This document shows positions 1-64,000 of a DNA stretch of 64,000 nucleotides, in pieces. The stretch is taken from NCBI RefSeq assembly GCF_963675165.1, contig NC_087384.1, positions 669,001 through 733,000 of the forward strand, given 5' to 3'. Each line of letters opens with the position of its first letter. The first letter of the stretch is position 1. Origin of the DNA: Halichondria panicea (Eukaryota > Porifera > Demospongiae > Suberitida > Halichondriidae). Under the pieces are notes generated by a model that saw only the letters and a list, made by a program, of their open reading frames with translations, had not been told where the DNA came from and searched no databases. The position numbers and the translations under genes are program-made.

Positions 1-115
1 TGTTCATATGTTTAGTTAACTAGTTAACAGTTTTTATTGTTATTGTTGTGCATGCCATGGTTGTACACAAGGCCATATGAAGGTAGAACCTGTAACTGCT
101 ATATAATTATAGTGA

Positions 116-290
116 AAGAGATGTTGTTCAATGAACTTGTGAATAGTAGCCACTGGGAGAGCTTGGAGGGAGAGAGAGAAGTAGAAAGTATGTCAACAAA
201 GGTATAGCCTTGACAACCAATTCTCCCTGGCATGGAAAATGTGATCAATATATTTACCTAGAAGTTATTGATTGTCATTGTGGGCACATG
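116..290 (+). pseudogene. Sulfotransferase fragment (relic A)
   Basis: This stretch matches the middle of the intact sulfotransferase gene at 14626-15927, around residues 187-236, including the run that reads TNSPWHGKCD. It lacks both PAPS-binding motifs and the N-terminal anchor, and extra bases break the frame near 175-215. It has no start or 3' end of its own. Its neighbours are a broken DSL-gene copy and MMAB fragments, so it is one piece of the duplicated block that fills the first 6 kb. I see no reason to think it is expressed. Confidence 0.85.
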
Positions 291-407
291 AGTGACTTAA
301 TTAAGGGGAAACCTATAATTATAATTATAGCTGGGAACTCAATTGTTAACTTACCTTACATACATAATATTTTATACAAAAAAGATTTTATCTCCAAATC
401 AATTCAA

Positions 408-512
408 TTTAATTGCAGAACTGCTGTAAATCTGAAAGAGATCACTGCATGAGACTTTCATCTAGGCATTGAATCTCAGAGAAATAGACATTATTTTCTT
501 ACAAAACTATAA
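408..512. repeat. Duplicated non-coding segment, partner at 2386-2491
   Basis: The sequence from the TTGCAGAACTGCTGT run onward is repeated at 2386-2491. Both copies lie just downstream of a DSL-gene tail exon, so this segment belongs to the same duplication unit. I see no conserved reading frame in it. The rest of 291-556 is AT-rich with no recognisable gene. Confidence 0.7.
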
Positions 513-556
513 TGCGTGTATATAATTATAGTCATTTATTTATGTTGTTTTGACTC

Positions 557-1355
557 TTAAATGTATTCATAGTCCCCTATGCTTATCTCCTTGAAGTGGT
601 GAACTCCGTAACCGAGGTTGGGGTGTGTCTTTATCTCTCCACTTTTATTGTTTGTGTTGCGCTCTTGCATAGAGGGTAGCTCGTGTATCGGCTAAGTTGC
701 TGTCATTCTACCTTATAATAACATGAGTTGTGCAGTATATAACCATAAACAGTTTTAGCTTGATTAAGGTGCGTGTGTATTTACCTGATTGATTTCAACA
801 CTTTCTACGTAATAGCCAAACAATTACGCAACCAAAGGCAGCCAGTATGAGTGCCGCTGTAAATCCAATAGTAACACCTAATCCAAGTCCGAGTCCAAAA
901 CCAGCTGAGAATGTATATTGGTTTACATGTAGATAGTAGTACACAATCAAATTAATACTGCAGTATACACTTCACACAATTTTTGACCTGCATGTTTTTA
1001 TATGTCACCCCTCGTATACATAGTATAGCTATATAATTATAGCTATTACAGTGAGATGAATAACTGCATTACTCTACAATATCTGTGTGTGGTGAGATGT
1101 CCTCAGGCAGAGTGCAGTCCGAGGCTGGGTCTTGGAAACCAGGCAGGCACACCACCCCGGCCCTCTCTATTCCCACACGTGCAGTGACCAAACAGATCAT
1201 CTCTGGCACGACAGGAGGTGTCAGTCGTACAAGTCATTATGTCAGGATAGGTCACCAACAGCCTCAGGGGAAATGTGGCTAGTCCATTAGCGCCAGTTAG
1301 CTGAATCTGTTGCAGCACTCCAGATGACTGATCGGCCACTAGTTCTTGTTCAATT
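557..1355 (-). pseudogene. Second copy of the DSL-domain gene, broken
   Basis: Three exons of the intact gene at 2546-4380 are recognisable: the cytoplasmic tail (557 to about 705), the transmembrane exon (785 to about 921) and the DSL exon (about 1085-1355). A TGA lies in the transmembrane exon where the intact copy has CGA in the RRKCRN stretch, and a TAG in the tail exon replaces CAG. The 5' half of the DSL exon stops abruptly near 1355 and joins MMAB exon 6 sequence, so the signal peptide and N-terminal exons are missing. The DSL cysteine frame is still readable (CRARDDLFGHC), which suggests recent decay. Confidence 0.85.
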
Positions 1356-1815
1356 TTTTCTGCTCGCCTACACTTCTAGCTATGTATGGGCACTGCTTTT
1401 TTCTCCCGACTGCATGTGTGTGGGTGGCGGATGTTGAGTATATGTGAGTGAGTGGGTGTATGTTTGGGGTAAGATGAAGTTCTTGAGTTCAGGAATATGG
1501 TCGTCCATTGCATTGATCAACGTCTCCAGCTTGATTGCGTCTCTCATTGAAATCTGTCAGAGCTAAAAGTGTATAGATGACAGAATTTTAGAGGCTACAA
1601 AATACCTTTTTTGTAATTGTTTATCGGAGTAGCCACGTGAGATCCAACATCTTGCAGCAAACTTTGAATCTATATATAGTTGTGCGTATACTGGTGAACA
1701 GTCGACAACAACATATAGTAGTGTGTTTGCATTATTATTGAGTGTCAGGCTGGCAGCAGGAGAACCAAAAGTGAGGTCTACTATCTCCTCCAAACCCAGA
1801 CAATGTTCTCGAGCC
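1356..1815 (-). pseudogene. MMAB fragment 1 (exons 6 to 3, degraded)
   Basis: In minus-strand order this stretch carries degraded copies of MMAB exon 3 (about 1745-1815), exon 4 (about 1600-1680), exon 5 (about 1470-1570) and exon 6 (about 1356-1425), each resembling the intact gene at 6203-7489. The exon and intron order is kept, so it is a genomic duplicate and not a retrocopy. It lacks the N-terminal exons with the TRTGDKG motif and the C-terminal exons, and it is joined directly to the truncated DSL copy. Confidence 0.85.
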
Positions 1816-1918
1816 AACCAATCAGCAAACGGAGTCTTCATCAACTGGAGACAGAGAACAAATACAGTGCAGAGAAACTGGAGTTTTTTACCGGCTTCTC
1901 TTATACATGCAAGCACGG

Positions 1919-2345
1919 GGATAGGTGGGGATTAGACCAGTCACCTGATCTAATACCCCTACCTTTGGGCATGTTATTTGGTCTAATCCCCTGGTAGCCC
2001 CTAGTACAACATGGGGGTTATGTGGGGATTAGACCTGTATCACACTCTAGCGAGAAGATAAACAGATTATTTGAAGTATCAGAATTACTATATAAATATT
2101 GACAGCTATACTCCTATAGAGCTAGTGAAGTCAAGAAGGCAGAGATGCATGCTCAGGATCAATAAACTGTAAATTTTGCTCTCACTGTACTCAGCATGTG
2201 TTGGAAGGAAGAGTGTGGCACACATCATGTGATCTTTAATTGACCTTTGACCCAATGCATGCATCAGGTGATCTGTCTAATTCCCCTGGGTAGGGGAGCA
2301 ACTTCAAGTCTAATCCCCAACTAATCCCCACTTATCCCCGGTAGG
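1919..2345. repeat. Candidate foldback element with GTGGGGATTAGAC ends
   Basis: The run GTGGGGATTAGACC occurs near the left end (about 1925) and again near 2024, and its complement (GTCTAATCCCC, AATCCCCACTT) occurs near 2311-2335. The interior is AT-rich with no reading frame. This is the layout of a small non-autonomous inverted-repeat element, possibly with subterminal repeats. I could not define the exact ends or a target-site duplication. Confidence 0.5.
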
Positions 2346-2545
2346 GGGAGGTGGGGCATTACTTTGACAAGTGCATTATGTGTTTCTTAATTGCAGAACT
2401 GCTGTTCTAAAAGTGAGGGATCCACTGAAGGAGATCACTGACTTTCAGCTAGGCATTAAGAAGACAGTAGAACATTATTTTCTTACAAATAAGTCATGCA
2501 CTCAATGTTTCAATATGCAATCTATGAATATAATTGCTCAGACTC

Positions 2546-4380
2546 TTAAATGTAGTCATAGTCCCCTGTGCTACTCTGTATCTCCTCGAGGTGATGAACT
2601 CCGTACCCAGGATTGGGGTGTGTCCTTATATTGTTTGTGTTACGCTCTTGCGTAGAGGGTAGCTCATACACCGGCTGTGTTGCTGCTATTCGACCTAGAA
2701 TAACATGAGTAAGCATAACAGTTTAGCTTGTTTATATAGTAAAGTTTAGTAAAGTGAGTGTGTATTTACCTGATTGGTTTCGACACTTTCTACGTAATAG
2801 CCAAACAATTACGCAACCAAAGGTAGCCAGTATGAGTGCCGCTGTGAATCCAATAGCAACACCTACTCCAAGTCCAGTTGAGAACGTACTGTCGTCTTGG
2901 GGAAATTCTACATAATATTTACAGAAGGGGAGGGGGGCAGATCTAGTACACAGTCAAATGTTAAGACAATACAATATACCTGTGGGTACAAAACTTATCA
3001 CAGTATACACGTCATCCCTTGTAATAGCTGTAAGTATACATAGTTAGTGAAATTGAATATACTGTATTACACTTTATTACCTGTCAGTGTGTGCACAGAC
3101 TCTGTAGATATGTCAGCACCCCTCGTTGTAGCTGTATGTATAGTAGTTATGGAGATGGAATTAATACATGCACTCTCTATACAATACCTGTGTGCACACA
3201 ATCTGTAGATATGTCAGCACCCCTCGTTGTAGCTGTATATGTAGTAGTTATGGAGATGGAATTAATACTGTATTACATGCACTCTCTATACAATACCTGT
3301 GTTTATAGAATCTGTAGATACTTCTCTCCTCGTTGCAGCTGCAGTAGTAGTTACTGACATAGTAGATGTAGTAGTAGTTTGTGAGATGTCGTCAGGCAGA
3401 GTGCAGTCAGAGGCTGGATCTTGGAAGCCAGGTAGGCACACCAACTGCCCTCTATTCCCACACATGTAGTGACCGAACAGATCATCTCTAGGACGACAGG
3501 AGGTGTCAGTCGTACAAGTCATCATGTCAGGACAGGCCACCAACAGCCTCAGGGGAAATGTGGCTAGTCCATTAGCGCCAGTTAGTTGAATCTGTTGCAG
3601 CACTCCAGATGACTGATCGGCCACTAGTTGCTGTTCAATTCTCACCAGTCCACCGTCTACGATAACTCCATGAGTACTGTTTATATTTCTGGACACTCGA
3701 AATAACATCTGAAAAGCTCCCTAAAAGTGCATGAGTTAAGCTTCTCTAACAAACTACAATTAATACATTAATTGTTGCAGGGATGATATTTATCTATAGA
3801 ACAATTTGATCTACGTCTTCTTACGCAGGTCAAGCAATATATATACACCAGCTACACGACAGCCAGCATCAACCCAAATCATATTCCAAAGTATAGCTAA
3901 GAACTAACCGTGTAAATGGTGTCCTGTCTGCCAAAAGTCACTGTAACACTGCCACTGATCGAGTCAATACCAATCCCGACTGATCCCACTGAACAGTTAC
4001 TGATGTCAGTATCGCTGGTGTCATGAGTGTCAATACGAGCACAGAGTTGTAGATGCAGGTTCGGACAGCTGGTGCACTGCGGAGGAGACTGGGAACTGAC
4101 ACAGCAGCTCCCGTCAGCTAATTGATTGGTCGGAGTGGACACTGCTATATCACCAATTTGCACGACAACTGTATACTGAGCGTTCACAAACACTGCCTGC
4201 ATAAATTATTGAATTCATAAAAATTATTTTTTATAAATATCATAGAAGATTGCAATTTTGTGTGAATGTACATGTACGTATTGACTGTAGCTCTAACCCA
4301 GAAAGCTGTTAGGCTTCATTGCAACAACAACAACTTACTGTGAACAGCAATACAATATAGCTTGTCAATAAAGACTCCAT
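2546..4380 (-). CDS. DSL-domain transmembrane protein without EGF repeats
   Basis: The seven-exon model is 4380-4339, 4196-3909, 3708-3297, 3232-3188, 3131-3081, 2907-2770 and 2694-2546, giving 374 aa with all junctions in frame. Residues 1-22 look like a signal peptide ending near VNAQ. The next ~145 residues sit where Notch ligands carry the MNNL domain. A DSL-like domain follows at about residues 169-212; its last four cysteines and the core [12 protein letters not shown] match the Delta/Jagged consensus, with the canonical 11- and 7-residue spacings. No EGF repeat follows. Instead there is a Thr/Ser-rich stalk from repeated short exons, a transmembrane helix (about residues 291-317), an RRK stop-transfer and a ~50-residue tail ending GDYDYI. 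By family it would act at the cell surface as a Notch-type ligand, or, lacking EGFs, as a decoy. It could also be a lineage-specific DSL protein unrelated to Notch signalling. Confidence 0.8.
3081..3350 (-). repeat. Tandemly duplicated stalk exons of the DSL gene
   Basis: Two short phase-1 exons (3232-3188, 45 nt; 3131-3081, 51 nt) encode near-identical peptides around [10 protein letters not shown]. The 3' end of the large DSL exon (about 3340-3297) encodes a third, related copy ([10 protein letters not shown]). Flanking intron sequence is duplicated as well. Exons of 3n length in the same phase can be gained or skipped without breaking the frame, so stalk length may vary between alleles or isoforms. 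Confidence 0.75.
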
Positions 4381-4424
4381 TAGCTTTAGTCCTCTTAATT
4401 GCTCCAGTATGATGCATGTACTGA

Positions 4425-4655
4425 TATAGATACATGTATAGTTTAACTTCTGTTGCTTCAATTGGCACCATATCATTTCACATGTTTATTCTGAGCTACT
4501 CCCTTTAGTAGGGTATTCACCATGCAAATTGAAACACAACCATTTTTGCATATGTGCTGAGTATAGCACTTCCATAAAATAGCGCAGTATATATATAACA
4601 CAAACAAACAAATACTGCATGATCACTAAGATATACCAGTATATATTAGCTGGTT
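4425..4655. repeat. Duplicated flank, partner at 6000-6200
   Basis: The run from GTTGCTTCAA through TTTCACATGTTTATTCTGAG and on to the TACTGCATGATCACTAA stretch is repeated at 6000-6190. In both places it lies directly downstream of MMAB 3' exon sequence. It marks the edge of a block that was copied together with the MMAB 3' end. No gene is visible within it. Confidence 0.75.
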
Positions 4656-4870
4656 ATAGTCCACTTTCCATACATCAGTGAACAAGAAATCACTCAGCCT
4701 GTGCAATAACAATAATTAAATTTACTACTTTTCGTGCTTACAACCATGCACTTCAGCTCACCTGTTCAAATATTTAGCCACTGTATGGTCAACTTTCCCA
4801 GACACATATAGAGGGGGACCACCCTGTATTATTGGAGCTTGAGATAATTGCTGAAAATGCTCACAAATTA
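4655..4870 (-). pseudogene. MMAB fragment 2 (3' exons)
   Basis: The piece contains a shortened copy of MMAB exon 8 (about 4655-4700, internal deletion) and a copy of exon 7 (about 4772-4832) that still reads [15 protein letters not shown], plus a decayed piece of the adjacent intron and exon 6. The intact gene reads [15 protein letters not shown] at the same place. No upstream exons follow; the sequence then passes into a two-pore-channel fragment. Confidence 0.85.
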
Positions 4871-4961
4871 CATTCTTAATTTCTGGCGCGCACCTGCACC
4901 TCCAAAAATAAGATAATGATTGAGTGTTACTGTGTCTTAATTTGTGCAGGAGATCTATAGC

Positions 4962-5300
4962 TTGGCCTGCATTGGACACAAAGACTTGTACTTGCTCATG
5001 CACAGGAATGAACTAGCGGTGAGTATACCTTTCACAAAGCAAATTGTGATACGGACACTCTAATCGTTGTACGGTAATTTGTCTGCTTACATTGCACACT
5101 ACCACCATACTCACTTTCTACACATACACCACCCGCAGCAATGGATAAAGGAACATGAGGAAGAGGGGGAGAAGGCAGAGGCAGAGAAGACTTCCAAGTG
5201 GTGGAAGCTTAAGACCACCTTGAAATACCTTTTCATGTGTCTACTCGATATTGTGAAGAGTTGTCTATACTTTATATTGTGGAATGAAGGACAACTATAG
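4962..5300 (+). pseudogene. Two-pore channel 3'-end fragment
   Basis: Two pieces match the last two exons of the channel gene at 7717-14333. The end of exon 24 (4962-5011) reads HKDLYLLMHRNELA against [15 protein letters not shown] in the intact gene, and is followed by a conserved GTGAGT donor. A copy of exon 25 (about 5142-5300) reads WIKEHEEEGEKAEAEK and ends in a stop. The copy of exon 25 is open and diverged. No upstream channel exon is present, so a functional channel is impossible; a short transcript cannot be excluded. Confidence 0.85.
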
Positions 5301-5524
5301 TTTTTATTATACTGATTACTTTAATAAGGTATCACAGATACTTATTATCTTCTTTGGGTATCCCTGGTACCACGCAACAACTGATTTTCTTTCAGTAGAT
5401 GTGTTTACATGTTTATAGTTAACATGTACTTTTTGTTGTTATTGTTATGCATGCATGCCATTAATTGTTGTATACAATATTGGCCACACGTGTATTGAAG
5501 GTGCATAGAACATGCATGTAACCA

Positions 5525-5705
5525 GAACATTGTTCAATGAACAGTCAATATAATTATATATAGCAGCCACTGATGGGAGAGCTTGAAGGGAGAGAGAAGT
5601 GGAAAGTATGTCAACAAAGGTTACAGCCTTGACACCAATTCTCCCTGGCATGGAAAATGTATTCAAATACCTGCTATAAGTTATTGGCGATAAACGCGCT
5701 GGCAA
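5525..5705 (+). pseudogene. Sulfotransferase fragment (relic B)
   Basis: The stretch matches the same middle part of the sulfotransferase as relic A, including the NSPWHGKC segment and the following GDKRAG segment, but has insertions around 5545-5565 and frame breaks. It follows the channel 3' fragment just as the intact sulfotransferase follows the intact channel. The pair is therefore a copy of one continuous block. Confidence 0.85.
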
Positions 5706-6000
5706 AGAATATTGTATAATATATAATTATAATCAGAGGCTTCATTGAGCTCCTCCTTTTGTCATCATGTGGAAACAAAAGACAATTGTACCCCTCTTGC
5801 TGACCCATTAGCACATTTCTTGTGAAAGTTGATAATAATTTAGTCCACTTTCCGATACACAACTTCGTTCCTTCCTTCTCTGTGTGCAGTGAAATTTGCA
5901 GCAGTAACTGAACAAGAAATCACTGAGCCTGCAATAACGTGTGCATACACAACCATCAAGTAAACTGCAGCTCTTGCATGCTCCTGATGCAGTATGTACT
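5706..6000 (-). pseudogene. MMAB fragment 3 (last exon) in otherwise empty DNA
   Basis: Between about 5838 and 5935 the minus strand again resembles MMAB exon 8 (the stretch complementary to CCGATACACAACTTCG and following bases), with small insertions. It is the third partial copy of that exon in the window. The rest of 5706-6000 shows no gene. Confidence 0.65.
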
Positions 6001-6202
6001 GCTAGATAGATAGTTCTGTTGCTTCAAATGGTACCAATATCCTTTCACATGTTTATTCTGAGGTTTAGCACTTCACAAATTGAAACACCATCATTTTTGC
6101 ATAAATTATGTGCTGAGTATAATTATATCACTTCCATAACAGCACATTATACAAGCACAAAACAAACAAATACTGCATGATCACTAAAAGAACTGGTTAT
6201 AG

Positions 6203-7489
6203 TTATTTCACTTTCTGATACACAACTTCGTTCTTCCCTTCTCTATGTGCAGTGAACCTTGCAGCAGTGAACAAGAAATCACTCAGCCTGTGCATGCAAT
6301 AACAATAATTTACTATTCGTATACAGCCACCAAGTAAACTGCAACTCACCTGTTCAAGTATTTAGCCACTGTATGGTCAACTTGCCCGGACACATAGAGG
6401 GGGACCACCCTGTAATTAGGGGAGCTTGAGGTAATTAATTATAATGCTCACAAATCACCTTCTTTCTGCTCGTCTACAGATAGTTCTGGCCACGTGGAGA
6501 TGGGCACTGCTTTTTCCTCCCGACTATATGTGTGTGTGGGTAGTGGGTGTGTGAGTAGTGTGTGTGTGGGTGATTGGATGGGTGAGTGCGTGGTGTGTGT
6601 GTGGATGAGTGGTACATGTGTGTGTGTGTGTGTGACATGTGGGTGATTAATTGGTGTATGTTTGAGGGGACTCACAGGTAAAATAAAGTTCTTGAGTTCA
6701 GGAAGATGATCGTCCATTGCATTGATCAACGTCTCTAACTTGGTCACATGACTCTCACTGAAGTCTGTCAGAGCTAAAATGGGAGATTATTAAATTACGC
6801 AATTCTAGAAGCTACAAAAAAACACCTCTCTTTTTCGGAGTTGCTTTATCTCTTGGAGTAGCCATGTGAGATCCAACATCTTGTAACAAACTTTGAATCT
6901 GTACGGTTGTGCATACTGGTGAATAGCCGACAACAACAAAGCAGAATCTTGCATATTATTATTGAGTGTACCTCCTGTAGAATCTCCGTCAGAGGGGCAG
7001 CTGGGGAACCAAAAGTGAGGTCAACTGTCTCCTCCAAATCCAGACAATACTCTCGAGCCAGCCTGCACACACAAGGGGAATTAGTATTAAGATAAAGACA
7101 ACCCTTCTGTCAGTCAGTACTCAGCTAACCTAGCCTCGAATCCAGGCCGATTAATAAAATCGGCCTGAATTTGAGGCTAGTACTCACCCGACGTAAGAGC
7201 TGAGCTCATCGTTTGCTCCCAGTGCCTCGAAAATCACGTCTGTCTTGGGAAGCCGCTGTCCGGAGAAGGTACTGGTGACACCTGGCTATGAGGAGAGGAG
7301 GTGTATGGTTTGTATGTATGGCCTGGCTACAAGGCTCTCTGTCTGGCAGTGATCACCTTTATCCCCTGTTCTGGTGTAGACCCTCAGTTTGGTAGGTGCA
7401 GAGTCATCACTGAGCCTCCTACTGAGCTCTAGCAGTCTCCTGGAGCTTGCAGATCTTGCACACACAGTCCTATGAAGGAGAGAAAGCAT
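6203..7489 (-). CDS. MMAB: Cob(I)alamin adenosyltransferase (MMAB, PduO type)
   Basis: The eight-exon model is 7489-7357, 7281-7188, 7062-6972, 6898-6826, 6773-6676, 6523-6459, 6409-6350 and 6287-6203, giving 232 aa with all phases consistent. The arginine- and serine-rich N-terminus (about residues 1-30) looks like a mitochondrial targeting sequence. The ATP-binding motif YTRTGDKG spans the exon 1/2 junction. The signature region [17 protein letters not shown] then ICRRAERR follows, and the C-terminal VAKYLNRLSDFLF segment is intact. The family transfers adenosyl from ATP to cob(I)alamin to make the cofactor of methylmalonyl-CoA mutase in mitochondria. Length is close to the human protein. 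It is head-to-head with the two-pore channel gene. Three partial copies lie downstream. Confidence 0.93.
7130..7180. repeat. 51-bp near-perfect hairpin in MMAB intron 2
   Basis: Left arm CTAGCCTCGAATCCAGGCCG pairs with the right arm CGGCCTGAATTTGAGGCTAG across a short AT loop. It begins about 8 nt inside the intron after the exon 2 donor at 7188, so in pre-mRNA it could form a stem beside the 5' splice site. It may be a minimal foldback element. Confidence 0.8.
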
Positions 7490-7716
7490 GGTTGCTTGTA
7501 GATTCTAGACCACTCCTGAGACCCTCCCCCTTGCAAGGTCAGCTAATCTAATCTCCGCCTAGCAACTAGTACTTTACAGTGAGATGACCTCTTCTTGCTG
7601 GCATGCAGCTGTCAGGCAATGAATAGACTAGACGGCCCAAACAAACAATTGCAAGCTAGCTAGCTAGCCTAGACGGCCCAAACAAACAATTGCAAGCTAG
7701 CTAGCTGGGCCGAGCC
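7490..7716. promoter_or_regulatory. Head-to-head promoter region, MMAB / two-pore channel
   Basis: Only 227 bp separate the two start codons. The channel-proximal half contains a 41-bp tandem duplication (7628-7708; each unit starts CTAGACGGCCC and ends in GCTAGC repeats) directly before the channel ATG. I see no clear TATA box. Confidence 0.65.
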
Positions 7717-8355
7717 ATGGCTATGCCAAGATTCCTATACAGTGTCACCGCCTCCATGCTGAAAGCACCACTACTGAATGAGAACACAAGTGATGATGAA
7801 TTAGAGCTGGCATTATCAGCAGATCAAAACCCACCCTCTGAAGATCATAGTGACAGATTCGACCAAGAGGTCGTACTGAGCCCCATAGAAATTGAAAAGA
7901 CGAAATCAGATATTTACACATCTGCTCGATTAGCTGCGGCTGGAATTCCCGATCCTATTAACGAAGAAGATGGTCCTAACGAATATTATGATCCTATCGA
8001 AGATGACGATGAACAGCTGTTAGGTGTGTCTAGTCGTGGGCACGCTGTGAACGCCCCAGAGGGAGGACACGGGGCCTACAAAGAGATTTCATACAATTAT
8101 CAAATGAGGTCTTCCCCTCGTCCCTCCAGTACAGGTAAGGGAAAGAGATGGTGGCGTACCCATATATTTATTCTTGTGTGTATATAGTGTCTGTTGGTGA
8201 TGATGCTATTCTGTACAAGAATGACAGGACTAGAACTAAGCACGAGGTGAGCCACCCACACACTAACATGTTTCCAGTTTAATGCTTGTACATGTACCTT
8301 TGCAAATTATCTTTGAGCAGCCACAACTTGATGGTTATTCTAGGAACCACACACA

Positions 8356-8394
<39 letters not shown>

Positions 8395-11006
8395 AAACAC
8401 ACACACCCACACCACAGGATGCAGCCCTGTACGTGAGAGAAGGTGAAGACAACGACAAACTCTACCAGCACCCCCGGGGGAAATGGTCCAAGCGTGCGTA
8501 CCAGGTCCTCCACAGCACAGTGTACCATGTGTTCAACCTCTGTGTGTGTACTCTACTACTGTTCCTAGCACTCATGGAGCACCCCTATCTAGGGGAAGAG
8601 GCTAACCTGCCGGAGAGCACCCTCGTTACCGTCATTGTGGTGAGTTGGGGGGGGGGGGCTGTATTTGTGCTGGGGGGGGGGGGGTGTGTTTGTGCTGGGG
8701 GGGCTGTGTTTGTGCTGGGGGGGGTGTTTGTGCTGGGGGGGGCTGTGCTAAACAGCTATTCTAAACTATGTATGTAGTAGGAAAGAATTAACCTACTTGA
8801 AAGTTTAACTTTCAGTGTCCTTTGAAATTCAAACAATACTAATAGCTATAATTATAATTATATGTACACAGCCAAGAGGATAATCGTATACAACTCAATG
8901 TAAGCTATGTGTATGTACATCTGCCAGGATATTATTATAATTATACTCAAGTAATCAATGTCATTTGTTGTAATGACTATTATGTTTTTGTAGGTACACG
9001 CTCTGCTGGAGATCTTCCTGCTGTCCCTCCTCTGGCTGGACATGGTGCTCAGGTTCCTCTGGTTCAGACCAAAAAACTTCTTCACTCACAAGAGAACTTT
9101 GCTCATTGTAAGTCAAATAGAGATACCTATACATCATCTATACTCTGTACGATGACCTTTGACCTCTATCGGTATAGCTTGTTGTGCTGGTGGTGATGAG
9201 TGTGGAGGCCGTAGTAGTGTTGGCACGACAACAAAATCACATTCGGATCACACGAGCACTGAGACCAATCTTTCTAGTTGACACTTACCTCATGCACGGA
9301 GTCCGAAGGTATGTATGTACTCCACCCCCACACACACACCCCACCTCACACCACCCACACACACACCACCCCACACACACAGAGTCCTGCGCCAGATATT
9401 CCTATGTATTCGACCCATCTTGGATGTGATAGTTCTCCTCATTCTATCTCTAGTGCTCTTCTCCCTACTAGGTCAGTTCCTCAGTCACAATGAATGGCTA
9501 AGCGGGTGTGTTTAACTACACACACACACACACACACACACTCACACGCATACAGGCTATCTCATCTTTGCTGAGCTGGACATTACGGTAAGATCTCCAT
9601 CTGTCTTACATTGTATTTGTATTGTCACCCTTCTCCTCAGTACTTTGAGAGCTTCAAGAGAACTCTGGTCAGCTTCTTCATCGCCTCAACCACTGCAAAG
9701 TGAGTCTTACTGTAGCTCTTGTGTTACACGAGTATGGTATACAGTACAGGACATGTAATTGCTTTTGTGTCCACTTTGATTGTCCATAACTTGTGTTGAG
9801 AACGTCTAATTTCCAAAAAAATGTATTTAGTAGTTCTTTGATAGTGCTGCAAAATGATATGCTTGGATCAGTGGTTTATTTGGGGCCCAAATTGTCCATT
9901 TTCTGGAAAAAAAAGTGTGGGCTAGAATAATATACAAGTGTACATGCATACTACCTCATACCCACTCTCCTATAGCTATCCGGATATCTGGTTAGAGGCA
10001 TACATTCGACAACCAGCCTCCGCTCTGTTCTTCATCCTCTACATTATCGTCATGGTCTACTTCATCTCCAATGTGGTAAGTATATAACCTGTTAGTAGCT
10101 AGTAGAACACGTACACGGTGAGCAAGTGACCACGATACATCTGTTCCTCCCAACAGCTGTTAGCTGTCGTGTACAGTAGCTTCAGTGAAGCTGACAAGAA
10201 TAAATTCAAGAAGCTGTTCTTGCACAAAAGGTAAGTGCTAGTCCCCCCACCACACTACTCTCTAACCTTACTATAATTATAGGGATGCTCTTCGTCATGC
10301 CTACAATGTCCTGGCCACCTCCCTGGATGGTATCAAGTTCCATGACTTCCTACTCTTCATGCACAAGTACAGACCTCGTATACGTAAGCCACTCCCCCTT
10401 TTTTTCATAGTATAATGACTGTGTACATAATAACGCAATCTGCTAAATTATTGTCTATATAATTATGCGCCACAATTGTAATGAACTCTTGATTGTGCTT
10501 AATTGATCGTCCACACCAAGTTAGCTAAAGAAATTTATTCCTTAGAGGACAAAACTCCAAAAGTGTACCTATAGACCGGTTTTTGCAACAACAAATTACC
10601 TTAAAAGTAGAATGTTGATCTAACCCCCCCCCCCCCCCCACACACACACACACACACACAGCCGAGTGGCAGGTCATGTGTATATTCAAGGTCCTGCACA
10701 GTGGCCGCCGTATCTCTACCAGCAGTGATGATGACGACGAGGGAGTCAAGGATCTCAGCCTGGAGCAGTTCTATGGGTTCTACGAGGTCTTCAACCTCAA
10801 GTGGAAGCGGGTATGTGTTGTTTGTGTGCTGCTGTTGGCATGGTAACCAAGTTATATGGTGACAGGTATCCTCGGAGGGGGAGGAGCTGACATGGTTTCA
10901 ACACTCTCGTCCTTCCATTAAAATCCCTGCAAAAAGTGAGTGGAGTGACAATAATTATGATTTCCGCTATACCCCCCCACACACCTCACACACACACACA
11001 CACACA

Positions 11007-11082
<76 letters not shown>

Positions 11083-11092
11083 CACACGCACG

Positions 11093-11147
<55 letters not shown>

Positions 11148-11157
11148 CACACGCACG

Positions 11158-11202
<45 letters not shown>

Positions 11203-11212
11203 CACACGCACG

Positions 11213-11273
<61 letters not shown>

Positions 11274-14200
11274 GTGCACAAGATTGTCAAGAGCAATCTA
11301 TTCAACTTTGTCATCAGTAAGTGTACACCTCCTCTCCCTCTGATTATAGTAAACATCGCTACCCCCTCTGTGCAGATATGTTATTGGTAGCTAACCTCAT
11401 CTTTCTGGTTTCCTACACTTACTTCATTGACAGTAAGTTAACTCATGATAGTCGTGTGATATAGTCATGTGATATGCACTACAGAGACAGACGTTAGCAA
11501 TCGTTTCTTCATTCTCAACAACGTGGTGGCTGTCTCTCTCGTCTTTGTTTGCAGTGAGTTGATCATTACAAATCACTAATATTATTGGTGGTTCATCATG
11601 CCACTGTATGTGCTCATGCAGTTTATGTTCTGGAGATTTGCCTGAGGATATTTGGACTGGGCCTGTACAACTACTTCAGAAAACCACAAAACATGTAAGT
11701 CTGTCCAATATTGGGCTCTCCACTCCCCATATCTGCCCCCTCCACCCCCATATCTGCCTCCTCCACCCCCATATCCGCCCCCTCCACTCCCATATCTGCC
11801 CCCTCCACTCCTATATTCGCTCCCTCTCAGATTGGACACTCTGGTCATCTTCACAAGCTTTGTGCTACTGATCTTAGAGGCTGTTAGCCCCGCCCACTCT
11901 GCACTAGCCGTCTTCCGTCCTGTAAAATTTATTCGTCTTCTTCGTCTGAAACGTCGTTACCGTGACATCATCAACACCCTCTACGTGCTTAGCAGACGAC
12001 TTATTAGTGTCGGACTTCTTCTACTCGTCGTTTATTACGCTTTTGCCATAATTGGAATGGAATTTTTAAGTGACACAGTTTTTGAAGGTTGCTGGTGAGT
12101 TGTGTGGGTGGGTGGGGATTTTCCCTATTCATTTTATTCCCGTTCTTTAATTTCCATAGCAACGAGAGCATGTACGGCGTGGGCGAGTATTATAGCGGAA
12201 TGAACGAGACCAACTCAAACTTCACGATCAACGTTTACTACATCCTCAACTTTAACAATGTTCTCAGGAGCTATGGTAACTAAGTGTGTGTGAGAATTAT
12301 CAGAATTATGCTAGCTTACAAAATGGAGGTTTTCTACATAATTATGTGTGTGGGAGTACATAGACTAGCGCATTATTATCTGCTTTGATACAATTTAACT
12401 AACATAATTTTATTCGACACTTGTTTCACATGGTTACTGGACCTTCAATAGTGTGTCTCTGTGTGTATTGGGTAGGTCTCTGTTTCACATGGTTACTGGA
12501 CCTTCAATAGTGTGTCTCTGTGTGTGTTGGGTAGGTCTCTGTTTCACATGGTTACTGGACCTTCAATAGTGTGTCTCTGTGTGTGTTGGGTAGGTCTCTG
12601 TTTAGACTTGTGCTGAGTAGACACGAACAAGGTACCATAATTAATCAATGCTCGTAACGGAAGCACTCTTATTATTCTTACCCTGTCTTGCCTCTGCAGT
12701 GACTCTGTTTGTGCTCATGGTGATCAACAACTGGTTCATTATCATGGTAAGTGATACCCCCCACCACATGAGTAGTAGTCATGTGATCACTGCAGGAGGG
12801 CTTTGCCTCCACCTCCCCCAATGGTTGGCTGGTACGGATCTACTTCATGAGTTTCTACGTCATCACTCTGGTAACTATCTATCTATCTGTGTGCTTACGT
12901 GTGCTTGCTTATATGCTTGCAGTGCTTATAATTATGACCTTATGCTTGTGTGCCTCTGTACTTATAATTATTACAATGCGTGCCTGTGTGTAGATGGTGC
13001 TACAAGTGATCATCTCGTTCATTGTTGAGGCCTTTGTGTTCAAGATCCAGGCCAAGGAGAGAAGACGACGCTGCCACAAGCACCCTGACCAGTACTGTGA
13101 ATGTCACAAAGGTGAGGATGTGCTCTCTGGTTAGCATTGAGGGCCTGTGAGTTGAGTTTAGAAGATCCAATTTCAAGGGATCTCTATCACTTGCTACATG
13201 CTTAGATCATCATTCCAGATCAACCATGTTTTAGGCTGGTATATTTTGGTGTTTGGCAGCTAACTTTGAAGGGCTTGAATCTCTTTAGTTTGAAATAATA
13301 AAGCTGCATCCATTCCCATCGATTTCAGGCTAAGATAAACCATCTGTGACTGGCCCAATTCCCTAACAAATACTTGCAATATACTACACAGAAAACGAAG
13401 GCAAGAAAGTGGCCAATATCAAGCTGATCAAGGCGGACATTGACAAGCTACGCTATGAGATGACATACAGTGATCAGACTGAAGGTGTGACCTCCCTCAA
13501 CAAGTGGATCAGACATCGGAGGAGAGTGAACCTGGACAGTCTAACGGTGGGTGGGTGGGTCTGTTCCCCTAGGCAATGTAGTACATGTAGATACGGTGTG
13601 CTCGCAACAGCCGGCAAAACCACAACTAATTATACGTGTGCAGAAGCTAGCAGTGATAATAATTATAATAGTTAGTCTTATTTGCTATTTGGAAATTTCT
13701 ACTTTACTTTACTGACTACTGACTCTACACTGCACTGTGGACGTACCTCCTTCCAGTGCTACCCTCATTGCCTAAAAACCCCTCAAGGCTATGGTATAAT
13801 GATTGATCGTTGCTATGCAGGATACCCAGAGCTTATTCGGGGGACTCGGGATCTACTTGGCCTACACTGGACGCAGATTGAGGACTAAGGATGACATACA
13901 TCTGCTCATGTACAGGAGCGAACTAGTGGTGAGCACAACCGCCTCTCACATAGCAACTGGGCTGACACTAACTTCCAGCATTTTTTAGCAGATTTTAAAT
14001 TATTACACAATTTTATTATGTGCATACATACATTCACACCACCCCCTCCAAGCACCACCACACACACACACACACACACACACCACCCCCTTCACACCAC
14101 CACACACACACACACACACACCACCCCCTTCACACCACCACACACACACACACCACCCCCTTCACACCACCAACAACACACACCCATAGCACTGGATCCA

Positions 14201-14333
14201 GGAGAAGGACCAGGAGATGGACCGTGAGGCAGGGAAGCTGGAGGAGGTAAAGAAAGGAAAGGCTTCCTGGAGGAAAAGCTGTGGGGTGGCATGGAAGTAC
14301 CTCAAAAGTGGCCTGCTCTATATCGTGGAATAA
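7717..14333 (+). CDS. TPCN1: Two-pore channel, TPC1-like
   Basis: A 25-exon model (first exon 7717-8134, last 14190-14333) sums to 2889 nt, 962 aa. An acidic N-terminal region of ~160 residues precedes [16 protein letters not shown], which resembles the TPC1 lead-in to S1. Two six-helix domains follow. The domain I filter reads STTANYPDIW (exons 8-9). The domain II S4 is the basic [17 protein letters not shown] (exon 18), and the domain II filter region is [12 protein letters not shown] (exon 20). The C-terminus is charged. TPCs are endolysosomal cation channels gated by PI(3,5)P2, voltage or NAADP-linked factors; cell location here is inferred from family. It is longer than human TPC1 (about 817 aa), mainly at the N-terminus. 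Several introns are packed with CA or G repeats. TPC1 is favoured over TPC2/3 on the exon 3 motif only. Confidence 0.92.
8640..8750. repeat. G-tract minisatellite at channel exon 3 donor
   Basis: Repeats of GTGCTG followed by 7-13 G, with GTGTTTGTGC spacers, begin right after the 5' splice site of exon 3 (exon ends 8639, donor GTGAGTTGGG). Four or more long G-runs in a row on the transcribed-sense strand make a G-quadruplex in the pre-mRNA plausible. Confidence 0.85.
10973..11270. repeat. ~300-bp (CA)n microsatellite filling channel intron 13
   Basis: The tract is almost pure CA with three regularly placed ACGCACGCACGC interruptions (about 11089, 11154 and 11209), so it has a higher-order period of about 60 bp. 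It runs directly into the acceptor AG of exon 14 at 11271. Long translated runs of Thr-His or Cys-Val on either strand here are artefacts of the repeat. Confidence 0.95.
12424..12603. repeat. 59-bp tandem repeat, three copies, channel intron 19
   Basis: The unit beginning TTTCACATGGTTACTGGACC recurs at 12424, 12483 and 12542 with almost no change. It lies in the intron between exon 19 (ends 12275) and exon 20 (starts 12700) and has no coding potential. Confidence 0.9.
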
Positions 14334-14625
14334 AAGACAATTAACCATTTGCTTGTATATAATTATGTACATGTATATGTAATGTTTGTTTCTGGTAATA
14401 ATATTTATATTTGTATACAGTGTATATGGTTTTTATTGCAATTTTTTGTGCTTTGTTATGTTATGATGATTACAATGTGTACACAAAAGACTGTTAACGA
14501 AGTGACATCTGTTGTAAGGTATTATCAGGGGAATTCCCTTACAGGCCACTTATACGCCTACTTATACAAGCCTTACAAGAAGCTTTGTGGTAGAGCTACA
14601 AGCTATAGCTCTGAGCTCAGTAATT
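14334..14625. other. Intergenic region, channel to sulfotransferase
   Basis: The region holds the channel 3' UTR with an AATAAA that overlaps the stop codon region (GGAATAAAAG at 14328-14337), then AT-rich DNA leading to the sulfotransferase. No gene is visible. Confidence 0.6.
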
Positions 14626-15927
14626 ATGGCAAAAAAGATCAGTTTAAAGAAAGTTTTGCTATTATGGTTTACTACTTGCCTGCTGGGATTCGCAGTGGTC
14701 GTCTACATGTATGCAGCAGTGCCCTATAGACAAGCAGAATATCATGTGAGAGAACCCAAGGATATGAACTCCCAGCAAGACATCCAAGAGGCCCCAACAA
14801 GTCATAGAATGAATCTAAGTGCTGAGAACACCCACAAACCTCATCGAGAAACTACTAGACAACACAAAGATATAGATATTGCAACAAGTCCAACAGAATG
14901 CAACACAGCAATCTGCAAACTATTCAATGACTCTCACAACGATAAAATAGAAAGTAAAATTTTGTCTCAGAGCAGATCTTCAGAGACATGTCTAATGGAC
15001 AGTGAATCTATCAAGAGTATTCATAATTTTGTGTTTTTTATTGGATATCCTCGGAGTGGGCACAGTATTGTAGCAAGTTTCCTCGATGCACATCCACACA
15101 TGATTGTCGCTCACGAGTTCTCGGTCTTCTCCAAGTGGCCACAATTACTAAAGAAGAAACATTCAGCCACTGTAAATATGCGAGAGGTACTGTTCAATGA
15201 ACTTGTCAATAGCAGCCATTGGGAGAGCTTGGAGGGAGAGAGAAGTGGGAAGTATGTCAACAAAGGATATAGTCTTGACACCAATTCTCCCTGGCATGGA
15301 AAATGTGATCGATACTTAGAAGTTATTGGCGATAAACGAGCTGGAGGGACTTGTGAAGAATACCTCAGAAATCCTATAGAATTTGAGCATAATTACAGAG
15401 AGCTGATGAAGGTGGTTGCCTTACCCATAAGAGTGCTTCATGTTGTGAGGAACCCGTTTGATTTGATTGCCACCAGCGTATTGTATGAAGCTGCTAGACG
15501 GAGAAATGGAGGGAGAGCATCTGGAGACGATGCTAACTTTGTCAATAAAATGAAAAATCAATCAAAACGATCCAAATACGAATACAAGTATAGAAACGAT
15601 AAACTGCTAATGGAGAGAGTGTCAGTGATAATGCGACTAGCCCAAGCTGTAACCAACCTCACCACACTATTTGGGAGAGAGAATGTGCTCGAATTACATA
15701 ATTGTGACATGGTGTCAAATACCATTGAATTCGTTAACCAGGTATGTAGATTCAATAAAATGGAGTGTCCTAGTGATTATGTGAAGGATTGTGTAGACAA
15801 GGCATTCAAGGAAGTATCTCAAACTAGGAAATGTGTTCATTGGCCAGCAAATATTATAGAAATTGTAATACAACAGAAACAAAACTTTTCCTTCTTTGAC
15901 AGATATTCATTTCAAAGTGAATGCTAA
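14626..15927 (+). CDS. Golgi-type membrane sulfotransferase, single exon
   Basis: The ATG at 14626 starts MAKKISLKK, followed by a hydrophobic stretch (about residues 9-31), giving a type II signal-anchor, then a variable stem and a lumenal catalytic domain; 433 aa in all. The 5'-PSB PAPS-binding loop is GYPRSGHS (residues 140-147), and the 3'-PB region is RVLHVVRNPFDLIATS (from about residue 269), which is typical of carbohydrate sulfotransferase-like enzymes. Potential N-glycosylation sites (NSS, NLT) are present. The substrate cannot be told from sequence; a glycan or protein in the secretory path is likely. It has no introns, unlike its neighbours, and two internal fragments were copied upstream at 116 and 5525. 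Confidence 0.88.
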   Translation: MAKKISLKKVLLLWFTTCLLGFAVVVYMYAAVPYRQAEYHVREPKDMNSQQDIQEAPTSHRMNLSAENTHKPHRETTRQHKDIDIATSPTECNTAICKLFNDSHNDKIESKILSQSRSSETCLMDSESIKSIHNFVFFIGYPRSGHSIVASFLDAHPHMIVAHEFSVFSKWPQLLKKKHSATVNMREVLFNELVNSSHWESLEGERSGKYVNKGYSLDTNSPWHGKCDRYLEVIGDKRAGGTCEEYLRNPIEFEHNYRELMKVVALPIRVLHVVRNPFDLIATSVLYEAARRRNGGRASGDDANFVNKMKNQSKRSKYEYKYRNDKLLMERVSVIMRLAQAVTNLTTLFGRENVLELHNCDMVSNTIEFVNQVCRFNKMECPSDYVKDCVDKAFKEVSQTRKCVHWPANIIEIVIQQKQNFSFFDRYSFQSEC

Positions 15928-16086
15928 CGTATTTTTTTTTACTGAATACCATGTTGTTATTATTATCATTGTAAAGAAGCATATGATTGAAGACTACAAA
16001 ACCATAGATACAGATTATAAATAAGGAAAAAACGTACATAGAATGGTTAAAAATATTAACTGAAGTGATTCTTTTAATTATGTGGT

Positions 16087-16102
16087 GGCTTTTAGAAAAG
16101 CC
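16087..16102 (-). terminator. Histone 3'-end stem-loop of H2A
   Basis: On the minus strand the element reads GGCTTTTCTAAAAGCC, a 6-bp stem with a 4-nt loop followed by ACCACA, 21 nt after the H2A stop. This matches the canonical replication-dependent histone mRNA processing signal bound by SLBP. Confidence 0.9.
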
Positions 16103-16122
16103 GTTTGAATGAAATTAAGTGT

Positions 16123-16524
16123 TCAGTACTCCACACTCTGAGAACTCTTCTTGCCACCCTCCTTGGACTTCTTGGGCAATAGAACAGCTTGGATGTTAGG
16201 GAGGACACCACCCTGAGCAATAGTCACTCCAGCCAAGAGTTTGTTCAGTTCTTCATCATTCCTGATGGCCAACTGAAGATGTCTCGGATTGATTCTCTGT
16301 TTCTTGTTGTCACGGGCAGCATTTCCAGCCAGCTCAAGGATCTCAGCAGCCAAGTACTCCATAACAGCAGCGAGATAGACAGGTGCACCAGCTCCAATTC
16401 TCTCGGCATAGTTACCATTCCTGAGAAGTCTGTGAACACGTCCAACAGGGAACTGCAGTCCAGCTCTGGCAGATCGAGTCTTAGACTTTGCACGAGCTTT
16501 GCCTCCTTTTCCACGTCCAGACAT
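16123..16524 (-). CDS. H2A: Histone H2A with SQ-containing tail
   Basis: The 133-residue protein starts [17 protein letters not shown] and has the full histone fold with the [10 protein letters not shown] and NDEELNKLL regions. It is intronless. The C-terminus is KKSSQSVEY: it carries the SQ pair and the final acidic-aromatic residues of H2A.X (SQE-phi), but with two extra residues between them. Core H2A packs with H2B in nucleosomes; the tail is the H2A.X DNA-damage phosphorylation position. Whether this variant works as H2A.X is open. A classic stem-loop follows, so the mRNA should be replication-dependent. Confidence 0.97.
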
Positions 16525-16844
16525 TATTGTTGTTGAGCTTCAAAGTTGAGTTGAGATGAGAGAGAGATTTGTGATGGCCTTCATGTTGAGTTAGCCGCTT
16601 TTACGAGCATAAACACCCACTCGGATCACATTGTGAGGATCAATTCTTCAGCATCCAATCAGATTCACTAAAACTACACGACCGCATTCGAAAACAGGGC
16701 CACTACTACAACCTAATCACGTTTATCTGATCTGATCTGATCCATTCAGTGGTAGCTAAATACTTGACCACCCAACTGTGGACCCATTCTGGTTTCATCA
16801 ATTTCCACAACTCTACAACTTACAACTTACAACTTAACAACAAT
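16525..16844. promoter_or_regulatory. Bidirectional H2A/H2B promoter
   Basis: The 320 bp between the two ATGs contain a CCAATC box (16655-16660) and an AT-rich TAAATAC stretch about 90 bp before the H2B ATG that could serve as a TATA element. Head-to-head H2A/H2B spacing of this kind is widespread in animals and supports coordinated S-phase expression. Confidence 0.7.
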
Positions 16845-17216
16845 ATGCCTGGAAAAGTAGCATCCAAGAAAGGAGAGAAAAAGGCTGCCATCAAGAGCAA
16901 GCCGAGTGGTGAAAAGAAAACCCGAAGAAAGTCTCGCAAAGAAAGCTATTCTATCTACATCTACAAAGTTCTGAAGCAAGTCCACCCCGATACTGGCATC
17001 TCTTCCAAGGCTATGAGCATCATGAACTCATTTGTTAACGATATCTTTGAGAGAGTAGCGACTGAATCATCACGTCTGGCCCACTACAACAAGAAACACA
17101 CAGTCTCTAGCAGGGAGATACAAACTGCAGTCAGACTACACCTCCCTGGAGAACTGTCTAAGCATGCCGTCTCTGAGGGTACCAAGGCTGTCACCAAGTA
17201 CACAAGCAGCAAATAA
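16845..17216 (+). CDS. H2B: Histone H2B
   Basis: The ATG at 16845 begins [15 protein letters not shown]; the in-frame ATG at 16749 would add a non-histone leader and lies in the promoter, so I reject it. The 123-residue protein has the basic N-tail, the [19 protein letters not shown] helix and the AVTKYTSSK end. One unusual residue is the His in VRLHLPGEL, where most H2Bs have Leu. No canonical histone stem-loop is visible within about 120 bp downstream. An AATAAA overlaps the stop (AGCAAATAAACTG), so the transcript may be polyadenylated. Confidence 0.97.
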
Positions 17217-17418
17217 ACTGTTTGTATTAACTCATTTTTATTGCCCTGTGTTTTGTTTGTACATGTGAACGTAATTATTATCAACCTTTGTCAATTAAAA
17301 TTAACTTCATTGTGATAATTAAACTTTCAACAATACATGAATAATAATAATAATTTCTTTACTAAATAGAGTCATGCTATAAGCAGCTAGTACTGTTAGT
17401 TGATTAAAGAGTATAGTT

Positions 17419-20400
17419 CTAGTCTCCTTTAAGTGAGGACATCCCAGCCTTCATGATCTCATCCACCAGCAGCAGGTTCTCAGCAATGGTCGTGCTGCAT
17501 GAGAATAACACCATTAATGACTAATTGTCACACTCCAAAGCATGCATGCATGCACATGAGGAATGTTACAGGTATAGTTCACTAGCAGCACACAGGAATC
17601 AAACTGTTAGCATAGTACATAATACATACAGGCAGTTTAGGTACAGAAGCTATAGACAACTGCTTTCAATATACACCCCAACAGTAGTTTGCTTACCATG
17701 AGTGTAGCAGTGTCTTAGTAGACAACTATTTACAATAATATATTATACCCCAACTGTAGTTTGCTTACCATGAGTGTAGTAGTGTCTTCTTGACTCTGTA
17801 GTTGTCAAATATCCCCTCCTCAGAGGGCAGCATGGCCTCTCCTGAAGGGACACAGGGCAGTAATAGGTGTGTGTGTGTGGTGGGGGGGGGGGGGGCAATA
17901 ATAGGTGTGTGTGTGTGTGGGGTGGGGGTGTGTGTGTGGGGGGGGGAGACCACTCACCACTTGACACATCCAGACCCACAGGCTGACCAGTCTTCACATA
18001 TTCCTCCTGCACACAAAGCAACCACTCACAACACACACACATAATGACACACCTAAACACAAAAACACAAAGACTAACTACAACCCTTCACAAACTGAAA
18101 GCATATTTAAATACCCACAACCACCATACACGCACTATCTCTAATTTGTATTACCAAGAGTTCATTCCCAATGAACTTTTGGTGTTGCTGATATGGTTCA
18201 GGGACTCTTTCAGCTGCAATAACTTGAATTCCGTGCATTCAATTTCAACGATTTTCTGATTTTCTGAAAGCTTACAAAGAGACCTTTCAAATGGTAGCAT
18301 CAAAGTTCATATTTGTGAGATGAAAGAATTTGCCAAATACCATGGATTATAGCCCATGGCCCAAAGCCGAAAATGACAATTATGGCCTCAAAATTATTTG
18401 GAATTTAAACACATCATTTGAAAGGCCTCTTTCTAAGCTTTCAGAAAATCCTAAACATTTTGAAATCGGATCAATAACACTGAAGTTATGGCTGTTGTAA
18501 GATATTCAACTGAGATCTAATGTGTACTAAGTTCTGTGTGTGTTCTATATCTCCCCCTATTCAGATTCTACATACCATTGCCATGCTTTATATACCATCC
18601 ATTCTCTTTATATCTGGCGTCCATATTCCATTCCATTCCACATTCATTATTTTACAACATGCCTAAGTGTACCCACACACATATGCACACAATAAGCAAC
18701 CACTCACCTGAAGCTTGATTATACTGTCTTGAGGGTCAAAGCCAGAGTTCCGAGCAAGAGCCTTAGGGATAATCATAAGAGCCTCGGCGAAAGCCTGTAC
18801 ACGACAAATTCACTCGAACAACAGCCATTAAAAACACGCACACACCTTAACTCCAAATTTAGCCCTCCCCTGAACAGAATTGAGAAATTCTGCTGACATC
18901 AGCTCATAGTTGGCTACCACCTCGAATGCCCCACCCCCTGGTACGACAGAACCATCTTCTATGGCGTTCTTTACTGCCCTCAAACCGTCGTGGATAGCGT
19001 CCTTGATCTGGGTGAGGGTGTGCTTGTTGGGACCTGTGTGGAGGTGTGCGTGTGTGCAGGAAATGACAGTAGAAGACAGTTAATATTACGAACTGCACAT
19101 TCATTGTACATACATGTATACTACAGATAATATCGTAGCAATTATACAGACAAAGTTCAGAGTACAGTACCCACCTTTGACTAGGATAGTGACAGACTGA
19201 GGATTGTCCACGTCCTCCACAAAAGTGTACTTGTCCTCACCCTACACAACAATCCACCAGCACATAAGCCACCCGCTACTGAACACATTACACACTCCAT
19301 GCTATCACATATCACACAGTGAGTGGGTGGGTGGTCTCACAGGCACACCATGCTATCACATATCACACACTATAAGTGGGTGGGTGGTCTCACAGGCACA
19401 CCATGCTATCACATATCACACTGTGAGTGGGTGGGTGGTCTCACCAGCACACCATGCTATCACATATCACACACTATGAGTGTCACAGGCACACCATGCT
19501 ATCACATATCACACACTATGAGTGGGTGGGTGGTCTCACCAGCACATGCTCATAGACGACACCAGCGTGTCCCAGACAGTCGGGAGTGAGGTCATCAAGA
19601 GAGTTCATAGCTACTCCACCACAAGCCAGAGTTAGCCTGCATGGAGACAAGAGAATCAGAGTTACCAATTTTCAAAGAAAACGAAAAATATTATATTCCA
19701 GTCTTTGAAGGGCCACCATAGCACATCACAGTAATACTTGTAAGGAATTCGAATAGAACAGTGCGGAATATTTCACAGTATTGTTAGCTAGTACACACAG
19801 ACATGTAGGACATTCAGGAGTTCACTTTGACCGTAAGTATACGATAGCTTATATAGTTACTAGTGCTAGCTCACCTCTCCATGTTTCTCCTCTTGGCCCT
19901 CCTCAGAGCCATGATGCCCTCCCTTGCCAGCATGTCCAGGGAGATCGGGTCTATGCCCTGTGGGGGGTGGGGGTCATGTGACTGTCATGCATATATGTAG
20001 GGGGGGCCTTACCTTCTGGTTGATGACAATAAACGTCTTGTCACTGTCCCCACACACCTGAGAAATAACAAAAAGGATGGTGAATAAACTGAATAAAATT
20101 TGGGGAATCGCCAAAGCCATTTTTGTGTGTACCTCTTTCTTAAGCTTGATGACCTTTCGTACTCTATCATCGATGAACTTCCTCTCGGCATCGACCAACT
20201 TCTCTCTCTCAGCGGCTGTCTTATAGAAGAACCCAGAGTTCACCTCGCTGTAAGAAGGGGGTGGGGTAACTAGGAGACAGTTAATAGAGATAAGGCTCTC
20301 TCACGTTTTCTCGTACTCCAAGGATACGTTGCATGTGAGGATGAACGAGTTCTCCACTCTCTTGGGCATGTCGGGATGTCTTGATCCGTGGTCCATCACC

Positions 20401-23400
20401 AGACCCCTCACCAGTCTAGCAGGGGGTGGGCAAGCACACACGTAATTATATATGGACACGTAGGCTGTATAATGTGTACAGCTACTGTACGTATGGAACA
20501 TTTCTGAATTACAAATTTGAATGCATTGTATTAATACCAAGAGTATAATATGACAGAGAAGAGAGTATCGAACGTTGATAGATTACATCACCCACACGCT
20601 TGGATTGGTCAGTGAGAAAATTCCAAGCTTGTGACAGATATAGGAAGTCACATTACTCTCCGCATACATCTGATGTACAGTACGCCTACGTTCGATACTC
20701 TCTTCTCTATTATAATTTATACTCTTGGTGGGAGTCACATAAAATAATTGTTCTGTGTGTTTGTGTTACTTGGTGTCAGTGTCAGTCCTGTGCATCATCT
20801 GCATGATCTCGACCATGTGCAGGTCAATGGGCACGTTGGGACCACGCTGCACAGCCAACACTGCATCAACCACCACCTGTGTGGGCAGAGATAGAGAAAC
20901 AATAATGTCTGAACTGAAACCAATATGAGAATAGGCTAGGCATATAATTCAATAGGCCTATAATGCAAACAAACCAAAATTTATACAGGTCGCACAATAC
21001 ATACATGTAGATATATTGAAGTGTGTACATGCAGAATACAGTGTCAAGCTAGAAAATATATAGCTAGGGATGTTTCTCATATATACCAGTAGTACTGTGG
21101 GGTAGACTCCCCGTAGTAGCTAGCACATGTATACAGTTTGTACGATGCACAGACCTCAGTGAGAATGGTTGCCACTTGTTTGGATAGCTTGGTGCAGAGA
21201 GAGGTCCTGGCCACACAGATGAGTGTCTCCCTGTCCATCTCCTTGGAGACCTTCACACTCTCCAATACCTGTGTATGTGTGGTGGATGAAGGCATGTAAT
21301 AAATTATGTAATAAAAGAGCAAAGAGGCTTTTTTACAGAAGGCACAAGCAAACACCACACACAAATTTAAATAGAATTCATAATTATGGTTGTATGCATA
21401 ACGTAATCATAGGTGTGGTTAATTTCAAAAATGGGCGAGCCTCATGTGTTTTAAAAGTGAAGCACTTATTTTAGCACAAAAATGGAAATCGAGATAGATA
21501 CTCTAATCTCCCAAAAAGTGAAGGTGACTCTGACCAACTGGGTACGCTTGAGCAACGCCCCCCTCCTCCTAACGAGAGCATCAGCCGTTCAATGGAATGA
21601 CTATGTCTTTGTGCTAGCTAGTGACGGTACAACACTTCTCTACCACAGCAAACACAATATGTGGTCGATGCTGTCTAAGTCACCCCATACAAGTGTCAAC
21701 CTTGCCCCGGCCTTGACCCTCTATAATGACAGAATTATCACGATGTCTGAGAGAGGAGAAATGTCTACATTTGATTCCCAACTGTGCCAGTGGACAATGG
21801 TTAAAGATATGAATATGTCCGAGGGTAGGGGACCACGAATCATTGCCAGTGACAACAACATTCTCTACTCTGTTGTCGACTTTAAATCAAAAGGGCAGCA
21901 AAAACAAGCCCGAAAAGGAGGACCGCTACAGTTTGAGCTTGTCGCACAAACGGTCAGCCCTAAACACACTGACTGCACTGTCTTCTCGTACAACACAAGC
22001 TCTAAATGGGAGAAGATCTGTGAGATCAGATCAAGCCCTCTCCAATCTGCAGCAGTGGTTGGTGGAACCTTGTTTGTCCTTGCTGGACAAGAAATGTTCA
22101 AATTGACTCTGCCAGTAGAACTAAAAATGGCTACAACCAAAGGTGGCAGTATATCTAAAACCAACGCTACCGCAACCGCCAGCACTCATCGGGGTGGGGT
22201 CCAGAGGGCCGCCAACATATTTTACTGGAAATCCCCTCCCCCGCGAGAGTATTCCTAGAAACCTACCCCCCCAACAACAACAACCGATACTACAGTCCAC
22301 AATAGCCTGTGCCAGTCCTATGTACGCGGGATCAACTCTCCACGCCACTAAAGATACTCTATTCTCTTTCGGAGGGCGGGACAAAGACAACCTGACGTGT
22401 TACGATATAACCCCGACACTGACACCTGGGAGAGTGCCGGCTACATGAGGAGTGCTCGCTACAATGTTGCTGCGGTAACCGTACAAGATACGATAATGAA
22501 TGTGATTGTGCTAGGAGGAAGCCTCGGAAGCAGTGAGCATATCATGACGCAACGACAAGTACACAGTGATCCTGTAGTAATACACGATCCCTCACCTCCT
22601 CCTCCTACCTGGGACAACAAGACGAGCATTGTAGAAAAATGCACAGTCAACTAAACAGTGTACATGAACTACATACTATCAGTGTATACACAACTAAAGA
22701 GATTTATTTTGTGAATGTTAGTTATACAAGCCAGTTCTCCCAACCATGTAATGCATATAACGTACCTACAAATACAAAACAAATAATGGTATTGGTCCAT
22801 GGATAACGGATAGGCTATTAACACACATGAAACGCCTGCAGTCAACTGAACATTATACATGCATATTATAAGATCTAATATATCCACACTCTCTAACACC
22901 TGTGTATGTGTGGTGGACGAGGTTATGTGAAATAGCACATGCACATTGTATTGTTAACTGAACCGAAACAATAGTTCAATGGTGTTTTCATTACTGAGTG
23001 GTTGTGGCACTTAGGGTCGTCCCGAAGGCCTTAATGGGCTCATGTGATCTCAAGTGATCTACATGACTTGTGTGCATCATTAAGTGGTTTAACTACACAG
23101 CCAACACAAGATGGAGGATTATAGTACCCACTTCCAGGGAACAAAAGTGACTCTGACCAACTGGGTACGCCTGAACAACGCCCCCCTCCTCCTACCAAGA
23201 GCATCAGCTGTCCAATGGAATGACTTCGTCTTTGTGCTAGCTAGTGACGATACAGCACTGCTCTACCACAGGAAACATAACATCTGGTCCATGCTGCCTA
23301 AGTCACCCTATAGCTACTTCAACCTCACCCCGGCCTTGACTCTCCATAATGGCCAGATTCTCACGATGTCTGCAAATGGAGAAGTATCCACGTTTAATCC

Positions 23401-26400
23401 CCAGCTGTGCCGGTGGGCAGTGCTTCATGACATGCGTATGGAAGTGGGCAACAGACCGAGACTCCTTGTCAGTTCCAACAACATTCTCTACTCTGTTGTT
23501 GACTTTAAAACACGAGTGCAGCAAGTGCAGCAAGAACAAGGCCTACATGGAGGAGGGCTAAAGCTAGGAAGAGGGCCGCTAGGAGGAGTGCTACCACAAA
23601 ATTTCGGCCAACAACAAGCTTCCTCCAGACACACCGACAGCACTGTATTCTTGTACAACTCAAAATCTAAGTGGGTAAAAATCAATGAGATTGGATCCAG
23701 TCCTCTTAAATCTGCAGCAGTGGTTGATGGAACCTTATTTGTTCTAGCTGGACAAGATATGTTCAAATTGACTCTGCCAGCGGAAACAAAGGTGGCAGCA
23801 AATCCAAAACTAGAAAGTAACACAAAGCTAGCTACAGCAGCGCAAACAGTCACTGGGCTCTTTAGTACGCAAGCAGGAACAAGATCACCGTTTGGAATAA
23901 ACGCCATTCCCCCCCAGAAAGTGCCTAGAAACCAACCAGTCCCACAACAAGTACTACAATCCGCGACAGCCTGTGCCAGTCCTATGTACGCGGGATCAAC
24001 CCTCCACGCCATTAAAGATACTCTCTTCTCTTTCGGAGGGCGGGACGAGGACAACCAACCAACATCTGACGTGTTACGATATAACCCCGACACTGACACC
24101 TGGGAGAGTGCCGGCTACATGAGGAGCTGTAGATACAATGTTGCTGTGGCAACCGTACAAGATACGACAATGGATGTGATTGTGCTAGGAGGCAGCCTCG
24201 GAAGCAGTGAGCATATCATGACGCAACAAGTGCGCCCTCCAAGTAAACCTGTAGTACAGGATTTATTTGGAAATTATGGTCCACAGTTGGTAGCCCCTCC
24301 ATCTCCCTCCCCTCCTACCTGGGACAACAAGACCAGCATCATAGAGAAATGCACAGTCAACTAAACAGTGTACACTAGCTACATGTAAGACTAGCGTATA
24401 GAAAATATAAATTTGTAGCGAAGAATGAATTGCCATTAATTTTGATAAGATAATTTCAATCATGTGATCCAAACAAAAACATTGTACAAACCGAAGATAC
24501 AAAAAAATGTTGGCAGGTGGAAATAATGACAATAAACTAAGAGATTGAATGAGTATTATGATTAACACAGTGTGTGGCCGCTGTATTATTATGTAGAAGT
24601 TAATTAACATATCAGACAATAATTATGGTACAATATACACGATGTACAATGACAATTATTGTACTCCGTCCAATGGAATGATTACATCAAAATAATATGA
24701 ACGTGACAGCTGTACATGTAGCAATCAATACAGTAGTCTAGCAACGAGTGTATTGGGTATGACTCAACCGAAAATGTGCTGTAAAATAGGCCAACAAAAT
24801 TATGTACACTGCAGCTAATTTAGCAATTACAAGCTCATTGTGTATGTAAGAGAACACGTACCATATAAGTTCCGGCAATTGTTCCGGCAATTGAACAATT
24901 CATATTATTGTACAGTGGCACAATCAATCATGTGATCTGCAAATTTAGCTCTTGGCTAAAAATGGCTAGTGACAAAAAGTCTAAAGCGGTACTTCGTTTT
25001 CACAAATCACCAGTTGCAATCAACATAAGACTAAAGACAACAGTGACTCTGACCAACTGGGTACGCCTGAACAATGCCCCCCTCCTCCTACCGAGAGCAT
25101 CAGCCGTCCAATGGAATGACTACATCTTTGTGCTAGCTAGTGATGGCACAGCATTGCTCTACCATGCTACAAATGCTATGTGGTCTGTTCTAATAAGCTG
25201 CAACGAAACACTGCCACCAGAAGGTCCCCCACCACTAGCCCTGTACAAAGGTGAAGTCATAACTGTATCCATCAATGGGACGGTGTTATGTTATAGTAAA
25301 CGTGCAAGTCAGTGGAAGGAGTGTCCTGAGCTTAAAATGGATTTAAAATACAGCTACATTCACTCCATTGCAATGATGAGTGATAGAAACAACTTGTATG
25401 TTATCATGTACTATGGTAGCCGATCAAATCCAATTTATGGCTCTCAGGCATGCCATGTCTTTAGCTACAGCTCTGGTCATAGTTGGGAAAAGATCAGTGA
25501 TATGGAAGCTCCACGCAGTATCACCTTTAAATCAGCAGCACTGGCTGGCTCTTCCCTATACATTCAATCAGGGAAAAAGATACACAAGCTAGCAATCGAA
25601 GGCTTGAAAACTGCCGAGCTGGTACCGGAGCTATCACCAGCAAAGAAACAAAAAACAGAAGAATTCGTGCAAATGACATCACCAAACATGCCTCCTTTAA
25701 AAGGATCAACTCTTCACGCCATTAACAACGAGCTATTCTCTTTCGGAGGGCGGGACGAGAACAACCAACCAACATCTGACGTGTTACGATATAACCCCGA
25801 CACTGACACCTGGGAGAGTGCCGGCTACTTGAGGAGTGCTCGCTACAATGTTGCTGTGGCAAACGTTGAGATTGATACGAAGAAAGAAGTTTTTGTACTC
25901 GGAGGAAGCTTTGGGAGCAAGAGCTTACAGACACCGCTCAAGGTACATGCACCATCGACAATATCAAGCACGACATCATCGAACGATGATTGGGAATGTT
26001 CCACATCGATGATGGAGAAGTGTGTAGTATAGTGACTATAGTGCTGACTTACTGTATAGTTAATAATTATAATACATGACTGGTAGCATCAAGATAGTAA
26101 TTGTATGCGTATACAGTAATGCAGGCAGTTAGTGTTTCAGTCAATATTATAAACATACTTGAGTAAACTAAGAACATACAAACACTTAATTACTAGATGC
26201 AGGACATTATCAATGAATTCACTCACTGCAACTATACACACGATTAGTTACACCCACTTTTAGTTCAAAATCACGAAACAAGAGCGGCAATGGTAAGTAA
26301 CGCAGTATCATATAATAATAAAATTAGTCAATGACATATCTTTGTATTCCATCACAGGCTTCACTAGACCCTCCCCCTGTCACACCATCGAAGGTGACTC

Positions 26401-29400
26401 TGACCAACTGGGTACGCCTGAACAACGCCCCCCTCCTCCTACCGAGAGCATCAGCCGTCCAATGGAATGACTACGTTTTTGTTCTAGCTAGTGACGGTAC
26501 AACACTGCTATATCGCAACAAACATGATATGTGGTCCATGCTGTCTAAATCACCCTATACAAGTGACAACCTTGCCTCAGCCTTGACCCTGCATAAAGGC
26601 AGAATTCTGACGATGTCTTTGAAAGGAGAAGTGTCTACATTTGATTCCAAGCTGTGCCAGTGGACTGCGCTTAAAGATATGAACATGTCCGAGGATAGTG
26701 GACCACGAATCATTGTCACTGACAATAACATTCTCTACTCTGTTGTCAACTTAAAATCATCGGTACAGCAACGACAACATGTTAGTGGGTTAAACCAACA
26801 AGCTAGCCAGTGCACTGTATTCTCGTATGATCCAAGCTCTAAGTGGGTAAAAATCTGTGAGTTTGGATCAAGCCCTCTCAAATCTGCAGCAGTGGTTGGT
26901 GGAACCTTGTTTGTTCATACTGGACAAGAAATGTTCAAATTGACTCAGCCAACACAACTAACAATGCAGTAGAAACGAAAGTGGTAGCAAATCCAAAACT
27001 AGAAGAAAATACAAAGCTACCATCAGCGCAAATAACCACTGAGTTTAAATTAGGTACGCAAGCACCGGCCACCTTCATTGCACAAGCACCAACAGTACAA
27101 TCTACTAGAATTTCTGGAAAACAAACCATCTTCCCCAAAAGATTCCTGGAAACATATTCACTCCACAGTTCGCGACAGCTTGTGCCAGTCCTGCGTATGC
27201 GGGATCAACTCTCCATGCCATTAAAGATACTCTCTTTTCTATCGGAGGGCGGGACGAGGACAATCAACCAACATCTGACGTGTTACGATATAACCCCGAC
27301 ACTGACACCTGGGAGAGTGCCGGCTACATGAGGAGTGCTCGCTACAATGTTGCTGTGGCAACTGTACAAGATACGACAATGGATGTGATCGTGCTAGGAG
27401 GGAGCCTCGGAAGCAGTGAGCATATCATGACGCAACGACTGAACCTGCCAAATGAACCTGTAGTACAGGCATCTTCTAATGGTGGTTTGTTCGGCCGGCC
27501 ATCCCCACAACGTCCTCCTACCTGGGACAACAAGACTAGCATCATAGAGAAATGCACAGTCAACTAAACTAAGAACTACACATACAACTAGCTAGTGTTT
27601 AAATATGTAGCAAATATTTTATGTTGTGGGATTGCCTTTTATAGTAGTGATTAAATGTATTTTAAAATTTGTAGCTATAATTATAGTAGAATCGCCATTT
27701 AATAGTCATCATAAATTATGTGATGCAAACAAAAAAGCGCTATTAAAAAAAATGCAGGCACGTGATTGAATGAATGTCTATTGTTAATAATTAACACAGC
27801 GTGTGGCATGTATGTGAAGCAATTAATACAGTAGTCTAGCAACGAGTGTATCGGTTATCATTCAACTAGAAATATGCTGTGAAGTGAGGCCAACACAATT
27901 ATGTACACTGCAGACCATTTAGTAATTACAAAACTCATTGTACGCACACAACAATTGAACACAAACTAAGTTCAGTTGAGCAATTCAATTTTGTATCTAG
28001 TAGTACATGCACTTGAAACGCAAACCACTACGTACAATATCGTGGCATGAAAACAGTAAGAGGCATGAATATAGGGTTTGTACATAAAATACAATGTAGC
28101 AACCATTTTAATATTCATATTTAGATTAAAAAATAACTGTGTGGTTGCGTATATAAACAAATACATCATAAATATTGGGTATTTCCCAACATGGGCTCAG
28201 GTGACCTAAATTATTCTCCACATGGTTAGCTAAATACACAACAGAAGTCAAGATGGATACACACTCTCCAACCTCCTCCAAGAAATCGAAGGTGACTCTG
28301 ACCAACTGGGTACGCCTAAACAACGCCCCCCCTCCTCCTACCGAGATGATACATACTCTCTTTCGGAGGGCATGACGAGGACAACCAACCAACATCTGAC
28401 GTGTTACGATATAACCCCGACACTGACACCTGGGAGAGTGCCGGCTACATGAGGAGCTGTAGATACAATGTTGCTGTGGCAACCGTACAAGATACGACAA
28501 TGAATGTGATCGTGCTAGGAGGAAGTATAAAATTATACCCAAAACATACATTGAATCTTTGCGCTACAATTTGTACGCTGGTAGTACACATACATATGTA
28601 GCATACATGTACACTGTTCAATTGACTGTGCATTTTTCTACAATGCTGGTTTTCTACAATGCTTACATCACTTTCTACTGCCCGCTCTGTCATAGGGAAC
28701 TCACTGCTACGTAGTGGTTTGCGTTTCAAGTGCATGTACTACTAGATACAAAATTGAATTGCTCAACTGAACTTAGTTTGTGTTCAATTGTTGTGTGCGT
28801 ACAATGAGTTTTGTAATTACTAAATGGTCTGCAGTGTACATAATTGTGTTGGCCTCACTTCACAGCATATTTCAAGTTGAATGATAACCGATACACTCGT
28901 TGCTAGCAGTGAGTTCCCTATGACAGAGCGGGCAGTAGAAAGTGATGTAAGCATTGTAGAAAACCAGCATTGTAGAAAAATGCACAGTCAATTGAACAGT
29001 GTACATGCATGCTACATATGTATGTGTACTACCAGCGTACAAATTGTAGTGCAAAGATTCAATGTATGTTTTGGGTATAATTTTATAGTCAAGTCAACAA
29101 CATTTTCTCTCAACCATGTGGCACACACATGTATATTGTACAAATACAACTAAGAAAATGAAAGTGGTAGGCAGATCCACTGCATCGCATAAGCTAGTAC
29201 AGTGACTTCAATATTGTCGTGTGTGTAAATAGATAACTAAGATACTATCGACATGGCGACCAATTTTTGTTACAAATGGCCCTCCATAAGATACGACAAC
29301 AGTGCCTAGCAAACTAGCATGAAGAGCTTATTAATTAAAATAATGATCGACAACATTCTAATACAGTATCGTCAGATTACATCCATGTATACTGGTAGCT

Positions 29401-32400
29401 GTGACTAAAACAAGGCCACCAGAGAGAGGGTGAGAAAGATTCAATATGTTGGTTGTCTAGTATGTTCAACAGCAGAAGCGAGAGATGGGAGACGGGAAAA
29501 GGGATATAGCAAAGTGATGACACACATGCAGTCAATTGAAAAATAATACAGTCATATACATTATAAGATCTAAAATTACTGATACAAAATTGTAGCAACA
29601 ATTGTAATTGTGTCATTGACTAACAATGATCTCAATCATGTGTATTTGGTGTGTGTGGGAGTAACTTTTTTGACCACACAATAGTGTACAGAGAAATCAT
29701 ATGGGCATTATCTCTAAAAATAGCTCATGTGACCTAAAGTAAACAAGGTTATATTCTCTAGTATACTGTTAGCTAAATACACAACAGAAGTCAAGATGGA
29801 TACATACTCTCCAACCTCCTCCAAGAAATCGAAGGTGACTCTGACCAACTGGGTACGCCTGAACAACGCCCCCCTCCTCCTACCGAGAGCATCAGCCGTC
29901 CAATGGAATGACTACGTCTTCGTGCTAGCTAGAGATGGTACAGCACTTCTCTACCACAGCAAACACAACATGTGGTCCATGGTGTCTAAATCACCCTATA
30001 CAAGTGTCAACCTTGCCCCGGCCTTGACTCTCCATAACAGCAGAATTCTCACGATGTCTGTGAATGGAGAAGTGTCTACCTTTGATTCCCAACTATGCCA
30101 GTGGACAATGGTTAAAGATATGAATATGTCCGAGGGGAGGGGACCACGAATCATTGCCAGTGACAACAACATTCTCTACTCTGTTGTCGACTTCAAATCA
30201 CAAGTGCAGCAGCAACATGTAATAGGAGGGATACGGCTAGTAGGAGGAGGAGGGCTACAGCTAGGAGGAGGGCTGTACCAACAAGCTAGCGAGTGCACTG
30301 TATTCTCGTATGATCCAAGCTCTAAGTGGGAGAAGATCTGTGAGATTGGATCAAGCCCTCTCAAATCTGCAGCAGTGGTTGGTAGAACCTTGTTTGTTCA
30401 AGCTGGAGAGAAGATGTTCAAATTGACTATGCCAGCACAACTAAAAATGGCTACAAATCAAAAAATTGACGACTTTTCAAAGCCAATAACTACTGGGCTC
30501 AACTTCGGTTTCCCACCTCCACAACGACTACTACATTCCGCGACAGCCTGTGCCAGTCCTACGTACGCGGGATCAACTCTCCATGCTATTAAAGATACTC
30601 TCTTCTCTTTCGGAGGGCGGGACGGGGACAACCAACCAACATCTGACGTGTTACGATATAACCCCGACACTGACACCTGGGAGAGTGCCGGCTACATGAG
30701 GAGCTGTAGATATAATGTTGCTGTGGCAACCGCACAAGATACGACAATGGATGTGATTGTGCTAGGAGGAAGCCTCGGAAGCAGCGCGCACATCATGACG
30801 CAACGACTGAACCCGCCAAGTGAACATGTAGTACAAAGTCAACCATGTAGTGGTTTACAGTTGGGGACCTCTCCACCTCCCTCCCCTCCTACCTGGGACA
30901 ACAAGACTAGCATCATAGAGAAATGCACATTCAACTAAACAGTGTACACTAGCTAAGACTACCGTATAGAAAATATAAATTTGTAGCGAAGAATGAATTG
31001 CCATTTGATAAGATAATTTCAATCATGTGATCCAAACAAAAACATTGTACAAACCGAAGATACCCCAAAAAATGTTGGCAGGTGGACAATAAAGTATTAC
31101 CGTATAGCGGGTGTATTTCGAGGGTATACATTTTCGAGGAAATGCCTTTAGAAGGTTTTTGCGGATTTAATTGGAATATATAGCGCCTTTTGGCAGCATG
31201 CATGCATGCATGCAATATTAAATTCGCATACCATCGAAATATACCCGCTATACGATAGCTAACAGATCTTGCTTCACATCTCGCACACCGAGGCATAATT
31301 AACAGTTTTAAAAAAGTGACAGCTCTAAATGCTCTAGTCTAGCAACATGGTTATCGAAATGCACTGTGAAACGATCCCAACAAAATTATGTACACTGCAG
31401 CTAATTTCACTGTACACAAGAACTGTAGGAAGATACCATATAAGCTCACAACTATAATTATTATTGTACCGTACCATGTGACACTGTCAATCATGTGATA
31501 CCATTTGGAAAACAGGCTCAAATCTCTGAAGCTAAAAAAATGGTGAGTGACAAACATCTGTTTATAATTACTATCTTATTCTTATTCACACTCAGGCCTC
31601 TCTCTACCCAGTTGAAACCAGCACAAGTGTGCCAAAAAAAAGGTGACTCTGACCAACTGGGTACGTCAGACCAACGCCCCCCTCCTCCTACCGAGAGCAT
31701 CAGCCGTCCAATGGAATGACTACGTCTTCGTGCTAGCTAGTGATGGTACAGCACTTCTCTATCATGCTAAACACGGGATGTGGTCCATGCTACCAAAATG
31801 TCCAATCGAGCAACTGGAGGGAGCTCCACCATTAACAGTACACAAAGGAGAGGTTATCACACTTTCTGATAACAAGCAGGCAAGCTTTCATTTTCACCTC
31901 GGGGATTGGAAAACTCAAAATAACACCTTTCAATTTCTGGAAGATTTAAATCACAGTTCTCACAAAACCAACAAAATAGTGATAGCCAGTTTAGAAGGAT
32001 CACTGTATGCAATCGTCCAGTGGACAGAGGAGAGCGATCTTGGCTACAATTATTCTTCGGAGAAAAATGACATTGAAACGACACAGCATTGTGACGTTTT
32101 ACAAAGCCAAGGAACATGGAAGACAATATGCAGAATAAGAAAAGAAAAACCTCAATCTTTCGAATCTTACGAATCTTTCATATCTAGGGTAACAACTCCC
32201 ACTGCAGCAGTTGTCAAAACACCTCATCTTGAATCTGCAGCAATTGTCGGAACAACTCTCTACGTACGAACTGATGAGCAACTGTGGAAGGTGGCACTAG
32301 CCATGGAAGAAGAAGACAAAACAGAAAATAGATATAAAGCAGTATTTGGCAAAGTTAAAATGACAAAGTTTTTGCCAGTGTCACATTGCTCTAAGCCTCT

Positions 32401-35400
32401 CCACCCGGGATCAACCATCCATGCCGTCAAGAACAGCTTGTTCTCTTTCGGAGGACGGGACGAGGACTATCAACCAATGCCCGACGTGTTAAGATATAAC
32501 CCCGACACTGACACCTGGGAGAGTGCCGGCTACATGAGGAGCTGTAGATACAACGCTACCGTGGCAACCATGAGCCAAGCCGAAAATCTGGATGTAATTG
32601 TTATAGGAGGAAGCTTTGGGGGTAGTCAGTACGTCATGAAACCAAGGTTATACACCGAGACCAAGACTGACAACAAGCAAGACAAAGCTGAGGAGAAGGT
32701 CATCTCAGAATGGGAAGATGCCACCAGTATCGTTGAGAGATGTGCTGTGGAATGAGGCTAACAAAACTATGTACACTGTAGCCAAGTTAGCTATTAGTTA
32801 AAACTCACTGTACACAATAACTGTAGGAGAATAGAATACAAGTACTGTATGAATAATTATAGTTGTCATAATTATGCTCAAAACTAACTACATGTACTTA
32901 GACACTATGATAAGATCTACATGGGAAGTACATGGGAAAAGTGCCTCAGAGCAGGTATACTATGGGACTTAGTATACATAGTATTCCGTTGTCAAGTAAT
33001 TGTATTGTAGTCAAGCGGTTTGAGCATGCGCACTAGTATCTAAATGAGTTAGACACTGTTTTGTCGGTGTCCATGTGATTTAGAAGCCCTCAGCCACTTT
33101 AGTACCCTCGCTACGCTCGGGATACTAAATCAGTGCCTTTGGGCTTCTAAATCCCATAGACACCTCCAAAACAGTGTCTAACTATTATATAATTCAATTC
33201 GGTAAAACAAAAACTGGCACGAAAAAGTGCTTTGTACATAAAATTATAGCAGCTTGCCTGAACAAATTGACAAACATGAATTCAAACATAATACTACTTT
33301 GTGGTTGTGTGTGCATTTATAATTATACAGAGGAATCGTGTGGTTCTGGGGTAATTCCTCAAACCAGGCTCATGTGATCTAGTAACCACATTATTCTATA
33401 GCACATGGTTTGCTACAGTAGAAGTTAAAATGGCGTCCAAGATGGATACACACTCCTCCCCCCTCCAAGAGATCGAAGGTGGGCCGGTTACACACACCTG
33501 AATATTTCACTCATTGTTCCAATACCACACCCACCCACTACACAATGCTTGATGGATAAAACCCGAGTCTATTAAACAAACGCTTGAGCAATGCTTTCTT
33601 TACTATAACAGTATCGTATAGCGGGTAATTTTCGTGGGGTAAAAAATTCGTTCAACTCGAGAAAAAGTGGTTTTCGTGAGTAAAAAAAGTCCCTTTAGTC
33701 TCGTTGCCTGCCTGCATTCCTACATTCCGGTAAGCCACACCTACGTTAAAATTTCGTGGAGGTCAGCTTGCCCACAAAATAACGAATGTTTTACCCCACG
33801 AAAATTACCCGCTATACGGTAGTCTTAGCCTCACAGACATGCATGACTAACTATCATCACATGATTGTCACTTTCAGTTAATAATAACCAAACGAGCAAT
33901 TCTATGTAACAATATATATCTTATCTAACACAGGCTTCACTAGACCCTCCCCCTGTCACACCATCGAAGGTGACTCTGACCAACTGGGTACGTCTGAACA
34001 ACGCCCCCCTCCTCCTACCAAGAGCATCAGCCGTCCAATGTAATGACTACGTCTTCGTGCTAGCTAGCGATGGTGCAGCACTGCTCTATCATGCTAAACA
34101 CGGGATGTGGTCCATGCTACCAAAATGTCCGATCGAGCAACTGGAGGGAGCTCCACCATTAACAGTGCACAAAGGAGAGGTTATCACACTTTCTGATAAG
34201 AAACAGGCAGGCTTTCATTTTCACCTCGGTGAGTGGAAAGCTCAAAGTAACAGCTTTAACTTTCTGCCACATAATACCTCTTACTCTTACAACAAAACAA
34301 CCAACAAAATAGTGATAGCCAGTTTAGAGGGATCACTGTATGCAATTGTCCAGTGGAGAGAGGAGAGATCAGGATATCAAACGATAGAGAGTTGTGATGT
34401 TTTAAAAAAGAGGGGAAAATGGGAGACAGTATGCAGATTAGGAAGATTGATTTTCAATCTGTAACAGTTGTTGGAAAAAATCTCTACTTACGTAATGATG
34501 GACAAATGTGCAAGGTGGCATTAGTCACAGAAGAAGAGGTGGAAAACAAAACAGATCATAAAGCAGCTGCGAAAGTGAAGGAAATAAAAAAAGAAATTTT
34601 GCCCGTGTCAAATTGCTCTAAGCCTCCCCACTCGGGATCAACTCTCCATGCCATTAAAGATACTCTCTTCTCTTTCGGAGGGCGGGACAAAGACAACCAA
34701 CCAACATCTGACGTGTTACGATATAACCCTGTCACTGACACCTGGGAGAGTGCCGGCTACATGAGGAGTGCTCGCTACAATGTTGCTGTGGCAACCATGA
34801 ACCAAGCCGAAAATTTGGATGTAATTGTTATAGGAGGGAGCTTTGGAAGCAGTCAGTATGTCATGAAACCAAGGTTATACACCGAGACAAAGACTGACAA
34901 CAAGCAAGACAACAAGTGGGAAGATGCCACCAGTATCGTTGAGAAATGTGCTGTGGAATGAAGCTAACAAAACTATGTACACTGTAGCCAAAGCGTAGTT
35001 TTAACAACTGTAGGGAGAATAGAAGATTACTGTAACAATAGACTTACTGACAGACATACCTGACTAACTATATTCATATCATTGTCACTTCATCATACAC
35101 AATTAATAGTGAAGAGGGTTTTTAAAAGGCACAAGCAGCCACTACAGTGCGAAGAGGCTTTTTTACAGAAGCCATCGCGCACACATTTAAATAGAATTCA
35201 TAACTGTGTGGTTGTGTGCATAACCATAGTCGTGGGTAATTCTTAAAAAAATGGGCGAGCCTTCATGTGATTAAAAGGTGAACCACTTATCTCTAGCACA
35301 AAAACAAGCAAGATGGATACACACTCTCCAACCTCCTCCCAAAAATCGAAGGTGACTCTGACCAACTGGGTACGCCTGAGCAACGCCCCCCTCCTCCTAT

Positions 35401-38400
35401 CAAGAGCATCAGCCGTCCAATGGAATGACTACGTCTTCGTGCTAGCTAGTGACGGTAGAGCACTTTTCTACCACAGCAAACACAATATCTGGTCCATGCT
35501 GCCTAAATCACCCTATACAAGTGCCAACCTTGCCCCGGCCTTGACCCTCTATAAGGGCAGAATTCTCACTACGTCTGTGAATGGAGAAATGTCTACATTT
35601 GATTCCCAACTGTGCCAGTGGACAGTGGTTAAAGATCTGAATCTGTTTGAGGGTAGTGGACCACGAATCATTGCCAGTGACAACAACATTCTCTACTCTG
35701 TTGTCGACTTTAAAACACAAGTGCAGCAAGAGTATGAGCAAATAAGGCGAAGCGATAATTTCAGACAAGTTTCCTATAAACACACTGAGTGCACTGTATT
35801 CTCGTATGATCCAAGCTCTAAGTGGGAGAAAATCTGTGAGATTGGATCAAGCCCTCTCAAATCTGCAGCAGTGGTTGGTGGAACCCTGTTTGTTCACGCT
35901 GGACAAGATATGTTCAAATTGACTCAGCCAGTACAACCAGAAGTGGCAGCAAATCCAAAACTAGAAATAAATACAATACTACCATCAGCGCAAACAACCA
36001 CAGAGCTCAACTTTGGTATGCAAGCACTGGCAGTATCTCATACTGGAATAAATGCCCATAATATTCCTAGAAATCTACCCCCCCAGGGACAACTACAGTC
36101 CGCGACAGCCTGTGCCAGTCCTACGTACGCTGGATCAACTCTCCATGCCATTAAAGAGACGCTATTCTCTTTCGGAGGGCGGGACAAAGACAACCAACCA
36201 ACGTCTGACGTGTTACGATATAACCCTGACACTGACACCTGGGAGAGTGCCGGCTACATGAGGAGTGCTCGCTACAATGTTGCTGTGGCAATCGTACAAG
36301 ATACGATAATAGATGTGATTGTGCTAGGAGGGAGTTTTGGAAGCAGTGAGCACATCATGACGGAGCGAGCAGTAGAAAGTGATTCAAAAACCACCCCAAT
36401 TCGTCCTCCCTGGAATAACATGACGAGCATTGTAGAAAAATGCACAGTCAACTAAACAGTCAAAATTAAAAGTTACCGTCCATAATTAGTATGTACTACC
36501 AAGTGTACAGACAATCGTATATTTTAGGTACAATCTATAATTATGTCAAAGTCAATATTATATTTTATCTCAACCATGTGGTAGATATATCGTACAAATA
36601 CAGCTAAAAAATGGTTGGCAGATCTATATAATGATAATAATAGTCACTACAATTAAACGAAAGCATCACAGGTGCTGAGTAGGTGGCAATGAAGCTACAG
36701 TACTAGCAGACTATTATGAAATACACGTCTTTGTGCTAGCTAGCGACGGTTATAATATGGACAATTCGCTGTATTTATTTGACCTACACATGTATGTAAC
36801 AGGGTAACAACTTTTTTTTGATCTCAAAATACCTTTTCTATTTACTATAGCCTCGGCCGGACAAGGAATACTAGTTTAGCAGTCTCCCGTTTTGTTAAAC
36901 ACTAAAAGAGTGTTGCAGCTGTAGATGTACATAACGGTAATAATAGCAGAAATTACACCTACACGTATAATGCAGGCAATGAATGTTATAGGCATATCAT
37001 ATATCATATGTTGCAGTGGGCTAATAACGGAACATTCAATCACATATTAATGCTAGACTAACGTCAACAGAACATTATCAATGAATTCACTGACTGCAAC
37101 TATACACACGATTAGTTACACCCACTTTTATAAGAATCACAAAGCAAGAGCAATGGTAAGTAACACAGTATCATACAATAACATTACTAGTCACTGACGC
37201 TTCACTAGACCCTATCTCTACACGCGCAGGACGTACTCGCGTAGCACGTCCTGCCACACCATCAAAGGTGACTCTGACCAACTGGGTACGCCTGAACAAC
37301 GCCCTCTCTCTCCTACCGAGAGTATCAGCCGTCCAATGGAATGACTACGTCTTTGTGCTAGCTAGTGACAGTACAGCACTGCTCTATCACATTACAAATG
37401 ACATATGGTCTCTTCTAATAAGCTGCAAAGAACAACTACCACCAGAAGGTCCCCCACCACTAGCCCTGTACAAAGGTGAAGTTGTAACAGCATCCATCAA
37501 TGGGACGGTGTTATGTTATAGTAAACGTGCAAGCCAGTGGAAGGAGCGTCCGGAGCTTAAAATGGAATTGGAATACAGCTACATTTACTCAATTGCAATG
37601 ATGAGTGATAGCCACAACTTATATGTTATCATGTACTGCGGTAGCCAAGTAAAACAAACTACTCACTATCAGGTATGCCACGTCCTTAGCTACAGTTCTG
37701 GCCATAGTTGGAAAAAGATCGGTGACATTGAAACTCCATCCAATGTTTCCAATATTACCCTTGAGTCAGCAGCACTGGCTGGCTCTTCCTTGTACATTCA
37801 ATATGGGGGGAAGATGTACAAAGTAGCAATCAAAGGCTTGAAAACTGCCGAGCTAGTATCACCAGCAAAGAAACAAAAAACAGAAGAAGTTGTGCAAATG
37901 ACAACACCAAACATGCCTCTTTTAAATGGATCCACTCTCCACGCAATTAATAACAAGCTATTCTCTTTCGGAGGGCGGGACGAGGACAACCAACCAACAT
38001 CTGACGTGTTACGATATAACCCCGACACTGACACCTGGGAGAGTGCCGGCTATATGAGGAGCTGTAGATACAATGTTGCTGTGGTGAACGTTGAGATTGG
38101 TACGAAGAAAGAAGTTTTCGTACTTGGAGGAAGCTTTGGGAGCAAGAGCTTACAGACACCGCTCAAGGTTCACGCATCGACAACATCAAGCACGACATCA
38201 TCGAACGATGATTGGGAATGTTCCACATCGATGATGGAGAAGTGTCCAGTGTAGTGACCATAGTACAGAGTCACTGAGTTACTGTATAGCCAATACGATA
38301 GCTGGAGATAATTGCACATGTTTTGTAAAGAAAAGATTGACAATTGCTTTACTTGCTACAGTATAGCACATGATCAATTAACGAATACACTTCCCAGACT

Positions 38401-41400
38401 ACATGGAGCACACCTTGTCCGGGAAGTGTATTTCAATGAATTCACTCACTGCAACTGTACACACGATTAGTTACACCCACTTTTAGTTCAAAATCACGAA
38501 ACAAGAGCGGCAATGGTAAGTAACGCAGTATCATATAATAATAAAATTATCGTGATTACTATAATTATAATCAATGACATATCTTTGTATTCTATCACAG
38601 GCTTCACTAGACCCTCCCCCTGTCACACCATCGAAGGTGACTCTGACCAACTGGGTACGCCTGAACAACGCCCCTCTCCTCCTACCGAGAGCATCAGCCG
38701 TCCAATGGAATGACTACGTCTTCGTGCTAGCTAGTGACAGTACAGCACTGCTCTATCATGCTAAACACGGGATGTGGTCCATGCTACCAAAATGTCCGAT
38801 CGAGCAACTCGATGGTGCTCCACCAATAACAGTGCACAAAGGAAAGGTTGTCACACTTTTTTGCTGAACCCCAGTGAACCCTATTCAGTTAGGAGATATG
38901 CTTGCTACAAATGTTGAGAGCACTGCATCTTTCATATACATCTGGGCGAGTTCTAACCAGGACCTCAGCTGGAGAAACACTATAGCTAGCCATAGAGACC
39001 TTGAGCAACGTACAGAGCTAGCTAAACAGTCAGTTACAAGCGTTCTACAAGCCTAGAGTTTGTCGTGGCAAGGTCGCGATAAACTGCCAGCTAAGCAAAC
39101 GTCATCACAACGGAATTTAATTAAAAAAAGTGTCGTACCTCCTCTAGACCAGCATTATAGAGAAATGCACAGTCAACTAAACTAAGAACAAAACATACAA
39201 CTAGCTAGTGTTTAAATTTGTAGCAAAGATTATATATTGTGGGATTGCCATATATAGTCACATTTATTTTCTTTCAATCACGTGATGCGAACCCAAGAGC
39301 TACAGCAAAAAAAAGGCAGGTGGATACAATGACAATAAAGAGATTGCATGTACTGTAACATGTGCACACATTAAGTGCAGTAAACTGAAACAAAACAAAC
39401 ATTACGCAATAATTATTACACAACTATAAATAAAAATAACTGATTTTATTGCCATTTATGACTAACAGCTATCTCAATCATGTGATACATACATAACATG
39501 GTATATATAATTAGCATGTGAGTAACTTTTAAAGCTCTACAACAAGAACAATAAGAATGGTAGGTGAAGAATGACGATGATAGTGACTACAAAGTGATTG
39601 ATAATGTACTAATATTCATAGGCCACTTTCTACTTCGGCTCAAAAACGATAGAACTGACCAACTGGGTACGCCTGAACAACGCCCCCCTCCTCCTACCGA
39701 GAGCATCAGCCGTCCAATGGAATGACTACATCTTCGTGCTAGCTAGTGATGGCACAGCACTGCTCTATCATACTACAAATGACATGTGGTCTGTTCTAAT
39801 AAGCTGCAACGAAACACTACCACCAGAAGGTCCCCCACCACTAGCCCTGTACAAAGGTGAAGTCCTAACAGCATCCATCAATGGGACGGTGCTGCGTTAT
39901 AGTAAACGTGGAAGTCAGTGGAATGAGTGTCCGGAGCTTAAAATCCATTTATATTACAGGAACACTTACTCTATTGCAATGATGAGTGATAGAAGCAACT
40001 TGTATGTTATCATGTACTGCGGTAGCCAACCCAAACCAAGAGGTTTATTATTCAGCTTTCAGGAATCTTGCCACGTCTTTAGCTACAGCTCTGGCCATAG
40101 TTGGGAACAGATCGGTCACATTCGAGATTCACATAATGGTTCCCTTGAATCAGCAGCACTGGCTGGCTCTTCCTTATACATTCAATATGGGGGGAAGATG
40201 TACAAACTAGCAATCAAAGGCTTGAAAACTACCAAGCTAGTATCACCAGCAAAGAAGCAAAAAACAGAGCGAATGACAACACCAAAAATACCTCCTCAAA
40301 GAGGATCCACTCTCCACGCCATTTACGACGAGCTATTCTCTTTCGGAGGGCGGGACAAAGACAACCAACCAACATCTGACGTGTTACGATATAACACCGA
40401 CACTGACACCTGGGAGAGTGCCGGCTACATGAGGAGCTGTAGATACAATGTTGCTGTGGCAAACATTGAGATTGGTATGAAGAAAGAAGTTTTCGTACTT
40501 GGAGGAAGCTTTGGGAGCAAGAGCTTACATACACCGCTCAAGGTACATACACCGACAACATCAAGCACGACATCATCGAACGATGATTGGGAATGTTCCA
40601 CCTCGATGATGGAGACGTGTGCAGTAGTACAAAGTTACTGATTTACTGTATACAGTATATGTAGTTGTTATTGATGTTTAAGATAGAGACATATTGCACA
40701 GCTTTTGCAAACAGATCAAGATAGTTTTGTAACAATATACAATTCTCGATAAAATTGCTATTACTTGCCTATACAATGAGACTACAGTAATCAATTAACG
40801 AATACATTTCCTATTATAGCCCCAGCCAGACAAGACAAGGAGTACACACTAATCATCAGATTACTACATTCAGCAGTTCCCCCTTTTGAAATAATTTGGC
40901 AGCTGCGTATGTACATGTAGCAAGCAATGAGTTAGACAATTATCAGTATATAGGGATCTAATGCAGGTAATTAGTGTTTGAGCCATATTATGCCTCCGTT
41001 GCGCATGTGCAGCCAAGGTATACGATAGTGTGTGTGTGTGTGTAGACTGCTGCAGCTGCTCAAGGATCAATAAAGTGCAAGTAAGAGTCTCTATAGGCTT
41101 CTAGTCATGTTTTCTTGGTTTGCTATTTTTACATTTGCAAAATAATGCTTGGTTCTTGAGATATGCCTAGTTTTGCTTACTTGGAATGCTATTGCAGCCT
41201 TTTCAGAAGAGTGCGTAGCAAAACTTGTTCACCGAGTGTTGCTACTCTACTTAGTAGTTAGCTCTGCACTAGAACGCTAGCTATTGGTAGCTGCAAGAGT
41301 GAGAAGAGAGCTGCAGCCATTAATTTTAGACTTTTGGCATCCCTTTAGCAACAATCATTTCACACTCTTTGAGTTTCTGCCTTGCTGCAGAAATTTTTAA

Positions 41401-44400
41401 GCAAACATTTTTAATGCACGTGTGTATTAGCAATAGCTTTATGTTATGTAGGTTTGGCACATCCACCGAGGCATCAGCACCCGCGGTGCTTTCATTATAT
41501 CCGTGAGCTAAGAGCATAACTGACAGTCAAATACAGTTTTAGATGCTAGACTAACGAGAACATGCCATTATCAATGAATTCACTCACTGCAACTATACAC
41601 ACGATTAGTAGTTACACCCACTTTTATAAGAATCACGAAACAAGAGCAATGGTAAGTAACGCAGTATCATACAATAACATTACTAGTCACTGACATCTTT
41701 GTATTCTATCACAGGCTTCACTAGACCCTCCCCCTGTCACACCATCGAAGGTGACTCTGACCAACTGGGTACGCCTGAACAACGCCCCCCTCCTCCTACC
41801 GAGAGCATCAGCCGTCCAATGGAATGACTACGTCTTCGTGCTAGCTAGTGATGGCACAGCACTTCTCTATCATGCTAAACTAAAGCTATGGTCTATGCTA
41901 CCAAAATGCCCGTATCATCTGAAGGAAAATGTACCGCTAGTCAACTATGAAGGGAAGATTCTAGCAGTCAGCAATCGTTCACAGATATGTGCTTTTGACG
42001 CTCCTACTAGTAGTTGGAAGGAGGAATCTGGACCAACAGTAGAGGAGATTATCCACATGGCTGTCAATCACGATACTCTACATGTGTATGCATGGGTCAC
42101 AAAGTCAACCGGTTACATGTTCGGTAAACAAGGTAAAGCTGCTCTGTTCACACTGACCACTGAAGGATGGGAAGAACACGATATTTACATCCAACGATAT
42201 GCTTCAAAACTTCTGCTTACATCAAAACACATTTTTGTAGAAACTGCTAATTCAAAAGGCATTTATTGCCAGAAATTCAAAAAGACTTCAGAAAGTGAAG
42301 CCGAATCAGACGATACACCAATCGAGCCACCCAAAGAGATAGCTCCTCCCCCCTACAAGGCGTTCACTCTGCACGTGCTGAAAGACACGCTACTTTCGTT
42401 CGGAGGGCATGACGAGGACAACCAACCAACCTCTGACGTGTTACGATATAACCCCGACACTGACACCTGGGAGAGTGCCGGCTACATGAGGAGTGCTCGC
42501 TACAATGTTGCTGTGGTAACCGTACAACAAGACACAACTACAGAGGTCTACGTGCTAGGAGGAGAATTTGGAAGCACCAAACTGAAAATGAAACCCAAGC
42601 TGTATGTACAAACACAAGCATGTACACGTACGCATAATATTATGCATGCTTTTGTATCTACACAAGCACAAGCTACACGTAAATCTACACAAGCACAACA
42701 AGCACCAGCTGACTGGGACTGCTCCACAAGCATTGTTGAAAAATGCACACTGTCAGATTGAAGCTACATGTACGAACCAACTGTATACACACTAGCTAGC
42801 AGCATATGAATTAAACTATACTTGTCTAATGTATGTTACATATTGTATTGATTTGATTCACACTGATCGCATATTACTGAGACGTACGACTAATTACCAT
42901 AAATGTCTCAACAACAGCACCACTCTGACAGATATCTCATTTGTTTTAAGCATGGCATGTTTAACGTGAAGAGCAATAGTATAATTATATGACATTGTAT
43001 GAGCATGGAAGCTACTGTGAGCAGTAACTAACTGAGGCAATGAAACTAAACTAGAGTCATGCTGATAGTCAGTATTACTGGTTGCACTACCATAATGTGA
43101 TAGTGTTGCCATATTATGGCAATTGAGGCGGACATTTTAGTGGTGCACGATTGATCACATGCATTGGGACTAGGATCACATGCAGCAGAGCTAGAACGAA
43201 TCATAATAGAGTCTTCCTATGAAACGAATAAGGCTCTCCCACATGACTGTCCCACATGACTGTATCAAGCAATTACAAAATTCTGTCACTTAAACACATA
43301 ATAGTAATTGTACACGAATATAGGAATAGTTATCATACATGTAACCCGCTAACAATACTACATGTTATCGTACCACATGACACAATCAATCATGTGATTC
43401 CATTCGACAAAAAAAGCTCAAATTTCAGAAGCTAAAGAACAAGAAAATGGTAATCGAGTGACAATAATCTACAATACTTATATGCGAGCATAAAATATTG
43501 TGTTTTTTGGTCAATTATAAGGATACTGCAATTAATATTATTTCCTTGTAAACCCCGCGATTTCAATGGGGATTGTATAGGGTTCGAATAAAGGTGTGAT
43601 ACAAATTTTTGCAGCTGCTTGCATAAATAGCATTAGTTAGTATCACTCATACATAAGCTCATACTGTACTCTTCACACTCAGGCCTCTCTCGACCCAGCG
43701 GACAGCAGCACAAGTGTGCCAGAGAAAAAGGTGACTCTGACCAACTGGGTACGCCTGAACAACGCCCCCCTCCTCCAACCGAGAGCATCAGCCGTCCAAT
43801 GGAATGACTACGTCTTTGTGCTAGCTAGTGACGGTACAGCACTGCTCTATCATACTAAGCTAAAGCTATGGTCTATGCTACCAAAATGCCCGTACAGAAT
43901 GACAAGTAATGTACCGCTAGTCAACTATAAAGGAGAGATTCATGCAGCCAGCTCTTATTCAGGGATGTTTGCTTTTGACGTCGCTACTAGTAGCTGGAAG
44001 AATCTATCCAAGCCAGCAGAAGGGGAGATTATAAGCATTGCAGTCAACGGCAACGCACTACATGCATACATGTATGTATGCATAAAAACTAAGTCAACGC
44101 AAACGTATCCACCACAAACACCTGCTCTGTTCTTGCAGACAATAAAAGAGTGGAAAAAACAAGACCTTGGTGTCAATGAGCTCGGTTCAAAAATCCTACT
44201 AACGTCAAAACACCTGTTCATAGAAACTAATAAAGTCATTTATCGCCAGAAAATCAGCAATGCTTTTGAACCAATCGAGCCACCCAAAGAGATAGCTCCT
44301 CCCCCCTACAAGGCGTTCACTCTGCATGTACTGAAAGACACGCTACTTTCGTTCGGAGGGCGGGACGAGGACAACCAACCAACATCTGACGTGTTACGAT

Positions 44401-46055
44401 ATAACCCCGACACTGACACCTGGGAGAGTGCCGGCTACATGAGGAGTGCTCGCTACAATGTTGCTGTGGCAACCGTACAACAAGACACAACTACGGAGGT
44501 CTACGTGCTAGGAGGAGAATTTGGAAGCACCAAACTGAAAATGACACCCAAGCTACATGTACAAACAGAAGCATGTACACGTACGCATGCTAAATCTAAA
44601 ATGACACCCAAGCTGCATACAAGTATTGAGCCAACGCCTACTGATAAAACACCAGCTAACTGGGACTGCTCCACAAGCATAATTGAAAAATGCACACTGT
44701 CAGATTGAAGCTATATGCACGTACGTACCAACTGTATACACTAGCTAGAAGCGCATACAAAACTACACGTATGTTATAGATTGTATTGTATTATAGCCAA
44801 AATGTTACTTATGAACCATAAATTGTACTCGGACAGTTGCTTTGATAATTGTTAGACCCCAGTTATAACCCACGATCACCTAAGGGCCTCGGGTTAATCA
44901 ACCAACAGAAAGTTTTCAAAAACAGGCTTAAAAATCAACTTTTATTTTAATATGCCATCTTATACATGTAGCTCTAGGTAAAATCATAAAATCAAACCCG
45001 TAATTATTATGGGCACTCAAAGGATGGATACACATTCGTTCCCTAGGTGATAGTGCTGACACTACACCCTCACACTATATTGTACATTCATTTATTATAC
45101 TGCATTTCAGGACATCTATTGTAATCAGGACAATTATTACTTGTGAATAATTACCGTAAACGTCTGTATTAAAGTACCCTCTAAATATAAGCACCACTCA
45201 AACATTTTTTAGTACATCGCAACAGTTAGTACATCGCAACAGTTAGTACATCGCAACAGTTAGTACATCGCAACAGTTAGTACATCGCTACAGTTAGTAC
45301 ATCGCTACAGTTAGTACATCGCAACAGTTAGTACATCGCTACAGTTAGTACATCGCAACAGTTAGTACAGTTATTTAGTGGTGCTTTAAAATTATTAATT
45401 CAGACGTTTACTAAGGTAATGCATTACCTGGAGAGCTTTTCCCTTAGCCTTCTCAAATCCCTCAGTGATGATCCTCGGGTGGAGTCCCTCAGAGACATAG
45501 AGGTCGGCTTGCTTCAGCAACTCTCCGATAATCAGCACATTGGAGGTGGTACCATCTCCCGTGATGTCATCCTGTGTGTGGAGTGGGTGGGGGTAGAGGT
45601 GTGTGAGTTGTGGAGTGGGTGGGGTAAATGTGTGAGGGTGGAGTGGGTGGAGCTTACCTGGGCCGTGGCTACTCTTGCAATCAGTGAAGCTGTGGGGTGT
45701 TGGATTTGCTGCAAGGAGATAGTTTATTTTTATTTTATTTTTTTTATTTTTTTATGCGTGTGGATAGTACACCAATATTTATACCAGTACTGACCATTTC
45801 ATGGAGCAAGACGTTGCCGTCTTTGGTCAGTTTAATGTCTCCAGCTCCAGACACAAGCCTGAGGGGGGAGGGTACGAAACCATTTAATTATCGGAACATT
45901 GGTGTACGGAATAACCACATTTTCATGGTTCCCTTGGGTCCCAGGTTTGTCCTGAGCACATCTTGCAGACCTCTGGCAGCTGAGATGTTCACTTGAAGTG
46001 CTTGAGCAGCTCTGGCGACCTCTGCCTTGGGATTTAGGGATTTTATTGCAGCCAT
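17419..46055 (-). CDS. CCT6: T-complex chaperonin subunit zeta (CCT6)
   Basis: Seventeen exons sum to 1608 nt, 535 aa. Exons 1-4 are 46055-45919, 45858-45795, 45708-45658 and 45571-45428. Exons 5-17 are 21268-21155, 20876-20770, 20415-20305, 20247-20133, 20057-20013, 19957-19875, 19636-19540, 19241-19175, 19033-18846, 18794-18708, 18006-17958, 17841-17769 and 17494-17419. The protein starts [20 protein letters not shown], contains the chaperonin motifs LGPKG, GDGTTSN and VVPGGGA, and ends [12 protein letters not shown]6 is one of eight subunits of the cytosolic TRiC ring that folds actin, tubulin and WD proteins. Exon 4 ends KALQ and exon 5 begins [12 protein letters not shown] in the same phase (0), as in other CCT6 proteins, so both halves belong to one gene. 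Intron 4 is about 24.2 kb and holds the kelch array on the other strand; all other introns are below 1 kb. Confidence 0.93.
18130..18500. repeat. Foldback repeat in CCT6 intron 14 (family F1)
   Basis: The left arm contains TTTTCTGAAAGCTT then GACCTTTCAAATGG; the right arm contains CATTTGAAAGGCC then AAGCTTTCAGAAAAT. The centre has ACCATGGATTATAGCCCATGG. Related copies lie at about 50690-50960 and 52860-53200. There is no reading frame. It behaves as a dispersed imperfect palindrome of about 330 bp. Confidence 0.85.
19315..19545. repeat. ~50-60-bp tandem repeats that include the CCT6 exon 11 donor
   Basis: Five tandem units contain GTGGGTGGGTGGTCTCAC, CACACCATGCTATCACATAT and neighbouring bases. 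The last unit contains the genuine donor of exon 11 (exon end 19540), and earlier units repeat the same boundary in decayed form (for example CTCACCAGCACACC at about 19440). Confidence 0.8.
21482..22654 (+). pseudogene. Kelch gene 1 (core type A), frameshifted
   Basis: Starts [20 protein letters not shown] and follows a type A core ([21 protein letters not shown]). The frame closes at 22258 within the variable linker. A second break is a 10-nt deletion in the otherwise invariant segment after GGRDKDN (about 22390), where other copies read NQPTSDVL. The rest of the C-terminal module is intact to KCTVN. At least two frame changes make it a pseudogene unless they are sequence errors. It lies 214 bp from CCT6 exon 5, at the edge of the array. 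Confidence 0.85.
22658..23110. other. Spacer with an echo of CCT6 exon 5
   Basis: At about 22884-22930 the stretch CACACTCTCTAACACCTGTGTATGTGTGGTGGA copies the CCT6 exon 5 acceptor region at 21253-21288. The minus-strand reading there is HTQVLESV, the same as the true exon start. The remainder is AT-rich spacer and presumed kelch-2 promoter. Confidence 0.75.
23111..24364 (+). CDS. Kelch-repeat propeller protein 2 (core type A)
   Basis: A single open exon of 417 aa starts [18 protein letters not shown]. The N-terminal blade reads [20 protein letters not shown]. The type A core includes [10 protein letters not shown], and the linker is Gly/Gln-rich and unusually long (about residues 138-170). 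The C-terminal module has the diglycine kelch motif [18 protein letters not shown], then [11 protein letters not shown] and [11 protein letters not shown], and ends [10 protein letters not shown]. No signal peptide, transmembrane segment, BTB or BACK domain is visible, so it is a kelch-only protein, probably cytosolic and possibly six-bladed. Kelch propellers bind other proteins; the partner is unknown. Confidence 0.85.
   Translation: MEDYSTHFQGTKVTLTNWVRLNNAPLLLPRASAVQWNDFVFVLASDDTALLYHRKHNIWSMLPKSPYSYFNLTPALTLHNGQILTMSANGEVSTFNPQLCRWAVLHDMRMEVGNRPRLLVSSNNILYSVVDFKTRVQQVQQEQGLHGGGLKLGRGPLGGVLPQNFGQQQASSRHTDSTVFLYNSKSKWVKINEIGSSPLKSAAVVDGTLFVLAGQDMFKLTLPAETKVAANPKLESNTKLATAAQTVTGLFSTQAGTRSPFGINAIPPQKVPRNQPVPQQVLQSATACASPMYAGSTLHAIKDTLFSFGGRDEDNQPTSDVLRYNPDTDTWESAGYMRSCRYNVAVATVQDTTMDVIVLGGSLGSSEHIMTQQVRPPSKPVVQDLFGNYGPQLVAPPSPSPPTWDNKTSIIEKCTVN
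24365..24961. other. Kelch 2-3 spacer, shared 3' and 5' array sequence
   Basis: The first part (GATAATTTCAATCATGTGATCC and following bases) recurs after kelch 6 (about 31010). The end carries the promoter class shared with kelch 7 and 14 (CAATCATGTGAT, then GCTAAAAATGG). No independent gene is visible. Confidence 0.6.
24962..26032 (+). CDS. Kelch-repeat propeller protein 3 (core type B)
   Basis: I choose the ATG at 24962 ([13 protein letters not shown]), because its context matches the start of kelch 7; an upstream in-frame ATG at 24908 falls in the shared promoter. This gives 356 aa. The N-terminal blade ([20 protein letters not shown]) and C-terminal module ([17 protein letters not shown]) are near-identical to the others. 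The core is type B, with [15 protein letters not shown] and [13 protein letters not shown]. It ends in [11 protein letters not shown]. In kelch 7 the ATG is followed by GTGAGTGACAAA, an intron donor; here the same bases read GCTAGTGACAAA, so the donor GT is lost and the sequence is read as protein. Confidence 0.85.
   Translation: MASDKKSKAVLRFHKSPVAINIRLKTTVTLTNWVRLNNAPLLLPRASAVQWNDYIFVLASDGTALLYHATNAMWSVLISCNETLPPEGPPPLALYKGEVITVSINGTVLCYSKRASQWKECPELKMDLKYSYIHSIAMMSDRNNLYVIMYYGSRSNPIYGSQACHVFSYSSGHSWEKISDMEAPRSITFKSAALAGSSLYIQSGKKIHKLAIEGLKTAELVPELSPAKKQKTEEFVQMTSPNMPPLKGSTLHAINNELFSFGGRDENNQPTSDVLRYNPDTDTWESAGYLRSARYNVAVANVEIDTKKEVFVLGGSFGSKSLQTPLKVHAPSTISSTTSSNDDWECSTSMMEKCVV
26215..26291 (+). 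promoter_or_regulatory. Shared kelch 5' cassette (with kelch 4)
   Basis: The block GAATTCACTCACTGCAAC, then ACACGATTAGTTACACCCAC, then CACGAAACAAGAGC, precedes the ATG-only exon. It recurs before kelch 10 (about 37080-37152), kelch 11 (about 38435-38512) and kelch 13 (about 41573-41648), each of a different core type. It is the presumed core promoter and 5' UTR. Confidence 0.7.
26292..27567 (+). pseudogene. Kelch gene 4 (core type A), frameshifted
   Basis: The first exon ends with ATG at 26292-26294, followed at once by the donor GTAAGT; exon 2 starts at 26358 with GCTTCACTAGACCC, in frame ([12 protein letters not shown]). The type A core is open to 26972, where a stop follows [10 protein letters not shown]. 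The linker continues in a second frame ([16 protein letters not shown]), and the C-terminal module is open in a third frame to KCTVN. At least two frameshifts separate the parts. Sequence outside these is well preserved, so inactivation looks recent. Confidence 0.85.
27836..29088. repeat. Compound inverted duplication around kelch relic 5
   Basis: Arm A (about 27836-28035) reappears inverted at about 28708-28907. Arm B' (about 28525-28706) reappears inverted at about 28908-29088. The order is A, kelch 5 fragment, B', A', B; B' and B form a long inverted repeat with A' as the loop. Arm B derives from a kelch 3' end (TERAVESD then KMHSQ in the plus direction). Arm identity looks very high by eye. 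Confidence 0.85.
28253..28530 (+). pseudogene. Kelch gene 5, internally deleted relic
   Basis: The start (ATGGATACACACTCTCC) and N-terminal blade to APP are present, with an extra C in the C-run. The sequence then jumps straight into the C-terminal module just before the GGRD site, in another frame, so the entire core and linker are missing. The module runs to VIVLGGS and is cut by the inverted duplication at about 28525. Confidence 0.9.
29089..29795. other. Array spacer
   Basis: AT-rich DNA. About 29520-29585 resembles 22830-22890 of the first spacer. The last 60 bp (ACACAACAGAAGTCAAG before the ATG) match the 5' end of kelch 5. No gene is visible. Confidence 0.5.
29796..30938 (+). CDS. Kelch-repeat propeller protein 6 (core type A)
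   Basis: A single open exon of 380 aa starts [19 protein letters not shown]. Type A core features are [20 protein letters not shown] and [12 protein letters not shown]. The linker after VQQQH is Gly-rich (about residues 143-165). The C-terminal module [18 protein letters not shown] is intact and the protein ends [10 protein letters not shown]. As in the other copies there is no targeting signal. It is one of the complete copies and lacks the 5' intron. Confidence 0.85.
   Translation: MDTYSPTSSKKSKVTLTNWVRLNNAPLLLPRASAVQWNDYVFVLARDGTALLYHSKHNMWSMVSKSPYTSVNLAPALTLHNSRILTMSVNGEVSTFDSQLCQWTMVKDMNMSEGRGPRIIASDNNILYSVVDFKSQVQQQHVIGGIRLVGGGGLQLGGGLYQQASECTVFSYDPSSKWEKICEIGSSPLKSAAVVGRTLFVQAGEKMFKLTMPAQLKMATNQKIDDFSKPITTGLNFGFPPPQRLLHSATACASPTYAGSTLHAIKDTLFSFGGRDGDNQPTSDVLRYNPDTDTWESAGYMRSCRYNVAVATAQDTTMDVIVLGGSLGSSAHIMTQRLNPPSEHVVQSQPCSGLQLGTSPPPSPPTWDNKTSIIEKCTFN
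31098..31257. mobile_element. MITE-like element, TACCGTATAGCGGGT ends (family M1)
   Basis: Left end TACCGTATAGCGGGTGTATT pairs with right end AATATACCCGCTATACGATA. About 160 bp, no coding sequence. A relative with the same GTATAGCGGGT termini is at 33612-33821. Confidence 0.8.
31540..32755 (+). pseudogene. Kelch gene 7 (core type C), one-base frame break near the start
   Basis: ATG at 31540-31542 is followed directly by the donor GTGAGT; exon 2 begins at 31596 ([13 protein letters not shown]). In the A-run at 31634-31641 one base fewer is present than needed, compared with kelch 14, so the frame meets TGA two codons later. From 31643 the rest is open for 370 codons: N-blade [18 protein letters not shown], type C core ([27 protein letters not shown]), C-module [14 protein letters not shown], end [10 protein letters not shown]. 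The break is in a homopolymer and may be an assembly or sequencing error; if so this is an intact gene. Confidence 0.75.
32756..33429. other. Array spacer containing a 135-bp hairpin element
   Basis: No gene is visible. At 33048-33182 GTTAGACACTGTTTTG pairs with CAAAACAGTGTCTAAC, and the arms continue inward (TTTAGAAGCCC with GGGCTTCTAAA, TTTAGTACCC with GGATACTAAA) to a TCGCTACGCTCG loop. This is a near-perfect foldback MITE. Confidence 0.85.
33430..33480 (+). pseudogene. Kelch 5'-end relic
   Basis: ATGGCGTCCAAGATGGATAC and the following CACTCCTCCCCCCTCC match the first codons of kelch 5, 6 and 9, then homology stops within GAAGGTG. It is a start without a body. Confidence 0.75.
33612..33821. 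mobile_element. MITE-like element, family M1, 210 bp
   Basis: Left end TATCGTATAGCGGGTAATTT pairs with right end AAATTACCCGCTATACGGTA. The inner arms also pair (TCGTGGGGTAAAA with TTTTACCCCACGA). No coding sequence. Confidence 0.85.
33934..34961 (+). pseudogene. Kelch gene 8 (core type C), frameshifted and without a start exon
   Basis: Exon 2 begins at 33934 after a good acceptor (TCTAACACAG), with the [12 protein letters not shown] lead, but the ATG-GTAAGT exon expected upstream is not recognisable. The invariant Trp of SAVQWNDY is Cys here. The type C core is open to 34464; from about 34430 the frame changes to the one that carries [13 protein letters not shown] and the complete C-terminal module ([14 protein letters not shown]) to EKCAVE. 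A deletion relative to kelch 7 explains the shift. Confidence 0.8.
34962..35312. promoter_or_regulatory. Kelch 9 upstream region, similar to kelch 1 upstream
   Basis: About 35150-35300 (GAAGAGGCTTTTTTACAGAAG, then TTTAAATAGAATTCATAA, then ATGGGCGAGCC) matches 21320-21480, between CCT6 exon 5 and kelch 1. The two genes therefore share a 5' region. Confidence 0.7.
35313..36455 (+). CDS. Kelch-repeat propeller protein 9 (core type A)
   Basis: A single open exon of 380 aa starts [19 protein letters not shown]. The type A core includes [20 protein letters not shown] and [12 protein letters not shown]. The linker after QVQQEYEQI is short and unlike those of kelch 2 and 6. The C-module is [18 protein letters not shown], with the end region TERAVESD then SIVEKCTVN; that end is the source-type of inverted arm B at 28908. 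No targeting signals. Confidence 0.85.
   Translation: MDTHSPTSSQKSKVTLTNWVRLSNAPLLLSRASAVQWNDYVFVLASDGRALFYHSKHNIWSMLPKSPYTSANLAPALTLYKGRILTTSVNGEMSTFDSQLCQWTVVKDLNLFEGSGPRIIASDNNILYSVVDFKTQVQQEYEQIRRSDNFRQVSYKHTECTVFSYDPSSKWEKICEIGSSPLKSAAVVGGTLFVHAGQDMFKLTQPVQPEVAANPKLEINTILPSAQTTTELNFGMQALAVSHTGINAHNIPRNLPPQGQLQSATACASPTYAGSTLHAIKETLFSFGGRDKDNQPTSDVLRYNPDTDTWESAGYMRSARYNVAVAIVQDTIIDVIVLGGSFGSSEHIMTERAVESDSKTTPIRPPWNNMTSIVEKCTVN
36456..37152. other. Array spacer with a 27-bp kelch relic
   Basis: At 36724-36750 the bases CACGTCTTTGTGCTAGCTAG reproduce the VFVLAS stretch of the N-terminal blade, isolated in non-coding DNA. The end of the spacer is the shared 5' cassette. Otherwise no gene. 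Confidence 0.65.
37153..38254 (+). CDS. Kelch-repeat gene 10 (core type B), start disrupted
   Basis: The cassette ATG at 37153-37155 is followed by the donor GTAAGT, but the acceptor seen in kelch 4, 11 and 13 is deleted, and a 25-bp near-palindrome (AGGACGTAC with CACGTCCT arms) is inserted in the lead region. Splicing the ATG to the AGs I tried gives an early stop or wrong frame. From 37268 the body is open for 328 codons: [17 protein letters not shown], type B core ([25 protein letters not shown]), C-module [14 protein letters not shown], end TSMMEKCPV. The body is preserved, so either another start is used or the loss is recent. Confidence 0.7.
38384..38432. repeat. Short hairpin, AATACACTTCCC arms
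   Basis: AATACACTTCCC (38384-38395) pairs with GGGAAGTGTATT (38421-38432). Decayed relatives lie near 36850 and 40800 (ACAAGGAATAC, AATACATTTCC), also after type B kelch genes. Confidence 0.65.
38513..39180 (+). pseudogene. Kelch gene 11 (core type C), truncated
   Basis: ATG at 38513-38515 ends exon 1; exon 2 starts at 38601 in frame with the [12 protein letters not shown] lead and N-blade. The type C core stops at 38867 within HKGKVVTLF, where foreign sequence begins (about 38870-39145). Only the last bases of a kelch gene (CATTATAGAGAAATGCACAGTC region, 39148-39180) return. The insert contains GTGTCGTACCTCCTCTAG, also present at the end of the element in PSPH intron 5, which suggests a transposon-linked deletion. 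Confidence 0.85.
39557..40641 (+). CDS. Kelch-repeat propeller protein 12 (core type B)
   Basis: ATG at 39557-39559 is followed by the donor GTAGGT; the acceptor TTCATAG precedes exon 2 at 39622, which reads [18 protein letters not shown] in frame. Together 340 aa. The lead peptide is unlike the other copies, and the invariant KVTLTNW is here TIELTNW. The type B core has [12 protein letters not shown] and [13 protein letters not shown]. The C-module is [17 protein letters not shown]. The end is longer than usual ([11 protein letters not shown]). No targeting signal; complete copy. Confidence 0.82.
40642..41648. repeat. Array spacer with a dispersed repeat (family R1)
   Basis: About 40980-41515 contains a repeat-like unit sharing CTATAGGCTTCTAG and a GCTAGCT...GGTAGCTGCAA...GAGCTGCA run with 58640-58980 in HPD intron 7. 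No protein match is recognisable. The end of the spacer (41573-41648) is the shared kelch 5' cassette. Confidence 0.6.
41649..42761 (+). CDS. Kelch-repeat propeller protein 13 (core type D)
   Basis: ATG at 41649-41651, donor GTAAGT, and exon 2 from 41715 in frame ([12 protein letters not shown]); 349 aa. The type D core is distinct: [29 protein letters not shown], then [15 protein letters not shown]. The linker ends in [20 protein letters not shown], also found in kelch 14. The C-module has [14 protein letters not shown] (His in place of Arg), [15 protein letters not shown], a Thr/Gln/Ala-rich tail and [14 protein letters not shown] complete copy with the same 5' cassette as kelch 4, 10 and 11. 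Confidence 0.85.
42762..43446. other. Spacer and kelch 14 promoter
   Basis: No gene is visible. The last 80 bp (CACATGACACAATCAATCAT, then GCTCAAATTTCAGAAGCTAAA) match the region before kelch 7 and, in part, kelch 3, so they define a second promoter class in the array. Confidence 0.6.
43447..44708 (+). CDS. Kelch-repeat propeller protein 14 (core type D)
   Basis: ATG at 43447-43449 is followed by GTAATC; exon 2 starts at 43683 in frame ([16 protein letters not shown]), giving 342 aa. The N-blade has one change (PLLQPRA). The type D core has [17 protein letters not shown] and [11 protein letters not shown], then [20 protein letters not shown] and [14 protein letters not shown]. The tail repeats a KMTPKLH motif and ends [12 protein letters not shown]. 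It uses the kelch 7 promoter class with a different core from kelch 7. Complete copy and the last of the array, about 720 bp from CCT6 exon 4. Confidence 0.85.
45151..45419. mobile_element. Inverted-repeat element with 17-bp minisatellite, abutting the CCT6 exon 4 donor
   Basis: Nine tandem units of AGTACATCGCAACAGTT (45211-45363, A/T variants at one position) lie between inverted ends: left TTACCGTAAACGTCTGTATT ... AAGCACCACT and right AGTGGTGCTT ... CAGACGTTTACTAAGGTAA. The right end is 8 nt from the last base of CCT6 exon 4 (45428), and the donor lies in GGTAATGCATTACC, itself a palindrome. Confidence 0.85.
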
Positions 46056-46274
46056 TGCTAATCAATACTTCACAATCTCTGCCACGTGGTGACCCACCCA
46101 TCTTTTGCCAGCAGGCTCTGTTTTGCGCATGCGCGATAATGTGGTGCGCTTCATTAATTAATACCTCTCTTCACCAGAAAAGAAAGTGAAGCCGAAACCT
46201 TAAGAATTAAGTAGTTTTACGGCATACAGACAAGCTAAAACTCTCTCCAGTGCAAGATATTATATCAAGGAATC
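46056..46274. promoter_or_regulatory. Head-to-head promoter, CCT6 / malectin
   Basis: 219 bp lie between the two start codons. The region contains GCGCATGCGCGA (an NRF1-like palindromic core) at about 46123-46135. No TATA box is clear. Confidence 0.6.
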
Positions 46275-47745
46275 ATGTTTGTCAGTTTAAAATGGCTACT
46301 GCAGGTAGTTCAAGTCTCGTGTGTGGTCTCCTTCCTTCTAACCTTACAGCCACAAGTAACTCATGCCTACAATGTCGTCTATGCTCTCAACTGTGGAGGA
46401 TCAAAGCTCACTGACTCATACGGCATACGCTATAAAGCTGACAACAGTAAAGTCGGGATACCGTCAGAGTTTGGCAAAACACTCATCATATCTCGTACTC
46501 GACCTGACGACATGATGCTGTATCAGACGGAGAGATATCACACTTCGTCATTCAGCTACGATGTCCCGATAAATAGCGATGGAGAATACGTGCTTATATT
46601 GAAGTTTGCAGAGGTGTACTTCACCTACCCTGGTGGGAAGGTGGGTCTCATAGGTGCTAGTATAGTCAAAGAGTTCCGTGCTGTAAATACCTTGTACTAA
46701 TACAAGCAAATGAATAACTTCAAAAAATAATCTAATTTCCTGGTTTTGATGGGATATGCGTTTACATAATTCACATAGTCTATAATTCGCACACGCACAT
46801 TCGCAGGTGTTTGATGTGGTGTTGAACCAGCAGCACACAGTGGTGCCTGGACTGGATATATTCTCCAGGGTTGGAAAGGCAGCTGCTCACGATGAAGTGG
46901 TCCCCTTCACAGTGGAGGGGGGACAGTTGACAGTGGGAGAGGAATCGAGCGACTTCGATGGCAACCTCAACATTGAGTTCTCAAAGGTAGCCATTAATTG
47001 CTGTATGATATAAATCTCCTGACTGTATCAATTACCCTTGATAAATGCTATTACAGCCTTCACTTTCATTATCATCATTTCTTATAGCATCTGTATAGGC
47101 TTACACATGTAGTTTTTTGTGCAAACTGATTGATGATGATGATTTTGTTTCTCCCTCTCTACACAGGGAAGTGCTGACAACCCCAAGTGCAACGCCATTG
47201 TCGTCTTGAAAGGACCACTAGAACCACACGGTAAGTACAGCACTACACCGCCTTACACAAGATCACAATTAAATATTAAAAATTAGGTGAATTGAGTGTA
47301 ATACATGTACAATAGATGAGCATATCAAGGTTATAAGTAGCAAGCCCTATAGCTGAAGTATACATGTATGTAGTAGTGCTTGTGGAGTAAATGATTGGTG
47401 ATGTCGTGAATTTAATCTATATACAGTACCAAAACCTAATCATCACAGCCTCAGTACATGCTCACACACATACGCCTTTCACTCCCTCACACTCTTCACA
47501 CTCCTCACACCCTCCACCCCCTCACAGATCTCCCTGCCATCCCTCCCATGCAAGAGTCGGAACCAGAGGATATGGACTCTGAAAACGACGACTCAGTAGA
47601 AGAAGAACAAGAGTCCAAGTTCAAGCGAACCTCGGGTCCAAAGGTCACAGATCCATATGCCTCTGATGACAGCTGGTTTATGCCTATCACCATAGCGATA
47701 GCTGTGTTTCTACCAGTTTTATTCTGTCTGTGTAGAGTTAGGTGA
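46275..47745 (+). CDS. MLEC: Malectin (ER membrane diglucosyl-lectin)
   Basis: Exons 46275-46640, 46807-46986, 47167-47230 and 47528-47745 give 275 aa in frame. A hydrophobic signal peptide (about residues 1-35) ends near THA. The malectin domain starts VVYALNCGG and includes YTF-type sheet segments, ILKFAEVYF, FDVVLNQQHTV and AAAHDEVVPF. An acidic, Glu/Asp-rich linker (ESEPEDMDSENDDSVEEEQE) leads to GPKVTDPYASDDS and a C-terminal transmembrane helix ending FCLCRVR, as in vertebrate malectin. The family binds Glc2-N-glycans in the ER lumen together with ribophorin I. It shares a promoter region with CCT6, another protein-folding gene. Confidence 0.95.
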
Positions 47746-48038
47746 ACTCTCTAGGTCTAGTTAATTAATTAAATCACTGTCTAATAATTATCATTATTCA
47801 ATTATTTTATGAAGTGAAAATGTATCTTGTGAAGTGAAGCATGTCAAGGTGTACCGTAAACACACTATAGCTATGTATATACAATGAATGTGAATATGTA
47901 CAAAATGAAATGTGATATATGAAACATCATTGTATATAACTTTGGAAAAAGCACTAAGCTTGAGGAGTCATGTAATAATTATATAAAAATGAAATAATTA
48001 TGTTGTTCTGTGTGAAAATAATTATGGTATTTATACAA
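47746..48038. other. Convergent 3' region, malectin / TLCD3-like
   Basis: AT-rich 3' UTR sequence on both strands; no gene or clear structure. Confidence 0.5.
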
Positions 48039-49322
48039 CTATTTCAGTTTCTGTTGAGATCTTCTCCTGCAGTGTGAGCTGACGGCTATTCTGAGTAGAG
48101 AGAGGAACCAATATAATTGGAGCACAAAGAGTACGCTGTTGAAGAAATGGCAGAGAGGGGTCATGGTGGATAGTGCAGAGGGTAGGTCCCAGCTGTGGCG
48201 TTGGGCAGTGTAGAGTAGCATGATGAGGGGGATGTTGGCCACTCGCGCTAGGAAGAATATGGGAAGGAGGGCTAGTCCGGTTAGCCGATAGGGGAGGGAG
48301 TGATCCAGGCCAACCTGTGTGTGCGTGTGTGTGCGTGTGTGTGCGTGAGAAGGGAAGTTTGTGTGTACTTAGGTATAAATTACTAATGAAAGTCCGTGAA
48401 ACATGTTATTAAGTTGGCTTGGCCTCATATTATGTACTTAATATTATGCAATAATCTCGCCTAACATGTCTAATCACTATGTCTAACAGTTCTAACTATT
48501 GACTCACCAGTCTGAGGATCTTGACTATAGAGAGTAGAGGTGTACTCAGCTCCTGGGCAATGAAAGCTCCCAGCACAAAGTCACCCTTACCACCACGAGC
48601 ATTGATATTCTGCACCACACATAGTTCAATGTATTGTGCTTTTCTTCTACAACTCTAAGCATACATACGGATACCCAAAACACTATACTCACCACTGTGA
48701 GGGGGTAGCCTATACAGAGCAGTAACAGATGGTGTACAACCATTGACCATCTCCCACGTATGAACCTAGTGACAGTCTGAGTGGTTGAAAGGCCATGGAG
48801 CCGTCTCCTGAGTCTATACGAGGTGAACATGGTATAGAGGTCCAACAGGTAGTACGAGGCTCCAAAGTGGGCGAATGGGACCAACACCCAGGACCTGAGA
48901 GGAGGTGATTCATTGAGAGATATAATTATGATGATTTGATGCTTACCGTTGGCTGATGACGTCCCCTTTAGATTGGTACATGACAATCAGGCCAAACACA
49001 GATGCTAGCGGAGCGAATAGCAGACCAACAATCCTATAGAGATGTGATCATAATCTAATTTATATCATACATTTATTATTACTCACAATTGTGCTATCTC
49101 AGCTAGGTCTCCCTCAGACACAAATCTAGGCTCCTTGTGCTCGACATCAGTTCTTATACCATTTATGCCATTTCTTTGTGAGTGCCTTTTTTCCTCTTGT
49201 TTGAACTGAACTTCAGCTCCCAACAAATACCTACAGATCCATTTAGCCAGGAGCACTCGAGATAGACCATACAAGGCGCTGTGGAAGACAAGACTAAAGA
49301 TACTCAGCCACACACTCAACAT
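48039..49322 (-). CDS. TLC-domain protein, TLCD3 (FAM57)-like
   Basis: Exons 49322-49087, 49033-48947, 48894-48693, 48609-48508 and 48314-48039 give 300 aa with consistent phases. Several hydrophobic segments are present. The TLC core includes FAHFGASYYLLDLY, then VVHHLLLLCIGYPLTV with the conserved His pair, then RGGKGDFVLGAFIAQELSTP, which matches TLCD3A/B (FAM57) closely. A basic C-terminus (RRRSQQKLK) follows the last helix. TLC proteins act on or in membranes of the ER and plasma membrane; TLCD3B is linked to ceramide synthesis, but catalysis by this protein is not shown by sequence. Its start lies 103 bp from that of CCDC157. Confidence 0.85.
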
Positions 49323-49425
49323 TGTTTGTACTCTAAATAATGCCCATTTATTTGGGTGTGCATTATCAAGACTAGAGGCTCTAGTAGAGCTCCCTAGCTA
49401 CACTTAGCAACCAAGCAGCGAGCAC

Positions 49426-52400
49426 ATGGAGAGCCTCAAGTCAGATCTAAAGAATGTACAAGGCGTGATAAAGGATCTCCTGAGCCAGCTAAGTGGAGAA
49501 CTTCCCGTAGCCTCATGGAGGTTCCCTGAGAAGCTGGCTGCAAATCTGGACCCTCTGGAGGAGCTCCAATCACGTGATCGGGAGGAGGAGGGGCTGGGGG
49601 ACCTCAAGACATTGCTCATGGAGCTCCTTGTGGACAGGTGAGGGCATCCATTTATTGAAAATTCCAAAGCGTATTTAATTATTGCAATTGCAGACTTCTG
49701 TTTTTGCTCCAATGTTGCGTTCGATTCTCGGAGACGAGTCAGGGTCAAAAGTTCACATCCCTCCCCCTCACGCTGGGATCTACAGTGAAGAAATTTTCTC
49801 GCAAAATCCAGCATGACTACGCATCACTCAAAAAAACAACGGAGAAGGTTTGTAATATTCTATGCTCCTCTTGTGTCAAATTCACTAGGAAAAATCTTCT
49901 GCAATTTTAATGTTATTTTGTACATTTTATTTGTTTTTTTTTTATCAATTCTTTCTGCTTTTATTTCTGTAGGTGTTGGTGAGGGAGGAGCACATAGCTG
50001 TTCTTGAGGCTACTGTATCAGAGCTGCAGTCCCAGTCACCACTACCTCACAGCCACTCCATCACCACTGTACCCTCTCATGATCCCATGCCAATCGAACC
50101 TCCGTCTCTTGTTCCCTACGAGGCTCTGGGTACTATGAAAATTAACCGTCTCTATTCCTCAGTGGCTATTAAACCCTCAACCAAATCTATAATCGAGGTC
50201 AAGCGCACTCCGACATTAACTCGAGGCTGCAGTATATCCACACAAACTACAGAAACTGGATTTGCACTGTGTGTGCAGTGTGCAGGCACTCACCAAACAT
50301 TAGTGGAGCTAGCGGACACTGTGATTAATACATCCTCCACACACAAGCTGAAGAGTGAGCTATCAACCAGAGACTGGGCAGGTCTTGTCAGTGTTGGTGG
50401 ATTGGACACTAGAGAATGGGCTGGCTGCTTCACAACTGACTTGAATGCGTTGAGTCATCGTGCTAGTTCACAGGAGTGTCGAGTGGAGGAGCTGGAGGGA
50501 CAGCTGGTAGAGCAGAGGGAGATGGTACTAGCAATGGAGGGGGAGATAGCCTCACTCACAGCTCATGTCAACCACCTACAAGTAACTAAATGCAATCATT
50601 TTGTGTACAATAACGTTTTTATATCCTACTGTAGCAGGGAAATGTATTTAACGCTAGTCCCCTTCATTTTGAGTTGTCTCTAGAGTTTTGGTGGTCTAAA
50701 TTTTATGATTTTCTGAAAGCTTAAAAGGAGCTTTTTCAGATGGTTTGCTTAAATCCTAAATTTGGAACGGGCCATAATTTCTTATTTTCGGGAAAATACC
50801 GTGGGCTATATATAGCCCATGGTATCTTGTCAAAAACAGGCCAAAATAGACTTTTGATTTTAATACATCATCTGAAAGGCCTCTCTCTAAGCTTTCGGAA
50901 AATCATAAAATTAACATTATTGGACCAACAGAACTAAAATTATAGCCGTCAAATATCATAGCTATTATAGCGCATTTATGAGGGATGTAGCTACTGCAGC
51001 ACTGCAATATTGTTACATTTCTACTGATTCCGTGCAGGCTAATGTGGAGGAGGTGAGACAGGTGGGTGACAAGTCATTGGCCAGTACCCAGCGAATGTTG
51101 GGAGCTCAGTTGAGGGAGTTGAGAGAGAGTGTGGGTCGACTAGAGACTGCTAATGGTGTGGTGTGTGAGGAACTGGGGGTATCACGGAAACAGGAGTCAT
51201 TGCTCAAGGCTAGAATGGCAGAAATAGGTAAGCTCTGGCGATTGCATGTCTGTACTTAATCACCATTATCTTTGGTTTGTCTTATTGTACCGTGATACCA
51301 CATACAGATTCATTTAGAAGTGATTTTTATTGAAAACTATCGTACAAATTATATTGTAGTCATCATTACAGCACAGAACCTGCATATTCAATACCTAACA
51401 GTTCCTGTTTCTGCCCCCCTCCTCCTATAGAGGCCAGGAGAACAGAGGTTTTACGAGAGCTCCAAGCTGTGCAGAGCAGAGAGATGAGGCTGCTCTCATC
51501 ACAACAGACATTGGAGAGGGAGCTGGAGGTGGCCGTGGGAGAGAGGGCAAAGGTCAAGGAGGCCCTTGAGGAGAACAAGCTTCAACTGACTAAAACTAAG
51601 ATCGCCTCACAGACAATGGAAAAGAAGAACAAGGTAGCATAATTGCACAGCAGAATATCGTTAGCTAGCTAAATTTGAGAGCTCATAACTTGTGTTTTGA
51701 AGGTCAAATCTGTGTGGCAAAAGTTAAACCCAGAAATTATTTATTTTTGGTAAGTTTTCATATTGGATGTAAGTACCGTATTCCTCCTGCGGCTATCTAT
51801 TGTATTCCTTATAGGCCATTTTCTCAAAGCAATCCTCTCTGCTGTCTCGACTGGGCCAATTGGATGAGGAATGTGATGATATGCGAGGGAGGCTGTGGGG
51901 GGTGGAGCGTGAGAGGGAGGCACTGTGCGAGGAGCTGACTGACATACAGGCCCAATGTGTGGGCCTCAGGGCAGAACTGGACACTGAGAAGGTATATGCA
52001 CACTCGTCATGTGACTGTCACTAAACTTGTGAGATGAAAACTGCCTATACTGTATTTTTTTCTCTCGTCAATTTTCACGGTGTAGTGTACAGTGTTTGTC
52101 ATAGTGTTGTGTGTGTGTGTAGTGTTCAGTCTAATAAAAGTGTATGATTTTGTACTTGTATTTTAGGTATTGTGTATGATACATACTGTAATGTAATTGT
52201 TTGTGTGTGTAGGAGAAGCTGTCAGTGTCCGTGAGTGAGGGGGAGCGACTGAGAGGTGTCTGCTGTGAACTGGAGACTCAGATCAAGACCACAATGACAC
52301 AACTGGACGCAGAGAGGGAGAGATGCAGGTGAGTGCATTGTTGCACTGTAGCATGTACATGTATATCACAAGCATTATATAATTTCAATCCTGGTTAGGC

Positions 52401-53544
52401 AGACAATTAGTATAATAGTTTAGGCGTCAGCTACGTTGCAACAAGTCCAAGGTTGACCTCTTAAAGTTTGTACAAGTGCATTTCTTCCTGCCTTAATATT
52501 TGAAGTAGTTTGGCGTTGTGTTAGTTTGTTGTGCTCTGCAATAGGCTGCTGATGGACTACCCGTTTGTGAAGCAGACTAGAACTGGTTATGTGGAGCACA
52601 TCCGTTCCTTGTCAACAAGAGAATCACAGAAGCAGATCTCAGCCAATACTGTGCGGATACTTTTACTAGAGGAGCAGAACTCTGAATTGAGAGAGAGGGG
52701 CGTAGCAGAGGTCAGGGAGAGAGGGACCAACTCTGCACCACTGGTGAGTGTGTGGTGTTGGGCACTGTGAGCCTATAGCTATAACATGTACATAGCAGAT
52801 TAAACCTTTCCTGGCTTTTAAAGTGCACAGTATTGTAAGTTAGATACACGATTGTAGTCTGAACAACTGTACAAACGGCCATAACTTGAGTACAATTGAT
52901 CCAATGTCAAAATTTTTATCATTTTCTGAAAGCTTAGAAAGAAACCTTTCAAATGGTGTAATTCAATCCAAAATTTCGTCAGGGCCAAAATTTGTCATTT
53001 TTCGGCCTTGGACCATGGGCTATATATAATCCATGATACGACCAAAATAATGGTAAATACTTAATTTTTCAAATACGAACTTTGATGACACCATTTGAAA
53101 GGTCTCTTTATAAGCTTTCAGAAAATCCTCACGAATTTTACATTTGATCCAGAGAATTCAAGTTATGGCAGCTGAAAGAGTCCCCGAACCATTGATTAAA
53201 GGGGGGGTTACAGTTTTGTCTTGTGAAGAGATTCAAGCTATGTGTACTGTAGATGGAGCTACCAACTAGGCACCAAATATACATTAATACAATTTACTGT
53301 ATCAATCCCCATCCCGCTGTAGTTACGAGCCCCAGTGCGTATGTGGAGGGATGGACTACTAACCCAAGTGCACAGTGAACAGGCCATGGCCAGACAAGCA
53401 GCCTCAAGCAAGCAGCACTCTAATGATGATCGAGTCGTCTCCCCCATGATCAGACCACCGTCCTCGGGCTCTCTCAAAGGTCGCTTAGGTCACCTCGTCA
53501 CAGCCATTGCTGATCATCGCTCCAATGTGGACAATTCATTATAA
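49426..53544 (+). CDS. CCDC157: Coiled-coil protein CCDC157
   Basis: Nine exons (49426-49637, 49694-49847, 49973-50581, 51038-51227, 51431-51633, 51815-51991, 52213-52328, 52545-52743, 53323-53544) give 693 aa. The N-terminus ESLKSDLKNVQGVIKDLLS, then WRFPEKLAANLD and LLVDRLLFLLQ, resembles human CCDC157. A Ser/Thr-rich middle is followed by long heptad-rich coiled coil (about residues 325-640), a conserved MDYPFVKQ stretch and a basic-Ser tail. CCDC157 is reported in Golgi organisation and male fertility; function here is inferred. Introns 3 and 8 each hold an F1 foldback repeat. Its 3' end converges on the next gene with 136 bp between. Confidence 0.78.
50690..50960. repeat. Foldback repeat, family F1, in CCDC157 intron 3
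   Basis: Left arm GATTTTCTGAAAGCTTAAAA and right arm TAAGCTTTCGGAAAATCAT flank a centre with GGGCTATATATAGCCCATGG. About 270 bp, no coding sequence. Confidence 0.85.
52860..53200. repeat. Foldback repeat, family F1, in CCDC157 intron 8
   Basis: ATTTTCTGAAAGCTTAGAAA and CCTTTCAAATGGTG on the left pair with CACCATTTGAAAGG and ATAAGCTTTCAGAAAAT on the right; the centre reads CCATGGGCTATATATAATCC. About 340 bp. Confidence 0.88.
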
Positions 53545-53680
53545 ACATTGAACAGTTATTCTGTTTCATTAACATCATCATAATTAGTCATAACCGGTTA
53601 TATCGAAGAATTTTTTACAATGGTGATATAAATGAGTTTAAGTATAACAACAAAATTAAAGACAAATAATTATAATTATA

Positions 53681-54610
53681 TCACTTCAGCACAAATTCCC
53701 CTCTAAAGCCAGGTACATTATCAACAAAATCAGAGAATTCAGTTCGAATGTTCTCATACTTAGTCTCCCAACTGTCCTTGAGTTGGGTCATGGCCTCCAG
53801 TCTTATCGCCAGTTCCTCCACTCTCTGTCTCTGATCATCGAGTTCTCTACCAACCTCTCCTAGTCTGCACTCATAGTCATCACACACATCAGCTAACTTG
53901 TCCTTAAACTGTCCCTCTAGTTCTTCTTTCTGTCTCTCCAACGCTCGGCATTCTTCCAGTTTTAGTAACTCCATCTGTTCTGATAGTGCCTCCTGTTTGT
54001 CCTCCTCGGCTTGTTGGTTATTTTGCTGTGCTATCTCAGAAACTGTTGCTGCCACTTTACAAGACTCGACTCTCGCTATATAAACCTCTTCTTGTCTCGC
54101 TTCTTCCACAGCTTCTTGTTTTACCGCCTCTGCTTCTGCCCATGTGTTATCAATCTTTCTAGCTAGTGTCTCTTCGTGCTTCTGAGTTAGTTTCTTTAAG
54201 GTACTAGCAAATTCTTCCCGTAGCTTTGTCTCAAGGATGGAGTTTTGTCGTGCTATAGCTCTGAGCTGGCTCTGATGGGCCTCTTGGAATAACGCCTGTC
54301 TCTCTTTCAACCATTCAGAATTAGCCGCTGTTAGTTTCTCCTCGGCCTTTGCTGCCTCTTCTCTTCGTATCACCTCCTCGACACTGCGGATTGTTCGTTG
54401 CCTCTTGTCCTCACTCAGTTCCTCATACTGCTGTCTCAGCTCCTCTCCAATGTCTGCATACACAAAACAATATCATCACAAGTTGTACAGTGCAAACTAG
54501 GCTAGCTAGATGTATATTTTATGCTAATTTTCTAGCTACTCACTGATAATAGTCTCATGTGACAGGGCTTGCTGTGAGTCTGTTCTCAGCACAATAGGAG
54601 AACTCATCAT
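53681..54610 (-). CDS. Coiled-coil protein, C6orf163-like
   Basis: Two exons (54610-54544 and 54453-53681) give 279 aa. The start MMSSPIVLRTDSQQ precedes a protein that is almost wholly alpha-helical coiled coil, rich in Glu, Lys, Gln and Ala (about residues 25-255). The end, EAMTQLKDSWETKYENIR then FVDNVPGFRGEFVLK, resembles the C-terminal region of vertebrate C6orf163 as I recall it. I cannot run the comparison, so the name is provisional; any long coiled-coil protein is an alternative. The second ATG (54607) is an equally possible start. It is head-to-head with PSPH (187 bp) and converges with CCDC157. Confidence 0.65.
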
Positions 54611-54797
54611 CAAAGGAATTCCGATAAAAAAAGTGATCAAAAGCAAAACAAACAGTTGCCAATAACAACAACAAAGGTCAACGAGCCCCGCCCCCACACA
54701 CGTGGCTGCAAAACTTCATTGTCTTCTTCACACAGCTTTTCTTGTCTTCATATTGAGACTCTGTTACCCCTCTGTCAGGTAAAAGCAATTTCACAAG

Positions 54798-56403
54798 ATG
54801 GTAGAGGCAGCTAAGGAAGTGTGGAGACGTGCTAATGCGGTGTGTTTTGATGTGGACAGCACTCTGATCATAGAGGAGGGGATCGATGCTCTGGCCCAGT
54901 ACTGTGGTGTTGGGGAGAAGGTGGCAGAGTGGTGAGTGAGTGAGTCCTGTACAGGGGACTCTGTAGTGTGGTGTTGGGGAGAAGGTGGCAGAGTGGTGAG
55001 TGAGTGAGTCCTGTACAGGGGACTCTGTAGTGTGCTTTACACCATTTGTGGCTACAAGTTTATTATAGTTGCTGTGTAGTAGCTGCTTTCAATGCAAACG
55101 GCAGTTCCATTGTACCAGTTGGTACCGAGTCCTACATATTAGGAGTGCTTATTTTAATTTACAAGTTGATCTCACAAATCAGTTTAGAATACGGATAAAA
55201 TATGGTAGTTACTGTTCATCTTTACTGTTCATCTTGTTCTTTCCCAGGACTCGTAAAGCTATGGGTGGGTCAGTGACGTTCCAAGAAGCACTGAGAGCAC
55301 GGCTAGGTCTCATAAAGCCGTCACGAGAGCAAGTGGAGGCTATAAAGAAAGAAAAGAACCCCAAAGATATCCTCACCCCAGGAATCGAGTAAGCTCTCTT
55401 ATCGTGTTGGTACTGATGTATCAGACGTACCGTTGTACTTGCAGGCAGTTGGTTGGTTTGCTCCACTCTCGAGGGACGATAGTGTACCTGGTGTCCGGAG
55501 GGTTCCACTGTATGATAGACCCACTGGCTGACTACCTCAACATACCCAGAGAGAATGTGTTTGCCAATAGAATACTCTTCAACGATAAAGGTGTGTTTTA
55601 GATGCATTTTGTGTTGTTTTGAAATTGGTTGAAGCTTTGCCCAGTCAAAAATAGTTGCCAAAATGCCTACTTTTAATAACTCCACGTTAAGCCTCCTTTT
55701 TACAAGTTCAAATTATTCAGCTACATTTTGTGTTATATATTACAGCTTTTTGATACCTGTACATACGAACAAGTGCGTGATCACTGTGATAGTATCCCCA
55801 GGGCTCACACACACACTCATGCACTCTAGGAGATTACGCTGGATTTGATGAAGAGCAGCCGACTAGTAGAACTGGAGGCAAGCCGAAGGTGGTGGGTCAG
55901 ATCAAGGAGAAATACAAGATGTAAGGGAACAACATATAAAGCACATGGTGTTTTAACCCTTTCATCCCTGCAGTGTGGTGATGATAGGAGATGGAGCTAC
56001 AGATATGGAAGCCTGTCCACCAGCTGTAAGCACCTACTAATTTTGCTATCATGTTTTTAAAGCTAGAATTAAGAAACAGTCATCTTGTTGTGTATGTGTG
56101 CTGTTTAAAGAACAGGCAGGGGAGGTCCGACACAAGTACTTTGATTAGGCTGAAATTGAGTTAATTAGTCACATGCAACAATGAATTTACTGTCGAATTT
56201 TGCACGTGACCAAGCCTAATCAATTGATCGAGGTACTCGTGTCGTACCTCCTCTAGGGAACTGGCTAACAGTGTTATACCTCCCACCCCCTTCAGGATAC
56301 ATTCATTGGTTTTGGAGGCAATGTGGTGAGAGAGAAGGTGAAGGCAGGTGCCCCGTGGTTCATCTACTCCATCACTGACCTCATCACTGAGTTACAGCTG
56401 TGA
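54798..56403 (+). CDS. PSPH: Phosphoserine phosphatase
   Basis: Exons 54798-54931, 55248-55388, 55445-55590, 55830-55920, 55974-56025 and 56296-56403 give 223 aa, close to the human 225. HAD-superfamily motifs are in place: CFDVDSTLI (motif I, catalytic Asp pair), YLVSGGFHCM (motif II Ser), the Lys of GGKPKVV (motif III) and MIGDGATDMEA (motif IV). The cap residues between motif I and II include GSVTFQEALRARL. The enzyme removes phosphate from phosphoserine, the last step of serine synthesis, in the cytosol. Confidence 0.96.
54905..55030. repeat. 62-bp tandem duplication spanning the PSPH exon 1 donor
   Basis: GTGTTGGGGAGAAGGTGGCA, the exon end and donor GTGAGTGAGTGAG, and the following CCTGTACAGGGGACTCTGTA occur twice in a row (starts about 54905 and 54967). 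The model uses the first donor. Use of the second would insert sequence that includes in-frame stop potential. Confidence 0.88.
56122..56250. mobile_element. MITE-like element in PSPH intron 5
   Basis: Left GAGGTCCGACACAAGTACTT ... GATTAGGCT pairs with right AGCCTAATCAATTGATC ... GTACTCGTGTCGTACCTC. About 130 bp without coding sequence. A terminal shard is present in the insert of kelch 11 (about 39130). Confidence 0.8.
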
Positions 56404-56579
56404 ACTGCAGATCGCTATATAATAGTTTTATAGTTTTATAACTCTATAATGCTTTTATAGTGTGCATAATATATAAATTTACATGACGTTAAATCAGTTT
56501 TTGTGCAAATTTCAAAGCTGTGTAACAGCACGTTCTTCACAAATAAATATAGCACTAAGTAACAACGATTTCATCTCAT

Positions 56580-56696
56580 ACCGTATATGCTTGATCAGAG
56601 GCCGCGCTTGTATAAAGGCCGCACTCAAATAGTAGCCTCCCTTGCTAGCAAAATGAAACATTTAGTAGCCGCGGCTCCTGATCAAGCATATACGGT
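56580..56696. mobile_element. MITE-like element with ACCGTATATGCTTGATCAG ends
   Basis: ACCGTATATGCTTGATCAG (left) is the exact complement of the right end CTGATCAAGCATATACGGT, around an interior of about 80 bp with GGCCGC motifs. It lies between the converging PSPH and HPD genes. Confidence 0.9.
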
Positions 56697-56785
56697 AAAT
56701 TATAGATTGTAAACAGTTTCAAATATAGCACTGAGCACAACGAAAAGATTTATCTCATATATACATAAAATAGATTGTAACCAGT

Positions 56786-60555
<3,770 letters not shown>

Positions 60556-60873
60556 AATTATTCTTAGCTCTCTGCTTTATATACTGCACTGGAGGATCCC
60601 TCACCCGGCCTGGCCTTTGCAGCTTATCAGTAATGAATTTAATTAACATCTAATTAATTATTTACCACACACAAAACAAAATAACAGTCACATGGTTCAG
60701 TGACCTTTGACCTTTGTGTTCTAATTAACAGAGATGTTACAAAATCACGTGCAAATTGAAAAATCTACACTAAGAAAAAATGGCCACTGAGTGTGCATGT
60801 GTGCCTATCGAGGTAGCTTATTCCGTCCCTATTAAAGTGTCTGTAGAGATAGCGAAGACTTATTAAGGCTAGT
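60556..60873. promoter_or_regulatory. Head-to-head promoter, HPD / NCOR
   Basis: 318 bp between start codons. AT-rich, no clear TATA box; contains AATCACGTGC, an E-box (CACGTG) at about 60745. Confidence 0.55.
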
Positions 60874-63800
60874 ATGAAGACTGGGAGGCGATCGGACTCA
60901 GAGAGTCTAAGAAGGGAGGCTAGGTAAGTCACTGCAGCTTTCAAACGTACAGTCAGTAAAACGTTTCTAAGGTCAAGTGCATTTATTGTGCTAGTGCGAG
61001 GGCTTTAGACTAGCTCTCACAGTCTGTTCAGCATAAGCTAGTTATTCAAGCACACACAATGGTGAATTGTCTATGTCTATAATAACAATTAGAAGGTTTA
61101 CGATCCCAAAAAAGCCTCATGCATTTATAATAATACTTGTACACTAATTATTATTATCCAATATTCAATGTAGGATGTCTTATACACCTTTGGTATCCCC
61201 TGGTACCCATACAGTAGCATTAGACATAACCCTATTCTCTATTAGGGACAGAGATATGAGTCGTCTTCATCGTAAGCGTCCATCAATGCTCTCAGAGTTT
61301 CATGGCAAACACAACAGCCATCGTGAGCAGGACAGAGATGCGTGAGTTACCTCAATTAATACCCACCAAGAGAGAGTAACCTCATTTGATTCATTTGTTG
61401 ATAACGGATACGATGATAATGTACCTTTGTTATAGTCTGTCAGTTTCCGTTCATTTCAATCTCCTTAATGTCTACCGTATAATACACTCTCCTCCCACAC
61501 AGTGACTCCGCCCACTTTCGTTCCTACAACCGTTACGCTCACGATCCCCTCGAATACGGTAGTCGCTTTCCCCCCTCGTCTGGGGGGATGCATCCCAAAC
61601 TGAAACCCGACCCCCGTAGTAAACGTCTCTACTCTCCAATGGCGAATCACCATAGCAACTACAGGGCACCCTATCATCAAATGTCTTATTCTCGTATAGA
61701 CAGTTTTAATGAAGGTTCTATAGACGAGGAGATTCGTGCTAAACGGCCGTGTCTGAGTGTGGACGTGTCAAGACGAGCCACTGACCCCCCCAATAGTGCC
61801 GACTCTGTTGCTAGTAGCAACCACGTGGGGGGTAGCCCACCCACTGTCACAAAGGTAAGTCGTGTCTTTTGCTGAGATACCCATAAATGGATCCGTTTTT
61901 GTCTCTGATTACTGGCTGTAGTAACATAACCACATTACTGTGCACTGTAGATTAGCAAGGCAGTAGGTGCATGTGTTGTAATCTAGAAGGAAGTCAATAA
62001 ATTACTATGTGTAAATATTACTGCTATAGTTGTGTGCCTTAAACTGGAGCGCGCGCACACACACAACCCCCCCCCCCCCCACATACACACACACACACAC
62101 TCACACACACACACAACCCCCCCCCCCCACATACACACACACACACACTCACACACACACACTCCCCCCCCATACACACACACACACACACACACACAGG
62201 GTGGTGGTCTGAGTGCCTACCACCTGGAGGATATAGACAGTGACGATGAGGAAGCTCTGCTCAAAGCTGACGAACCCAAACCCTCAGACATGGACGTGGG
62301 GAGACAGTCTGAGCAACCAACCATCAAACCCAGCAAGGAGGAGCTCCTTCAAATGATGGAGAAAGTGGACAGAGACATCTCAGCCCTGGAGAACCAAATA
62401 GTCTCCCTGCAGAAGAAACAGGTTAAGTTTGTTGAGTGTTGCCATGTGTTCACTTTTTAGTTAATTAATTATCAATTGCATAGTGTTAATATTGGTCATT
62501 TCCATGTGCACTTTTAGTATGGTTGTTGCAAGTGTATGACATATGTGTACACTGTATACAATTTAGTTATATTCCTTCACCTATTTACTGCAGGCTGAGC
62601 TCGAGGTGGGAGGTAAACTGTCCCCCCCTTCCCCGGTCACCCCCTCGCCAAAGACCCCTTCCCCCGATGTCAGCTCCCCCTCAGAGGAGAGCCCTGTTTT
62701 GCCCACCACTCCTGACCAACAACGACAGCCAGTGTCCAAGATGAGCCTCATAGAGACTATATACTCTGAGAACAAGAGCAAGGCATGTGCTGCACAAGGT
62801 CTCCTTCAAGCACTGGGTACACACATACCCACACAGCATGGAACGGTGAGCTGAGGGGCTACTCATACTAACAACATGAGAACTTCACATGTGTATACTG
62901 TAGATGTTCATTAACATAATTATGTGTGTTGTAAGCTGAGCATTTCTGACTAAGCGTTGTTATGTGTTGGCTGTAGGCCCTTTCACATGCAGTTATGCTC
63001 AGTGGGTAATGTTCATGTTGTCCTTCTCTCCACACAGCCACTGTATTTCCAGCCATCAGAGGCTCCATTCTACCATTCCAATATTGCAAGGTGAGTATTT
63101 GTCAGGCATCAAAATCATTTCACTGATTGCTTTTTGGTCTAAAATCCACCGTGTTTTTTTTAGTAAGCTTTGTGCAGGCCTGTGTTTTCCATTTCAAAAA
63201 ATTGTATTCACTGTGCCTTCTTCTGTTTGTTCAGCCATCGCTTGTTTCGCCCTCGTCTGATTGAGTATCTGAGACGTACTAAGTTGTCCCTCCACGAGAA
63301 AGAGTTGTCACTGTGTACCCGCTATGACAGCCTCATGGCCGACTGGGAGAGGAGGGTGGAGCGTATGGAGGGAGGGGCAAAGAAGAAGTGAGTACACACA
63401 GTGATGCAATACTATACACCGATGCGATACATAATTATATCAAACGGAAGTTAGTTAGCTCCCTAAGCATGCAAATTGATTGCAATGGACTTTTTATAGG
63501 TAGTTTTAGAGCCCCTTGTTCTTGCATTTGATAATTTCTAAAGGTGTATTTGATTTACTATTTTTGTGTGTTTTTGCAGGGCACGTGATCTTAAGAACAG
63601 AGAGTTGTTTGAGAAGACATTCCCAGAGCTCAAGGCGAGGAGAGAGCAGCAGGAGAGGTTCACAAGGTGAGGGAGTGAACCATATTACCTTTCTCTTGTA
63701 CTATGTATACTGTATGTGGCCTCTGAATGCATTACCAGAAGCATTACTAGAAGCATCTTACTGAATTATTTACTGTATGTAGACTATAAAGTTTGAAGCA

Positions 63801-64000
63801 GCTGTGTAAGCCCTTGTAGTTCATTAGGATTACTGTACTCTTGCAGTTTATTTGTCTGTATGCATACATTGCATGTACTGACTGTGTGTGTGTGAAACAC
63901 CTTTCTTTCTTCTCCAGGGTGGACCAGCGTGGGTTTGGTGTTGTGAGGAGTGATGCTGAACTCCATGAACTTATGTACGAGCTGAGTAATAAAGAGGCAG
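60874..64000 (+). CDS. NCOR: Nuclear receptor co-repressor (NCOR/SMRT), 5' part
   Basis: Nine exons are visible: 60874-60923, 61246-61341, 61503-61854, 62200-62421, 62594-62845, 63038-63090, 63235-63387, 63580-63666 and 63918 to the window end. Phases agree throughout. A basic, low-complexity N-terminus (about residues 1-190) precedes SKEELLQMMEKVDRDISALE, the coiled coil that in NCOR1/2 binds GPS2 and TBL1. Next comes a Pro/Ser-rich linker, then LIETIYSENKSKACAAQGLL and the RDLKNRELFEKTFPELKARR segment leading to the deacetylase-activating SANT region, which lies beyond the window. The family scaffolds HDAC3 repressor complexes in the nucleus. NCOR1 versus NCOR2 cannot be told; invertebrates usually have one gene. 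Confidence 0.93.
62049..62198. repeat. C-run and CA repeats at NCOR exon 4 acceptor
   Basis: Three cycles of a poly-C run followed by (CA)n, some with TCACACAC, end at the acceptor AG (62198-62199). Open frames through this stretch are repeat artefacts. Confidence 0.9.

Follow-up and report, generated by a model that had tools for sequence, protein, structure and literature searches.

A tandem array of kelch propeller genes in Halichondria panicea is likely to be an old, kinase-less side branch of the kinase-linked kelch proteins of the same genome, with four core types, a short C-island that has undergone gene conversion and an N-island that probably has as well. The array is found in the window, i.e., the whole stretch of 64,000 nt that was analysed (C8:669001-733000), and its copies, given with their types, are in the order 1A, 2A, 3B, 4A, 5 (a relic), 6A, 7C, 8C, 9A, 10B, 11C, 12B, 13D, 14D. 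Its features are as follows, in window coordinates with the exception of the distant copy 15.

21482..44708, + strand: kelch array, 14 same-strand copies
21482..22654, + strand: copy 1, type A, frame broken; N anchor at 21524, C anchor at 22394, in-frame stops at codons 244 and 275
23111..24364, + strand: copy 2, type A, open, 417 aa; Pfam Kelch_1 9.2e-13
24023..24151, + strand: C-island (blade 5/6 junction) as found in copy 2, 129 bp, alike across types, with two haplotypes that differ at five sites
24962..26032, + strand: copy 3, type B, open from an in-frame ATG
26200..26393, + strand: 5′ leader/promoter segment of copy 4, matching copies 8, 10, 11 and 13 (types C, B, C and D)
26290..27567, + strand: copy 4, type A core, frame broken, with the above 5′ segment
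28225..28526, + strand: copy 5, relic; a copy 6-like leader and the start of the N-island, then the C-island, without a core
29796..30938, + strand: copy 6, type A, open, 380 aa
29835..29939, + strand: N-island (blade 1) as found in copy 6, 105 bp, alike across types
31643..32755, + strand: copy 7, type C, open from the N-island onward, in-frame start not found
33970..34961, + strand: copy 8, type C, frame broken, in-frame start not found
34643..34787, + strand: conversion tract in copy 8, 145 bp, type A (copy 9-like) sequence in a type C gene
35313..36455, + strand: copy 9, type A, open, 380 aa
37268..38254, + strand: copy 10, type B, open from the N-island onward, in-frame start not found
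38513..38867, + strand: copy 11, type C, truncated past the N part, without a C-island
39557..40641, + strand: copy 12, type B, open; ATG start exon, then a predicted intron of 62 bp; alternative ATG at 39498
41649..42761, + strand: copy 13, type D, open; predicted ATG-only start exon (41649-41651) followed by an intron of 63 bp
43447..44708, + strand: copy 14, type D, open; predicted ATG-only start exon (43447-43449) followed by an intron of 233 bp
C8:1493934-1495952, - strand: copy 15 (locus L009), type A, frame of 677 codons

The first-pass annotation of this DNA was correct in its coordinates, its number of copies, their types and their order, as judged from anchors, a core tree and core identities. 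There are 14 N anchors in the array, 13 of which (the relic included) show at least 6 of 7 residues, with copy 12 showing 5 of 7, and 13 C anchors, copy 11 being without one. In the core tree, whose rows are 12 array copies and copy 15 with copies 5 and 11 omitted, types A, B, C and D each fall on one side of a branch with a support of 100/99 or 100/100. Core protein identity, counted on the nine array copies that are open from the N-island onward, is 0.25 between types (0.18-0.31, 29 pairs) vs 0.68 within types (7 pairs). Thus the four dissimilar core types claimed earlier also stand, with approximately 25% protein identity between types and each type a supported clade.

An in-frame ATG opens copies 2, 3, 6 and 9. 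A start exon consisting of the ATG only is predicted in copies 12, 13 and 14, and the same kind is found in copies 4 and 11, which are broken further downstream. As read by eye, a run of A in copy 7 lacks one base, and the start intron of copy 10 no longer has its acceptor. Copies 1, 4 and 8 are frame broken, copy 5 has no core and copy 11 lacks its second half; with these five copies decayed and no in-frame start found in copies 7 and 10, a complete gene model is present in 7 of the 14 array copies. The same breaks and missing starts would be expected of a decaying tandem array with no special role, in which kelch duplicates undergo ordinary conversion and drift to pseudogenes; the evidence on the other side of this explanation is given below with the analysis of selection.

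Other sequence features were noticed in and around the array. Copy 3 begins with coding sequence where copy 7 has its start intron (window 24956-25042 vs 31560-31642, by eye), and the start intron may have turned coding in copy 3. Around relic copy 5 (window 27836-29087) there are inverted pairs of 184-199 bp with 98.9-99.5% identity, 27836-28034 with 28708-28906 and 28526-28709 with 28904-29087, which perhaps represent a young mobile element or a recent inverted duplication. Upstream of the array are an open sulfotransferase-like frame (14587-15927, Pfam 1.1e-6) and an intronless core histone (16749-17216, 2.5e-21) that is H2B-like by eye. Elsewhere in the genome, loci L031 (C2:659041) and L032 (C6:200195) carry silicatein-like exons with serine replacing the catalytic cysteine, a replacement that marks silicateins and points to a siliceous sponge; ordinary cathepsin-like frames are also present.

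The N-island and C-island are nearly identical across core types at the DNA level, with a between-type nucleotide identity within the array of 0.931 (61 pairs) and 0.915 (55 pairs), respectively. A DNA search of the 131-Mb genome (39 contigs) gave 15 sites for the N-island and 14 for the C-island, all of them in the array or in copy 15. Synonymous divergence (pS) between types was followed in 15-codon windows along 303 codon columns having at most one gap among 10 rows, with nine array copies counted. It is 0.07, 0.09 and 0.19 in the windows that begin at codons 0, 10 and 20, rises to 0.42 from codon 30 and to 0.62-0.94 in windows from codons 40-190, and is 0.50 from codon 200. It then falls to 0.19, 0.08 and 0.24 in the windows from codons 210-230, and rises again to 0.49 from codon 240 and 0.70-0.83 from codons 250-280. 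The last 54-80 codons, past the C-island, are again type-specific. The first-pass annotation described constant N- and C-terminal ends, even in the DNA; two near-identical stretches do exist, but they are islands and not ends, the second being followed by a type-specific tail.

Within and between types the islands diverge alike at synonymous sites. N-island pS is 0.142 within types (17 pairs) and 0.141 between types (61 pairs), and C-island pS is 0.165 (11 pairs) and 0.192 (55 pairs); in these counts the relic is treated as a type of its own, so that its pairs fall among the between-type pairs, and the C-island counts are without copy 1, whose frame is broken, and copy 11, which has no C-island. 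Thus the record of type has been largely lost from the island sequences. The islands also differ in composition, with a GC3 of 0.61 and 0.59 vs 0.39 in the core and 0.44 in the tail, and the islands are above the core in 10 of 10 copies.

Gene conversion across types is well supported at the C-island. The C-island tree (12 copies) rejects single clades for type A (AU p 0.0047), type B (0.0023) and type C (1.3e-5), and type D is a clade both there and in the core tree. Two haplotypes with five differing sites within 7 bp can be read by eye close to where the C-island ends. Copies 2, 5, 6, 7, 10 and 12 carry haplotype 1, and copies 1, 3, 4, 8, 9, 13, 14 and 15 carry haplotype 2; both are present in each of types A, B and C, and 4 changes are needed on the core tree. 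In copy 8, which is type C on both flanks of the tract, copy 9, the next gene and of type A, is matched at 27 of 27 informative sites inside the tract and at 21 of 151 outside it. None of 500 shuffles was as strong, a post hoc count inasmuch as copy 8 was chosen for this assay once its pair with copy 9 stood out.

At the N-island the conflict is weaker. The N-island tree (14 copies) has no starred branch, and type A is weakly rejected as a clade (AU p 0.028); types B, C and D are not rejected (AU p 0.20, 0.14 and 0.064), though no type forms a clade. Congruent trees of ends and cores had been named at the outset as the finding that would speak against exchange; the C-island is incongruent with types A, B and C, and the N-island conflicts only weakly with the core types. 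Low pS, tree conflict and raised GC3, the signs by which regional conversion is recognised, are all found at the C-island, and the N-island shows the first and the last of these. Low synonymous divergence, together with the swapped 5′ segments described below, suggests that the N-island has probably been homogenised likewise. Thus the earlier proposal of gene conversion or unequal exchange at the ends of the genes is strongly upheld in the case of C-island conversion and less firmly for the N-island, with “ends” to be replaced by islands. The more general picture, of a family built from modules whose copies exchange sequence and have short homogenised blocks, is supported by the C-island tree conflict, the haplotypes and the copy 8 tract.

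The islands might instead be conserved in their nucleotides as a functional DNA or RNA element, e.g., an enhancer or a splicing element, without conversion. Their absence from all other genome sites and the weak conflict between the N-island tree and the types are in accord with such an element. The distant copy 15 bears on this as well. It lies 0.78 Mb off the array in inverted orientation, and its N-island pS to the array is 0.163-0.164, where array copies among themselves show 0.141-0.142; for the C-island the values are 0.23-0.28 and 0.17-0.19. The low N-island pS of copy 15 is not predicted by conversion among neighbours and counts against the conversion reading. However, the C-island of copy 7 is the most diverged of all (mean pS of 0.37 to the rest) with its protein nearly kept, and thus these synonymous sites are free to change. 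The haplotypes and the copy 8 tract are transfers and not stasis, and the raised GC3 fits conversion. These arguments bear mostly on the C-island, and nucleotide-level constraint is accordingly disfavoured there and less so at the N-island; as an explanation of both islands it is quite improbable.

Copy 15 is also unusual in its length, with 662 residues from the shared start vs 367-405 in the open type A copies of the array. The surplus of about 260-295 codons is a frame-keeping repetitive insertion in one loop, at a site that matches short glycine-rich stretches in copies 2 and 6.

Exchange is also found in front of the coding regions, in a form absent from the first-pass annotation. Comparison of the 300-bp upstream stretches of 15 copies gave 20 matching pairs, of which 11 are cross-type, 6 are same-type and 3 involve the relic. 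One kind of segment precedes cores of type A (copy 4), B (copy 10), C (copies 8 and 11) and D (copy 13), and the segment of copy 4 matches none of the other type A copies. A second kind precedes type C (copy 7), type D (copy 14) and, weakly, type B (copy 3), and a third is found upstream of type A and the relic only. Copies 4 and 13 have 313 bp in common at 91%, a stretch that spans the leader and the N-island. When placed on the core tree the segment kinds require 5 changes, with labels assigned by hand to 11 of the 13 tree rows and copy 3 labelled on a 67% match. Thus 5′ leader/promoter segments common to different core types are supported; the same kinds of segment stand before different cores, which indicates that leaders and cores have come together in new combinations, joined within or close to the N-island.

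Selection was assayed from pairwise dN/dS within types A, B and D, with 2-4 copies per type and copy 10 in two of the pairs; between types, synonymous sites are near saturation, and thus between-type pairs cannot be judged. Core dN/dS is 0.43-0.76 and is below 1 in 10 of 10 pairs; the bootstrap interval stays under 1 in seven and passes 1 in three (6/9, 10/12 and 13/14). The 51-codon block that holds the C-island has a dN/dS of 0.07-0.49, its interval staying below 1 in all but one of the 10 pairs, and by type the block shows 0.12-0.33 vs 0.54-0.67 in the cores. N-island values are 0.08-0.88, with few differences there. Thus the cores are constrained, if loosely, and diversifying selection is unsupported: none was found on the cores in within-type pairs of types A, B and D. 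The suggestion that the binding face diversifies in the middle of these proteins is not borne out by these values. The explanation of the array as mere decay also has to contend with them, since the interval is under 1 for most pairs of both C-island block and core, and with the open frames in copies 2, 3, 6, 9, 12, 13 and 14 as well as in copy 15. We regard decay without a special role as unlikely.

The four cores had been described as exchangeable, and one can ask whether they were recently grafted between near-identical genes by core swapping under diversifying selection, as at a recognition locus. Constant stretches do stand beside four unlike cores, and the shared 5′ segments show that junctions occur near the N-island. 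However, each core type keeps its own tail, and the two regions are both close to saturation between types. No donor is seen either: protein searches of the genome with the B, C and D cores gave 9, 12 and 4 matches, all of them in the array or copy 15, and a search with the whole of copy 2 gave, among the 100 scored of 211 candidates, only weak kelch matches beyond the array and copy 15 (best E 5.8e-6). The linkage of core and tail, with cores B, C and D unmatched elsewhere in the genome, suggests that the cores are old fixed types. With core dN/dS as given above, recent grafting is very improbable.

The Kelch_1 motif is found in all five array proteins given to Pfam (28.8-55.2 bits vs a cut-off of 20.1), and from its sequence each array protein can be read as about six blades. 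No match to a BTB, BACK or kinase domain was detected by Pfam in the same five proteins (BTB and BACK up to an E of 1), and no kinase was seen by eye among + strand frames of at least 70 aa across the array. There are 19 BACK matches in the genome, none of them on C8. With BLAST, the best other match of all 10 proteins compared is to the kelch frames of the kinase-linked loci L020-L023, ahead of BACK loci, in a comparison that covered the ORFs of 10 loci, 6 of the 19 BACK loci among them, and in which the kelch parts of BACK loci may be split by introns. A profile of the array matches the kinase-linked family with a probability of 96.6% over 61 columns, in the blade 5/6 part only. In the PDB the best natural matches of copy 3 are KLHL20, KLHL17, NS1-binding protein and KEAP1, after designed SAKe propellers. 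Thus kelch motifs are shared with BTB-BACK-kelch proteins such as KEAP1 and KLHL, but the array proteins are without a BTB or BACK match, and an origin of the array from BTB-kelch genes is disfavoured, the kinase-linked kelch exons being closer. The closest kelch domain is that of the kinase-linked genes (L020-L023, L060 and L061), from which the array proteins differ in having no kinase match.

The kinase-linked kelch family is very large. A search with a one-exon query found at least 131 kelch exons with 83-100% identity (131 scored of 465 candidates), most of the matches scored being on C1 and C6. Kelch exons are seen in tandem at C1:10.98-11.03 Mb and 15.48-17.39 Mb, at C6:0.48-0.79 Mb, and on C12 and C28. 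Loci L022 and L023 each have the kinase and kelch domains in one frame, separated by a stretch that is coiled-coil-like by eye. In the neighbouring loci L060 and L061 a Death-like frame is followed by kinase, spacer and kelch frames, all within 3.5 kb and on the same strand; the layout was read at these two loci from frames and not from splice structure, and L020 has a kinase nearby. Assignment of the Death-like exon to the Death domain is weak. Its first copy has no Pfam match up to an E of 0.1 (PF00531 at 0.12), the second matches PF00531 with an E of 0.0064 and 17.0 bits, below the cut-off of 22.6, and in the PDB FADD chains appear at an E of 0.77-1.1, behind an unrelated chain at 0.0088. 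With these sub-threshold PF00531 and FADD matches, “Death-like” is therefore a weak label.

Variation in this family is concentrated at two positions per blade. In 58 of the 131 exons, the residue after GG ranks 2, 4, 8, 11, 15 and 21 by entropy among 297 columns over the six blades, and one d-a loop residue per blade ranks 1, 5, 6, 7, 9 and 14; the d-a columns were picked by entropy after the fact, and the after-GG columns were set by the motif once the pattern had been seen in 20 copies. The six after-GG columns show a pN of 0.50 and a pS of 0.16, with 0.066 and 0.080 in the remainder. Hypervariable positions on the d-a and b-c loops are characteristic of propeller recognition repertoires, and the kinase-linked family shows this pattern; it is likely to be a recognition repertoire with a hypervariable predicted binding face. 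In contrast, the loop positions of blades 5, 6 and 1 are nearly constant in the array, at sites matching the hypervariable ones of the kinase-linked family. The first-pass annotation likened the array itself to recognition families; that comparison fits the kinase-linked family better, where the strong signature is found.

We propose that the array is a birth-and-death array of kelch propeller genes without BTB and without kinase. Ectopic gene conversion has passed the C-island between core types, with blades 2-4 and the tail following type. The N-island (blade 1) would be homogenised in the same manner and form the joint where leaders and cores re-assort, a step of which we are less sure. Conversion presumably persists only where copies still match, so that islands would last and diverged cores escape, and purifying selection on the island protein could add to this persistence.

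The role of the array proteins can be considered only tentatively. Blades 5, 6 and 1, which would be adjacent in a closed propeller, may make up a docking half common to all copies, with blades 2-4 as four fixed halves that are each specific to a ligand, the proteins serving as free intracellular adaptors or decoys next to the kinase-linked kelch proteins; this possibility is one that we entertain but do not favour. On a wider and similarly doubtful scheme, the array could be a soluble offshoot of a recognition system of sponges that is so far undescribed. That system would comprise the at least 131 kelch exons, belonging to Death-like/kinase/kelch genes where the layout was read, and about two free positions per blade (d-a loop and after GG) on a six-bladed face might amount to a ligand code of twelve positions. 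The array on C8 would supply adaptors or decoys with a common docking half kept uniform by gene conversion. To our knowledge, how sponges distinguish self or microbes is an open question, and the kinase-linked family to which the array led is a testable candidate for such discrimination.

A literature search, with subscription journals mostly outside its scope, found no report on a sponge kelch array or on a kinase-kelch repertoire, which does not establish novelty. Kelch genes are mentioned in the available parts of two sponge papers (PMC6208332, PMC11000336), and the word kelch is absent from a third (PMC5450542).

The array has parallels among known systems. In the clustered protocadherins of fish (PMC1852091), regional conversion homogenises synonymous sites and raises GC3 and the specificity part is diverged; in the fugu clusters raised GC3 was taken as a sign of gene conversion. 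The homogenised part there is the 3′ region (EC4-EC6), and positive selection is cited for EC2/EC3. The kelch array is similar in its tandem paralogs, with one region converted, raised GC3 and a divergent remainder. However, the proteins are unrelated, and the array has islands of 105 and 129 bp, a type-specific tail and no positive selection seen in its cores. The WD40 propellers of NWD, HET-D and HET-E in Podospora, according to PMC1805685, undergo concerted evolution with pseudogenes taking part in exchange; in these allorecognition proteins the exchange is of repeat units, and positive selection acts on four codons located at the d-a loop and b-c turn. Both these and the array are propeller genes with concerted evolution, but the array is of kelch type and its blades 5, 6 and 1 are without such a loop pattern. 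The kinase-linked kelch family is closer to the Podospora propellers in its variable loop sites, but on a kelch scaffold joined to kinases. Thus regional gene conversion with a divergent remainder is already known from protocadherins and similar clusters, and here it occurs on a kelch propeller array, in islands of just 105-129 bp, together with the sharing of start-exon/promoter segments across core types.
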